Of a stretch of DNA of 64,000 bases, positions 1-64,000 are shown piece by piece (position 1 is the stretch's first letter; each line of letters starts with the position of its first letter). Made by a program: the position numbers and the translations under genes. The DNA comes from Magnetospirillum sp. ME-1 (GTDB taxonomy: Bacteria > Pseudomonadota > Alphaproteobacteria > Rhodospirillales > Magnetospirillaceae). The stretch spans positions 3,886,926-3,950,925 of the forward strand of contig NZ_CP015848.1 in the NCBI RefSeq assembly GCF_002105535.1, given 5' to 3'. The notes below the pieces were generated by a model. It saw only the letters and a list, made by a program, of their open reading frames with translations. It did no database searches and was not told the origin of the DNA.

Positions 1-647
1 GCATCACCGCCCAGGTGCGCTCGGCCGGCGACGGCCTGCGCCGCCACGCCAGCGAGATGCAGGAAAGCACCGAGCGGACCGGCGCCAAGCTGGAAGCCGC
101 CTTCGAGATGGTGCGCACCAAGTCCAACGACCTGGGCATCACCGGCGACCGTCTGGCTCAGCAGGCCGAGAGCTTCTCCAACAGCTTCTCGCGCCAGGTG
201 GAGGAACTGGTCAACGCCTCCAAGCTGGCCGAAATCCGGGGCGCCCAGCTGGAAGAAAAGCGCGCCCAGCTGTCGGTGGAGCACTTCTTGCAGAACGCCG
301 CCTTCATCGTCGAGAAGCTGCAGTCGCTGTCGGTGGACATCGGCCGCATCTTCAACGCCAATATCGACGAGAAGGCCTGGCGCGAGTTCCATGCCGGCGA
401 CCAGTCCATCTTCGTGCGCAAGATTCTCAAGAATCTCGACAAGCACCAGATGGCCTCCATCAAGAACAAGTTCGAGGACGACGGCGACTTCCGCGAATAC
501 GTCACCCGCTATCTGGCCGAGTTCGAGGCCCTGCTCAACCAGGCCCGCAATTCCGATCACCAGGACGTGCTGACCGGCACCTTCACCTCGTCCGAGGTGG
601 GCAAGCTGTACCTGGTCCTGGCCCGCTCGCTGGGCCGCCTGGAATAG
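1..647 (+). CDS. C-terminal part of a coiled-coil protein (5' end outside window)
   Basis: The reading frame is open from the first bases of the window, so the start lies upstream. About 214 residues are visible. The first ~100 are rich in Glu, Gln, Ala and Ser in heptad-like spacing (for example RRHASEMQESTERTG), which suggests a long coiled coil. The last ~110 form a more globular, aromatic-containing tail ending in YLVLARSLGRLE. No catalytic motif is visible and I do not recognise the family. It could be the cytoplasmic tail of a larger membrane or filament-like protein. A strong terminator follows the stop, so this gene ends its transcription unit. Confidence 0.75.
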   Translation, partial: ITAQVRSAGDGLRRHASEMQESTERTGAKLEAAFEMVRTKSNDLGITGDRLAQQAESFSNSFSRQVEELVNASKLAEIRGAQLEEKRAQLSVEHFLQNAAFIVEKLQSLSVDIGRIFNANIDEKAWREFHAGDQSIFVRKILKNLDKHQMASIKNKFEDDGDFREYVTRYLAEFEALLNQARNSDHQDVLTGTFTSSEVGKLYLVLARSLGRLE

Positions 648-667
648 GCTGTGGCCTGGGTCCAATG

Positions 668-700
668 AAAACGGCGCCGGAGCGATCCGGCGCCGTTTTT
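668..700 (+). terminator. Rho-independent terminator
   Basis: A perfect GC-rich stem (ACGGCGCCGG pairing with CCGGCGCCGT) closes a six-base loop. It is flanked by an A run on the left and TTTTT on the right, so it could work in both directions. It lies just after the stop of the coiled-coil protein. Confidence 0.9.
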
Positions 701-823
701 CCATGATCGGGCTATCGCCCGAACCCATCCGGGGCCAATGCCCCGAACCCCATTTTGATTCAGAAATAAAAAGGAGGTTTGGAGGCATGGCCTCCAACCG
801 GGGTACGGGGCGGGAGCCCCGTT

Positions 824-1225
824 TTACCCCAGCACCGCCCGCAGCTGGGCCAGCCGCGCCTCCAGTTCCTCGGGTCTGTAGGGCCGGGCGGGGACGGCGC
901 CCCAGACCGGCTTGGGCCACGAGGCGTCGTCGGTGTTGCGGGCGATGACGTGGACGTGCAACTGGGCCACCACGTTGCCCAGCGCGGCGATGTTGATGCG
1001 GTGGGGGGACACGGCCTGGCGCAGCGCCGTCGAGGCCCGGGCGATCTCGTCGAGCAGGGTGTGCCGGTCGTCGGGGGCCAGGTCGGTGATCTCCACCACG
1101 CCGTCGCGCCTGGGCACCAGCAGCAACCAGGGATAGGTGGCGTCGTTCATCAAGAGGACGCTGCACAGCGGCCACTGGGTGACCGGCACGGTATCGGCCT
1201 GAATCCTGGGGTTCAGCTCAAACAT
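824..1225 (-). CDS. HIT family protein (nucleotide hydrolase/transferase type)
   Basis: HIT proteins hydrolyse or transfer nucleoside phosphoramidates and dinucleotides through a histidine triad. The triad region is visible near the C-terminus as QLHVHVIARN, preceded by NIAALGNVVA. The length (133 residues) fits the short bacterial HIT class. The ATG at 1225 is chosen because GGAGA sits 8 bases upstream on the minus strand; a GTG at 1240 would add five residues without a better ribosome site. The gene stands alone and diverges from the SGNH-like gene at 1300. The substrate cannot be told from the sequence. Confidence 0.85.
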   Translation of the reverse strand: MFELNPRIQADTVPVTQWPLCSVLLMNDATYPWLLLVPRRDGVVEITDLAPDDRHTLLDEIARASTALRQAVSPHRINIAALGNVVAQLHVHVIARNTDDASWPKPVWGAVPARPYRPEELEARLAQLRAVLG

Positions 1226-1299
1226 GTATTCAGTCTCCACGTTGCGCGCGCCTTGGTGTTCAAGGTATCAGGAAGCGCCGCTGACGAAAGGGCTTTCAC

Positions 1300-2466
1300 A
1301 TGCGCCGCCAACGTACCAATCCGTTCCGCCGATTGTTCTCGGCGCTGGGCCTGCTTTTGCTGGTGGTGGCGGTCGGTGTCGCGGGGCTGGAACTGATGGC
1401 CGGCTGGGCGGTGAAGCTGATCCGGGACAAGCGTCCGGCCTTTACCGCCAATATGTCCGACGAGGATCTGGGAAAGCTCTACAACACCGCCGACGTGGCC
1501 CGGTATCGCGACATCCTGGGGCAGAGTTGGCGGCAGTTGGACACCGTCTATACCCCCTTCGTGGAGTACCGCACCGCGCCGTATCAGAGCGCGCATTTCA
1601 CCGTCACCAATGACGGCGTTCGCAGCAATGGCGGCGTTCTTCCCGATCTGGCGGGAGACGGGCCGAAGGTCTTCGTGTTCGGCGGCTCCACCACCTTAGG
1701 CGCCGGCGTGGCCGATGCCGAGACCATCCCCGCCTATCTGGAACAGGCGCTGGGCGCGGTGGGGCGCGGTGACGTGAAGGTGTTCAATTTCGGCGCCGTT
1801 TCCTATTACTCCACCCAGGAACGCATCCTGCTGGAGCGGTTGCTGACCGCCGGATACAAGCCCGACATCGCCGTGTTCATCGACGGCGATGCCGACTTCT
1901 ATCATTGCAGCATTCCCGACAGCAGCGCCTGGAACGACCGCCTGACCCAGATCAGCGGCGCCCGGTCGCGTCTGCCGCTGTGGCGCGATCTGGCCGCCCG
2001 TTCCCAGGTGCTGCAGATGATCCGCCATCTGGCCGGCGACAAATCGGTGCTGGTGCGCGAATGGGGGCGTTTTTGCGAGACCGATGCCGAGGTGGATGCG
2101 GTGATCCGCCGTCTCGACGCCAATCGCCGCATGATCGACGCCCTGGCCGAGCGGATGGGGTTCAAGGCGCTGTTCGTGCAGCAGCCGGTCCCCACCTATT
2201 CCTATGACAACCGCAAGCGCCCCTTTCCGGTCAAGGAGGAGGCGCTGGGCTACCACATGAACGCGGCGCGCGGCTATCCCCGCATGGCCGACATGAAGGC
2301 TGCCGGGCAATTGTGGGACCGGGGCCTGCTGTGGCTGGCGGAACTGGAGCCCGCCGAGGGCAACGCCTATATCGACGCCGTCCATTACTCCCCGGCCTTC
2401 AGCAAGGCCATCGGCGAACGCATCGCCTCGGTGCTGGTCGATGGCGGGATGCTGTCGGGAAAATAA
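1300..2466 (+). CDS. Membrane-anchored SGNH/GDSL-like hydrolase
   Basis: The 388-residue protein has a basic N-terminus followed by one hydrophobic segment (residues ~12-32, with the core LLLLVVAVGVAGLEL), so it is probably anchored with its catalytic part in the periplasm. Near residue 127 the motif FVFGGSTTLGAG resembles block I of SGNH hydrolases (nucleophile Ser). Near the C-terminus AVHYSP resembles the block V Asp-x-x-His. This class includes esterases and polysaccharide O-acetyl-modifying enzymes, and the substrate is not evident. The gene is monocistronic, about 190 bases before the acyl-CoA synthetase. Confidence 0.75.
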   Translation: MRRQRTNPFRRLFSALGLLLLVVAVGVAGLELMAGWAVKLIRDKRPAFTANMSDEDLGKLYNTADVARYRDILGQSWRQLDTVYTPFVEYRTAPYQSAHFTVTNDGVRSNGGVLPDLAGDGPKVFVFGGSTTLGAGVADAETIPAYLEQALGAVGRGDVKVFNFGAVSYYSTQERILLERLLTAGYKPDIAVFIDGDADFYHCSIPDSSAWNDRLTQISGARSRLPLWRDLAARSQVLQMIRHLAGDKSVLVREWGRFCETDAEVDAVIRRLDANRRMIDALAERMGFKALFVQQPVPTYSYDNRKRPFPVKEEALGYHMNAARGYPRMADMKAAGQLWDRGLLWLAELEPAEGNAYIDAVHYSPAFSKAIGERIASVLVDGGMLSGK

Positions 2467-2659
2467 CCCTGGGTAGCGTTTCGCGCCGCAGCACTTCCGC
2501 AACATAAATTATCGCTCCGGTGCATCGGTGCCCTGCAATTCCTTTTGTTGCACACACCGGCCGAGGCGGACAGAATGGCGGCCACAATCGGGGGCGGGAG
2601 ACTTGCGGTGCAAAGATCGCCGCAAGGGTCGTCGATCAAGATAACGTCTGGGAGGACGC

Positions 2660-4438
2660 ATGGTTTCGGCCAAGCCGGGCAAGACCATTGCCGCAACGGC
2701 TCCGGCGGGTGGGGCCGGGGCGTGGGATGACGCCGCTTTCCGTTGGAACGACGCGCTGGCCGAACTGGCCGGGGCGCCGGACGCGCCGCTGAATATCGGC
2801 GCGGTCTGCTCCGATCGCCAGGTGAGCCTGGGCCGGGGAGAGCGGATCGCCGTCCGCTGGCTGGGCCGCCGCCAGGGCAGCCGCGACGTCACCTATGGCC
2901 AACTGGCCGACCAATCGGGACGATTCGCCCGCGTGCTGGCCGATCTGGGCCTCGAGCCCGGCGAGACGGTGGCGGTGCTGCTGGGCCGCGTTCCCGAACT
3001 TTACGGCGCGGCGCTGGGCATCTGGAAGGCCGGCGGGGTCTATTGCCCGCTGTTCGCCGCCTTCGGTCCCGGCCCGGTCAAGGCGCGCCTGGAATTGGGC
3101 AAGGCCGCCATCCTGATCACCTCCGACGAATTGTATGCCCGCAAGGTGGCGTCGTCGCGGGCCGCGCTCCCCAATCTGCGGCACGTCCTGCTGGTCGGCG
3201 AGGACGGCGGTGTCCCGTCCATGCCGCCGGGCTGTTCCGACCTGCTGGCCCTGGCCGGGGCCGCCCGGCCCATGACGGCGGTGGCGACCCGGCCCGACGC
3301 GCCCGCCTTCCTGCACTTCACCAGCGGCACCACCGGTACGCCCAAGGGCGTGCTGCACCCCCATCGGGCGGTGCTGGCCCATCTGGTCACCGGGCGCAAG
3401 GTGTTCGGCCTGTCCGAGTCCGACGTGTTCTGGTGCACCGCCGATCCCGGCTGGGTGACCAGCACGTCGTACGGCATCATCGCGCCGCTGGTGTGCGGCG
3501 CCGCCCTGATCGCCGACGAGTCCGAACAGGAGCCCCGGCGCTGGTACGGCATCCTGCACGACGAGAAGGTGACCGCCTGGTACACCACGCCCACCGCCAT
3601 CCGCACCATGATGCGCTATGGCGCGGCCCTGGCCCGTTCGTACCGCGAGAATTCGCTGCGCGTGGCGGCCAGCGTGGGCGAGCCCCTGAACGCCGAGGCG
3701 GTGATGTGGGGGCAGAAGGCGCTGGGCGTGCCCTTCCTCGACACCTGGTGGCAGACCGAGACCGGCGCCATCACCATCGCCAACGGTCCCGGCACCGACC
3801 GGCGGCCGGGCAGCATGGGCCGGCCTTTGCCCGGCGTCGAGGCGGTGATCATGCGCTGCGAGGGCGGCACGCCCAAGCAGGTGGACGCCGTCGACGCGGT
3901 GGGCGAACTGGCCATCCGCACCTGCTGGCCCTCCATGTTCTCCGGCGCGCTGGGCGAGGAGACGCGCTACGGCGATTGCTTCCGCGACGGCTGGTACTTC
4001 ACCGGCGATCTGGTCAAGCGCGACAAGGACGGCTTCATCTGGTTCGTGGGCCGCGCCGACGACATGATCAAGTGCGGCGGCCTGCAGATCGGCCCCTTCG
4101 AGGTGGAAGGCAGCCTGATGGACCATCCGGCGGTGGCCGAGATCGGCGTGGTGGGCAAGCCCGACATGCTGGTGCGCGAAGTGCCGGTGGCCTTCGTCTC
4201 GCTCAATCCCGGCTTCGAGGCGGGCGACGCGCTCAGGGCCGAGCTGCTGTCCTATGCCCGCCAGGAACTGGGGGCGGGCATGGCGCCGCGCGAGATCCAT
4301 TTCGTCGAGGAATTGCCCAAGACCAATTCGGGCAAGATCATGCGCCGGGTGCTGAAGGCCAAGGCCATGGGAGAGCCGGAAGGGGGCGACATCCTGTCCA
4401 CCCTGCCGCCTTGTCCGGGGCGTTACGACGACGAGTGA
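2660..4438 (+). CDS. AMP-forming acyl-CoA/acetyl-CoA synthetase family protein
   Basis: The ANL-superfamily adenylating enzyme activates a carboxylate with ATP and then forms the CoA thioester. Visible signatures are the P-loop HFTSGTTGTPKGVLHPH (residue ~215), the WWQTETGAI core motif (~residue 362), the GDL/YFTGDLVKRD hinge region (~450) and the C-terminal catalytic lysine region LPKTNSGKIMRR (~555). The length (592) and motifs are closest to acetyl-/propionyl-CoA synthetase-like enzymes, but the substrate is uncertain. The ATG at 2660 is preceded by GGGAGG. A terminator follows immediately, so the gene is monocistronic. Confidence 0.88.
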   Translation: MVSAKPGKTIAATAPAGGAGAWDDAAFRWNDALAELAGAPDAPLNIGAVCSDRQVSLGRGERIAVRWLGRRQGSRDVTYGQLADQSGRFARVLADLGLEPGETVAVLLGRVPELYGAALGIWKAGGVYCPLFAAFGPGPVKARLELGKAAILITSDELYARKVASSRAALPNLRHVLLVGEDGGVPSMPPGCSDLLALAGAARPMTAVATRPDAPAFLHFTSGTTGTPKGVLHPHRAVLAHLVTGRKVFGLSESDVFWCTADPGWVTSTSYGIIAPLVCGAALIADESEQEPRRWYGILHDEKVTAWYTTPTAIRTMMRYGAALARSYRENSLRVAASVGEPLNAEAVMWGQKALGVPFLDTWWQTETGAITIANGPGTDRRPGSMGRPLPGVEAVIMRCEGGTPKQVDAVDAVGELAIRTCWPSMFSGALGEETRYGDCFRDGWYFTGDLVKRDKDGFIWFVGRADDMIKCGGLQIGPFEVEGSLMDHPAVAEIGVVGKPDMLVREVPVAFVSLNPGFEAGDALRAELLSYARQELGAGMAPREIHFVEELPKTNSGKIMRRVLKAKAMGEPEGGDILSTLPPCPGRYDDE

Positions 4439-4446
4439 GTAAAAGA

Positions 4447-4470
4447 AAACGGGGCCGAAAGGCCCCGTTT
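4447..4470 (+). terminator. Rho-independent terminator after acyl-CoA synthetase
   Basis: AAACGGGGCC pairs perfectly with GGCCCCGTTT around a GAAA tetraloop. The T run is short but the stem is strong and directly follows the stop codon. Confidence 0.85.
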
Positions 4471-4483
4471 CAGTGACTCTGCC

Positions 4484-4570
4484 TGTCATGCTGAGCGACG
4501 GCGAAGCATCTTTCATCATCCGGCGGCCGGTTGGGCCTGAAAGATCCTTCGGTTTCACCTCAGGATGACA
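4484..4570. repeat. Interspersed palindromic repeat (REP/MITE-like)
   Basis: The 87-base element has outer arms TGTCATGCTGAG and CTCAGGATGACA, which are inverted repeats matching at 11 of 12 positions. Inside are a second pair of related blocks (GAAGCATCTTTC and GAAAGATCCTTC) and a GC-rich centre. The element sits in the convergent gap between the synthetase terminator and the end of bfd. The form is typical of small non-coding repeats found in many copies in some genomes; only one copy is seen in this window. Confidence 0.65.
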
Positions 4571-4580
4571 AGGGAGCGGT

Positions 4581-4790
4581 TCAGCCCCGCTTGCCGCAGG
4601 GGCAGCCCCCCGAACCGCCGCCACACCCGCCCTTGCTTTCGTCCACCAGTTCGCGGACGGTGGAGACGCACTTGCCGCAGCGCGGCTTGGAGTCGAAGTG
4701 ACGGAACACCGCCTGCGGGCTGCCGGCGCCTTCGGTGACGGCGGCGCGGACCTGGCGGTCGGTAAAGCCGTGGCAGAGACAGACATACAT
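4581..4790 (-). CDS. bfd: Bacterioferritin-associated ferredoxin (Bfd-like, [2Fe-2S])
   Basis: Bfd carries electrons to bacterioferritin to release stored iron as Fe(II). The 69-residue protein has the four-cysteine pattern: CLC at residues 4-6 and CGKC about 32 residues later, with the fold-typical spacing between. After the cluster-binding part is a Gly/Cys tail (GGCGGGSGGCPCGKRG), an unusual extension with three more cysteines. The ATG at 4790 has AGGAGG six bases upstream. It lies 14 bases after a small peptide gene on the same strand and both sit behind a Fur box, which fits induction under iron limitation. It can be read as the end of a longer open frame, but the RBS and the family start here. 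Confidence 0.88.
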   Translation of the reverse strand: MYVCLCHGFTDRQVRAAVTEGAGSPQAVFRHFDSKPRCGKCVSTVRELVDESKGGCGGGSGGCPCGKRG

Positions 4791-4804
4791 GGGGTGCCTC
4801 CTTC

Positions 4805-4933
4805 CTACTGCCGGGCGCTGGAATGAATGGCGCGGGGCTCCGCGACGCTGTCCGATTCCCAGGCGATGGCTTGCAGGGTGCCGGCGCACAGGCCGAGCAA
4901 CAGGGTGAAGACCAGCAGGCGAACCGAAACCAT
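4805..4933 (-). CDS. Small exported peptide, 42 residues, upstream of bfd
   Basis: The short frame encodes a basic start (MVSVR), a hydrophobic stretch LLVFTLLLGLCAGTLQAIA typical of a signal peptide or single membrane segment, and a short polar tail ending SARQ. GGAG lies six bases before the ATG on the minus strand. The stop is 14 bases before the bfd start, and the Fur box lies about 34 bases upstream, so the two genes are probably one iron-regulated transcript. The cysteine inside the hydrophobic part (GLCAG) could be a lipobox, but that is uncertain. I do not recognise the family. Confidence 0.55.
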   Translation of the reverse strand: MVSVRLLVFTLLLGLCAGTLQAIAWESDSVAEPRAIHSSARQ

Positions 4934-4966
4934 GGGACGCTCCAGGCGTGTGGGTCATGATCTGTC

Positions 4967-4985
4967 GCTGATGATAATCATTCGC
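4967..4985 (-). promoter_or_regulatory. Fur box
   Basis: The sequence GCTGATGATAATCATTCGC matches the classical 19-base Fur consensus at 15 of 19 positions, including the whole central ATGATAATCATT. It lies about 34 bases upstream of the small peptide and bfd on the minus strand. The divergent transporter gene at 5124 starts about 139 bases away and could also be affected. Confidence 0.8.
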
Positions 4986-5123
4986 AACGCCGATGCCAAT
5001 AGTTATTTTGTGTGATTCGCAATCGCAATTGTCGGGGCTGGCATGTCCGTCCGGGATGCCGGTCCTGGCGAAGCGGCTTGGGGTGGTGTAGCTTCGGCGC
5101 TTCCGTGGCCTGAAGGGTGATCG

Positions 5124-6878
5124 ATGACCTTCGAGCAGGGGCTGGCGTTCACCATCCTGGGCGCCACCATCTTGATGTTCGCGCTGGACAAGCTGCGCTA
5201 CGACCTGGTGGCGCTGCTGTCGCTGTCGGCCGGGATTCTGGCGGGGCTGGTGCCGCCGGAAAAGGCCTTCCACGGCTTTTCCGATCCGGTGGTGGTGGTG
5301 GTGGCCGCCGCCCTGGTGGTCAGCGCCGGCATCGAGCGTTCGGGCGTTATCGAGCATCTGATGAAGCCGCTGGCGGCGCTGAAATCCCCCGACGCCCTGA
5401 TCTGCACCCTGGTGGCGCTGGTGATGGTGCTGTCGGCCTTCATGAAGAATATCGGGGCGCTGGCCATCTTCATTCCGCTGTCCATCCGTCTGGCGCGGGC
5501 CGGGGGCATTCCGGTGTCGCAGATCCTTATGCCGCTGTCGTTCGCCTCGCTGCTGGGCGGCGTGATGACCCTGATCGGCACCTCGCCCAACATCATTGTG
5601 TCGCGCGTCCGGCTGGAACTGACCGGCAAGCCCTTCACCATGTTCGACTTCACGCCGGTCGGGCTGGGCATCTGCCTGGCCGGCATCGGCTTCCTCGCCT
5701 TCGCCTGGAGGGTGCTGCCCAAGGACCGGCAGGGCAGCGGTTCGGGCTCGGAGTTTCGCATCGAGGATTACCTGGCCGAAGTGCGCATCGAGGCGCATTC
5801 TCCGCTGATCGGCGCCACGGTGGCCGATCTCGAGCAATTGTTCTCGGGCGGCGCGGTGACGGTGGCGGCCATCATCCGCGACCACGGCCACCGCTATGTC
5901 CCCGGCGGCCATTGGGAGTTCTCGGAAAACGACGTCCTGGTGCTCGAGGGCGACCCCATGGCCTTGAAGCCGCTGCTGGACACCGCCGGTCTGGTGCTGA
6001 TGGGCGGCGGCGGTCTGGGGAGCGAGGACACCACCGTGATGGAAGCGGTGGTGATGCCCAATTCGCCGCTGGTGGGCAGTTCGGCGGTGCGAAGCGCCAT
6101 GCGGCGGCGTCACGGCATCGCGCTCCTGGCCATCAGCCGGGGCGGTCGGCACATGATCGAGCGGCTGCGCCAGACCGAGTTCAAGGCCGGCGACGTGCTG
6201 GTGGTGGAAGGCAACGGCGAGGCCATGCCCGGCACCCTGGCGCAACTGGGCTGCCTGCCGCTGGGCCAGAAGGCCATGCCGCTGGCGCGCAAATCCGCCC
6301 TCCTGCCGGTGGCCATCGCCTTCGGGGCCATGCTGTCGGTGGCCCTGGGACTCATGCCGGTGGCGCCGGCCTTCTTCCTGGCGGCGGTGGCCATGATCCT
6401 GCTGGGCTGCCTGCCGCTGCGCGACGCCTACGAGGCCGTCCACTGGCCGATCATCCTTTTGCTGGGGGCGCTGATTCCCATCAGCGACGCCATGAAGAGC
6501 ACCGGCGCGTCGGATCTGCTGGCCGGCTGGCTGGCCATGGCGGCCTCGCAGGTGCCGGTGCCCATGGCGCTGGGGCTGGTGCTGCTGGCCTCCATGCTGC
6601 TGGCTCCTTTCCTGCACCATGCCGCCACCGTGCTGCTGATGGGCCCGGTGGCCGCCGGCATGGCCGTGAAGATGGGGCTTGCCGTCGATCCCTTCCTGAT
6701 GGCGGTGGCGCTGGGAGCGGCCAGCGACTTCCTCACCCCCATCGGCCACCAGTGCAACACCCTGGTGATGGGCGTCGGCGGCTATCGCTTCGGCGATTAC
6801 TGGCGGCTGGGTCTGCCGCTCAGCGTCATCGTGCTGGTGTCGGGGACGGTGCTGATCCTGATGGTCTGGCCGATTTAA
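5124..6878 (+). CDS. SLC13/DASS-type anion transporter with two RCK_C (TrkA_C) domains
   Basis: The 584-residue membrane protein has about five N-terminal hydrophobic segments, a soluble insert at residues ~205-385, and a second membrane half. The insert contains two TrkA-C-like repeats (VRIEAHSPLIGATVADLEQL and a second starting near VVMPNSPLVGSSAVR). The repeats MTLIGTSPNIIVSR and ASDFLTPIGHQCNTLVMG correspond to the paired substrate/sodium-binding hairpins of the divalent-anion:Na+ symporter family. Members with this layout move dicarboxylates, sulfate or related anions; the substrate is not decidable here. The upstream region is shared with the Fur box and bfd promoter. Confidence 0.85.
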   Translation: MTFEQGLAFTILGATILMFALDKLRYDLVALLSLSAGILAGLVPPEKAFHGFSDPVVVVVAAALVVSAGIERSGVIEHLMKPLAALKSPDALICTLVALVMVLSAFMKNIGALAIFIPLSIRLARAGGIPVSQILMPLSFASLLGGVMTLIGTSPNIIVSRVRLELTGKPFTMFDFTPVGLGICLAGIGFLAFAWRVLPKDRQGSGSGSEFRIEDYLAEVRIEAHSPLIGATVADLEQLFSGGAVTVAAIIRDHGHRYVPGGHWEFSENDVLVLEGDPMALKPLLDTAGLVLMGGGGLGSEDTTVMEAVVMPNSPLVGSSAVRSAMRRRHGIALLAISRGGRHMIERLRQTEFKAGDVLVVEGNGEAMPGTLAQLGCLPLGQKAMPLARKSALLPVAIAFGAMLSVALGLMPVAPAFFLAAVAMILLGCLPLRDAYEAVHWPIILLLGALIPISDAMKSTGASDLLAGWLAMAASQVPVPMALGLVLLASMLLAPFLHHAATVLLMGPVAAGMAVKMGLAVDPFLMAVALGAASDFLTPIGHQCNTLVMGVGGYRFGDYWRLGLPLSVIVLVSGTVLILMVWPI

Positions 6879-7135
6879 ATTGACTTCCCGCCTGCAAGGG
6901 CGCAGGGTCCGCCGGTCCGGACGATTCGCGTCCGGCTTGCTCGCGGGCAGCGCGCAACGGCCGATCCCCCGACGGATCGCCTTTCGCCCCGAGCCTTCCT
7001 TCCCTTGCCCATAGCTTCCTGGCCGCGCGTCCGGGAGGAGCCAGACGAAAACCGCATTTTGCGGCGCTCGTCCCGCCGTCCGTCCCCGCCCTGTGTGGGC
7101 GCGAGGGATGACGGCCTGTTGAAGAAAGAGACCTG

Positions 7136-8596
7136 ATGACCGTTCTGTTTTCCGAACTCGGCCTGGCCGAGCCCCTGCTGAAGGCGCTCGAGGCCGAGGG
7201 CTACACCACCCCCACCCCCATCCAGGAACAAAGCATCCCCCACCTGATCGAGGGCCGCGACGTCCTGGGCCTGGCCCAGACCGGCACCGGCAAGACGGCG
7301 AGCTTCGCCCTGCCGCTGCTCCAGCGTCTGGACGCCTTCAAGAAGCGCGCCATGCCCAAGAGCTGCCGCGTCCTGGTGCTGACCCCCACCCGCGAGCTGG
7401 CGGTGCAGGTGGGTCAGAGCTTCAAGACCTATGGCTGCCATTACCGGCTGCGCCACGCGCTGGTGTTCGGCGGCGTCGGCATGGTGCCGCAGATCAAGAC
7501 CATGGCCGGCGGCGTCGATGTGCTGGTGGCCACCCCCGGCCGCCTGCTCGACCTGATCGATCAGGGCGCCATCCGCCTGGATTCGGTCGAGGCGCTGGTG
7601 CTGGACGAGGCCGACCGCATGCTCGACATGGGCTTCATCCAGCCCATCCGCAAGATCGTCGCCATGGTGCCCAAGCAGCGCCAGACCGTGCTGTTCTCGG
7701 CCACCATGCCCGAATCCATCGTCGGCCTGGCCAATTCGGTGCTGCACACCCCCGTGCGCGTCGAGGTGACCCCGGTTTCCTCCACCGCCGAGAAGATCGA
7801 CCAGAAGGTGCTGTTCGTCGACCGCGAGCACAAGCGCACCCTGCTGACCGACATCCTGGCCGGCAACGACGTGGTCCGCGCCCTGGTCTTCACCCGCACC
7901 AAGCACGGCGCCAACCGCGTCGCCGAACTGCTGGAAAAGGCCGGCATCAACGCCGACGCCATCCACGGCAACAAGTCCCAGGGCGCCCGCCAGAAGGCCC
8001 TGGCCGATTTCCGCGACGGCCGCATCAAGGCGCTGGTCGCCACCGACATCGCGGCGCGCGGCATCGACGTGGACGGCATCACCCACGTCATCAACTTCGA
8101 GCTGCCCAACGAGCCGGAAAGCTATGTCCACCGCATCGGCCGCACCGCGCGCGCCGGCGCTTCCGGCATCGCGCTCAGCCTGTGCGACAACGATGAAGTG
8201 GCCTATCTGCGCGATATCGAGAAGACCATCCGCCAGGCCATCCCGGTGGATTACGACCAGCCCTACCACGCCCCTCACATCGCCACCCGCGGCCTGCCCG
8301 GCGGCCCCCGCGCCACCAAGCCGCCGCAGAACAGGGGCGGTCAGGGTCGCAACGGCCACTCCCAGCAGGCCCGTGGGCCGCAAGGCCACCCGCAGCAGAG
8401 CCGGGGCGGCAATCCCCATGGCGAGCACGGCTCCCATCCGGCCAGGGGCCGCGACGGCGCCAAGCATACCCATGCGGCCAAGCCGGCTTCCGGCAAGCCA
8501 TCGTCCGGTCGTCCGGCCGGCAAGCCGGGTGGAGCCCGTCCCCAGGGCGGCTTCAAGGGCATGCCCGGCGGCAGCCGCAACGCCGCGCGGGGATAA
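7136..8596 (+). CDS. rhlE: DEAD-box ATP-dependent RNA helicase (RhlE type)
   Basis: The 486-residue protein carries all core helicase motifs in order: the Q motif with PTPIQ, Walker A AQTGTGKT, PTRELAVQ, the DEAD box (VLDEADRMLD), SAT, ATDIAARGID and HRIGRTARAG. It unwinds short RNA duplexes, with likely roles in ribosome assembly or mRNA turnover. After residue ~390 comes a disordered basic tail rich in Gly, Pro, Gln, Arg and His, typical of RhlE proteins and used for RNA contacts. The 257-base upstream gap has no other gene, so a long 5' leader is possible. Confidence 0.9.
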   Translation: MTVLFSELGLAEPLLKALEAEGYTTPTPIQEQSIPHLIEGRDVLGLAQTGTGKTASFALPLLQRLDAFKKRAMPKSCRVLVLTPTRELAVQVGQSFKTYGCHYRLRHALVFGGVGMVPQIKTMAGGVDVLVATPGRLLDLIDQGAIRLDSVEALVLDEADRMLDMGFIQPIRKIVAMVPKQRQTVLFSATMPESIVGLANSVLHTPVRVEVTPVSSTAEKIDQKVLFVDREHKRTLLTDILAGNDVVRALVFTRTKHGANRVAELLEKAGINADAIHGNKSQGARQKALADFRDGRIKALVATDIAARGIDVDGITHVINFELPNEPESYVHRIGRTARAGASGIALSLCDNDEVAYLRDIEKTIRQAIPVDYDQPYHAPHIATRGLPGGPRATKPPQNRGGQGRNGHSQQARGPQGHPQQSRGGNPHGEHGSHPARGRDGAKHTHAAKPASGKPSSGRPAGKPGGARPQGGFKGMPGGSRNAARG

Positions 8597-8621
8597 GCCT
8601 TCGCGTCATCCGTGAGATCGT

Positions 8622-8647
8622 CATGCCCGGCCGTCGTGCCGGGCATG
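8622..8647. terminator. Probable bidirectional terminator hairpin
   Basis: CATGCCCGGC pairs perfectly with GCCGGGCATG around a six-base loop, between the convergent rhlE and NUDIX genes. The T tract is weak (TTCGTTT), so termination strength is uncertain. Confidence 0.55.
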
Positions 8648-8652
8648 TTCGT

Positions 8653-9084
8653 TTATGAGGCTTTCAGCACCATGCGGGCCAGGCGCGGCGCGTTGACGCT
8701 GACCGGCAGGGCGCCGCCCTCGATCTCGGCCAGGGTGAACCAGCCCGCCGCCTCGGCATCGTCGGCGGCCACCGGCTCGCCGTGGGGGCAAAGGCAACGC
8801 ACCACGTTGAGAACGTAGTGATAGCGGATGCGGCCCCCGTCATCGGGGCTGATGACCTCGAACACGTCCACCACACCCCTGGCCTCGGCGGCCAGGCCGG
8901 TTTCCTCGGCCAGTTCGCGCAGCGCGGCCGCCGCCAGGGTCTCGCCCACCTCGACCAGCCCTCCGGGAAAGCCCCATTTGCCGCGATCGGGCTCCTTGGC
9001 GCGGCGGACCATCAGCAGGCGGCCGCCGCGCTCGACCAGGGCCAGCACGCCGGGCAGGGGATGGGACGGGTATTCTCGCGCCAT
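8653..9084 (-). CDS. NUDIX hydrolase
   Basis: The complete Nudix box G-x5-E-x7-R-E-x2-E-E-x-G is visible as [10 protein letters not shown] followed by [14 protein letters not shown] (residues ~41-64). This binds divalent metal and hydrolyses nucleoside diphosphates linked to another group. At 143 residues it is a single-domain member resembling the ADP-ribose pyrophosphatase/MutT-like group (WGFPGG before the box). The substrate is unknown. The gene converges with rhlE and diverges from the histidine kinase at 9250. Confidence 0.88.
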
Positions 9085-9100
9085 GGGGTCTCTCTTTCAT

Positions 9101-9138
9101 AGGCCAGTCCGCCGACAATAGGCCAGTCCGCCGACAAT
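9101..9138. repeat. Two tandem copies of a 19-base unit
   Basis: The unit AGGCCAGTCCGCCGACAAT occurs twice without a gap, at 9101-9119 and 9120-9138, and the next three bases begin a third copy. It lies just upstream of the NUDIX start codon, so it falls in that gene's promoter or leader. It may be a simple slippage duplication or a doubled protein-binding site. Confidence 0.85.
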
Positions 9139-9249
9139 AGGATCGCATGGCGTCCATGTCACTTCCGGACGGCTTGCCTCGGGGCGGGGGTGGTTCTAGT
9201 ATGGAACCTCTTGAATTTAATTCTGGTCAAGTGGGCCGACGGGGTTTTC

Positions 9250-10743
9250 ATGGGGTTGGCCGCCTTGCGGGCGCCGGACGTCACAGCCGGCACGATGCCG
9301 AAGCCGCACGAGCGTGTTGCCGTGCGGATGGGGCTCCTTTTTGCCGCGCTTGCCGCTTTCGTCATCGGAATCGCCGCCCTGGCGGTCTGGGCCCTGTGGC
9401 CGGACGAGGCCGAGCGCAGCCTGGGCTGGCTGTTGGCCGGGCTGGTGCCCCTGCTGGTGGGCGTCTCTTTCGCCATCGGCATGGTGATCGGGCAGGGCAT
9501 CGACCGGCGTCTGGCGGTGCCGGGCGCGCCGTCGCCGCAGGCCGCCGGCGATTGGTGGAGCGATCCTCTCGGCCTCGACGGCGCCTTCCATTCCCTGGCG
9601 CGTCGCTACGAGCAATCCCTGCGCGACGTGGAGCAGCGCGGCCGCAGTCTGGTCGCCAATGCCGAGAGGGTGGCCCAGTTGGGCTCGGCCGAGCGTGACC
9701 TGACCACCGGTATCGGGCATTGGTCGGACGAATTCCACGCCATCATCGGAGTGGCGCCGGGCGGCTGCGTTCCTGCGCCCGAGGTCTTTCTGGACGTGGT
9801 TCATCCCGGCGACCGGGCCGATGTGGCCGAAATCCTGCGCTCGGTCACCGAGGGCGGCGGCCGGCGCGAGGCGGAATTCCGCATCGTCCGCCCCGATGGC
9901 GAGGTGCGCATGCTGCGCGGCTGCGTCGAGGTGGCCTGCGATGCCGCCGGGCGGCCGGCGCGGCTGGATTCCACCATCCAGGACATCACCGAACGCAAGC
10001 GCCTCGAGAACGAGCTGGACGGCCTGATCCGGGAATTGTGGCGTTCCAACGAGGAGCTGGAGCAATTCGCCTATGTGGCGTCCCACGATCTGCGCCAGCC
10101 GCTTCGGGTGGTGGGCAGCTACGTGTCGCTGCTGGAAGAGGAGCTGATGGGCAGCCTGGGCGGCGAGTCCCTGGAATACATGGGCTTCGTTCGCGACGGC
10201 GTGCGGCGCATGGACCGGCTGATCACCGATCTTCTGGCCTATTCGCGGGTGGGACGGGTCATCGGTGATGCGCCCTTCCCGGTGGCCGAGGCGGTGGATT
10301 CCGCCCTTTCGGACCTGCAGATCGAGATCGAGGATTGCGCCGCGACGGTGGTGGTCGCCCCGGACCTGCCGGTTCTTTACGGCGATCGTGGCGAGATGGA
10401 GCGCCTGTTCCTCAACCTGATCGGCAACGCGCTGAAATACCGCCGTCCCGACCAGGCGCCCCATGTCTCGGTGGAATGCGAGGATGTGGGCGACGAATGG
10501 CTGTTCCGGGTCCGCGACAACGGCATCGGCATTCCGCAGGAATATGCCGAGCGGGTGTTCGGCATTTTCCAACGCCTGCATGCCCGCGACGAATACGAAG
10601 GCACCGGCGTCGGGCTGGCCATCGTCAAGAAGATCGTCGACCGCCATGGCGGCTCCATCCGGGTGGAGCCGTGGGAGGGCGAGGGGACGGTGATGGCCTT
10701 CAACTGGCCCAAGGCCCCCCGCCGTCCGGAGGCGGAGAGCTGA
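9250..10743 (+). CDS. Membrane PAS sensor histidine kinase
   Basis: Two hydrophobic segments near the N-terminus (residues ~32-55 and ~62-82) are followed by a linker, a PAS/PAC module (residues ~140-250, ending TIQDITERKR), a HisKA domain with the phosphoacceptor histidine in ASHDLRQPLRVV (~residue 279), and a HATPase domain with N box NLIGNALKYR, G1 DNGIGIP and G2 GTGVGLAIVKKIV. The H-box form is typical of bacteriophytochrome-like kinases that work with small Rcp-type regulators, and such a regulator follows at 10822. The start is uncertain: ATG 9250 is used, while GTG 9190 and ATG 9295 are alternatives with no clear ribosome site. Confidence 0.85.
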   Translation: MGLAALRAPDVTAGTMPKPHERVAVRMGLLFAALAAFVIGIAALAVWALWPDEAERSLGWLLAGLVPLLVGVSFAIGMVIGQGIDRRLAVPGAPSPQAAGDWWSDPLGLDGAFHSLARRYEQSLRDVEQRGRSLVANAERVAQLGSAERDLTTGIGHWSDEFHAIIGVAPGGCVPAPEVFLDVVHPGDRADVAEILRSVTEGGGRREAEFRIVRPDGEVRMLRGCVEVACDAAGRPARLDSTIQDITERKRLENELDGLIRELWRSNEELEQFAYVASHDLRQPLRVVGSYVSLLEEELMGSLGGESLEYMGFVRDGVRRMDRLITDLLAYSRVGRVIGDAPFPVAEAVDSALSDLQIEIEDCAATVVVAPDLPVLYGDRGEMERLFLNLIGNALKYRRPDQAPHVSVECEDVGDEWLFRVRDNGIGIPQEYAERVFGIFQRLHARDEYEGTGVGLAIVKKIVDRHGGSIRVEPWEGEGTVMAFNWPKAPRRPEAES

Positions 10744-10821
10744 TTCCACCCTTCCGGGCCTTGCGCCCGAAGGTGAATTGAGACAGGGTCTTTCTCGGTA
10801 TCCAATCGTCTGGACGGTGAC

Positions 10822-11252
10822 GTGGCTTCCAGGGACATTCACGACATCCTGCTGGTGGAGGATGATCCCGGCGATGCCGGTCTGGTCCGCATCGCCTTGC
10901 GGCGGTCGCGCCATTCCTGCCGTCTGCATCACGTCAAGGACGGCGACGAAGCCATGGGGTTTCTGCGCCGGGACGAGGTCCATTCCCAGGCGCCGCGCCC
11001 CGATCTGATCCTGCTCGACCTCAATCTGCCGGGCCGCAACGGCCACGAAATCCTCGAGGAAATCCGCGCCGATGCCGCCCTGTGCTCCATTCCCGTGGTG
11101 ATTCTCTCCACCTCGGGGGCCGAGCGCGACATCAAGAAGGCCTATGCCCTGGGGGCCAGCAGCTACGTGTCCAAGCCGATGGATGTGGAGGCGTTTACCG
11201 CCGCCATCCATTCCATCGAGGATTTCTGGTTCGGCACGGCCCAGTTGCCCTC

Positions 11253-11256
<4 letters not shown>
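10822..11256 (+). CDS. Rcp-like single-domain response regulator
   Basis: The 144-residue protein is one receiver domain. Visible are the acidic pair in LLVEDDPGD, the phosphoacceptor in DLILLDLNLPG, the conserved Thr/Ser region VILSTSG and the lysine in YVSKPMD. The long insertion before the phosphoacceptor and the LNLPGRNG motif are typical of regulators partnered with phytochrome-type kinases. It starts at GTG 10822, 78 bases after the kinase, and its stop overlaps the next start (ATGA). It has no output domain, so it probably relays phosphate or acts by protein contact. Confidence 0.88.
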
Positions 11257-13145
<1,889 letters not shown>

Positions 13146-13154
13146 CCGAAAGGC

Positions 13155-14255
13155 TCAGCCGACCAGCTTGCGCACCAGATCGCCGATCTCGCCCAGCGGC
13201 AGGATCGCCTTGCACAGCCCGGTCTGGGCGGTGGCGGCCGGCATGCCGTAGACCACCGAGGTGGCCTCGTCCTGGGCGTAGAGCTGGCCGCCGGCCTCGG
13301 CCACCACCCGGCCGCCCTTGGCGCCGTCGGTGCCCATGCCGGTCAGCACCACCGCCACGGCGCGATTGCCCCAGCAGGCCGACACGCTGCGGAACATGGG
13401 GTCCACCGCCGGCTTGCAGAAATTCTCCGGTGGCGCGTCCGACAGCTTGATCAGCATGTCGCCCCCCTTGCGCTCGGCCAGCATGTGCTTGCCGCCGGGG
13501 GCGACGTAGACCCTTCCGGCGACGATCTTCTCGCCGTCCTTGCCTTCGGCGGCGGCCAGCCCGCTGGTCTGGGAGATGTGCTCGGCCAGGATGCCGGTAA
13601 AGGTCGGCGGCATGTGCTGGGTGATCAGGATGGGAAGGCGGGGCTTGGCGCCCCGCAGCTTGGCGAAGATGTCGAACAGCGCCTGCGGCCCGCCGGTGGA
13701 CGAGCCGATGGCCAGGACCTCCGCCGGCCCGGATGGCGGAGCGGAAGCGGGCCGGGGCGGCGGGGCGGCGGCCGGGCGAGGGGCAGGCGATGGGGGCGCC
13801 GCCTGGGCGGGGCGCAGCCTGCGCGCCGCCAGACTCTTGATCTTGTCGGTCAGTTCGCGCTTGAACCCGCCCGCTCCCGACATTTCCGAACTGGCCGAGG
13901 GCTTGGGGATGTAGTCGGCGGCGCCGGCCCGCAGCGCCTGGAAGGTGACGCTGGCGCCGCGCTGGGTCAGCGAGGACAGCATGATCACCCGCACGCCGGG
14001 CACCGCCTTCAGGATGCCGGGCAACGCGGTCAGCCCGTCCATCACCGGCATTTCGATGTCGAGGATGACCACATCGACCGGCGTGCGGGCCAGGGCGGCG
14101 ATGGCCTGCTCGCCGTTGGAGGCCTGGGCCGCCACCGTGATGGCCGGGTCCTCGGCCAGGATGCGGGCCACCAAGCCGCGAACGATGGCGGAATCATCGA
14201 CCAGCATGACCTTGACGGCAGCGCCGGCGGAAGGCGTGGAAGACCCGGAAAGCAT
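13155..14255 (-). CDS. cheB: CheB-type chemotaxis response regulator and glutamate methylesterase
   Basis: CheB removes methyl groups from, and deamidates, chemoreceptor glutamates when phosphorylated. The 366-residue protein has a receiver domain (D20-D21, phosphoacceptor D66 in VVILDIEMPVMDG), a Pro/Ala-rich linker (~residues 150-175), and a methylesterase domain with the catalytic serine in AIGSSTGGPQAL, histidine in TQHMPPTF and aspartate in TGMGTDGAKGG. No cheR, cheA or cheW lies beside it, so it is an orphan within this window. It converges with the hybrid kinase (9 bases between stops). Confidence 0.92.
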   Translation of the reverse strand: MLSGSSTPSAGAAVKVMLVDDSAIVRGLVARILAEDPAITVAAQASNGEQAIAALARTPVDVVILDIEMPVMDGLTALPGILKAVPGVRVIMLSSLTQRGASVTFQALRAGAADYIPKPSASSEMSGAGGFKRELTDKIKSLAARRLRPAQAAPPSPAPRPAAAPPPRPASAPPSGPAEVLAIGSSTGGPQALFDIFAKLRGAKPRLPILITQHMPPTFTGILAEHISQTSGLAAAEGKDGEKIVAGRVYVAPGGKHMLAERKGGDMLIKLSDAPPENFCKPAVDPMFRSVSACWGNRAVAVVLTGMGTDGAKGGRVVAEAGGQLYAQDEATSVVYGMPAATAQTGLCKAILPLGEIGDLVRKLVG

Positions 14256-14394
14256 GCTGAACCCTTAGATGCACAATTCACTCATGTTCGATGGTAACGC
14301 CCCCTTCGCACACTTGTCCATGCGGGGGGCGGCAGGGGCGCCATGCGTCGCTGCACCTTGAGTTTATGCCCAAGGTATGTAAGTATCCGGCCTT

Positions 14395-14796
14395 ATGATG
14401 ATCGAGTGGAGCTCACGATACGAGACGGGCATCGCCGAGGTGGATGAAGACCACCGCCGGCTGGTGGACCTGATCAACGACCTGGATGCCATGCTCGACG
14501 GCAGCGGCGACCTGGGGCGGGTCGGCATGATCATCGACGCCCTGGTCGATTACACCGATTACCACTTCACCCGCGAAGAGAGGCTGATGGCCGCTTCGGG
14601 CTATGCCGAGGTGGACGAGCATGCCCTGAGCCACGCCCAGTTCGGCCAATTCCTGGGCGAACTGGTGGGGGGATGCATGCTCGAGCCCAGCCGGGACTCT
14701 GCGGTGCGGGTGAATGACTATCTGCGGGAATGGCTGCTGGACCATATCCTGGTTGAAGACATGAAATTCGTCCCCGTCGTCAAGACGGCGACCTGA
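14395..14796 (+). CDS. Bacteriohemerythrin
   Basis: This four-helix O2-binding di-iron protein of 133 residues shows the metal ligands in order: DEDHRRL, DYHFTREE (H...E), the HALSHAQF pair, and DHILVEDMKF (H...D). It probably serves as a cytoplasmic oxygen sensor, store or scavenger, common in microaerophilic spirilla. It starts with two adjacent ATG codons (14395 and 14398). It is the first of four hemerythrin domains in this window and lies next to cheB and the kinase cluster. Confidence 0.92.
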   Translation: MMIEWSSRYETGIAEVDEDHRRLVDLINDLDAMLDGSGDLGRVGMIIDALVDYTDYHFTREERLMAASGYAEVDEHALSHAQFGQFLGELVGGCMLEPSRDSAVRVNDYLREWLLDHILVEDMKFVPVVKTAT

Positions 14797-14805
14797 ACCC
14801 CAGCA

Positions 14806-14970
14806 TCAGACCTTCGCGAAGAAGGCGTATCGCAGACTGTCGCGGATGAAGAAATCGCATCCGCGACTTTCTTTTTTGTCGGTGAAGATGTCGCCGATGG
14901 TGCAGTCCCATCCGCTCCAGTAGGTGCAGTCCCGGCATTCGCGCCGCTTGGCTTTTTCGCCCGCCACCAT
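14806..14970 (-). CDS. Small Cys-containing hypothetical protein (54 residues)
   Basis: The frame encodes a short protein with a CRDCTYW motif, a third cysteine in GWDC and a fourth in RGCDFF. The spacing resembles a small zinc- or iron-sulfur-binding knot. The ATG at 14970 is preceded by GGAGAGG; the frame could extend to a GTG/ATG further upstream (15063) but that part looks non-coding. It converges with the bacteriohemerythrin gene, only 9 bases between stops. The family is not recognised. Confidence 0.6.
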   Translation of the reverse strand: MVAGEKAKRRECRDCTYWSGWDCTIGDIFTDKKESRGCDFFIRDSLRYAFFAKV

Positions 14971-15215
14971 GCCTCTCCGTGTCCATTGGCGCGGCGGAGA
15001 ATAACGGCGGACCGCGACGGTTCCATGACGGGGCCGTGACCGTTTCGGGTCGTGATATCGCAAGGATTACGCCGGGGCGGTACCGGAGGCGGCCGCCACC
15101 ACCATCGTTTGCCGGGGGTGAGCGCCGCTCGTCGGCGGGTGAGCAGGTTGCGTCCGAAATACCGCTTGTCAGGTGGTAGCGTCGCAAGGCGTCACCAGTC
15201 CAAGCGAGGCCCGCC

Positions 15216-15683
15216 ATGCAGTCCAACGCCCCTTGCCTTCCCCGCTGGTTCGAGGATTTCGAGCCCGGCCAGGTCTTCGCCACCGCCGCGGCGACGGTCA
15301 GCGAAAGCCAGATCCTCGACTTCGCCCAGCGTTTCGACCCGCAATTCTTTCATCTGGATGTTCCCCGGGCAAAGGACTCGCCCTATGGCGGACTGATCGC
15401 CAGCGGCTTTCACACCCTGGCGCTGAGTTTCCGGCTGTTCATCGATACCGGCATCAACCGCCAGAGCGGCCTGGGCGGTCCCGGGATCGACGGATTGCGC
15501 TGGCTGAAGCCGGTCCGGCCGGGCGATACCCTGTCTTGCCTGATCGAGACGCTGGAGGCCCGTCCCTCGTCCAAGCATGCCGATCGCGGCGTCGTGGTCT
15601 GGGGGTTCCATGTCTTCAATCAGGAGGGCAAGGAGGTGATGACCTATCGGATACCAGGCATGGTGGCCCGCCGCCCGGCCTGA
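15216..15683 (+). CDS. MaoC-like (R)-hydratase family protein
   Basis: The 155-residue hot-dog-fold protein contains the hydratase-2 motif region: EDFEPGQVF near the N-terminus, the catalytic Asp/His region DPQFFHLD (residues ~45-52), and YGGLIASGFHTLAL, which is typical of MaoC proteins. Such enzymes hydrate enoyl-CoA, for instance in PHA precursor supply or fatty-acid oxidation. The late motif GLRWLKPVRPGDTL is also family-typical. It appears monocistronic, about 80 bases before a PAS kinase. Confidence 0.85.
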   Translation: MQSNAPCLPRWFEDFEPGQVFATAAATVSESQILDFAQRFDPQFFHLDVPRAKDSPYGGLIASGFHTLALSFRLFIDTGINRQSGLGGPGIDGLRWLKPVRPGDTLSCLIETLEARPSSKHADRGVVVWGFHVFNQEGKEVMTYRIPGMVARRPA

Positions 15684-15763
15684 CGCCTTCGGCGAGGGGG
15701 CTTGACGCGGCGGACGGCAAGGGGCCCTAATTCCGGCCGGTCCCTCCGGCCCGAGAGGCAAGC

Positions 15764-17344
15764 GTGCAGCCCTCCATGGTTACTCCCGACTTTCATCAGA
15801 CCCTGCTGGCCACCATGGCTGAGGGGGTTGTGGTTCAGGATGCCCGGCGCAGCATCATCTTCGCCAACGCCGCCGCCTCCCGGATTCTCGGCCAGAGCCT
15901 GGAGGAGCTGATCGGCACCACCTGCGACGTGGAGGATTGGGACGCCACCCGTTTCGACGGTCCCTCGCTCAGCAATGCCGATCATCCCGCCGCCCTGGCC
16001 CTGGCCACGGGCCAGCCGGCCGGTCCCATGGTCATGGGAATTCGCCGGGGAAACGAGCGTGTCTGGCTCCGGCTGCAGGCAATGCCCATCGTCATCGAAC
16101 AGGGCCTGCCCCGGGCCGTGCTCGTCACCTTCACCGAAATCTCCGACCTGATCGAATCCAAGGCGCGTCTGCGCGACGCCCTGGGACGGCTCGAACAGGC
16201 CCACGCCGCCAAGCAGTCCCTGACCGAACGGTTGGCGGAGTTCCTCGGCCGCCAGCTGGACGTGTCGCTGGAAACCCTGGCCGAAAGCGAGCAACGCTTC
16301 CGCCTGGCCATGGAGCTGGGCACCTCGGTGGCCTTCACCCTGGATCTGGACCTGCGCTATACCTGGGCCCATTCCTGCCAGGTCGGATTCGCCGATGCCG
16401 AACTGATCGGCAAGACCGAGTACGATCTCTTCAGCCGCGACACCGCGGACATGCTGTGCGCCATCTATCGCGGGGTGATCGAGACGGGCGTGCCGGTTCG
16501 CCAGGACGTCCAGGTCCAAAGCCTGGCCATGAGCCGGCTGCAATATTTCGACCTGATCGTCCGTCGTCTTTATGACGCCCGGGGCGAGACCGTCGGCCTG
16601 ATCTGCGCCGCCATCGACATCACCGAGCGCAAGCAGACCGAACTGGAGCTGCGCCAGGCCAAGGAGGCGGCCGAGCGCGCCTCGGCCTCCAAGTCGCGCT
16701 TCCTGGCCGCCGCCAGCCACGATCTCAGCCAACCCATGCAGGCGCTGCAGATGTATTGCGCCATTCTGGCCGAGCGCCAGCCCGAACCCGGGGTGAAGGC
16801 CAAGCAATGCGCCAACCAGCTGTCGCGCCAGCTCAAGGCGCTGCTCAGCATGTCGCGCCTGGACGCCGGCGGCATGACGGTGACCCGGACCCGCGTCCCG
16901 CTGGGCGAGCTGCTCGATCAGGTGGCCGCCGCCAGCCGCCCCACCGCCGAGGCCAAGGGCTTGCGCCTGCGGGTGGTCAAGACCGCCCTGGTCTGCGAGA
17001 CCGATGCCACCTTGATGGAGCGCCTTCTCGGCAATCTGGTGTCCAATGCCGTCCGCTATACCGAGCGGGGCGGGGTGGTCGTCGGCTGCCGCCGTCACCG
17101 GGGGCGCATCCGCATCGAAGTCTGGGACAGCGGCATCGGCATCGCCAAGGAAAACCTGCCGTTCATCTTCGAAGAGCTCTACCAGTTGAACAACCCGACC
17201 CGGCGCGCCGATCAAGGATTGGGCCTGGGGCTGGCCATTGTCGAAAGAATCGCCCGAATCCTGGGGATTTCCATTTCGGTTCGCTCGGTCTTTGGGCGCG
17301 GTTCGGTCTTTGCCGTGGACTTGCCCTGTTCATATGACGTTTGA
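15764..17344 (+). CDS. Cytoplasmic PAS-PAS sensor histidine kinase
   Basis: The 526-residue protein has no clear membrane segment. The first PAS begins ~residue 12 (MAEGVVVQDARRSIIFAN), followed by a coiled linker (~125-180) and a second PAS (~185-290, ending AAIDITERKQ). HisKA has its histidine in AASHDLSQPMQAL and HATPase shows NLVSNAVRYTERG, DSGIGIA and GLGLGLAIVERIAR. The kinase subtype with SQPMQAL is often orphan and hybrid-linked; no regulator is adjacent. GTG 15764 has AGAGG five bases upstream; ATG 15776 is an alternative start. Confidence 0.86.
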   Translation: MQPSMVTPDFHQTLLATMAEGVVVQDARRSIIFANAAASRILGQSLEELIGTTCDVEDWDATRFDGPSLSNADHPAALALATGQPAGPMVMGIRRGNERVWLRLQAMPIVIEQGLPRAVLVTFTEISDLIESKARLRDALGRLEQAHAAKQSLTERLAEFLGRQLDVSLETLAESEQRFRLAMELGTSVAFTLDLDLRYTWAHSCQVGFADAELIGKTEYDLFSRDTADMLCAIYRGVIETGVPVRQDVQVQSLAMSRLQYFDLIVRRLYDARGETVGLICAAIDITERKQTELELRQAKEAAERASASKSRFLAAASHDLSQPMQALQMYCAILAERQPEPGVKAKQCANQLSRQLKALLSMSRLDAGGMTVTRTRVPLGELLDQVAAASRPTAEAKGLRLRVVKTALVCETDATLMERLLGNLVSNAVRYTERGGVVVGCRRHRGRIRIEVWDSGIGIAKENLPFIFEELYQLNNPTRRADQGLGLGLAIVERIARILGISISVRSVFGRGSVFAVDLPCSYDV

Positions 17345-17436
17345 CCTCGGGGCGGGAGTGGATATTATGCCGGCCCGGGGAGGCGGTGCGCATTGGATGT
17401 GCCCGCCGGGGTTTTACCGGCTGGAGGTCTATTACG

Positions 17437-18357
17437 ATGAGGCGTCGTCTGCTTTCCGTGGCGACCGCCATGGCGGTTTCGATGGTGTCGGCCTGTGCGA
17501 CGCTTCCGGAGGATCCCGAGGATCGCGCCGAGGCCCTGGCCGTCAACGACCCGCTGGAACCCACCAACCGGGCCATCTACGACGTCAACGTCTTCCTCGA
17601 CAGCAATGTGGCCGAGCCCATCGCCGAGGCCTATCGGGACGTGGCCCCGGTCTGGTTCCGGCAGGCCATCCATAACCTGCTGGCCAACCTGCAGGAGCCC
17701 TATACCGCCGGCAACGACCTGCTGCAGGGCAATCCCGGAGCCGCCGCCGATGCCCTGGGCCGCTTCATGATCAATTCCACCTTCGGCCTCCTGGGCACCC
17801 AGGACGTGGTCGCCGAGAGCGGCGGGGCCAAGCGCCACAAGACCGATCTGGGCGTGACCTTCGCCGTATGGGGGGCCGAGGAGGGCCCCTATCTCATGCT
17901 GCCGTTCTTCGGCCCGTCCAACCTGCGCGATGGCGCCGGGCGCGCCGCCGATTTCTTCGTCGAACCCACCGGGCAGGTGTTCGCCGCCCAGGGGCTGGGG
18001 ATGATCAACAACGTCACCATGGGCGCGGATATCGTCGATACCAGGGCCGAGCACCTGGATACCATGAAGGAAATCCGGCGGACCTCCATCGACGAGTACG
18101 CCGCCATCCGCAGCCTGTATCGCCAGTTCCGCAACGCCTCCGTCCAGGCCTCGCTCAACGGCCAGAAGGACAGCCGCGCGCCGCAGCCGGGCCAGCCGGC
18201 CAACGGTGCCGCCGCCGCCGTTCCGGCCGCAGCCGGGCCGTCTTCCGCCCCCGCCGCCGCCGCTCCGCCCAAGGCGGCCGAGGGTCAAGGCACCGCCACG
18301 CCCAAGGACAGCGAGGCGAAGCCCAGCGCCGTCGAATTCGTCGAGCCCGGAAAATAA
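17437..18357 (+). CDS. mlaA: MlaA (VacJ) family outer-membrane lipoprotein
   Basis: MlaA removes mislocalised phospholipids from the outer leaflet of the outer membrane and passes them to MlaC. The 306-residue precursor has a lipoprotein signal (MRRRLLSVATAMAVS then VSAC, lipidated Cys ~20), the family start NDPLEPTNRAIYDVN, and later GRFMINSTFGLLG and the GPYLMLPFFGPS motif. After residue ~250 it has an Ala/Pro-rich low-complexity tail. ATG 17437 follows GGAGG at nine bases; a longer frame upstream lacks support. No mla transport genes are adjacent. It is the last chromosomal gene before the tRNA-Thr island. Confidence 0.9.
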   Translation: MRRRLLSVATAMAVSMVSACATLPEDPEDRAEALAVNDPLEPTNRAIYDVNVFLDSNVAEPIAEAYRDVAPVWFRQAIHNLLANLQEPYTAGNDLLQGNPGAAADALGRFMINSTFGLLGTQDVVAESGGAKRHKTDLGVTFAVWGAEEGPYLMLPFFGPSNLRDGAGRAADFFVEPTGQVFAAQGLGMINNVTMGADIVDTRAEHLDTMKEIRRTSIDEYAAIRSLYRQFRNASVQASLNGQKDSRAPQPGQPANGAAAAVPAAAGPSSAPAAAAPPKAAEGQGTATPKDSEAKPSAVEFVEPGK

Positions 18358-18381
18358 GATCGGTCAGCCGGACGGAAAGCC

Positions 18382-18415
18382 AAAAGGGGCGGCCCCACGG
18401 GACCGCCCCTTTCTT
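18382..18415 (+). terminator. Rho-independent terminator after mlaA
   Basis: AAAGGGGCGG pairs with CCGCCCCTTT, with an additional CCC/GGG inner pairing and a short T-rich tail. It lies 25 bases after the mlaA stop and a few bases before the displaced tRNA fragment. Confidence 0.85.
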
Positions 18416-18421
18416 GCATTC

Positions 18422-18467
18422 TGGTGCCGGTTACAGGGTTCGAACCCGTGACCCCCTGATTACAAAT
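18422..18467 (-). repeat. attL: displaced 3' half of the original tRNA-Thr
   Basis: On the minus strand these 46 bases equal the 3' part of tRNA-Thr(UGU), from the anticodon loop to the CCA end, and then sequence identity to the tRNA stops. It differs from the other two copies only at tRNA positions 49 and 65, which pair in the T stem: A-U here, G-C in the others. It is therefore a real allele and most likely the original chromosomal 3' end displaced by integration. Confidence 0.9.
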
Positions 18468-18622
18468 GGCGCAGTATTCGTTGTAGTTGAGTATAGTATT
18501 GACCTAGTAGCGCTGGCCGTATTGCGGCTTTGCTGGCAAAATTGCCAAATAAGTTTGTAGGGTGTGTAGGTGCTGTTGTAGCTACCGCCCCTACTATACC
18601 ACTACTAAGCACGGGGCGCGCC

Positions 18623-19972
18623 ATGTCAGTTACCAGACTTACGAAAAGCACTGTCGATGCTATTCCGTTTAGTGCTTCTGGACAAGCCATTTATAAAGAC
18701 AGCCAACTTAAGGGATTTGGCCTCAAGGTCGGGATCGGCACCAAGACCTACATCGCCGAGGGTTCGCCCAACGGTCGCTCGCGGCTGGTGACCATCGGGC
18801 GCCACGGGGTCATCACCACCGAGCAGGCCCGCAAGAAGGCCAGCCCATTGCGGGAGGGCATCGACCCCAACAAGGTCAAGAAGCAGGCCCGCGCCAAGCA
18901 ACTGACCCTGGCCGAGGCTGCCGAGATATACCTCGACGCTCCGAAGGTCCGGGCTCCCGCCACCCTGGCCGAATATCGGGCGACCCTGCAACGGTACTTC
19001 CGGGACTGGCTCGCCCGCCCGCTGTCGGAGATCACCCGCAAGGACTGCTACGGCCGTCACCGCAAGATCGGCAAGGAGCGGGGCACCTACGCGGCCAACG
19101 GCGCCATGCGGATGATCCGCGCCACCTACAACCGGGCTCTCAAGCAGTTCGAAGACCTGCCGCCCGTGAATCCGGTCATTGCCGTGGATTGGTACCCGGA
19201 GGAGGCGCGGGACGCCGCCATCGCCGCCGAGGATTTGGCCGAATGGTACCAGGGCATCCACCGCCTGCCCAATCCGATCCGCACGGACTACTACCTGTTC
19301 GTGCTGCTGTCCGGTCTGCGCCGCCGGTCGGCGGCCGTCATGCGGTGGGAGCATGTGGACCTTCGGGCCGGAACCTTGTTCATCCCCGAGCCCAAGGGCG
19401 GCAAGAAGCGCGCCTTCAGTCTGCCGTTGTCGGACATGATGGTGGATGTGCTGGCAAAGCGCAGGGAACAAAACGTGATCTTTTATGGTGCCGATAACCC
19501 GTGGGGCTGGCCTGCGGCGTCTCGCCCCGGTCACATGGTCGAGCCCAAGCTCAGCGACAACGATGAGAAGCTGGTCAAGGTGCCGTTCACCATCTGCATC
19601 ACTGTGACCGGCCGGAAGCCTGACCTGCATGTGAAAGCCGTCGTGGAGATCATGGCTGGCTTCTGGAAGTCGGCAACCGGCAGCGACATTACCCAGGCAT
19701 TCGATAAACATAATGAGCCAACATCACCGGCGGCCCACTTCATCTGTGGCGTTATGGAGTATTGCGCAGGGGAAAGTGTCCGCTATTTGCGCTCCAGCAT
19801 CGAAACTCAGATGAAGAAGTACATCGCTGCCTTGCCGGAGGACGTAAAACGTTCGGCACGGGAGGCCAGAGCCGCCAAGAACCAGGAAAAGCGTGACGCG
19901 GGGAAGGCTAAGAAAAAGGCCTTGCGCGATGCTGAGAGGGCAGGGCTTAAGGGATTGGCAACACCCTGCTGA
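18623..19972 (+). CDS. Tyrosine recombinase with missing catalytic C-terminus (probably inactive)
   Basis: Residues ~1-90 match the arm-binding N-terminal domain of tRNA-type integrases (KDSQLKGFGLKVGIGTKTYI, LVTIGRHGVITTEQARKKA). Residues ~95-190 are the SAM-like core-binding domain, and the first catalytic motif is present as LSGLRRRSAAVMRWEHVDL (Arg ~232). After SRPGHMVEPK (~residue 312), where the HxLR(R/H) and tyrosine motifs should follow, the sequence becomes unrelated (KVPFTICITVTGRKPDLHVK), ending in a Lys/Ala/Arg-rich tail. Neither HxxR nor the YxxH nucleophile region is visible. It lies about 155 bases inside attL. ATG 18623 is used; the frame opens earlier. Confidence 0.75.
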   Translation: MSVTRLTKSTVDAIPFSASGQAIYKDSQLKGFGLKVGIGTKTYIAEGSPNGRSRLVTIGRHGVITTEQARKKASPLREGIDPNKVKKQARAKQLTLAEAAEIYLDAPKVRAPATLAEYRATLQRYFRDWLARPLSEITRKDCYGRHRKIGKERGTYAANGAMRMIRATYNRALKQFEDLPPVNPVIAVDWYPEEARDAAIAAEDLAEWYQGIHRLPNPIRTDYYLFVLLSGLRRRSAAVMRWEHVDLRAGTLFIPEPKGGKKRAFSLPLSDMMVDVLAKRREQNVIFYGADNPWGWPAASRPGHMVEPKLSDNDEKLVKVPFTICITVTGRKPDLHVKAVVEIMAGFWKSATGSDITQAFDKHNEPTSPAAHFICGVMEYCAGESVRYLRSSIETQMKKYIAALPEDVKRSAREARAAKNQEKRDAGKAKKKALRDAERAGLKGLATPC

Positions 19973-19978
19973 TCCGGG

Positions 19979-20006
19979 ACGGCCCGACCCACCCAGGTCG
20001 GGCCGT
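19979..20006 (+). terminator. Terminator-like hairpin after recombinase 1
   Basis: ACGGCCCGACC pairs perfectly with GGTCGGGCCGT around a six-base loop, starting a few bases after the stop. The following sequence (TGTCGTTTCC) is only partly T-rich. Confidence 0.6.
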
Positions 20007-20189
20007 TGTCGTTTCCGCCCAGGCCCATGGCCCGGTGCCCTGGGGGCACGTGGCAAGCAGCCTTAAACGGGGCCGTCGAGAGTCACCGGGCGGCCCGCAC
20101 AGGCCCGGTGGCGGTGCGGTGGCCGGCGTGGTGTTGGGGGAGGTCGGAGGGGCTTGGAAAGGCTGATGTGGGAACCGTCTGCAAAGAGG

Positions 20190-20849
20190 TCACCTGTGCT
20201 GGTCTTTTCCATAGACACTGGTGAAGGTGACATTCAGTCCCCCGCATCTACTATTGTCGGCGGCAATCAGCCATTCACCGACGAGGCTGAGGTTGATCTT
20301 GCAGGCACCATCCTCAATGCGAATCTGATTGCCGAGCGGCATCGCAGTTCCTTCAACGCTGCCGGTATGCGGGGCCGGGCCGTCGCCCCAATGGGCGGTG
20401 CCATAGACCGCAACAGTTCCTGACTTCGGACCCAACCCGATATGGAGGCGGCTCCGATCGTTCGCCCAATTTCCCAGCCAAGCATCCAGGTCTGGGTGAG
20501 GGTTTGGCGTAACGATGTTCAGTTGTTTCTTTGGCAGCCAGCCGATGACCGGAGCCTTGCCGACATCCTTGAAATAGACGCAGACCCAGTCGTCGTTTGT
20601 TTGGTTCGTGAGGAGGCGATCGCCAGGAACCAAATAGGTGTCACGGCGACAGCCTTCCGCAGGGCACATCTCTCCGCGATCATGGAAGTATATGCGGGAC
20701 GACTCTTTGCCAATTACGGTCGCCGAGCGGAACTGATCACCTGGGCTTGCCTCGAAAAAGTACGACTCGCAACGTTGTTCGGCCAGTGCCAAGTTGGAAA
20801 AACCGCCAATCATCAAGAGAGCGGTCGCGAACCGAGTTAGATCGATCAT
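20190..20849 (-). CDS. Secreted protein of unknown function (219 residues)
   Basis: An N-terminal signal peptide is clear: MIDLTRFATALLMIGGFSNL then ALA-EQ, with likely cleavage after ALA. The mature part has about eight cysteines (for example RCESYFF, EMCPAEGCRR, VCVYF, GACKINL, SRCGGL), suggesting disulfides. The segment TYLVPGDRLLTNQTNDDWV followed by VIGWLPKKQL looks like a bacterial SH3-like fold. ATG 20849 is chosen because GAGG precedes it; a TTG at 20861 is possible. It shares the minus strand with the muramidase but is separated by 90 bases. No specific family is recognised. Confidence 0.7.
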   Translation of the reverse strand: MIDLTRFATALLMIGGFSNLALAEQRCESYFFEASPGDQFRSATVIGKESSRIYFHDRGEMCPAEGCRRDTYLVPGDRLLTNQTNDDWVCVYFKDVGKAPVIGWLPKKQLNIVTPNPHPDLDAWLGNWANDRSRLHIGLGPKSGTVAVYGTAHWGDGPAPHTGSVEGTAMPLGNQIRIEDGACKINLSLVGEWLIAADNSRCGGLNVTFTSVYGKDQHR

Positions 20850-20939
20850 TTTGCGCCTCAATGGCTGGGTAAAATAGGGTATCTCACAAGAAGGGTGCTG
20901 CGCCCGATACGGGCATTGCGGCGCGAATAAGATCCCTGT

Positions 20940-22553
20940 TCATTGCCGAAATCCTCTGGCGCGGTTGAGCCACCCATTCAAGAAGCGAGCTTGGCTCGGG
21001 TCCTGCTGCACCAATCTCCTGTAATAAGCCTCGCGCTGGTCAACGATCGCATTGTTGATTGCCTTCAATTGTTCGGGCGTTGCGTTGTTTAAGGCCGCGA
21101 TGGTTTTGTCGCCAATCACGCCATCGGTTTCGAGATTTGCTCCTGGAATTGTGCTGTTAATGGCATTTTGCACCATCTTTCCGGCTGCACCAGGTGAATG
21201 ATTGACGCCCAGGTCAAATACCTGGTGGGCAATATTATCATCCAGAATGTTTCCAATTCGGCGTTCGTCATAGTACTCTTTTTTGTAAATCGCCTTTGCT
21301 TGTTCTTGGGTAAGGTCCTTGACCTCGATTGCGCGTCCTCCTTCCCCGAGGCCGCCGTTTTTCTTCTGGTAGGAATCCAAGGTGGCTTTTGTGATTCCAT
21401 AATTAGTCTCGCCACCACGGTCAATCGGGTCGTTTGAATAGCCACCTTCTCTATTGAGTGTGGCTTCGCTTAATCCATCATTTATGGTTCCGGTATTGGC
21501 CTGGGCCACTTGAGTGAGGGGGTGGCCGGTCTGCCGCTCCACATTGTCCCGCCAAGTGCCGAGCAGTTCCGATTCCGAATAGGAGCGCCCTTGAGGAGTG
21601 GGTCGGGGCTGCATCAGCCCTTCCTGCTCCATGCGGGTGCGGAACGGATCGGCGGAGGCGGAATTGCGGTTGCGCAGTTCCTGCGTCACCGCCTCGATCT
21701 CGGCGCTGGTGCCGTGGGGATCGGACTGGGCCTGGGTGGCGTAGTGTTGCGCCACGCCGTCGAAATTGCCGCGCCCGTCCACGGTGTCGGCCATGCTGCG
21801 CGCCTGCCACCAGTCGGCCTGGGGGGCTTGTGCCGCCTGGGCCGCCTTGGCGGCGCGCAACTGCTCGCCCTGCTCCCACACCTTGTCGGGAATCTTGGGG
21901 AACTTGAATTCGGGATCGGGGGTCAGGGGATCGTCGCCGCCACTCAGCCGCTCCAGCAGGCTTCCCCGCTGAGCCTGGGGCTGCGGCCGGAATGCCCGCG
22001 TATCTGTGGTGCCGAAGTCCGAGTGAAGCGCTCCGCCGTCAGCAGCCTCCATGCCGCCGAACAGATTCTTCGGGGCGGCCACGTCCCGGCCGCTGCCGAT
22101 GCTGGACGGAGCGTCGGCGATGCCCGAGGCCAGCGACAGGGGCTGATCGCCGCCCTGGAGCTTGGCCAGATCGCCCAAGGGCTGCCAGGACGGTGCGGCC
22201 ATTCCAAGGTCGGTGCCGAAGCCCGAGCCGATATCGTCGAGCAGATTGGTGGTGAACGTGGGCGTGGGGGCCAGATTGGTCGCCGCCTCGCCCAACCCGT
22301 CCAGCAGGTTGCCGGACGAGGTGGCCGCGCTACCGGCATTGGCCGCCGCGTTGCCCAGTCCGTCCAATAGGCCGGGGACGATTTCCGATGCTGAACTCGC
22401 CGCCGCCGCGCCCGACCCGACAGAGGCCCCGGCGTCGAGCGCCGAGGTCAGCCCGGCCCCCATTTGTTCCAGCAGCCCCGCGCCACCGGAGGTGCCTGCC
22501 GCCAGACCAGCGCCTTCCGCGCCGGCCAATGATAGTTCCGCGAAGCCTCCCAC
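20940..22553 (-). CDS. Phage-like structural protein with C-terminal GH108 muramidase domain
   Basis: About 370 N-terminal residues are Gly/Ala/Ser/Pro-rich with low complexity and no recognisable domain, resembling virion or tail-associated proteins. Residues ~385-535 match the GH108 lysozyme family with its C-terminal peptidoglycan-binding domain: the catalytic Glu in NREGGYSNDP, GGETNYGITKATLD, DLTQEQAKAIYKKEY, VFDLGVNHSPG and DGVIGDKTIAALN. It cleaves the glycan strand of peptidoglycan. A GTG start at 22553 is preferred because AGGAG lies seven bases upstream; the frame opens earlier through a nine-base G/C homopolymer (22573-22581). Confidence 0.72.
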   Translation of the reverse strand: MGGFAELSLAGAEGAGLAAGTSGGAGLLEQMGAGLTSALDAGASVGSGAAAASSASEIVPGLLDGLGNAAANAGSAATSSGNLLDGLGEAATNLAPTPTFTTNLLDDIGSGFGTDLGMAAPSWQPLGDLAKLQGGDQPLSLASGIADAPSSIGSGRDVAAPKNLFGGMEAADGGALHSDFGTTDTRAFRPQPQAQRGSLLERLSGGDDPLTPDPEFKFPKIPDKVWEQGEQLRAAKAAQAAQAPQADWWQARSMADTVDGRGNFDGVAQHYATQAQSDPHGTSAEIEAVTQELRNRNSASADPFRTRMEQEGLMQPRPTPQGRSYSESELLGTWRDNVERQTGHPLTQVAQANTGTINDGLSEATLNREGGYSNDPIDRGGETNYGITKATLDSYQKKNGGLGEGGRAIEVKDLTQEQAKAIYKKEYYDERRIGNILDDNIAHQVFDLGVNHSPGAAGKMVQNAINSTIPGANLETDGVIGDKTIAALNNATPEQLKAINNAIVDQREAYYRRLVQQDPSQARFLNGWLNRARGFRQ

Positions 22554-23045
22554 GGCATGACTCCTTTGCGTTGGGGGGGGGCTCGTAACACCATAAGGAT
22601 TGCTGCGGAACGAATCAAGAATATTATGCTTATATTCCTTAATATTCCCAGTTTTCGGATGCTGATATGACAAAATACCGCGAAGCCGCGCGCCCTGCGG
22701 CGATGGGCCATGAGGAAAGGCGGGATGCGATGCCGGTGGCGCAGGGGCGGTAGGGCTGCGACCAACCGCCTATTACAGCCCTATTAAGCCCAAACCCCAC
22801 CATCAGGGGGGGCGGGGGCTTGCTGGCTAACAGACGGCATTGCGCAATATAAGGTAGTGTTCCCGAGGAGACCCGACCGTCTCCACCAAGCCCGCAATCC
22901 CCGCCTGGGCATCCCGTGCAGGCTCGCAAATAGCCCCAAACCACCCCCCAGCCCCACTTGCCCTACTTTTACCCTACTAACGCAAAAAGCCAGCCCGTTG
23001 CCGTGGCTGACTTTTATCTAATGAATTGTATAATAAGGTAAATTT
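22554..23045. other. Intergenic stretch at the right end of element 1
   Basis: About 490 bases without a convincing gene. It holds a nine-G run (22573-22581 on the plus strand), other G- and C-rich runs, and an A+T-rich part near 22985-23045. No coding frame with a good ribosome site is seen. Confidence 0.5.
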
Positions 23046-23091
23046 TGGTGCCGGTTGCAGGGTTCGAACCCGCGACCCCCTGATTACAAAT
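23046..23091 (-). repeat. Middle att: tRNA-Thr 3' fragment between the two elements
   Basis: These 46 bases are identical to the 3' part of the intact tRNA-Thr at 47614-47659 and differ from the 18422 copy at two bases. Identity ends after ATTACAAAT. It marks the junction of two tandem elements. Confidence 0.92.
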
Positions 23092-23244
23092 TTGAAGTTT
23101 GATCACGACGTCATCCGCAATAAGCCACAATAGACCGCTAAAACCCAGGAAAGTTAGGCGTGGCATCCGACACTCGCCGCCATTGCCCCGCCCTATTATG
23201 GTTGCTAGAATGGCATATTAGCAACCAAGTGCGGGGAAGCAGTC

Positions 23245-24573
23245 ATGCCGACCAATTCACGCAAGGCCGAAGTCACGGTGAGCGTTGTCGATGCAATGCG
23301 CCCCGGTTCGCTGGTTTGGGACACAAAGGTTGCGGGCTTCGCCATTCGGTGCCAGACAAGGGCCAAGGTCTATGTCCTCAAGTACCGGGTCGGCGGGCGC
23401 CAACGGTGGTTCACCATAGGCAAGCATGGCTCGCCCTGGACGCCTGAGACTGCGCGGAAGGAAGCCCGGAAGCTGCTGGGGCTGGTTGCCGACGATAAAG
23501 ATCCGGCGCAAACCAAGGAGGCCAGTAAGACCGCCATGCTGATGGCCGATGCCGCCAGCAAATTTCTAGAGGAACATGCCGAGGCGAAGCGCAAGGCCAG
23601 GACCGCTGAGGGCTACCGCGACATTCTTAATCGGATTGTGGTCCCAGCCATCGGTTCGCTTCGGGTGAAGGATGTTCAGCGGGCAGACATTGCGAAGCTG
23701 CACCATTCATTGCGGGCCACACCGTATCAGGCCAATCGAGTTTTGGCGGTCCTGTCCAAGCTGTTCAATCTGGCGGAAACCTGGGGCGAGCGGACAGATG
23801 GCACCAACCCATGTCGCCATATCGAGAAGTTTAAGGAGTCCAAGCGGGAGCGGTTCCTGTCTGCCGATGAATTGGCTGCGTTGGGGGAAGTGCTGGCCGC
23901 CTATAAGGGCTCGCCCTATGTGGCCGCCTCAATCAAATTGCTGGTGTTTACCGGGGCGCGGCTACAGGAAATTCTCACTTTGCGTTGGGAATGGATCGAC
24001 TTCGCCAAGAACGAGGTGCGCTTGCCGGATTCCAAGACGGGCGCGAAGACCCTGCACCTTCCCCCGCCAGCGATGGCGGTCCTTGCGGATTTGCCCCAGA
24101 TCGACGGAAACCCGTTCGTCATTGTTGGCGGCAAAGATGGCGCTTGCCTTGTGAACCTTGAAAAGCCGTGGCGTGTCATTCGGCAGGCCGCAACCGTCCG
24201 CCTTTGGCGTGACCACGAAAAAATGGGGCCGCTTGTCCAGGGGTTGGCCGAGAAGCATGAGCGGGCGTCGACCTATGCGGAATGCCAGAAAGCGGCGGAG
24301 GATGCTGGAATTGAATTGCCGGGCGGAATGGATGATGTGCGCATCCACGATTTGCGCCATGCCTTCGCGTCCGTTGCGGCCTCCGCTGGTCTGGGGCTTC
24401 CTATTATCGGCAAGATGCTGGGGCATTCACAACCCCAAACAACCGCCCGCTATGCGCACCTTGCCGCCGATCCGGTGAAGGCCGCACAAGCGGCGGTTGC
24501 GGGAGCCATTGCCGCCGCCATGAGCAGAAATCCTGCAGCCGAGGTGGTGCAGCTTCCTCAGCGGAAGGCATGA
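23245..24573 (+). CDS. int: Tyrosine recombinase / tRNA-type site-specific integrase
   Basis: The 442-residue integrase has the arm-binding N-terminal domain (VWDTKVAGFAIRCQTRAKVY, WFTIGKHGSPWTPETARKEA), the core-binding domain (~100-200), and a full catalytic set: Arg in VFTGARLQEILTLRWEWIDF (~residue 239), HDLRHAFASVAA (~368-371), LGHSQPQTTARYAHL with the tyrosine near residue 404. It recombines attP with the tRNA-Thr attB. It lies about 150 bases inside the middle att and reads away from it, the usual arrangement. Apparently intact, unlike the recombinase in element 1. Confidence 0.93.
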   Translation: MPTNSRKAEVTVSVVDAMRPGSLVWDTKVAGFAIRCQTRAKVYVLKYRVGGRQRWFTIGKHGSPWTPETARKEARKLLGLVADDKDPAQTKEASKTAMLMADAASKFLEEHAEAKRKARTAEGYRDILNRIVVPAIGSLRVKDVQRADIAKLHHSLRATPYQANRVLAVLSKLFNLAETWGERTDGTNPCRHIEKFKESKRERFLSADELAALGEVLAAYKGSPYVAASIKLLVFTGARLQEILTLRWEWIDFAKNEVRLPDSKTGAKTLHLPPPAMAVLADLPQIDGNPFVIVGGKDGACLVNLEKPWRVIRQAATVRLWRDHEKMGPLVQGLAEKHERASTYAECQKAAEDAGIELPGGMDDVRIHDLRHAFASVAASAGLGLPIIGKMLGHSQPQTTARYAHLAADPVKAAQAAVAGAIAAAMSRNPAAEVVQLPQRKA

Positions 24574-24687
24574 GTGTCCCCGTGGCCCCTATGTGTTAGT
24601 CGGCAGTTGTAGCCCCGACAACCGCCATTGAGGCTGAAGGTCCGCTATGGCTCCGTTGTGCCAATTTGAGACTGTGGTGGTCATGGA

Positions 24688-26625
24688 TCAGGCCGTGTAT
24701 TCGCGCATCAACGCGTCAAGCCCCGCAATGACTGCTTGGGACTGCTCCTCCAGCCTCTGATAGCGGTCACGGGCTTCCGAAAGCTGTTGCTTTTCTAGGG
24801 CGATCAGCACATTGCGACCCGTAGTGTGGACCGGGCGGTGCAGGTCAAGCAGCTTCTTGAAAGCAGAAAGCGCCATCATGTGGTCGTCGGTGACATTGTC
24901 GTACCAACGGCCCAGACGGCAGGTGTGGTGGGTGCTCAGTTCCGACGGCAACAGCGCGACCTTGCCCTCCACCGCGTCTGCGATTCGTCTGACGAACTGC
25001 CGGTGATCCTCCTTGGTCGTCTCCAGTAGGCGGCCGATACTGCTCTTGGAAAGGGAATCGACCTTGGCAGTGGGCAGGGCTCCTTCGACGAAGTGCATAT
25101 GGTAGAAGGCATCGGTTGCTGCCGAGATCTCGGCGCGAATTTCCACTCCGTCCCCTGGAATAACGAGCAGGACACTTGCCCCACGGGCCAGGGCCGAACC
25201 GCTAGGATTGGTGACCATGGCGCCGCCCTCAGACAGGTCATGGATCTGGGCCGTGATTACGCGTCCCCCTTGGCGGATCTCTGCGTCTAACATGGCAGCC
25301 CGGCGGGGACCCTTGCGCCGATTGGCGAATTCCGAGGAGGTACGTACCGCCTTAATCAGCAGCTTGCGCATACCGTTCAAGGATTCGTCCATGCGCACGG
25401 CACTTTCGTTGACCGCAACCGAGGCGTTGTCAGCCTTGGACACGCTGTCCTCAACCGAGCGCATGCGCCGCTTGACCTCTTCCGCCTGCTCAGCGGTGAC
25501 CCCCACAGTGCGGGCGATCTCGCTAGTCGCGGCGGTCTGCTCCTCCACAGCCGCAGCGATGCCAGAGCTTACTTCCTCCATGCCATGGATCGCCTCAGAC
25601 ACAGTCGCCATCATGGCGGTGGTGTCGTTGGCGACCTCCTGGATGGTAGTAATTTTTTCGGTAATGTCCTCGGTAGCCCGTGCCGTCTGGTTGGCTAGAT
25701 TCTTTACCTCGTTGGCCACCACCGCAAAGCCTTTTCCCGCCTCCCCCGCGCGGGCCGCCTCAATGGTAGCGTTCAAGGCCAGCAGGTTGGTCTGGGCAGC
25801 GATGTCGCGGATTAGGGCTAGGACGTCGCCGATCTCCTGTGCAGCTGAGCCCAACCGGACGATCACATGACGGGCGTCGCTCATGCTCGCCGCCGCCGAC
25901 TGTGCGGCAGTCGAGGAGCGTCCAACCTGGGCGGAGATCTCGGCGATGGAGGCGTGCAACTCTTCCGCCGCCGCCGCTACTGTCTGTGCCGAGCACGATG
26001 CACTTTCCGCTGAGGATGAGGCGATCTCGGCGTCGGCGCTCACCTCCTGGGTGACACTTGACATAGTATGTGCGCTGTTAACTAGATCCTCAGTCAAGTG
26101 GGCGACGCTTTCCAGCGTGTCCGCCACCTGCTTATCGATCCGCTCGACCATGACGCCGATCCCCTGTTCCGCCTGTTCCAGGCGATGACAGGCGACATTG
26201 ATGGCCTCCACATAGCCCCGGTAGTCGTTGTTCATGCCTTCGGGCCGGATGGTCCTCTTGAACCGGCCGTGAGAGGCCGCCTCCAGGGCGCCCCTGACCT
26301 CGCGTGCGAATGATTCTACCTTATCGGCGGCAGCGTTGAAGTTCTCGCTCAGGGCATGGACGTCTCCGCCATCCGACAGCCAAACCATGCGGCTGTTGAG
26401 GTCGCCGTCTGCTAGGGCAGCCAAGGCCCTGGAGGCCTCACTCACGCGGGCAGCGCTCCTGCGGTTCCACAGGATTGCGGACCCGGTGAGGGCGGTAGCA
26501 ACCATGGCCAGGACCCCGGCCATGGTGTTGCCCGCCACAAGGCAGGCGATTCCCGCCAACATGGATGCCAGTCCAGCGGCGAGGCTCGCCGCGAAGGATT
26601 TAGAGAGAGAAGACAAGGTCTTCAT
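24688..26625 (-). CDS. Methyl-accepting chemotaxis protein with PilZ and CZB domains
   Basis: The 645-residue receptor has two hydrophobic segments (~residues 10-50) and no periplasmic sensor between them. A HAMP-like linker leads to a signalling domain whose hairpin tip reads [20 protein letters not shown] (~residue 295). After the signalling domain are a PilZ-like domain ([10 protein letters not shown] and DLSEGGAMV, c-di-GMP-binding type) and a C-terminal CZB zinc-binding domain ([13 protein letters not shown] with later LHRPVH). The combination links taxis to c-di-GMP and to zinc or oxidant sensing. Its start overlaps the end of the PAS gene upstream by 26 bases, so the two are coupled. 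Confidence 0.88.
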
Positions 26626-27127
26626 AGGTCCCGCCTGCGCCAATGAATTTTCGATTGAGCATGTCCAGTCCTGCCGCCGCTGCGTCTTTGGGATTGCCAA
26701 ACTTGGACTCTTCCTGCTTCAGCTCGCGATAAACCTCGGTGACGGTCTGCACAGCTTTGCGGATCGGGGCGCGGCGGCTGGAATGGAAGCCGATAATGGT
26801 GTTGTCCGCACCGAAGGTCGGCGTTACGTGGGCGAAAACCCAGTAATGGTCGCCATTCTTAGCCCGGTTGATAACGTAGGCAAAAATCTCGCTACCGTCT
26901 TGGATGGTGTCCCACAGCAGCTTGAACACCGCGCGCGGCATGTCTGGGTGGCGGAGGATGTTGTGGGGGCGCCCCAAGACATCGTTCTCCCTGTATCCAG
27001 CAATGTCGAGGAAGGTGCGGTTGGCGTAGGTTATCCGGCCGCCAGGATCTGTCTTACTGACTACGATGGCATCTGAGGCCAGAAAGCGTTCCTTACCGGT
27101 CAGTACGAATGTTTGTGGCTGAACCAT
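26600..27127 (-). CDS. Aer-type PAS sensor protein
   Basis: The 175-residue protein is a single PAS domain of the aerotaxis type, with the signature [20 protein letters not shown] (residues ~44-63) followed by [11 protein letters not shown] and [12 protein letters not shown]. Aer PAS domains bind FAD and report redox state; flavin versus heme cannot be told here. In classical Aer this domain is fused to the chemoreceptor. Here it is a separate gene overlapping the downstream receptor start by 26 bases, so the pair looks like a split Aer. A short C-terminal helical tail could dock on the receptor. Confidence 0.85.
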
Positions 27128-27490
27128 GTGTCGTCGATCTCAACAGGAAATCCGCTGGAACCGCCCGTTTCGCCGAGCGATAGCCTAGGGTGTTGACGGT
27201 ATATATCCTTCGTATCAGGGAGGGGAGTCAATGGATTGGTGCGTGGTCACCCCCACTTTGTGCCATGACGAGATGCCCACGTTGTATGCCTAGATCAACC
27301 CTCCCAAACTGGTCGGGGAAAGCAGACAGAAGGCTTGTTACGGTAGGGGAGCAGGGGTAGGCCTTAGCATAGGGGCGAGCCCACATCTTTCGTTTACATT
27401 CCATTTCTCGCAACCCCAAACCCCATTCAATTTTTTGCGGTACCATCCCGCTTGTGTATCGCGTGGGATTGTGAAAGCGCGCCGAATGGC
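27128..27490. other. Intergenic stretch, no gene seen
   Basis: About 360 bases between the divergent PAS gene and the small gene at 27491. It should contain both promoters. Short frames here have no ribosome site or family resemblance. Confidence 0.5.
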
Positions 27491-27769
27491 ATGGGGCATC
27501 TCATGGAAGAAAATAACGTCTCGTTGGAGAAAATCGACAAAACCGACAACTTTCTTCTGAACAAACTGGCCGAGGCTCGGCGGAACGTCATTTTCCTGCG
27601 CGACCGTCTTAAGGCTATGGGGGCGCTAACGCCAGTTGCCATTGCCTCTCTTGATCAAGCCGACGAGGCATATAGGGCATCAATTGAAATGGCGAGAAAT
27701 ATTAAATTCCTCCAGGCAAACACTGTTGCGAAGCTCGAAGCGCTTATGAGCAAGAGACATGACAAGTAA
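27491..27769 (+). CDS. Small helical protein of unknown function
   Basis: The 92-residue product is predicted to be almost all helix (LEKIDKTDNFLLNKLAEARRN, then LDQADEAYRASIEMARN). It has no cysteine, signal or membrane segment. ATG 27491 or ATG 27503 (MEENNVSLEK) could be the start. It lies between the split-Aer pair and the REC-hemerythrin gene, so a signalling accessory role is possible but unsupported. Confidence 0.5.
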   Translation: MGHLMEENNVSLEKIDKTDNFLLNKLAEARRNVIFLRDRLKAMGALTPVAIASLDQADEAYRASIEMARNIKFLQANTVAKLEALMSKRHDK

Positions 27770-28014
27770 AACACCATAGAATATGGAGACTTTCTCTGAA
27801 TAGAATGCTTTTTAGAGAGGAGTTTCTCAGATGTGGCGCTCATTTTGTCAGTGAAAATCGATATATCAATCCGCAAATCCCTCATTCTATAAATAATAAC
27901 GTTATTCTTCATTGTGATTTTTGATAGCGTTGAAGCTTGTGTGATGGCTGCTGGCTCCATTATTGCCCCCCGTCAGCCATGTATGCTATTGGACAGTCGG
28001 AGATATAGGGAGCA

Positions 28015-28950
28015 ATGACATTTAAAAGATTCGACTCTGAAGGCGTTGTTGTTCTGCTGATCGATGATGACAGAACGACGATGATGCTGCTGTCGAAGGT
28101 TGTTGTCGCAATGGGAGCAACGGTGCTAACCGCTTCCGATGGAGCGCGAGGGCTGTCCCTGGCGCACGAGCACAAGCCGACAGCCATTATCTGCGATTAT
28201 CATATGACGCCGGTCGGAGGTGCTTCCTTCCTGGCTGGGCTGCGAAATTCATCCGAAGACGATGTTTCAAAAATCCCGGTCATCATGTTTACCGCCGAAA
28301 CCGACGAAGCGACCATGGCAAAGCTGAACCTACTCGGCGCCACCGAATGCATCACCAAACCGTTCAATCCGAAGGGGCTCTCCCAGACGCTGTACGCGGT
28401 GACCCATGTCTGCCACATGAGCTCATTGGTTGAGCCCCCCGATTTCCCCTGCCTTCCCAATGCGCAGGGCTGGAAAGACCCTGGGCAGGATGCCCTTCCC
28501 GAGTGGTCTCAGGAAATGTCGGTTGGGAATGACACCTTGGATGCCGACCACAAAGCGTTCTTTGAATTGGCGAGGAATATTTCGGAAGCCCTCCGCCATA
28601 AGGATGATAGCCACTTTACGATCGCTAGTTCCATGAATATGCTTGGGGAATATGTCGTAGGCCATTTCTACCGCGAGGAAAATGCCCTCAGAGCCCTAGG
28701 CTATAACAATCTGGCTCAGCACCATCACAAGCACAGGATGTTTCATGGTCGTATCAAGGCGATAGCGGAAGCCTACCAGCATGGGACATTTTCCGTTGTC
28801 GACAATCTGCCATCTTTGGTCACCGAATGGCTTCGCCAGCATATCATGGTCGAAGACATGCAGTATAAGCGCTGGATGAGAGATTCCGCCGTGGACAACC
28901 GTCCTCTTGGTCTTCTGGCATTGGAGGCTGCAGATAAATATTCAGCCTAA
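28015..28950 (+). CDS. Response regulator with hemerythrin output domain (REC-Hr)
   Basis: Residues ~12-130 form a receiver domain: acidic pair in LLIDDDRTT, phosphoacceptor in AIICDYHMTPVGG (~residue 61), Thr in VIMFTAETD and Lys in CITKPFNP, all intact. A linker (~135-165) leads to a bacteriohemerythrin domain (~165-290) with ligands in LDADHKAFF, GHFYREEN, HHHKHRMFHG and QHIMVEDMQY. The protein thus joins phosphorylation input to an O2-binding di-iron domain; no DNA-binding part is present. AGGGAG precedes ATG 28015. It is likely part of the same oxygen-signalling cargo as the split-Aer genes. Confidence 0.9.
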   Translation: MTFKRFDSEGVVVLLIDDDRTTMMLLSKVVVAMGATVLTASDGARGLSLAHEHKPTAIICDYHMTPVGGASFLAGLRNSSEDDVSKIPVIMFTAETDEATMAKLNLLGATECITKPFNPKGLSQTLYAVTHVCHMSSLVEPPDFPCLPNAQGWKDPGQDALPEWSQEMSVGNDTLDADHKAFFELARNISEALRHKDDSHFTIASSMNMLGEYVVGHFYREENALRALGYNNLAQHHHKHRMFHGRIKAIAEAYQHGTFSVVDNLPSLVTEWLRQHIMVEDMQYKRWMRDSAVDNRPLGLLALEAADKYSA

Positions 28951-29606
28951 GAGCCTGCATGCCTGCGTGACCAAGGTTCTTGGCTGTTGGACGACGTGAA
29001 TAAGGGCGGCTCAATCTTTCGGATGAACGATTTGGATCATGCTGGGCCATTTTGTCGCAACAAGGCAGGCGACCGTAGTGGCCCCGGCCACTGTTTGTCA
29101 GCGAGAACGTCCGCTAGGCATGTTCATTGCCAATTACGGCCATCTAGCCATTAATTGTCACCGTCCCCCCCCCCCTGTTCTGCTGCGGCAGCTCCTCAAT
29201 GGCGGCGTCGAACACCATGGCCCAGATCTCCCACATCCAGCCATCCACGGTGTGCTGCCGCTAGACAAGATCATTCCCACCAACGAGCCGCAGCTAGGCG
29301 GCAATGCCATCAGTGACGAGGCGGCGGACGAGGGTGACGACCTGCTGACTGGCTCATGAGGGTCATGGACGGCCGGCTGGCCACAGCGCTGCGTCTGGCC
29401 GCTCACCCCAGACACCCGTCATTCACGGCGAAGGGCCTCTGCGGCCCTTGGGTGCCAGGAGCGGTCGAACGTGCGCGTGGCCGGGTACGGCAGGGATGGG
29501 CCGGAAGAGGATGGGCTGATTTCGGCTTGGAAAATGTGGAAGTTGGCACCCTGGCCACCGGGATCGGATTAATCAAATTGCTCGTCCACATGCCGATTCA
29601 GGCCTC
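28951..29606. other. Long intergenic stretch, no gene supported
   Basis: About 650 bases between the REC-Hr gene and the end of the HlyD gene. It contains an 11-C run (29165-29175). Open frames on both strands lack ribosome sites and recognisable families. It may be decayed coding sequence. Confidence 0.5.
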
Positions 29607-30899
29607 CTACCTCTCTTTCAAGGCCGAGCCGGTCAGGCCAATGAACGGCTCAAGAAAATAGGCGAGAACGGTTCGTTCACCCGTCCGAATGTGAGCTGTA
29701 ACCTGCATGCCGGGGTAAAGCCGGTAACTCTCGCTGCGATGCTGGAAGTGGTCCCTGGTTGTCTCGATTCGGACCTTGTAGAACGAACCGCCCTTCTCGC
29801 TGACATTGCTGTCGGGGCCGATGTGGACAACGCTGCCGTCGATGGAGCCGAAGCGCACCCCATCCTGGGATGCCAGCCGGATTCGGGCGGGCTGACCGAG
29901 CGAAACGTACCCGATGTCATAGGTCGGCAGCTTGGCTTCGACGATCAGGCGGTCGCCGGCAGGCACGATGTCGAGAACCGTGGCGCCGGGTTTAACCACG
30001 CCGCCCTGGGTCGCCACGTAGAGCGTTTTCACCACGCCTTCCACCGGCGAGCGGATGGTGGTCCGCTCCAGATTGTCCGACACCTTGCTGAAGCGTTGTG
30101 ACAGTTCATCCAGATCGCGCCGAGCCTGGGCCAGTTGCTCCACCACTTCCTGACGGTAGGATTGGCGGCTGGTTTCGATCTGAGTCCGGGCTTCCTTGAT
30201 GGCGGCCTGGTTGCGCCGCAGGGCCGCCTCGTCCTCGTCGATTCGCGAGCGCAAAGCCGATTGCTCTCGCAGCAAGGCGAGATGGGTATACCGGGTGGAA
30301 AGGCCCTCTCGGATCATGGATTCGCTGATGCTGACCTGCTCGCCCAGATGACGCAGTGTATTGCGCGCGTTGCGCAGTCGGGCTTCGACCTCGCCGGCCG
30401 CCTGTTCGCGCTGGTTCAAGGCCTCTTGCAGTCCGCCCAGAGTGGAGACCAGCTTGCCCCGGCGGCTACGAAACAGGTTATCCGTGGCGGTGACCAGATC
30501 AGAGTGGGTGCGGACGATCTCCGGCGGGTAGACCACCCCGTCCTTGTCGGCGGCCTCGGCTTCCAGGCGCGCGACGTTGAGATTGAGCGTCACCAGCCGG
30601 ATCGACATTTCGTTGACATCGGCACCGCTGGCGGTGGCCTGCAAGGTCACCAGCGGCTGATCCTTGGAGACCGCCTGACCTTCACGGACCAGAATTTCGG
30701 CAACGATGCCGCCCTCCAGATGCTGGATGGATTTCAGTTGGGTGGAGGGAACCACCTCGCCCGATGCCTGGCTGACCACGTCAAGGATGGCGATACTGGA
30801 CCACGCCAGGAAGCCAACGACGAGCGTTCCGGCGCAGGCTATGAACAGGTGGGTTGCACGGGTAACTGGACCGATTTCCACTTCATGCGGCTCAGACAT
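29607..30899 (-). CDS. Type I secretion membrane fusion protein (HlyD family)
   Basis: The 430-residue adaptor has a short cytoplasmic N-terminus, one membrane segment (~17-39, FIACAGTLVVGFLAW), a lipoyl-like half (GEVVPSTQLKSIQHLEGGIV), and a long coiled-coil hairpin (~100-265). The second lipoyl half follows, with the family motif TIRSPVEGVVKTL, and the C-terminal beta domain ends with RLYPGMQVTAHIRTGERTV. It bridges the inner-membrane ABC exporter and TolC. Its start overlaps the end of the ABC transporter gene by 8 bases, placing it third in the tolC-ABC-hlyD operon. Confidence 0.92.
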   Translation of the reverse strand: MSEPHEVEIGPVTRATHLFIACAGTLVVGFLAWSSIAILDVVSQASGEVVPSTQLKSIQHLEGGIVAEILVREGQAVSKDQPLVTLQATASGADVNEMSIRLVTLNLNVARLEAEAADKDGVVYPPEIVRTHSDLVTATDNLFRSRRGKLVSTLGGLQEALNQREQAAGEVEARLRNARNTLRHLGEQVSISESMIREGLSTRYTHLALLREQSALRSRIDEDEAALRRNQAAIKEARTQIETSRQSYRQEVVEQLAQARRDLDELSQRFSKVSDNLERTTIRSPVEGVVKTLYVATQGGVVKPGATVLDIVPAGDRLIVEAKLPTYDIGYVSLGQPARIRLASQDGVRFGSIDGSVVHIGPDSNVSEKGGSFYKVRIETTRDHFQHRSESYRLYPGMQVTAHIRTGERTVLAYFLEPFIGLTGSALKER

Positions 30900-32562
30900 G
30901 GCTGGCCTCGTGACGGATGGGACCGGTCAGCGCCGGAACCGGCTTGATCCCCAGGTCAAGCAGCCAACTTGCTCCCCGGATCACCAGCGGGTCGTGGGAA
31001 AAGACGATGATAGTGGCCCCCGACTGGGCCAAATCGTTCATTGCCTGATAGACAGCCGCCCTGCCTTCGGCGTCGAGGGAATCGGTGGGCTCGTCAAAGA
31101 CCGCGAATCGCCCGCCGGCAGCCAGGGCCCGCGCCAGGGCAACGCGGCGGCGTACCCCCAAGGCAAGGTTCCGCCCACCCTTGGAGATGGGCGTATTGAT
31201 GCCATCAAGGGATGAATCCAGCCAATTCCTCAGGCCAGCGGATTGCAGAGCCCGATTGAAGGATGCATCGTCCATGTCAGGATTGGCCGAACGCACCGCA
31301 GACTCGATGGTACCGTCCAGCAGTTCCGGCTCCTGGGGCAGATAGCAAACCTGCTTTCGCCACCACTCCATGGACAATTGCCGCAATTCGACCCCGTCCA
31401 CCAGGATCTGCCCCCGGATCGGTTCGATTAATCCCATCAGCAGGCGGGCCAGGGTGGTCTTGCCGCTGCCGTTGGGGCCGGACACTGCCAGCACCATGCC
31501 GGCCTCAAGACGCAGTGACAGGTGTTCGGCCAGCGGTCCTGAGGATCCCGGATGAGCAAAGGCCACGTCCACAAATTCCAGCCTGCCGCTCACAGAGCGG
31601 AGAGCGGCTCCGGACTGATGCTCGCGCGGCAGGCGCATCAAATCCTGAATCCGACGCAGAGCCAGGTCTGCGCGCGCAAACATCTCGGCCAACCCTGCCA
31701 TGCGGTTGATGGGGCCAAGGGCTCGGGCAGCCATGATGTTGGCGCCAATCAAGGCCCCCACGGAAAGGTCCCCCTTAACCGCGAGAACAGCTCCGACGGT
31801 TATGATGACCACACCTTGGAGAACGGCCGTGGTCTGGGTAATGGACTGCACGAGACTTTGCCGTTCCCCCAGGCGCCGCCGAGTATCCAACACGGCACTG
31901 CGGGCATTGCGCCAGGCTTTGAGTGCCCGTCCCCCCCCATTGAAAATGCGCAGCGTATCAGCCCCGTGGATCGCCGCGTCCAAGGCGGCCTGGGCCGCCG
32001 TCTCGCCCTCGCTGGCCTTGCGCACCACATCCCGGAGCAGGCGCTCGCCCATCACCACCGTCCCCATCGAAACGGCCATGAACAGCAGGGCTATGGCGGC
32101 CAGCAGCGGGCTAAGAAAGACCAGGGCGAGAATGGTCAGGATGGCAAATGGGACATCCAGGGCAGCGCAAAGATTAGCCGGCGTGAAAACGCGGTCGATC
32201 ACGTCCAGTCCGCGCATGACTTCCTGCATGAGGCCGGGCGGCAGTCGATCCAGAACGCCAACCCTGGCCTGGGCCAGGGCGGCAAAGGCGCTTTCACCGC
32301 GCAGAGCCTCGGCGGGTCCGGTAATGGCACCACACAGGCGGATACGGGCTTCGCGAAAGCCGAACTCCAGGGCGACCGCCAGCAGCACGCCAGTCGTCAA
32401 GGTAACCAGCGTCGCATCCACCCCATAGGGGACGTAGCGATTGAGGACCAACATGACGAATAACGTCGATGCCAACCCCAGCAGAGTAATGAACAGGGTG
32501 GAGGCCAGAAGCTCGGTGAGGACGAGGGGGTGGGCCGCCAGACGACGGAGGAGTTCCTGCAC
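30892..32562 (-). CDS. Type I secretion ABC exporter (PrtD/LapB-like) with an unusual signature motif
   Basis: The 556-residue protein has a six-helix membrane domain (~1-300) and a nucleotide-binding domain (~325-540). Walker A is VSGPNGSGKTTLARLL, Walker B is FAVFDEPTDSLD and the H-loop is IVFSHDP. The ABC signature, normally LSGGQ, reads LALGV in the context SKGGRNLALGVRRRVALARA, so the canonical Ser and Gly-Gln are lost while the surrounding helix is kept. There is no N-terminal C39-like domain. It should power export of the adhesin at 34017. The stop of tolC is 21 bases upstream of this start. Confidence 0.88.
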   Translation of the reverse strand: MQELLRRLAAHPLVLTELLASTLFITLLGLASTLFVMLVLNRYVPYGVDATLVTLTTGVLLAVALEFGFREARIRLCGAITGPAEALRGESAFAALAQARVGVLDRLPPGLMQEVMRGLDVIDRVFTPANLCAALDVPFAILTILALVFLSPLLAAIALLFMAVSMGTVVMGERLLRDVVRKASEGETAAQAALDAAIHGADTLRIFNGGGRALKAWRNARSAVLDTRRRLGERQSLVQSITQTTAVLQGVVIITVGAVLAVKGDLSVGALIGANIMAARALGPINRMAGLAEMFARADLALRRIQDLMRLPREHQSGAALRSVSGRLEFVDVAFAHPGSSGPLAEHLSLRLEAGMVLAVSGPNGSGKTTLARLLMGLIEPIRGQILVDGVELRQLSMEWWRKQVCYLPQEPELLDGTIESAVRSANPDMDDASFNRALQSAGLRNWLDSSLDGINTPISKGGRNLALGVRRRVALARALAAGGRFAVFDEPTDSLDAEGRAAVYQAMNDLAQSGATIIVFSHDPLVIRGASWLLDLGIKPVPALTGPIRHEASHV

Positions 32563-32583
32563 GCCGGCCTCTCCTGTCCCCGT

Positions 32584-33876
32584 CTAGCGCACCACACCCG
32601 GATCGAAGCTTCCGATCACCGCAAGCACGGTATAGGAGGCGATCACCACGTCCGCCTGGGCCGAACTGGCCTGGCTCTGAGCGTTGATCAGCGCCGTTTC
32701 ACCGGCCAGAACGTCGATCAGGGAACGGTTGCCCAGGGCGCGCTCCTTGCGCGCCAATTCAAGGAATTCGTTGGCCAGCACCGCCTGATTACGCAAGGAC
32801 TCGGCCCGTGCCTTCTGGTGCATGTAGTTTTCCCAGGCGTTACCCACCTGCTCGTCAATCTGGTCGCGCCCTTCGGCCAGACGACGCTCGGTGGCGACGA
32901 TGGAGCTTTCCGAGGCCTTCAGGCTGTTGATGGCCGTAAAGCCGAGATTGAACGGAATGGAGACCTCCACCTTGGCCAGATACTCCTGCTGCGTCCCCAT
33001 GGTGCCGCTTACGTTGCGCTTGTTGCGGGCCTCGCCCACCATCTCGACCTTGGGGTAGAAGCCCTGAGCCTTGGTGGCCTCGGCCTGCATCCGGGCCGCC
33101 TCGACCGCATGGGTCGCCGCCTTGATGGAGGGGCTATTGGTCCGTGCCGTAGCAACCGCCTCTTCCAGGCTGGCCGGCAGCGTATCCATGGGAACCTTGG
33201 GCAGGGCCATGGACTTGGCGTCCTGCATCGGCTTGTTGAAGACGTTGCGGAAACGGTTCTGCGCCTGGGCCAGCAGGAACTCGGCCTGAATTCTGGCCGC
33301 CTGGGCGCCCGCCAACTGGGTCTTGGCCTGCAGCACATCGGACGACAGGCCCGAGCCGAGATCGACCTTGGCCTCTTCCAGGCCGGTCTGCCGGCGGATG
33401 TTGGCCTCGGACTCGCGGGCATAGCTCAACTGCTGCAGGGTCCGGACCAGATTGGTGTAGGCGGACAGCCCCTCCAGCATCAGCCCCTGCCGGACGCCGT
33501 CGCGGGTGGACTCGGTCTGCCGATGGGTGGCGGCGGCCTTGTCGATCTGGGCATTGACACCGCCGAAATCCCACACCAGCTGCTTCAGGCTGGCGCTGTA
33601 TTCGTTGCGGTAGGCGTTGGTGTCCAGCGACCCGGTGGGCTTGTTCTGTTTCTCGTAGCCGTAATTGATCGCCGGGGTCAGGGTCGGATACCAGCCGCCC
33701 CGCGCAACCTCGATATTCTGGCGCGCGCCCTCGACATCGGCGTTGGATGCAACAAGGCGGTCGCTCGTACGAAGCAGATCATCCATGAGTTGGCGAAGAT
33801 CATCGGCTTTGGCCTCAGGGGCCAAGATAATCCCGGCAGCCAGCACTGCCAGAGCGCCATACCTTACAGCCCGCAT
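32584..33876 (-). CDS. TolC-family outer membrane channel
   Basis: The 430-residue protein begins with a signal peptide (MRAVRYGALAVLAAGIILAP, cleavage near EAKA-DD) and has the two-repeat TolC pattern. Each repeat starts with a NIEVARGGWYPTLTPAINYG-like or AEATKAQGFYPKVEMVGEAR strand region after long helices, and the second ends near ERALGNRSLIDVLAGETAL. It forms the outer-membrane exit duct of the type I system. It is first in the operon; the divergent adhesin gene starts 140 bases away, so the two promoters share this gap. Confidence 0.92.
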   Translation of the reverse strand: MRAVRYGALAVLAAGIILAPEAKADDLRQLMDDLLRTSDRLVASNADVEGARQNIEVARGGWYPTLTPAINYGYEKQNKPTGSLDTNAYRNEYSASLKQLVWDFGGVNAQIDKAAATHRQTESTRDGVRQGLMLEGLSAYTNLVRTLQQLSYARESEANIRRQTGLEEAKVDLGSGLSSDVLQAKTQLAGAQAARIQAEFLLAQAQNRFRNVFNKPMQDAKSMALPKVPMDTLPASLEEAVATARTNSPSIKAATHAVEAARMQAEATKAQGFYPKVEMVGEARNKRNVSGTMGTQQEYLAKVEVSIPFNLGFTAINSLKASESSIVATERRLAEGRDQIDEQVGNAWENYMHQKARAESLRNQAVLANEFLELARKERALGNRSLIDVLAGETALINAQSQASSAQADVVIASYTVLAVIGSFDPGVVR

Positions 33877-33955
33877 GAAATGCCCCCTATTGGATAGAAC
33901 GGTGCCGATGATATAGTGGATAAGACAATTTCGCTATAGCCTTACACCAAAGGTA

Positions 33956-33972
33956 GTGATTATTATTATCAC
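33956..33972. promoter_or_regulatory. Palindromic operator-like site between tolC and adhesin genes
   Basis: GTGATTATTATTATCAC is an AT-rich interrupted palindrome (GTGAT...ATCAC) in the 140-base divergent gap, followed by ACAATCATTC. It resembles a weak Fur-type or other global regulator site. Its position would allow control of both the exporter operon and the adhesin. Confidence 0.45.
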
Positions 33973-34016
33973 AATCATTCTACCCAGGGGCGTCGGGCAG
34001 AGGGGGATTTTGATTG

Positions 34017-37000
34017 ATGACGGCCTCAGCCAACAACGCAATCCAAGATAGCGTGCCGACCAAGGTGTTCGACGCCGCCAGGGCGAGCGCAATCACAGTC
34101 CCGGATGGCTTCGCTCTTGCCTCGGCCGATTTCCACCGGATCGGTCCGAATCTGGAAATCGTCGCCACCAACGGCTCGCGGCTGGTGGTGCGCGATTTCT
34201 TTGCTCTGGCCACCCCTCCCGACCTGCACACCCAGGAGGGAGCGATCATTACCGCCGATCTGGCGGTCCGCCTAGCCGGTCCCATGGCTCCCGGCCAATA
34301 TGCGCAGACGGCCCCAACCCAGGGACCGGCACCGATTGGCGAGGTGGATACCACTTCCGGCGTCGCACAGATTCGCCACGCCGACGGCACCGTCGAAGCC
34401 GCCGTCAAGGGCATGGCGGTGTTCGAGGGCGACATCGTCACCACGGGGGCCAAGGGCAGCGTCGGCATCGTGTTCGTCGATGGCTCTACCTTTTCGGTGG
34501 GCAACGCTGCCCGCGCCATTCTCGATCAACTCAGCTACGATCCCGGCACCAATACCGGCTCGTCAACGGTCTCGGTGACCAACGGCCCGTTCAGTTTCAT
34601 CAGCGGCGAAATCGCCCGCACCGCCCCCGACGCCATGATCGTCAAGACTCCGATCCTGACCATCGGCGTGCGCGGCACGACCGTGGCCGGCGTCGCCGCC
34701 CCCGAGGGCGGCAACAACACCGTGGCTCTGCTGGCCGATTCCGGCGGAACGGTGGGTCAGATCGCCGTCAAGAACGCCGCCGGCGTGCAGGTCATGTCGC
34801 AGGTCAATCAGGCCGTACAAATATCCAGCGCGCTGCTGCCGCCGCCGCCGCCGGTCACTCTCACGGCGCAACAGATCCAGCAAAGTTTTGGTAGCGCGGT
34901 CCAATCCTTGCCGCCGCCCCAGCCGCCCCTGCAGCAGCGCACCGAGCCTCCGGCTTCGCCCCAGATGAGGCAGCAACAGCAGCAGATGCAGCAAAAGAGT
35001 GACGCCGCTCCCAAGACCCAGGCGGAAAAGGCCGCCGCCGTGGCCGAGGCCAAGGCGGCTGTCGAAGCCAAGGTGAAAGCCGAAGCGGAGAAAGTCGCCA
35101 AGGATACGGCCAAGCTTGCCGTTGACCCCAAGGCCATCGCCGAAGCCAAGGCCAACGAGGCCCGATTGGCGGCCCAAGCAAATCTACCGGCTGCCGCTGC
35201 CGACATGGCCAAAGCGGCTACGGCACTGTTTGGCGCCCAGGGAGCGGCCGATGTCGCCAAAGCGGCGACCACTCTGTTCGGAGCCCAGGCCGGTTCGGAT
35301 TTCGCCAAGGCGGCCACGACGCTGTTCGGACCGACTTCGGAGAGCGGTCTGGCGGCCTTGGGACAAGGAGCCCTGGTGGGAGGCAATGAAGGTTTCGGGG
35401 CGGCAGTGGAGCAGTTCGCCAAGGCGATTGATTCCCTGGTCGGCAACGTGCTGGCCAATGACCCCAATGGAGCCCTGTTCGGCGGCCTCAACATCCTGGC
35501 TCCGCAGAATCAGCTCCTGCTGGCCCAACATATCGAGACGGTGGTCCAGCAGCAGATTCAGAATCAGGTCAACAACGTCGTCCAGCAGGCTTCGCAGCAA
35601 ACCACCACGGTGCATACCTTGACCGGCGGTTCCCAGACCGTCACCACCACCGTCGGGGTCAACGACTACATTACCGGCACCGCCTCGGCCAATACCGTGA
35701 CTATTTCCGGCGTCATGGGCACGGGTGACAGTTTTATCGATGAAACCGACGGCGACGGCGACAAGCTGATCCTGATGGGCACCAACACCGGATTCCAAGT
35801 CGGTAAGATCGAGACCATCGACCTTAGCGGCACCAACGGCGCCAATACCTTCATCATCGGCAACGACGGAACCGTAAGTATCACGCTCAGCAGCTACGCC
35901 GATTCCATCAGCGTTTCGCAACTGACCGGCCATGCCAGCCAGATGACCACAGGCAATCAGACCTGGAACATCACCGGGCTGCTGGGCGCCAACGGTGCCG
36001 CTGACGCCTTCGACATGGGCGGCGGAACGGATACCATGGCGCTGCTGACCGCTGGAACACACTCCCTGACCCTGACCGGGGTGGAAACCCTGACCCTGGC
36101 CAATGGCGGGAACGTCCTGACCTTCAGCACCCCGATCTCCAACGGCATGACGGTGACGGGGGGCAGCGGCACCGACACCTTGAATTTGGCGCTGGGGGGG
36201 AACTCCATCACCTTCAGCGGCATTGAAAGCATTGTCGGCGGATCGGGCAGCGATGCCCTGACCACATCCGGAACTTTCTCCGGCTTCAACCTCAATGGCG
36301 GCAACGGCACCGATAGCCTGACCTGGTCGACGGGGACCGTTCCCACCACGGGCAGCCAGATCGTCATCACCCCCACCATCTCCAACGTGGAAAGCCTGAT
36401 CTTCAACGTCCACCCCGGGTCGGGGGCCGGCAATTTCGGCAGCCTGGAGACCCATCTGGATCCCGCCAACATTAGTGGCGTCACATCCATCCAGATCACG
36501 GGTGGTGGCGGGTTTTACGTTGACACCAACTACCTCCCCAGCACGGTGACCAGCGTTCAGGTGGTACAAACCGGTAGCGTCAGCACCTTGGATGGCACCG
36601 GCAACCCCACCACGGTCAACTACGCCGATTCGGACATCCATCTGCGCCTATCGGGCGCCACGACCTCAGTTACCGGTGGCAGCGGCAGCAGCGACAGCAT
36701 TGTGCTGAGCGACGGTACGGCCCACACCCTCAGCGTCAGCGGTGTGGAATCCATCACTGGCGGGAATGGCGTAGATACGGTGAGCGCCACCTCGGGAGCC
36801 GTTACGTTCATCGGCGGTGCGGGGGCGGACATCGTCAATTTCACCTCGAGCGGCGGAAACGCCGACATCATGAAGTACGCAGCAACTGGTGATGTTGGGG
36901 ATTACGTCAATTACTTCGTGAGTGGAGAGGATAAGGTATCCTTCGACGGGGCACTGTTCACACACACCAACGGTGCCGCCAACGGAGCATTGGGAGGCTT

Positions 37001-37208
37001 CGCCCTAAACGCGTCGGACTTCACCACGACCGGCGCCGCCAATTCCGGCAAACACTTTGCCTACGACACCAGTACCGGTAATCTCTATTACGATGCCGAT
37101 GCCAACGCGTCGACCAATGATTCAGTGGTTGTTGCGCATGTTGCCAGCGACAGCGGCTCCACTGCTGTCAGTGGGTTTGCCGCAACGGACATCCACTTCA
37201 CGTCGTAA
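34017..37208 (+). CDS. Large type I-secreted adhesin-like protein with FecR domain and RTX-like repeats
   Basis: The 1063-residue acidic protein has no signal peptide. Residues ~120-215 form a FecR-like domain (AVFEGDIVTTGAKGSVGIVF, then PILTIGVRGTTVAGVA). A Pro/Gln-rich hinge (~280-325) and an Ala/Lys helical part follow (~330-470). It includes three imperfect copies of a KAATxLFGAQ unit (~400-440). The C-terminal half (~545-1060) is rich in Gly, Asp, Thr and Ser with RTX-like turns (GGSGTDTLNLALGG, GGNGTDSL, GGAGADIVNF). It ends with a bacterial T1SS-type C-terminal region. It is divergent from the tolC/ABC/hlyD operon that probably exports it. ATG 34017 follows a GGGG tract. Confidence 0.85.
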   Translation: MTASANNAIQDSVPTKVFDAARASAITVPDGFALASADFHRIGPNLEIVATNGSRLVVRDFFALATPPDLHTQEGAIITADLAVRLAGPMAPGQYAQTAPTQGPAPIGEVDTTSGVAQIRHADGTVEAAVKGMAVFEGDIVTTGAKGSVGIVFVDGSTFSVGNAARAILDQLSYDPGTNTGSSTVSVTNGPFSFISGEIARTAPDAMIVKTPILTIGVRGTTVAGVAAPEGGNNTVALLADSGGTVGQIAVKNAAGVQVMSQVNQAVQISSALLPPPPPVTLTAQQIQQSFGSAVQSLPPPQPPLQQRTEPPASPQMRQQQQQMQQKSDAAPKTQAEKAAAVAEAKAAVEAKVKAEAEKVAKDTAKLAVDPKAIAEAKANEARLAAQANLPAAAADMAKAATALFGAQGAADVAKAATTLFGAQAGSDFAKAATTLFGPTSESGLAALGQGALVGGNEGFGAAVEQFAKAIDSLVGNVLANDPNGALFGGLNILAPQNQLLLAQHIETVVQQQIQNQVNNVVQQASQQTTTVHTLTGGSQTVTTTVGVNDYITGTASANTVTISGVMGTGDSFIDETDGDGDKLILMGTNTGFQVGKIETIDLSGTNGANTFIIGNDGTVSITLSSYADSISVSQLTGHASQMTTGNQTWNITGLLGANGAADAFDMGGGTDTMALLTAGTHSLTLTGVETLTLANGGNVLTFSTPISNGMTVTGGSGTDTLNLALGGNSITFSGIESIVGGSGSDALTTSGTFSGFNLNGGNGTDSLTWSTGTVPTTGSQIVITPTISNVESLIFNVHPGSGAGNFGSLETHLDPANISGVTSIQITGGGGFYVDTNYLPSTVTSVQVVQTGSVSTLDGTGNPTTVNYADSDIHLRLSGATTSVTGGSGSSDSIVLSDGTAHTLSVSGVESITGGNGVDTVSATSGAVTFIGGAGADIVNFTSSGGNADIMKYAATGDVGDYVNYFVSGEDKVSFDGALFTHTNGAANGALGGFALNASDFTTTGAANSGKHFAYDTSTGNLYYDADANASTNDSVVVAHVASDSGSTAVSGFAATDIHFTS

Positions 37209-37555
37209 TCAGAGCGGATCTGATGGGCTGACTTGCTGCGGCATACTGCAATTTATAGACGCGATCGCTCTGTGAATGTCCGCTGTTCGATGCCGATAAA
37301 TACCGCGCAAATGTCTTCCTTGGGCGCGAAGAAGTCCTCCGACTGCCCCTTGTGGAGCGTCCGCTTCGGGTCATGGACGGCCGCTGACCGGGCACCTATG
37401 AATGGCGGCTATCGGAGGGACAGCGGTCGGTGGGCAGAGAGAGCATATCTGCTGCATGACGACCAAGTTCTTTGTACGTTCTGCCTTAGCGTTGTTTAGA
37501 TAACAACCAACGCCTTTGCCTATTTGCCCGGACAGATCGGACAAGGAGTATTTTC
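37209..37555. other. Intergenic stretch before the dehalogenase-like gene
   Basis: About 350 bases with no gene supported. It carries a GGGTCATGGACGGCCG block that also occurs near 29349, which may be remnant or repeat sequence. Confidence 0.45.
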
Positions 37556-38239
37556 ATGGCTCTACTCAGTTTGGAAGGAAAACGCATCCTGCTTACACAG
37601 GCGGACATGTTCATGGGCCCTGCGCTGGAGAAGGTGTTTGCCGAACTTGGTGCGGATGTGATCGCCGACACGAGTTCGCTGCTCTCCGCCGGGGCACCTG
37701 AGGTCCTGATCCAATCTACGGGGACGATTGATGCGCTGGTTGCCAATCTGGCGATTGCCGCTCCCAGCACTCCCGTCCAAGCAGTCGACGATGTGGAATG
37801 GCGAGAGGTCTTCGCACATCTGGTCGATCCCCTACCTCGGTTGGTCCGCGCAGCGATACCAGGGATGCGGGAGCGTGGCGCTGGGAAAATTCTGGTTATG
37901 GGTAGCGCCTCTGCCCTTCGTGGCATGAAGCGCGCATCCACATACAGTGCCGCTCGTGGCGCGCAACTCGCCTATGTACAGGCTGTCGGGGTCGAACTGG
38001 CGCCTTTCAATATTCAGGTCAACGCCATTGCTCAGAATTTTGTCAACAATCCCACTTACTTTCCCGCCGAGGTCCAAGCCAATCCGAATTTTCAGGACAG
38101 GTTGAAGCGGGAGGTTCCGCTTGGAAGGCTGGTGAGCCCGGAAGAGGATGCTGTTTTAGCGGCGTATTTGTGCAGCGACGCCGCCAATTGCTTCGTCGGC
38201 CAGGTCTTTCCTATGTGTGGCGGATGGGTGACAAAATAG
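37556..38239 (+). CDS. SDR-superfamily protein with halohydrin dehalogenase signature (HheB-like)
   Basis: The 227-residue protein has an SDR fold but lacks the glycine-rich TGxxxGxG cofactor motif, reading LLTQADMFMGPAL instead. The catalytic residues are Ser117 (GSASAL), Tyr130 and Arg134 (TYSAARGAQ), so the usual YxxxK lysine is Arg. The Ser-to-Tyr spacing of 13 and Tyr-x3-Arg equal those of halohydrin dehalogenases, which expel halide from vicinal haloalcohols without NAD(P). The start LEGKRILLTQADMFMG and end VPLGRL...GGWVTK resemble HheB as I remember it. An ordinary SDR with a divergent motif remains possible. The gene is monocistronic, with a stretch of ~750 bases after it. Confidence 0.78.
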   Translation: MALLSLEGKRILLTQADMFMGPALEKVFAELGADVIADTSSLLSAGAPEVLIQSTGTIDALVANLAIAAPSTPVQAVDDVEWREVFAHLVDPLPRLVRAAIPGMRERGAGKILVMGSASALRGMKRASTYSAARGAQLAYVQAVGVELAPFNIQVNAIAQNFVNNPTYFPAEVQANPNFQDRLKREVPLGRLVSPEEDAVLAAYLCSDAANCFVGQVFPMCGGWVTK

Positions 38240-38283
38240 TACCCCGACCGCAGGTTGTGGGCTGATATCCCCGCCTCAGAGCG

Positions 38284-38347
38284 GGTAACGCGTTACCATG
38301 TTCCGCCAGCCTGCTTCAGGGGCCGCGCCCTAAAGTAACGCGTTACT
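38284..38347. promoter_or_regulatory. Two perfect palindromes, GGTAACGCGTTACC and AGTAACGCGTTACT
   Basis: Each 14-base palindrome contains the core GTAACGCGTTAC; they lie at 38284-38297 and 38334-38347, with centres exactly 50 bases apart. The AACGCGTT core is typical of LacI-family operators. The spacing of about five helical turns would suit a looping or bidentate regulator. No LacI-family gene is in the window. The nearest genes are the dehalogenase-like gene (ends 38239) and a minus-strand pseudogene whose stop abuts the right site. Confidence 0.55.
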
Positions 38348-38711
38348 ATCGGCGCGGGCCGCTTCCTTGCCAATCTCTCTCACGGGCCTCTGCGTCACGC
38401 AGCAGCATCGTGTTCTCGGCATCTTTGACCGTCTCAAGCATCCTCTCGAAGTCTGCCCGACGCGGGGGTCACCGCCTCGTCCTGTCGACCGCTTGGCCCA
38501 CGGGTATTGCCCCAAGGGATCAGCGGCCACCTGTTGCAACTTTTCCAGCAATGCGGCGCCCTTCATTCGGGGAAGCTTGGTTACTGGCTTGGTGGCGGCG
38601 TCGAAGCTCCTCGTTGGCGAGTGTCCAGATGTAGCTCCCATGGGCACGATGGTCAGCGACAATCTTGCGCAATTGTCCCAGGGGCACGTTGCGGATCCAT
38701 TCTCGGAGCAA
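38346..38711 (-). pseudogene. Probable frameshifted small gene
   Basis: AGGAGG lies eight bases before a TTG start at 38711, and a protein-like frame follows (LREWIRNVPLGQLRKIVADH, then YIWTLANEELRRR). Coding-like sequence then continues in a second frame (AALLEKLQQVAADPLGQYPWAK) and a third (RADFERMLETVKDAENTML), ending at 38346. That pattern suggests one ~115-residue gene broken by two frameshifts. No family is recognised. A TGC-rich palindrome near 38726-38744 lies just upstream. Confidence 0.4.
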
Positions 38712-38988
38712 AATGAAATCCTCCTATGTTGCGCTGCAGCATAATGCACGACTCTGATACGCTTCCAACATGCAATCTCGTTCTGCCCCCCATGACGGTA
38801 GGTGTCTGACATAATGCGCAGGTGGCGTAATCTTGTCGGAATCATTGCTTGCCGTTGCGTTCGTATTGAGGGCGGCTCGCCTCCCCTGGAGGTTTTTGCT
38901 ACTCTCAGATCATGCTGTTTGCCCCGGGTTTGGTCTCTCCCCAAAATCCCAGGCGGTTCCAAGCCCTCGGCATGTTGGAGCGTCCAAA

Positions 38989-39927
38989 TTGTCATCCACC
39001 GTGATCTATAGCCATCAGGTCTGCCTTGAGCACGACACAGGCGAATTTCATCCCGAATGCGCAGACCGCCTTAGGGCCATTTCCCATATCTTCGACCGCG
39101 AGGAATTCATGTATGTTCCGCGCGAAGAGGCTCCCCGTGGAACGCTGGAGCAAATCCTGCGGGCGCATCCCCAGGACCATTACGACATGGTGATGGATTC
39201 CGTCCCGGCCGAGGGCTGCATCGAACTGGACGGCGACACCATGCTGTCGCCCAAATCGGGCGAGGCCGCCTTGCGTTCGGTGGGCGCCGCCTGCGCCGCC
39301 GTGGACGAAGTGGCCACCGGGCGCAGCCGCAACGCCTTTTGCGCCACGCGGCCGCCCGGCCACCATGCCGAGCGCAACGCCGCCATGGGTTTTTGCCTGT
39401 TTTCCAATGCTGCCATTGCCACCTTGCACGCCCGCGATGTCCATGGCTTCAAACGGGTGGCGGTGATCGACTTCGATGTCCATCACGGTAACGGCACCCA
39501 GGACGTTCTATGGAACGAGTCCGGCACCATGTATGTGTCGTCTCATCAGGAGGATGCCTTCCCCTATACCGGTAAGGCCGAGGAAACGGGGCCAGAGGGT
39601 GGTTGTGTGGTGGTCAATGTCCCTCTACCGGCCGGAACGGCGTCGGAAGCATTCCGCGCCGCCTATACGGATGTCATCCTGCCTAAGCTCGACGCATTCA
39701 AACCGGATTTCATGATCATTTCTGCGGGATTCGACGCCCATGCGGCCGATCCCATGGCCCATCTTCGGCTGCAGGTGGCGGATTTCGAATGGCTGACCCG
39801 GCAATTGCTGGCCGTTGCCAAGACCCACGCCGAACGCCGGGTTGTCTCGTTGTTGGAAGGCGGGTATGACACGCGCGCCCTCGCGGCATGCGTCGCCGCC
39901 CATGTCCGCGTCCTGATGGAAGGTTAA
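38989..39927 (+). CDS. Histone deacetylase-like amidohydrolase (acetylpolyamine/HDAC family)
   Basis: The Zn-dependent deacetylase family of arginase/HDAC fold is shown by RPPGHHAERNAAMGFCLFSN (His-His charge relay), VIDFDVHHGNGTQDVLW (Zn ligands Asp and His), SAGFDAHAADP (third Zn ligand) and LEGGYDTRAL (catalytic Tyr). The 312-residue length fits class II bacterial members that deacetylate polyamines or other acetylamides. TTG 38989 is preferred because GGAG lies eight bases upstream and the preceding in-frame sequence looks non-coding. The next bacteriohemerythrin starts 3 bases after the stop, so they form an operon. Confidence 0.88.
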   Translation: MSSTVIYSHQVCLEHDTGEFHPECADRLRAISHIFDREEFMYVPREEAPRGTLEQILRAHPQDHYDMVMDSVPAEGCIELDGDTMLSPKSGEAALRSVGAACAAVDEVATGRSRNAFCATRPPGHHAERNAAMGFCLFSNAAIATLHARDVHGFKRVAVIDFDVHHGNGTQDVLWNESGTMYVSSHQEDAFPYTGKAEETGPEGGCVVVNVPLPAGTASEAFRAAYTDVILPKLDAFKPDFMIISAGFDAHAADPMAHLRLQVADFEWLTRQLLAVAKTHAERRVVSLLEGGYDTRALAACVAAHVRVLMEG

Positions 39928-39930
39928 ACC

Positions 39931-40377
39931 ATGAATTTCGTTGAATGGACTGCCGATATGTCGGTGGGCAGCAACGCCCTGGATGACCATCACAAGATGA
40001 TCATTGATTGCCTGAACGCGCTGCATCCCATGCTCGAATCTGACGCTCCGGAGGCTAAGGTCCTGGCGGTCATGGCCAAGCTGGAGGACTTCGTCCTTGT
40101 TCATTTCAGCGAGGAAGAGCGCGATATGAAGCAGGCGGGTTATCCCGACTGGCGCGAACACAAGAAATTACACGACGAGATGTATGACGTGGTGTTCTCC
40201 CTTAAGTCGGATATAGAACGGGGCGAGAAGGTCGATGCCCAGCGTCTCTTCCAACTGATCCAGAATTGGTTGGTGACCCATATTCTGGGTGAAGACCGCA
40301 AATACGTTCCATTCCTGACGAGCCACACTGCCAAACCGGTCGGGCAGTGGAAGCGGTCAAACGGGCGGGACTGCTAA
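39931..40377 (+). CDS. Bacteriohemerythrin
   Basis: The 148-residue O2-binding di-iron protein has ligands in NALDDHHKMI, LVHFSEEERDM, DWREHKKLHDEM and THILGEDRKY. Its N-terminus (NFVEWTADMSVGSNALDDHH) is typical of stand-alone bacterial hemerythrins. It starts 3 bases after the deacetylase stop, so translation is probably coupled; another bacteriohemerythrin follows 62 bases later. It is the first of a tandem pair. Confidence 0.92.
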   Translation: MNFVEWTADMSVGSNALDDHHKMIIDCLNALHPMLESDAPEAKVLAVMAKLEDFVLVHFSEEERDMKQAGYPDWREHKKLHDEMYDVVFSLKSDIERGEKVDAQRLFQLIQNWLVTHILGEDRKYVPFLTSHTAKPVGQWKRSNGRDC

Positions 40378-40439
40378 TCCAAGACGGAAAGTTTCTCTTC
40401 CCGTCCGGGTGAATGTGTTCGAGATCATTGGAGAATTTG

Positions 40440-40835
40440 ATGGATAGGCTGGGGTGGAGCGATAAATTATCTACGGGTTTTGCAGAGATTGATGAAGACC
40501 ATAAAACCCTTTTTGATTATCTCCATGCCCTAGAGGTGGCCGTCAGAGACCATAATGCGAGCGAAATGGCTAAGGGTATCCTTGGTGAACTGCGCGATTA
40601 CGCTAAATATCATTTTGGCCGCGAGGAAGCTATATTCACCAAGCATGAGGGGTACAAGCTCGTAGCCTTTCATTTGGAGCAGCACCGCCAGTTCGCGGCG
40701 CAGATGGAGACATTCGAGGAACAACTTTCTGCAGACATCGATGTGTCAGCTGAAATGGTGTTCTTTCTCTCCAAATGGCTGGTTCGTCACATCATGACCG
40801 AGGACAAGGTGTTCTTCGATACCTACTCGCCATAG
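40440..40835 (+). CDS. Bacteriohemerythrin
   Basis: The 131-residue protein shows ligands in FAEIDEDHKTLF, KYHFGREEAIF, FHLEQHRQF and RHIMTEDKVF. It is clearly diverged from its neighbour at 39931 and more like the 14395 protein. ATG 40440 has GGAG six bases upstream; a GTG/ATG further upstream (40413) has no support. It follows the deacetylase and the first hemerythrin, and is the last gene before a kinase remnant. Confidence 0.92.
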   Translation: MDRLGWSDKLSTGFAEIDEDHKTLFDYLHALEVAVRDHNASEMAKGILGELRDYAKYHFGREEAIFTKHEGYKLVAFHLEQHRQFAAQMETFEEQLSADIDVSAEMVFFLSKWLVRHIMTEDKVFFDTYSP

Positions 40836-40904
40836 ACAGCCCGATCGACGATCGGCTGCCCAAGACCAGATGTAACCCCGTTTCCACGGGGGTTTGAGTA
40901 TCGA

Positions 40905-41125
40905 ATTCAGGCGGCCAATTTCAGTTTCTGGCGGGTGCAGCCTTCCATCATGCAGTTCGACCAAACTCTTGGTCAGTGACCGACCGAGACCACGGCCTTC
41001 TTGAATGCGAGCCAACCCAGAGGTCCAACTGTCCAAACAGCGACAGGGCCTTGGCGCCGCCGTCCTGATCCATGCCCAAGCCGGTGTCGGCGACGACGAA
41101 CTCCATCCAGCCCTCCCCATGCTGA
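40905..41125 (-). pseudogene. Remnant of a histidine-kinase ATPase domain
   Basis: On the minus strand EGWMEFVVADTGLGMD is the G1 box of a HATPase domain, followed by AKALSLFGQLD. The continuation needed for the G2 box lies in another frame (EGRGLGRSLTKSLVELHDGR), where typical kinases read GTGLGLxLTKSLVELHGG. There is no H box, no start and a frameshift, so this is a decayed 3' fragment of a PAS/hybrid-type kinase. Confidence 0.65.
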
Positions 41126-41156
41126 AGTGGCTGGGGGCAGCCCTAGCCAAAGATTT

Positions 41157-41227
41157 TGCTGCACTGCAACATAAGGCTTGCGCTCGCCTTTGAAGGGTGT
41201 ATAACAGCCTCATGTTGCAGTGCAGCA
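41157..41227. promoter_or_regulatory. Perfect 16-base inverted repeats upstream of phasin (PhaR-like operator)
   Basis: TGCTGCACTGCAACAT (41157-41172) and ATGTTGCAGTGCAGCA (41212-41227) are exact inverted copies 39 bases apart, ending 38 bases before the phasin start. TGC-rich sites of this kind are the known targets of PhaR, the PHB-responsive repressor of phasin genes in alphaproteobacteria such as Paracoccus. The pair could allow cooperative binding or loop formation over the promoter. Confidence 0.72.
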
Positions 41228-41265
41228 GAAAGTGCTGCGGAAACCCAAGCCAAAGGACTTCCCCT

Positions 41266-41613
41266 ATGTCGACCGCCGCTTTCGAACAGATCGCCGCCGC
41301 CACCAAAGCCAATGCCGAAGCCTTGACCCAGAGCGGCAACGCCGCCATCGCCGGTTTCCAGGACTTGGCCAAGGCCTATCAGGCTCTGGCTACCAAAAAC
41401 GCCGAGAAGCTGACCGCCTCCATCCAGGCGCTGGCCACCGTGAAGTCGCCGGAGGAGTTCGCCTCCCTGCAGCAGAAGCTGGTCAAGGAAGCCGTTGACG
41501 CCGCCGTCGCCGACAGCACCAAGATCGCCGAACTGACCACCTCGGTCTTCAATGCCGCTTTCGAGCCGGTGAAGAAGCAGGTCGAGGCCGTGCAGAAGTC
41601 CGTAAAGAAGTAA
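41266..41613 (+). CDS. Phasin family protein (polyhydroxyalkanoate granule)
   Basis: The 115-residue amphipathic helical protein carries the phasin pattern: AAFEQIAAATKANAEALTQS, a short turn, and a helix with LATKNAEKLTASIQALA and SPEEFASLQQKLVKEAVDA. It coats PHA granules and controls their size. AAGGA precedes ATG 41266. It is preceded by PhaR-like inverted repeats and followed by a strong terminator, so it is a single-gene unit induced when PHA forms. No PHA synthase is in the window. Confidence 0.88.
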   Translation: MSTAAFEQIAAATKANAEALTQSGNAAIAGFQDLAKAYQALATKNAEKLTASIQALATVKSPEEFASLQQKLVKEAVDAAVADSTKIAELTTSVFNAAFEPVKKQVEAVQKSVKK

Positions 41614-41651
41614 TCAGGCAGCCCGCCCCGTAAGGGGCGCCACCGAGATTG

Positions 41652-41682
41652 AAGCCGCATCGCCATGGGATGCGGCTTTTTT
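41652..41682 (+). terminator. Rho-independent terminator after phasin
   Basis: AAGCCGCATC pairs with GATGCGGCTT around a seven-base loop, followed by a run of T. Confidence 0.92.
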
Positions 41683-42010
41683 CGTGTTGAGTTATGGGCG
41701 CAAACAAAGGGCCGAGGAATTCTATTCAGGCAATATAGAGGTGGGTCACATTGAGCCCGTAGGCTCCAGCGCGGCATCTGACCGCGACAGTCGCCGTTCA
41801 GGGCGAAGGCCACATATTCGGGTGCCGGAAACGGCGCAGCCGCGCATGTGCATCCCTGAATTTCCCGATGCAACTGGCGCAATAGGTGCAACACCTGTGA
41901 GCCGGGGCTAGACTGACATTGGCGCGGCTAGGTTTGGCCGCTGAAAGCCCGGCTCCGCACTGGGCCGCCGCGCAGATCCATTCATGCGGACAGCACCATG
42001 CGGGTGTGCC
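41683..42010. other. Intergenic stretch, no gene supported
   Basis: About 330 bases between the phasin terminator and the hypothetical gene. It marks the change from host-like cargo to the more A+T-rich right module of element 2. Confidence 0.5.
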
Positions 42011-42826
42011 ATGAAGGTTCCCCATCGAAAATTGCGAAGTGTTGTCGGTCCTGCGCGGACTTACTCCGCCGCAGACATCGCTGCCATCATTGCTGCCATT
42101 CCTGGTGGACTTCCAAGTGGCCCCGTAGATATTCGGCAAGCTTCACCAGATGGTAACGGAAGCATCCCTTGTCTTGTCGATAGGCGGGAGTTGCTCATTG
42201 ACTGTCTTGAGACAGCAGCATCCCGATATTTTACGTGGAAGCACCTAAAAAATTCCGCATCACCGTCCAAAACCGTAAAGAAATTACACGCTATAGAAAC
42301 GGCATCGAAGAAACTTTTAGAAGCACTTGGCTTAGACGACAGCAAATGTGCCGACGACTTACCTGACGATATACCTCATGAAATATTAATACACCTCAAT
42401 AGACAGGCTGAAATTATTTCGGCAGGGATTCGGCAAGCTGCTCGCTTCCGAGAAATTGATGGCGGTGGATATGCTGGGCCGACGGCACTCAGGGAAGCGA
42501 TATTGGGTGTAATGTTTATCAAGGATGCTGCAGCAGATGCGAAAATGATAGTTGATTTACGCGTTGACCCGGATTGCAAGCGGAACAAAGGCGATGAAGA
42601 ATTACGCAGTTTATTTGGCGACCTAATCGGCACTTGGCTTGAAGTATTTGAGCTTCCGATTGCAATGTCTGTGGGCAAGCCCGGTTCCCCTGGGGAGGGG
42701 ATTCCGAGCGGCCCATTCATTAGGTTTATTCAGGCCTGCTTAATGCCGCTAAAAATTGATCTAACGCCTGATGCCATTCGTGACCGCGCCAGACCATTTC
42801 AGGGAATGGGCAAGTTAGTTCCGTAG
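42011..42826 (+). CDS. Hypothetical protein of the element's right module
   Basis: The 271-residue protein has no signal or membrane segment. It is visibly richer in A+T (many ATT, AAA and TTA codons) than host genes. Helical segments such as DIAAIIAAIPG and LHAIETASKKLLEALGLDD dominate, and the C-terminus has the loop VGKPGSPGEGIPSGPFIRF. ATG 42011 is used; ATG 41984 is in frame but poorly supported. It lies before the AlpA-like gene and is probably element-specific. No family is recognised. Confidence 0.6.
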   Translation: MKVPHRKLRSVVGPARTYSAADIAAIIAAIPGGLPSGPVDIRQASPDGNGSIPCLVDRRELLIDCLETAASRYFTWKHLKNSASPSKTVKKLHAIETASKKLLEALGLDDSKCADDLPDDIPHEILIHLNRQAEIISAGIRQAARFREIDGGGYAGPTALREAILGVMFIKDAAADAKMIVDLRVDPDCKRNKGDEELRSLFGDLIGTWLEVFELPIAMSVGKPGSPGEGIPSGPFIRFIQACLMPLKIDLTPDAIRDRARPFQGMGKLVP

Positions 42827-42922
42827 GAAATCTGATCCCGCCATTGCGACAGGCGAATCCGTCAAATCTACTTTTTTACTCGCAGCCGCCACTCTGGCGC
42901 GGCAGAGATGCGAGTGGAAACG

Positions 42923-43129
42923 ATGGCGACCAATATTTACAAGACACAGAATGAAACGGCGGAAATTCTCCGCCTCTCCCCGCGCACCCTCGAACGTCAC
43001 CGTTTGACTGGCACTGGCCCCAAATTCGTTAAGGCCGGGCGACGTGTGTTTTACCGTCCCTCCGATATCGATGCATGGGTGGAAGCCAACACCTTCGCCA
43101 GCACGTCCGAAGTCAAAGCGGCGGAGTAA
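42923..43129 (+). CDS. AlpA/excisionase-like helix-turn-helix protein
   Basis: The 68-residue protein has a winged MerR-type HTH: TAEILRLSPRTLERHRLTG as the helix-turn-helix and KFVKAGRRVFYRPSDIDAWV as the wing, as in AlpA and phage excisionases. It probably directs excision or expression of the element. ATG 42923 is used; ATG 42908 is 15 bases upstream in frame. The large Prim-Pol gene follows after 34 bases. Confidence 0.82.
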   Translation: MATNIYKTQNETAEILRLSPRTLERHRLTGTGPKFVKAGRRVFYRPSDIDAWVEANTFASTSEVKAAE

Positions 43130-43163
43130 GGGCCGTGGAAAGCCTTCATGCTGCTGGTGCGGC

Positions 43164-46100
43164 ATGAACCCCCTATTGGTAGCCTCATTGGAATATGCCG
43201 TCCGTGGCTGGGCGGTTCTTCCCGTTCATTCAATCCGGAATGATGGGATCTGCACCTGCGGCAAGGCGGACTGTCGCAATGTCGGAAAGCACCCCTTGAC
43301 CGCGCACGGCTTGCTGGAGGCATCGACCGACCCCGAGCAAATTCGGCGCTGGTGGCGGCGTTGGCCCTGGGCGAACGTCGCCATCGCCACTGGCGCATCC
43401 GGCTTAGTCGTAATCGATGTGGATGTTGGCATTGACCGTGACGGACATCAGAAGGAAGGCGAGGCGTCTTTAGCTGATCTGGAACGGGATTACGGCCCTC
43501 TGCCAGACACCGTCGAGGCGATAACCGGATCCGGCGGACGACATATCCTGTTCAAGGCGGATGGCGCGTCAATTCCCAGCAAAACGTGGTCATTTGGCGA
43601 CGCGTACCCCTCGCTGCCGGATCTGACGAACGAAGCCTGGGCGCAGTTCCAGGATGAGGCGGATCTGGCTGATGAACGGTGGGGACGGCCCCAGGTCGAA
43701 AGGAAGGCTTCCCAGATCCTGCGGAAGGCCGCCAAGGGCGGTTTCAACCTGACTGAGATCCTGGGCAACAAGCCGCCGGTGCCGCCAACATACGCCAGAC
43801 CCAACTGGGATGGACCGACTGCTGGACGAAAGCTGCGTCGGGTCATTCGAGCTTGGTTCAACCAAGTGGAACGGATCCTGACAGCTAGGGATTGGCGAGA
43901 TCAGGAAGCAATCCGGCTGGCGGCAGAAGCCGTTGGGCAGATCGAAACCCTGATCCATTGGATGTTGATCCTTAATCCGCAACTGACCGAGGCGGATCTA
44001 CAGGCCTATGTCGATGGCCGCCAACGCCGGGCAACCCATGCTGCCAAGCGCAGGTTTAAGCTCCGCAGTCTGACCAAGATGCCACGGATCCAGGTCAAAG
44101 GCGGTGCTGGGCTGGGCAAGTCGATGGCAATCATCGAGGAGTATCTGGTGCGACCGTCGCTGTGGAAACGCCAGATCCGCGTCTACGTCCCGACCATCGC
44201 TCTCGCGGAGGAGTTCGACGCCAAGATCCGTATAGCCGGTGCTGACATTATGGCTATGGACGGTCAGCGGCCCCGATCAATGGTCATGTACGGGCGGACC
44301 TATGGCCGGGAAGAGGGCAAGGCAAAGTGCCATCCTGACCGAATTGCGGCAGTGGCAAAGGGTGAGCGGCTGGTCCCATCAGTGTACAAGACATTCTGCC
44401 ACCGCGAGGGGCAGGATGAGCTTGGATTGTTGCGTCAGATCGACTGTCCGCATCTCGGCTGGTGCAAAATGTCCGGTTACTTGGCGCAATACGCTGATCG
44501 GGGTCCGGCGTTACGGCTGTTTCCCCATACCCACCTGACGCTCACCCAGGCTAACGATCTGAAGCTGCCAGACGCAGATCTGGTGGTGATCGATGAGAAC
44601 TGCATCGACACCCTGTATCAACGATCTGAGATCGACCCGGATTGGCTGACTGCTACCAGCACCTATCACGGTGAAGCCGAGGAGATACAGAACGCGCTCG
44701 ATGTTGGCGGCATTGTCCAGGGCATCATCGCGGCCAATGGCATCGACACTGCGGCTCTCCGCGACAGGGTGACACCCAAGGCTCTGCGGGAGGCGGCGAA
44801 GGCCGCGGATTTCGTTCCGGCTCCTGCCATCAGCCCATCCTCCGGCGATACCGAGATCATGGGGGTGCTGGAAAACTACACTCGCGGCAATGGCCCTCAA
44901 GTGGCGCGAATGCTGCGGCAGCTGGCAAGAGACATCGAGAAAGGCCGCACCACCTCCATCGGCGTCGAATATCAGCCCGACTACAGCGTGACCACCGAGG
45001 ACGGCACTAGGGTCAAGGCGCCGATCGTACGGGTGCACCGGCTGAAGGAGATTTCCGTGGGTAGGCAGACGGCGCTCTGCGTTATCGACGCCGACGCTGA
45101 CCTGGAGATCAACCGGCAGATATTCGGGGATCAGCTGCGTGGCTTCAATCTGCCCGCCATCCGGCGTGGGCGGGTGACCCAGATCCATAACCTGACCTTT
45201 GCCACCAGTGCTCTGGTTCCGCCAGATAAGCTGCCAGCCAATGAAAACAGGGCAGCGTATTCCCGACAGCAGATCGAGCAATTGGTGAAGGCCGAGGTCG
45301 CGAAGGAGCGCAAGGTTCTGGTTGGCGCGGTGAAGCCAGTGCGACTGAAACTGACCGGAGAGACGGCTGGCAAGCTGTCGGTCTGTGCTGAATGGCATGG
45401 CGGCGAGATCACCCATCACGGTGTCGTCCTGGGGGTTGGTCGCTGGGAAAGGTATGACACGGTGATTGTTGTTGGCCGCGAGCAAATGCCGCCCAGCGCA
45501 GCCGAGGGACTGACACGGGCGGTCTATGCCGACGCCGCACCGGACGTTCAGATCCAGTTCACCGGCACATATGTCAGGGAGATTCGCGGCTACGACATGC
45601 GGTCTGGCGTCCATGCGCCTGGAGTGCAGGTTTCGGTCCATCCGGATTGGCGCGTCCAGCAGCTGCTGGAACTGAAGCGAGAGCAGAAGCTGGCGCAGCT
45701 GATCGACCGGCTGCGGCTGCTGCATCCTGATCAACGGGATCCGGAGATCATCATCCTGACCAACCTGCCAATACCGGGCATCGTCGTGGATCGGCTGATG
45801 AGCGCCAAGGATCTGTTCGCTGGCGGCACGGTCTGGGAGCAGGCGATAGAGCGGACGGGCTGCGGTGTCCTGCCGCTTGCCAAGGAATGGCTGTTTCAGA
45901 ACCTGCCGGACCTGTTCGGATCCCCCAGAACTGCAGCCAGACAGGTGAAATGCCTAAAGAGTGCCAATTCCCAATTAGTACCTAATTACAGAATGGCACT
46001 CTTTCGACATTCCGATCAGAGGGCTTGGTCCTGGGCGCTGGTGGAGCGGTCTATTTCAGATGGAAGCGCCCGGCTGACCACCCTGTTGGGCAAGCCCGTC

Positions 46101-46514
46101 GTTGCGTTCAGATATGCCGCTGAGGATGCCCGCCAGAGCCAGGAGGAAGCCCCAGGAAGGCAGGAGCCGCCAGCTTCACCAGCGCCCCCCGCAGCGAAAT
46201 TTGCAGATTGCAAAGCAGACCCACCGCGAGGGGTGGTCATTCACATCCTGGGGCAGGCAACGCTGTTTGGCGTCGAACCCGATCAGGTTGTCACCGTCGA
46301 TCTGCCGGATCACGGCCTGATCCCCGACGATGTTCGCACGATTATCAAGTCCGAGATCAGGCGCCGTGGGCTAACCCAGGATGCTGCGGCTCGGCGTATG
46401 GGAGTGTCCCGCCCCCAACTGAGCAACGCCCTAATGGGTAGATTCGGCCTTTCTGTCGAAGCAATGCAGGGTCTGCGGGGCTTCATTGAGAACAGGCCAG
46501 AACAGACCGCATAA
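43164..46514 (+). CDS. Large Prim-Pol/ATPase/HTH replication-type protein of a mobile element
   Basis: The 1116-residue protein begins with a bifunctional primase/polymerase-like domain: LEYAVRGWAVLPVHSI, a Cys/His insert CTCGKADCRNVGKHP, ANVAIATGASGLVVIDVDVG with the metal-binding DVD, and TGSGGRHILFK (~residues 8-130). The rest of the Prim-Pol domain is not obvious. Walker A is GGAGLGKSMAI (~312) and a Walker B-like ADLVVIDEN lies near residue 473, suggesting a helicase-type ATPase. The last ~50 residues hold an XRE-type HTH (GLTQDAAARRMGVSRPQLSN). Combined primase, ATPase and DNA-binding parts fit an autonomous replication protein. The start ATG 43164 has only a weak ribosome site. Confidence 0.75.
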   Translation: MNPLLVASLEYAVRGWAVLPVHSIRNDGICTCGKADCRNVGKHPLTAHGLLEASTDPEQIRRWWRRWPWANVAIATGASGLVVIDVDVGIDRDGHQKEGEASLADLERDYGPLPDTVEAITGSGGRHILFKADGASIPSKTWSFGDAYPSLPDLTNEAWAQFQDEADLADERWGRPQVERKASQILRKAAKGGFNLTEILGNKPPVPPTYARPNWDGPTAGRKLRRVIRAWFNQVERILTARDWRDQEAIRLAAEAVGQIETLIHWMLILNPQLTEADLQAYVDGRQRRATHAAKRRFKLRSLTKMPRIQVKGGAGLGKSMAIIEEYLVRPSLWKRQIRVYVPTIALAEEFDAKIRIAGADIMAMDGQRPRSMVMYGRTYGREEGKAKCHPDRIAAVAKGERLVPSVYKTFCHREGQDELGLLRQIDCPHLGWCKMSGYLAQYADRGPALRLFPHTHLTLTQANDLKLPDADLVVIDENCIDTLYQRSEIDPDWLTATSTYHGEAEEIQNALDVGGIVQGIIAANGIDTAALRDRVTPKALREAAKAADFVPAPAISPSSGDTEIMGVLENYTRGNGPQVARMLRQLARDIEKGRTTSIGVEYQPDYSVTTEDGTRVKAPIVRVHRLKEISVGRQTALCVIDADADLEINRQIFGDQLRGFNLPAIRRGRVTQIHNLTFATSALVPPDKLPANENRAAYSRQQIEQLVKAEVAKERKVLVGAVKPVRLKLTGETAGKLSVCAEWHGGEITHHGVVLGVGRWERYDTVIVVGREQMPPSAAEGLTRAVYADAAPDVQIQFTGTYVREIRGYDMRSGVHAPGVQVSVHPDWRVQQLLELKREQKLAQLIDRLRLLHPDQRDPEIIILTNLPIPGIVVDRLMSAKDLFAGGTVWEQAIERTGCGVLPLAKEWLFQNLPDLFGSPRTAARQVKCLKSANSQLVPNYRMALFRHSDQRAWSWALVERSISDGSARLTTLLGKPVVAFRYAAEDARQSQEEAPGRQEPPASPAPPAAKFADCKADPPRGVVIHILGQATLFGVEPDQVVTVDLPDHGLIPDDVRTIIKSEIRRRGLTQDAAARRMGVSRPQLSNALMGRFGLSVEAMQGLRGFIENRPEQTA

Positions 46515-46542
46515 CAGGACGGTATCTGGTCAACAGCAACGG

Positions 46543-47334
46543 ATGAACCTGATGAAAAAGCGCAAGGCACCATCATCCTCTGTCCAACCTAATGTTACAG
46601 CGAACGAACAGGCTCGGACGCCGGATGAGCAGGCGCTGGTCGATTCCTTCGCTCGGCGCCCAAAGCTTGCCCGGCCTGTCCAGTTCAAGAAGGGTGAGAA
46701 GGAAGGCCAGTTGAGTTGCCGCGAATCCGACCACGAACTCGCAGCGGCAAGGGCGGCAAAATCCTGTGGCGTGGGTGAAAGCGATCTGGCTGACGCACTG
46801 CTGATGCAACTGATCGATCTGGACAGGACAGCGGCTAAGGCCGATCCGGTTAAAGCTGCTAATAAGGCGATGGCCTGGATTCATGGGATCAGCCCTAACG
46901 ACCCAACCGAGGCCATGCTGGCGGCCCAGATGATTGCCAGTCATCAACTCGCGATGAACTGCTTCACACGGGCCATGCTTCCTGATCAGTCATTCGAGGC
47001 CCGTCATGCCAATCTACGTCAAGGAGCCAAGCTGTCGAGGCTCTATGCCGACCAGATGCAAGCCCTCGCCAAATACCGGAACCGAGGCCAACAGACTGTT
47101 CGGGTCGAACACGTCACGGTGAACGGTCATGCCAACTTTGGCACGGTGAATCAAGCCACGAGCCCCAAGCCGGGGGAGGGGGCGATGGTTGAAAACGGAG
47201 TGCAACCCCATGAGCAACAGCCTGCCGCCATTCCTTTCACCCCTGTCGCCCCGGTGTGGAGCGAAGACCAGAGCGGGCAGTCCCTGCCAGGGACCGGCGA
47301 TGCCGAATGGGCGTTGCCGCCTGCACGGCGGTAA
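46543..47334 (+). CDS. Hypothetical phage-type protein
   Basis: The 263-residue basic, helical protein (263 with ATG 46543; ATG 46552 and 46486 are alternatives) ends in a segment YADQMQALAKYRNRGQQTV followed by EHVTVNGHANFGTVNQ. That segment is known from proteins of integrated elements in alphaproteobacteria. No catalytic motif is seen. It follows the Prim-Pol gene directly, and its 3' end overlaps the next gene in another frame. Confidence 0.65.
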   Translation: MNLMKKRKAPSSSVQPNVTANEQARTPDEQALVDSFARRPKLARPVQFKKGEKEGQLSCRESDHELAAARAAKSCGVGESDLADALLMQLIDLDRTAAKADPVKAANKAMAWIHGISPNDPTEAMLAAQMIASHQLAMNCFTRAMLPDQSFEARHANLRQGAKLSRLYADQMQALAKYRNRGQQTVRVEHVTVNGHANFGTVNQATSPKPGEGAMVENGVQPHEQQPAAIPFTPVAPVWSEDQSGQSLPGTGDAEWALPPARR

Positions 47335-47482
47335 ATCACCCGGCGCCCCGACCGGCAGGGCCAACGGGAATTACCGGACAGGCTACTGGACAAAGGAAGC
47401 CGTTGCCGAACGGCGGCATATGGCTCGGATGATTAGGGAAATGCGAAGGGAGTGGGCCAACACGAAGACTGAGTTGGGGTGA
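47210..47482 (+). CDS. Small HGG-motif hypothetical protein
   Basis: The 90-residue basic protein has CGAKTRAGSPCQGPAMPNG then CRLHGGKSPGAPTGRANGN, a Cys/His motif found in many phage and island proteins of alphaproteobacteria. GGAG precedes the ATG. It overlaps the 3' end of the preceding gene by 125 bases in a different frame, a layout repeated in such elements. The function is unknown. It is the last gene before the tRNA-Thr. Confidence 0.7.
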   Translation: MSNSLPPFLSPLSPRCGAKTRAGSPCQGPAMPNGRCRLHGGKSPGAPTGRANGNYRTGYWTKEAVAERRHMARMIREMRREWANTKTELG

Positions 47483-47613
47483 GTTTTTGAGGGCGGTATG
47501 CCTGTAGCCAGTTGGCAGTCAATTCACCGCCCATAATCCCAGTCCATGGTTGCTATGTGGTAGCTAAAAATTTAAAGAGAGCTAGGTCTCTATGTCTAAC
47601 CCCTTGAAATAGT

Positions 47614-47689
47614 TGGTGCCGGTTGCAGGGTTCGAACCCGCGACCCCCTGATTACAAATCAGGTGCTCTACCAGCTGAGCTAAACCGGC
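47614..47689 (-). tRNA. tRNA-Thr(UGU), integration site (attR)
   Basis: The 76-base cloverleaf has acceptor stem GCCGGTT/AACCGGC, anticodon loop TTTGTAA (anticodon UGU), T arm GCGGG/CCTGC and an encoded CCA. Its 3' 46 bases are repeated at 18422 and 23046. The intact copy is the one rebuilt by the element's own 3' half. Confidence 0.96.
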
Positions 47690-47738
47690 GTCGGGGGGAA
47701 ATTAGAGGCGAACTTCGCCCTTCGCAAGGGGGAACGGA

Positions 47739-49571
47739 TCACTCCAGGCCCATGCAGAATGGCTCCTCGGCGATGAAATTGGTCCAGCCCCATTTGCCGC
47801 GCTTGCCCGTGGCGGGATAGGCCCAGGTCCGGACCGGCTTCCACGCTCCGTCCTCGAGACGCAGCAGAAGGGCGGAGCGGGGGGGCAGGTCTGGCGTTAG
47901 TCCCATTGGGGCGGCCGAATCCGTGCAGGACACCAGGGCCAGGCCGAAGCCCTTCGCCGCCATGTCGGCCAGGGTTCGCCCGGTGGGGGCCTGGATGTGG
48001 GTGACGACCAGATCGGGGCGGCGGGGGTGTGTGTTGCGCAAGAGCGATTCCAGCGCCATGCCGCTGGTGGAATTGTCCCGGGGCAGGATCAGGGCGATGC
48101 GGGCGTCGGGGGCGATTTCCGCCGCCACGCTGCGGGCCAGGAAGCGCAATTGCGGCTGGGGCTGGTCGCGGTCGAAGCGCAGCAGAATCTCGGCGGCCAC
48201 CGGGACGCCCAGCATCAGGGCGATGGCGGTGCCGGCCAGGGCGCGGCGGACCAGGGCGGGCGGCGGGCGCATCTTCCCCGACATGTCCCTTGCCGCCAGG
48301 ACCAGGGCCAGGAGTGCCGCCAGCGACAGCTGGGTATTGTAGCGGAAATAGGAATGCTCGCGGCCGAAATGCAGGAGAAAGGTGGTGATCAGGAACAGGT
48401 TGAAGAACACCATGGTCAGCGCGGCGAGCCGCAGCATGATCCGGGTCGAGGCGGAAAGGGCGGCCGGCGGCCGCAGGGCGAGGCCGAGCACCAGGGCGAA
48501 CAGGCCGAACTGGAATCCCTTGTTCGCCGCCACCCAGGCCATGTCCCTTAGAATCTGGGACAGGCGGGCGTCCTTCCAGGCCCGCTCCATGTAGGTGATC
48601 TGTTCGCCGTCGGGAAAGCGCAACGTCACGTGCGCCCGCCAGGCCACATAGAGGAGCAGGGCGGGCAGGGCGGCCAGAACAAGGTCGCGCATCACCGGCC
48701 AGCGTTGATGGCGGGGCAGGGTGAGGGTGGTGAGCAGCCCCGCGCCGCCAATGGAGAGGAACAGGCCGATTCCCTGCTGCTTGACGTTGACCAGGGCTGC
48801 CAGCACCAGCATCAGGGCCACCAGCAGGCGCCCATCGCGTCCCTCCACCATCCGGCGCGCCCCCAGCCACAGAACCACCATCAGGGTGATGGCCAGCGGC
48901 GCCTCGCCATAACCGGCGAAGGAAACGCGCGGCACGAAGCCGGGATTGATGGCGGTGGCCAGCAGCAGCCCGAACGCCGCCATGCCCCAACCCGGCCGCT
49001 CGCCGCCGTTCAGGGCGCGGCCCAGCATCAGGGCGGCGGGCAGGTGCAGCCAGACGGTGAACTGGGCGATTGCCGCGGGGGCGAAGCCGCCGCCGGCCAG
49101 TGAGCCCAGGAAGGGGACAATCTCGGTATTATAGGGGGCGACGGGGGAATCCGAATAGGCCCTGGGGCCGATCGCGGTGGGAAACACCCCGTGGTCGAAG
49201 ATATAGGCGGTGTTGGGCAGGATCAGGGCGAAGACGTCCAACTGGGACGGCTCCATGGGCGCCAGCACCGCCAGCAGCGGCAGGGCCAGCAGCAGCAGGC
49301 GGCCGACCTCCTGCAGGTCCTCGCGCCATGGCAGGCGTCGGGTCAGCCAGGCGGCTCCCAGGGCGGCCATGAGAAAGCCCGCGGCGGGGATGCGCAGCGA
49401 CAGGGGGGTCAGCACACCCCACAGGGTCAGCAGCAGGCAGAGCGCCCCCCAGCCGGCCAGGGCCTGCACCCCCATGCCGAAGCGGCCGGCCAGGACCAGC
49501 CGTCCCACCAGAATCATGGCGGCGAGGGCGACGCAGATCTGTGCGACGCCGATGAGCCAGACGGGGATCAT
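47739..49571 (-). CDS. Polytopic membrane protein, possibly a glycosyltransferase-like enzyme
   Basis: The 610-residue protein has about 10-12 hydrophobic segments, beginning WLIGVAQICVALAAMILVG. It has a large soluble C-terminal part (~residue 470 on, FDRDQPQPQLRF onward). The segment between early helices (PNTAYIFDHGVFPTAIGPRAY) with conserved acidic residues resembles the first loop of GT-C glycosyltransferases or dolichyl-like mannosyltransferases, but no decisive motif is seen. The ATG at 49571 overlaps the rlmB stop (ATGA), so it is translationally coupled to rlmB. Confidence 0.7.
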   Translation of the reverse strand: MIPVWLIGVAQICVALAAMILVGRLVLAGRFGMGVQALAGWGALCLLLTLWGVLTPLSLRIPAAGFLMAALGAAWLTRRLPWREDLQEVGRLLLLALPLLAVLAPMEPSQLDVFALILPNTAYIFDHGVFPTAIGPRAYSDSPVAPYNTEIVPFLGSLAGGGFAPAAIAQFTVWLHLPAALMLGRALNGGERPGWGMAAFGLLLATAINPGFVPRVSFAGYGEAPLAITLMVVLWLGARRMVEGRDGRLLVALMLVLAALVNVKQQGIGLFLSIGGAGLLTTLTLPRHQRWPVMRDLVLAALPALLLYVAWRAHVTLRFPDGEQITYMERAWKDARLSQILRDMAWVAANKGFQFGLFALVLGLALRPPAALSASTRIMLRLAALTMVFFNLFLITTFLLHFGREHSYFRYNTQLSLAALLALVLAARDMSGKMRPPPALVRRALAGTAIALMLGVPVAAEILLRFDRDQPQPQLRFLARSVAAEIAPDARIALILPRDNSTSGMALESLLRNTHPRRPDLVVTHIQAPTGRTLADMAAKGFGLALVSCTDSAAPMGLTPDLPPRSALLLRLEDGAWKPVRTWAYPATGKRGKWGWTNFIAEEPFCMGLE

Positions 49572-50362
49572 CCCTCGCGCCGCATCTCGTAAAGGGCCAC
49601 GGCGGCGGCGTTGGAGACGTTGAGGCTTTCCATCTCGCCGCACATGGGCAGCCGCACCAGGTGGTCGCAATGCTCGCGCGTCAACCGGCGCATGCCTTCG
49701 CCCTCGGCGCCCAGCACCAGCACCACCTTGCCTGACAACTTGGCCTCGGCCAGGGTCCTGGGCGCGTCGGCGGCCAGTCCGGCGGTCCAGAAGCCGGCCT
49801 TCTTCAGGTCTTCCAGGGCGCGGACCACGTTGGTGACGCGCACCAGCGGCATGCGCTCGAGCGCGCCCGAGGCCGATTTGGCCAGGGTACCGGTCTCGTC
49901 GGGGGCGTGACGGTCGGGGGCCACCACCGCCAGGGCGCCGAACGCCGCCGCCGAGCGCAGGATGGCGCCCACGTTATGGGGATCGGTGACCTGATCCAGC
50001 ACCAGGACCAGGGCGGACGGCGCCATTTCGGCGCTGCGGATGACGTCCTCGATGGTGGTGGCGGGCAGGGGCTCGACCAGCAGGGCGACGCCCTGGTGGA
50101 CGGCGCCGGGGGCCAGCAGCCGGTCGATATCGGCCCGATCCATGGCTTCCACCGGCACCTTGCAGGGGGGCAGGGCCTTGGCCGCCTCGGCCGTCGCCAC
50201 CAGCCGGCGGATGCGCCGCTCGGGATTGGCCAGGGCGGCGCTGACCGCGTGAACGCCGTAGAGCCAGATGGAGGAGCCGCCGCCGCCGCCGCCGCGCGGC
50301 GATTGTTGAGGCCTTCCCTTGCCCTGGGCGTTGGGTCGGTTTCGCTCGTCTCTCTTTTTCAT
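49568..50362 (-). CDS. rlmB: RlmB-type 23S rRNA 2'-O-methyltransferase (SpoU family)
   Basis: The 264-residue SPOUT methyltransferase has the three family motifs VLDQVTDPHNVGAILRSAAA, VLVLGAEGEGMRRLT and LVRLPMCGEMESLNVSNAAA (deep-knot motifs). An N-terminal RNA-binding-like part has YGVHAVSAALANPERR. It probably methylates G2251 of 23S rRNA. ATG 50362 has AGGAG six bases upstream; the upstream ATG at 50386 (in frame) is less likely. A basic Gly-rich N-terminal extension (KGRPQQSPRGGGGGGS) precedes the domain. Confidence 0.9.
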   Translation of the reverse strand: MKKRDERNRPNAQGKGRPQQSPRGGGGGGSSIWLYGVHAVSAALANPERRIRRLVATAEAAKALPPCKVPVEAMDRADIDRLLAPGAVHQGVALLVEPLPATTIEDVIRSAEMAPSALVLVLDQVTDPHNVGAILRSAAAFGALAVVAPDRHAPDETGTLAKSASGALERMPLVRVTNVVRALEDLKKAGFWTAGLAADAPRTLAEAKLSGKVVLVLGAEGEGMRRLTREHCDHLVRLPMCGEMESLNVSNAAAVALYEMRREG

Positions 50363-50475
50363 GGGGCTCTCCTGTTGCATCGGCATTTAACCTGCTCTTT
50401 TCGGATTGACAAGCTCTGTGAAATTCCCATAAGTACAGCCCTCCCGTCGCCCCGGCAAAAGCCGGATGACGGTGT

Positions 50476-50561
50476 GGAGGGGTGGCCGAGCGGTTAATGG
50501 CAGCAGACTGTAAATCTGCCCTCTTATGAGTACGGAGGTTCGAATCCTCCCCCCTCCACCA
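50476..50561 (+). tRNA. tRNA-Tyr(GUA)
   Basis: The 86-base class II tRNA has acceptor stem GGAGGGG/CCCCTCC, a long variable arm, anticodon loop CTGTAAA (GUA) and an encoded CCA. Confidence 0.97.
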
Positions 50562-50663
50562 ATTATCCTCCCAATAGGGCCGGGTGCCCCGGTTCGGGCC
50601 GGATGACGGGGAACGGTTTCTTCAGGTCGAGCACCAGGCGGTGCGGCCCAGCGGGACGATCTG

Positions 50664-50737
50664 GCGGGTGTAGCTCAATGGTAGAGCAACAGCCTTCCAA
50701 GCTGATGACGGGGGTTCGATTCCCCTCACCCGCTCCA
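50664..50737 (+). tRNA. tRNA-Gly(UCC)
   Basis: The 74-base tRNA has acceptor stem GCGGGTG/CACCCGC, anticodon loop CTTCCAA (UCC) and encoded CCA. It precedes tuf, as in many proteobacteria. Confidence 0.97.
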
Positions 50738-50810
50738 CTCCCCGCCGCCGTACCCGACCGGGACCATGGTTTGACACATGCGGCAGCGCCGCGATCGGAC
50801 GGGTTGAAAA

Positions 50811-52001
<1,191 letters not shown>

Positions 52002-52012
52002 ATCTCTCGATC

Positions 52013-52052
52013 CGGCCTTGGCCACATCGCTTCGGCGGTGTTGCCAAGGCCG
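52013..52052 (+). terminator. Long hairpin after tuf
   Basis: CGGCCTTGGC pairs exactly with GCCAAGGCCG, with further pairing around a TTCG tetraloop. There is no T tract, so it is more likely an attenuator or RNA-processing structure than a simple terminator. Confidence 0.5.
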
Positions 52053-52132
52053 TCGAGTGTCTGTATAAGGCGTGGCTCCGGTCATGCCGGGTCTGATCCT
52101 GGTCCCTGTTTCCAGGGGCCGGTGAAGGCTGC

Positions 52133-52208
52133 AGGAGTGTAGCTCAACTGGTAGAGCACCGGTCTCCAAAACCGGGGGTTGGGGGTTCGAGCCCCTCCAC
52201 TCCTGCCA
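52133..52208 (+). tRNA. tRNA-Trp(CCA)
   Basis: The 76-base tRNA has acceptor stem AGGAGTG/CACTCCT, anticodon loop CTCCAAA (CCA) and encoded 3' CCA. It sits 18 bases before secE. Confidence 0.97.
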
Positions 52209-52226
52209 ACTTTCGACTGTAGAGAT

Positions 52227-52424
52227 ATGGCAAAAACGTCTCCGGCCCTTTTCTTCAAGCAGGTTCGCCAGGAAGTCGCCAAGGTCACTTGGCCGACCCG
52301 GCGCGAAACCACCGTCTCCACCGGCATGGTGTTCGTGATGGTGGTGATCGCCGCCGTCTTCTTCCTGGTCGTTGACCAGATTTTCGCCGCGAGCGTAAAG
52401 CTCCTGTTCGGTCTGGGAGGCTGA
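52227..52424 (+). CDS. secE: Preprotein translocase subunit SecE
   Basis: This essential SecYEG subunit of 65 residues has the conserved [17 protein letters not shown] amphipathic helix and one membrane segment ([19 protein letters not shown]). ATG 52227 is used; longer frames begin inside tRNA-Trp. It is directly upstream of nusG (7 bases). Confidence 0.96.
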
Positions 52425-52431
52425 GGACGAG

Positions 52432-52965
52432 ATGGCTACCGCCCGCTGGTACGTGATTCACGTCTATTCCGGCTTCGAGAAGAAGGTCGCCCAGTCCATC
52501 CGCGAACAGGCGGAACAGAAGGGCATGGCCGAGGCTTTCGAGCAGGTTCTGGTGCCCACCGAAGAGGTGGTCGAGGTGCGCCGCGGCACCAAGGTGAACG
52601 CCGAGCGCAAGTTCTTCCCCGGCTACGTCCTGGTGAAGATGGACCTCACCGACGACACCTGGCACCTGGTCAAGAATACCCCCAAGGTTACCGGCTTCCT
52701 GGGCGGCAAGGGCCGTCCCGTGCCGATCACCGAGCGGGAAGCCGAGCGCATCATCAAGCAGGTGCAGGAAGGCGTCGAGCGCCCCAAGCCCTCCATCACC
52801 TTCGAGGTGGGAGAGCAGGTGCGGGTCTCGGACGGTCCCTTCACCTCGTTCAACGGCCTGGTCGAGGAAGTCGACGAGGAGAAGGCCCGCCTCAAGGTGG
52901 CGGTGTCGATCTTCGGTCGCTCCACCCCGGTCGAACTGGAATACTCTCAGGTCGAAAAGATCTGA
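52432..52965 (+). CDS. nusG: Transcription elongation/antitermination factor NusG
   Basis: The 177-residue protein has the NGN domain ([27 protein letters not shown]) and the C-terminal KOW domain ([20 protein letters not shown]). It binds RNA polymerase and couples it to Rho or the ribosome. Confidence 0.97.
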
Positions 52966-52980
52966 GGGACGTGACCGGAA

Positions 52981-53026
52981 GCCGCCCCGCCGGACAGGCG
53001 CGGGCGGCACCGGTGCTTTTTGTTTT
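52981..53026 (+). terminator. Terminator or attenuator between nusG and rplK
   Basis: GCCGCCCCGCC pairs with GGCG plus GGGCGGC (one bulged C) around GGACA, giving an 11-pair stem, followed by ACCGGTGC and a T-rich run TTTTTGTTTT. It would partly separate secE-nusG from the ribosomal protein operon. Confidence 0.75.
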
Positions 53027-53114
53027 CCGCTTCCGGATGTCCGGGGCGGTTTGGAGGGCGGGAGGCGCGCCAACGCCGCACCGCCAACTCTGGTGACAGA
53101 GAGAGGATTGTGAC

Positions 53115-53546
53115 ATGGCAAAGAAGATCGTGGGCTACGTTAAGCTCCAAGTCCCGGCCGGCAAGGCGAATCCCTCGCCGCCGATCGGTCCCGCGCTGGG
53201 TCAGCGCGGCCTGAACATCATGGAATTCTGCAAGGCCTTCAACGCCCAGACCCAGACTCTGGAGCCCGGCATGCCGATTCCGGTGGTGATCACCGCCTAT
53301 TCGGATCGTACCTTCACCTTCGTGACCAAGACTCCGCCGGTCAGCTACTTCCTGAAGAAGGCCGCCGCGGTGTCCAAGGGCTCGACCACCCCCGGCAAGG
53401 GCGGCACGGTCGGCGAGGTGACCATGGCTCAGATCCGTGAGATCGCCGAGAAGAAGATGGCCGACCTCAACGCCAACGACGTCGAGGCCGCGTCCACGAT
53501 GATCGTCGGTTCCGCCCGTTCCATGGGCCTCAAGGTGGTGGAGTAA
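53115..53546 (+). CDS. rplK: 50S ribosomal protein L11
   Basis: The 143-residue protein shows the family N-terminus [20 protein letters not shown], the Pro-rich thiostrepton region and the C-terminal rRNA-binding motif [17 protein letters not shown]. It precedes rplA by 4 bases. Confidence 0.98.
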
Positions 53547-53550
53547 GCAC

Positions 53551-54243
53551 ATGGCTCGCGAAGGAAAGCGCCTGAAGTCGGCCTATGCCGATATCGACCG
53601 CGACAAGTTCTACAGCCTCGCCGATGCGGTGAAGGCCATCAAGACCCGTGCCGTCGCCAAGTTCGACGAGACCATCGAGATCGCCCTGAATCTCGGCGTC
53701 GATCCCCGTCACGCCGACCAGATGGTCCGCGGCGTGGTCGAGCTGCCCCACGGCACCGGCAAGACCGTGCGCGTCGCCGTGTTCGCCAAGGGCGACAAGG
53801 CCGAGGAGGCCCGCAAGGCCGGCGCCGACATCGTCGGCGAGCAGGACCTGTTCGAGTCCTGCAATGCCGGCAACATGGATTTCGACCGCGTCATCGCCAC
53901 TCCCGACCTGATGGGTCTGGTGGGCCGCCTCGGTAAGGTGCTGGGCCCGCGCGGCCTGATGCCCAACCCGAAGCTGGGCACCGTCACCGTCAACGTGGCC
54001 GAGGCCGTCCGCGCCGCCAAGGCCGGTCAGGTCCAGTTCCGCGTCGAGAAGGCCGGTATCGTTCACGCCGGCATCGGCAAGGCCTCGTTCTCGGAAGAGA
54101 AGCTGGCTGAGAACGTCAAGGCGTTCGTCGATGCCATCAACAAGGCGAAGCCCCAGGGCGCCAAGGGCACCTACCTCAAGAAGGTGTCCATCAGCTCGAC
54201 CATGGGCCCGGGCGTCAAGCTCGACGTCGCCACCCTGGCCTAA
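53551..54243 (+). CDS. rplA: 50S ribosomal protein L1
   Basis: The 230-residue protein has [36 protein letters not shown] and the typical ending. L1 represses its own L11-L1 mRNA in related bacteria; a leader site before rplK is possible but not resolved. Confidence 0.98.
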
Positions 54244-54554
54244 GGCCGGGGAGCAAGAGTTTCCCCGACCCGAAAAGGGAAGGGGGGAAGGCGGAAGTTC
54301 CCTTTAAGGGGACTTCCAACCTGTCCGAGACCGTAGGTGCCCCGTCAAACGGGCTTGAAGGGATTTCCCGCCTGCGCAGACAGAGGTCAAAGAACGCTTC
54401 CGGTTCCCCTTGGGGGATCGGCACGGCTTGAAGCTTCTGGGACAGGCCACCGGCCTTGCCGGGTGGTTCGCCACCCGACCGAGGCCATGGGCAATGGACC
54501 GGAACCAGCCGCCATGATGGCGGGGACGTTTCGGCTCTATGTTTGGAGACGAAA
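54244..54554 (+). promoter_or_regulatory. rplJ leader (L10-L7/L12 autoregulatory region)
   Basis: The 311-base gap before rplJ has no gene. It contains several strong stem-forming blocks, for example CCGGGTGGTTCGCCACCCG and GCCGCCATGATGGCGG close to the rplJ start. The position is that of the L10 leader to which the L10-L7/L12 complex binds in proteobacteria. The exact secondary structure was not computed. Confidence 0.7.
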
Positions 54555-55070
54555 GTGGACCGGACACAAAAGACAGAGTGGGTCGGCTCGCTGCAGGGAA
54601 CGCTCGGAGAGGTCGGGCTGGTGGTCGTCACCCATTATTCGGGTCTGACGGTCGCCGAGATGACCGATCTGCGCGGGAAGATGCGTGCGGCTGGCGCCAC
54701 CTTCAAGGTGACCAAGAATCGTCTCACCAAGCTCGCCCTTGTGGGGACCGAGTTCGAGTCCATCGCCGACCTGTTCGTCGGGCCGACCGCCATCGCCGTT
54801 TCGCGCGATCCGGTCGCCGCCGCCAAGGTCGTCGCCGACTACGCCAAGACGAACGACAAGCTCAAGATCCTCGGTGGATCGCTGGGCAAGAATCGTCTGG
54901 ACGTGGACGGCGTCAAGGCGCTCGCCACGCTGCCGTCGCTCGACGAGCTGCGTGCCAAGCTGCTTGGCATGATTTCGACCCCGGCCACCCGTATCGCCGG
55001 CGTTCTTCAGGCGCCCGCAGGCCAGCTGGCCCGCGTCCTGAAGGCCAAGGCGGACAAGGACGCCGCGTGA
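54555..55070 (+). CDS. rplJ: 50S ribosomal protein L10
   Basis: The 171-residue stalk-base protein starts at GTG 54555, six bases after GGAG, with [17 protein letters not shown]. It ends with a C-terminal helix for L7/L12 binding ([19 protein letters not shown]). A longer frame from ATG 54456 is leader sequence. Confidence 0.96.
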
Positions 55071-55119
55071 GATTTTTGAACCAAACCCAAGCTTCAAGCT
55101 TTTACTAGGAGTGTTTTAA

Positions 55120-55497
55120 ATGGCTGATCTTGCCAAGCTGGTTGACGACCTGTCCGCCCTGACCGTTCTCGAGGCCGCCGAGCTCTCGAAGCTGCTGGAA
55201 GAGAAGTGGGGCGTTTCCGCCGCCGCTCCGGTGGCCGTCGCCGCCGTTGCCGCTGGTGGCGCCGCCGCCCCGGCTGCCGAAGAAAAGACCGAGTTCGACG
55301 TGATCCTCGCCGACGCCGGCGAGAAGAAGATCAACGTCATCAAGGAAGTCCGCGCCATCACCGGCCTGGGCCTGAAGGAAGCCAAGGATCTGGTCGAAGC
55401 CGCTCCGAAGCCCGTCAAGGAAGGCGTGGCCAAGGACGAAGCCGAGAAGATCAAGAAGGTTCTGGAAGAGGCCGGCGCCAAGGTGCAGGTCAAGTAA
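55120..55497 (+). CDS. rplL: 50S ribosomal protein L7/L12
   Basis: The 125-residue stalk protein has the N-terminal dimer domain, an Ala/Val-rich hinge ([18 protein letters not shown]) and the factor-binding domain ([20 protein letters not shown]). AGGAG precedes the ATG. Confidence 0.98.
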
Positions 55498-55522
55498 GAA
55501 CGCCTTCTGGTGTTTATCCAGG

Positions 55523-55553
55523 GGCCGGGATGCGGGTTTGCCGTATCCCGGCC
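55523..55553 (+). terminator. Attenuator-like hairpin between rplL and rpoB
   Basis: GGCCGGGAT pairs with ATCCCGGCC around GCGGGTTTGCCGT. It has no long T tract. The position matches the partial terminator that lowers rpoBC expression relative to ribosomal protein genes. Confidence 0.6.
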
Positions 55554-55692
55554 TTCTGGCGCTTTACCGATCACCCCGTAAGGGTGGTCAAAACCTACCC
55601 TACGGGGCAGGGCTCCGCAGGGAGCATCCCGGGTGAACCCGGGCAGGACGAGTTTGTTGGGCTAAACCCCACGAAGAGGACGAGGAGCGGCA

Positions 55693-59868
<4,176 letters not shown>

Positions 59869-59877
59869 AGCATCTAG

Positions 59878-64000
<4,123 letters not shown>

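Follow-up and report, generated by a model that had tools for sequence, protein, structure and literature searches.

A probable tandem pair of tyrosine-integrase islands in the tRNA-Thr(UGU) gene of Magnetospirillum sp. ME-1

Two genomic islands with tyrosine integrases very probably sit as a tandem pair at the anticodon loop of the sole tRNA-Thr(UGU) gene found in Magnetospirillum sp. ME-1 (G000; 4,551,873 bases in one contig), a genome in which a single full-length match to this gene was obtained. They were studied in a window, a stretch of 64,000 nucleotides, to which the positions in Table 1 refer. Three copies of the tRNA end border the islands, and these copies, their order, their alleles and the genes between them can be read directly from the window. 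The attP of each island would carry the 3' half of the tRNA, about nucleotides 32–76; integration would push the 3' half of the host to the far end, and the incoming half would complete the tRNA. The left copy would then be the native half with its A49-U65 pair, the middle copy that of island A and the right copy that of island B, irrespective of the order of arrival. The interest of the locus lies in an apparently recurrent swap of tRNA halves, of which the lineage of this genome holds an unusually clear record.

Table 1. Features of the tRNA-Thr(UGU) locus (positions in the window)
Feature	Positions	Strand	Basis
Displaced original 3' half of tRNA-Thr (A49-U65), probable outer att	18422..18467	-	repeat match; A-U also in mlaA-proximal copies of G010, G001, G013
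Island A body, 4.6 kb	18468..23045		interval between att copies
Tyrosine integrase A, catalytic C-terminus lost or replaced	18629..19972 (frame opens at 18530)	+	PF13356, partial PF00589; PHROG integrase to residue 289 of 447
Hypothetical protein	20190..20861	-	no Pfam, PHROG or PADLOC match
GH108/peptidoglycan-binding endolysin-like protein	20940..22673	-	PF05838, PF09374; PHROG endolysin
Middle att, putative 3' half from island A (G49-C65)	23046..23091	-	repeat match
Island B body, 24.6 kb	23092..47613		interval between identical att copies
Tyrosine integrase B, intact by motif	23245..24573	+	PF00589 positions 2-169 of 172, PF13356
Chemoreceptor (MCP, PilZ, CZB), cargo	24688..26700	-	Pfam
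PAS-domain protein, cargo	26600..27127	-	Pfam
Response regulator-hemerythrin protein, cargo	28015..28950	+	Pfam
Type I secretion genes (HlyD, ABC, OEP, minus strand) and FecR/RTX protein (plus strand), cargo	29607..37208		Pfam
SDR, histone-deacetylase-like and two hemerythrin genes, cargo	37556..40835	+	Pfam
HTH_17 excisionase-like regulator	42908..43129	+	PF12728; PHROG 66, excisionase and transcriptional regulator
Primase/polymerase (Prim-Pol) protein	43044..46514	+	PF09250; PHROG primases
Working tRNA-Thr(UGU), complete gene: host 5' part and putative 3' half of island B (47614-47659, G49-C65)	47614..47689	-	ARAGORN

Three copies of the tRNA end and the DNA between them

An earlier note on this DNA had placed three copies of the 3' 46 bases of tRNA-Thr at 18422, 23046 and 47614 in the same orientation. 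A pattern search with up to three mismatches allowed returned these three copies, all + in the window, and in 100 dinucleotide shuffles no match was found, none being expected by chance. The middle and right copies have no mismatch to the tRNA 3' half and are identical over the 46 bases, as the note had said, while the left copy has two, solely at tRNA positions 49 and 65. These positions pair with each other, A-U in the left copy versus G-C in the other two. Beyond the 46 bases the sequence is unlike at each of the three copies, and the two intervals are different DNA, each with an integrase of its own. The note had further described a recombinase gene just inside each left-hand att; one is seen for both islands, that of A being probably inactive.

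The integrase of island A yields an Arm match and a Phage_integrase match limited to positions 17-98 of 172, below the curated Pfam cut-off. In an alignment of the catalytic motifs (23 integrase proteins minus those of L097 and L107, which are shorter than 251 amino acids) its R and K regions are present, the HxxR box is absent, and H and RY letters reach the last motif columns only via large gaps, which leaves it without the full catalytic set of R, K, HxxR, H and Y. Among the matches listed, alignments with relatives from plasmids and phages reach no further than residue 345 of 447, and not one of 28 plasmid and 12 phage records covers 80% of the protein; no relatives were found in viral contigs. 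Island A, with an integrase damaged in this way, appears to be a decayed remnant. Compared with the 16 other genomes of the genus it gave only matches of 34-60 bases, in five of them.

All catalytic columns are present in the integrase of island B, and judged from its sequence this island is predicted to be still able to excise between its two identical att copies. Its cargo resembles genes located elsewhere in the genomes of relatives. The secretion genes have 86% DNA identity to a stretch of G010 (C1:4144127-4151709) whose neighbouring DNA is 90-92% identical to a different part of G000, and no second copy of these secretion genes in G000 was among the matches listed. For the right-hand module of the island, short stretches of up to about 460 bases (65%) match in four of the 16 other genus genomes. 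No relaxase or conjugation genes were found among 20 proteins searched with Pfam, and PADLOC gave nothing convincing as defence cargo for nine proteins of the window, with one weak match, that of the chemoreceptor.

The position of the recombinase was followed in 20 loci with relatives of integrase B (30-56% identity). A fragment consisting of a T arm plus CCA occurs within 450 bases upstream of the integrase match in 18 of them, each time antisense to the integrase, and elsewhere in these loci, over 103,273 bases, the same test gave three hits. In 16 of the 20 a clean 3' fragment of a tRNA lies 132-240 bases upstream in uniform orientation; these are not 16 independent cases, L095 and L096 as well as L100 and L101 being near-duplicates; left out of this count are L089, with a whole tRNA-Lys, and L103, with a fragment at the wrong spacing, and in L091 and L107 the test found no such fragment upstream of the integrase. 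From the anticodon loops, which were read by eye, the fragments include Thr(UGU), Thr(CGU), Lys and others. At the tRNA-Thr itself an integrase lies just inside the displaced copy and reads away from it in islands A and B as well as in G013 and G038. Together with the 16 relatives, these two genomes show that a recombinase just inside the att is a recurrent layout. No integrase of the integrase-B family was found in the fetched stretches of G010, G001, G004, G037, G030 and G032; in G010 the DNA at tRNA-Thr (L068 5785-8037) holds a frame resembling a type III restriction enzyme. In G019 one half of tRNA-Thr lies next to an integrase (L157 12440-12488) and is inverted relative to the tRNA on that contig.

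The mlaA junction and the alleles of the family

A tree of rpoB from 16 genomes, G011 having no rpoB match, places G010 next to G000 (100/100), and the two belong, together with G013, G001, G006 and G007, to a clade of six (100/100). The junction of mlaA with the tRNA could be assessed in five of the 16 other genus genomes and is occupied in G010, G001 and G013 and without a displaced copy in G007 and G016. In all four genomes which show a displaced copy beside mlaA (G000 and the three occupied ones) this copy has A49-U65. Beyond it G000 and G010 share an identical run of 25 bases, and the island-side bases next to it differ among the four. The uniform allele and the shared flank point to the mlaA-proximal copy as the native tRNA-Thr 3' end, and displacement of the original half of the host to 18422, as the earlier note had proposed, is the best reading of the locus. 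Identity between displaced copy and tRNA begins at nucleotides 28-32 in G000, G010, G001, G004 and G013, which corresponds to an anticodon-loop subsite.

The working tRNA has G-C at 49-65 in G000, G001 and G013, displaced copy and tRNA of the last being on separate contigs. That of G010 has A-U there but G67, which gives a U6-G67 wobble where its displaced half would give U6-A67; the same working half occurs in G044, G040 and G049, where the 5' part carries C6. G004 is reversed, with displaced G-C and working A-U, and its mlaA is on a different contig.

The earlier note had predicted a related genome in which mlaA directly adjoins a tRNA-Thr with the A-U pair, and no such close empty site was found among the five assessable junctions. 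The sole empty junction is that of G016, where the tRNA ends 51 bases from the mlaA match and has G49-C65. To the letter this is the empty-site relative with the G-C allele which the note had named as counter-evidence; its allele says little about the lineage of G000, however, because G016 lies outside the close clade of the rpoB tree and has a different type of tRNA, with another anticodon stem and 83% identity. G007, inside the clade, has G-C; its mlaA and tRNA are separated by 1.7 kb of other DNA, and as evidence on the native allele its locus is ambiguous. G006 also belongs to the clade and has another tRNA-Thr(UGU) type with a different anticodon stem (L074 6205-6280), mlaA being far away; perhaps the whole gene was replaced there.

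For a wider survey 55 genomes of the family were searched and a tRNA-Thr(TGT) locus was obtained in 47, the exceptions being G009, G014, G024, G031, G034, G043, G048 and G052. Among 46 tRNAs (the 75-base tRNA of G035 is left out of the allele counts) the pair 49-65 is G-C in 29 and A-U in 17, and the working 3' half of G000 is the commonest, shared by nine including G000. Displaced copies were seen at at least 10 of the 47 loci, a lower bound as fetched stretches and contigs end. Six of these ten loci have compensated T-stem differences between displaced and working half, comprising seven pairs (G000, G001, G013, G004, G023 and, with two, G038). When the same numbers of changes were placed at random the mean was 0.15 compensated pairs and seven were reached in none of 200,000 trials, in a control which treats all positions alike while some tRNA positions vary more than others. 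One uncompensated stem change each was found in G032 and G023; the displaced copy of G037 is identical to the tRNA, that of G010 differs at 67 alone, and that of G030 looks decayed.

These data allow three other accounts of the locus to be weighed. Displaced copies are free to drift, and those of G032 and G030 look drifted, so the A49-U65 pair might be decay after integration and not an older allele. The left copy has just two changes, however, and they compensate each other, an outcome which two random substitutions in the 45 positions 32-76 gave in 0.0023 of trials; moreover A-U is the working pair in 17 of the 46 family tRNAs and the displaced pair in G038 as well as in G010, G001 and G013. 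Decay is thus very improbable and was rejected on these grounds. Very improbable too is a local duplication of the tRNA end in which mobile elements played no part. Such an event can in principle produce direct repeats of a tRNA end, but the flanks differ at every copy, an integrase gene opens each interval, and G013 and G038 have the identical layout with other DNA. The unrelated DNA between the copies led to rejection of this account, and it likewise excludes the local duplication without intervening DNA which the earlier note had listed as a finding that would count against its reading.

It is less far-fetched, if still unlikely, that A and B came together as a ready-made tandem composite which was excised from the tRNA-Thr of another host and integrated once. 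The identity of the middle and right copies over 46 bases would fit such an event, but as their common 3' half is the most frequent one in the family, separate arrivals explain it equally, and the damaged look of integrase A beside an intact integrase B suggests different ages.

Proposed exchange of tRNA halves

In displacement of a native half by an incoming one, the compensated pair distinguishes a native allele that was displaced from a repeat that has decayed. Comparison of the displaced with the working half in several related genomes suggests that islands change the tRNA of their host and do not merely hide there. The pair 49-65 appears to have flipped from A-U to G-C in G000, G001, G013 and G038 and from G-C to A-U in G004. 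With flips in both directions and the chimeric tRNA of G010, we lean towards the view that in this family the 3' half of the host's single tRNA-Thr(UGU) is rewritten time and again by island traffic and not only by point mutation, the displaced halves being fossils of the previous allele.

A half-by-half control, whose outcome counts against this broad view, was made with the 12 genus genomes whose retrieved stretches include all three of tRNA-Thr, tRNA-Tyr and tRNA-Gly. Per site, the differences in the 5' and then the 3' part were 0.086 and 0.101 for Thr, 0.000 and 0.124 for Tyr, and 0.005 and 0.007 for Gly; this does not show the 3' part of tRNA-Thr to be unusual, the 5' part being almost as variable at the depth of the genus. 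In the six close genomes (G000, G010, G001, G013, G007, G011) the values were 0.011 versus 0.047 for Thr and 0.000 versus 0.113 for Tyr, so that the contrast in Thr is clear in this close set only, and the 3' figure of Tyr is higher there too. The tRNA-Tyr thus combines a constant 5' part with a variable 3' part; the tRNA-Gly follows about 100 bases downstream in G000. In the tRNA-Tyr of G013 (L071 13795-13880) and G011 (L080 3663-3748) the variable arm and T arm differ, and the first 31 bases match those of four relatives.

The pair 49-65 is one of the three T-stem pairs which influence EF-Tu binding most (PMC8219837). Because of this strong influence an island might bring about a slight change in how tRNA-Thr is used.

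Relation to known systems

Phage satellites and primase-bearing integrative elements are known to combine an integrase, an excisionase-like HTH protein and a Prim-Pol protein. Island B differs from phage satellites in its long cargo, which is like chromosomal genes of relatives, and in that no packaging gene was recognised: among 20 proteins tested with Pfam and 10 with PHROGs there was no clear packaging or helper-hijacking gene, the HTH protein matching a small terminase weakly.

As with the anticodon-loop tRNA integrases treated in PMC8371274, the probable crossover region is at the anticodon loop and an intact tRNA is reconstituted. From the excerpts of that source nothing essential separates the two cases, integrase B being a bacterial tyrosine recombinase with an Arm domain. 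The same paper describes how integration of SSVK1, in a non-specific event, turned a tRNA-Glu gene into tRNA-Asp. There as here the sequence of the regenerated tRNA was altered by integration, but the identity of the tRNA changed in SSVK1, whereas at the present locus a T-stem pair is exchanged and the anticodon stays as it was. In a literature search on tRNA change by islands, covering mainly titles and abstracts, none was found to report a compensated T-stem swap.

The closest counterpart is the tandem tDNA island of the Islander collection. In tDNA islands which enter the 3' part of a tRNA gene the native 3' half is moved to the distal end (PMC4383910), and the Islander table has 125 tandems of two or more islands and 2083 anticodon-site islands among 3919 (PMC4383910). 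As in those tandems, the locus consists of a complete tRNA gene with 3' fragments in the same orientation on its correct side. Each island has its own tRNA fragment and integrase reading frame, that of A without a recognisable second catalytic half, and the lengths between att copies, 4.6 and 24.6 kb, fall within the range of 2-200 kb. It differs in that integrase A is damaged and in the compensated pair between displaced and working half, such pairs not being discussed in the excerpts of PMC4383910. The arrangement as a whole is of a well-known and catalogued kind, a textbook pair of tandem tRNA islands.
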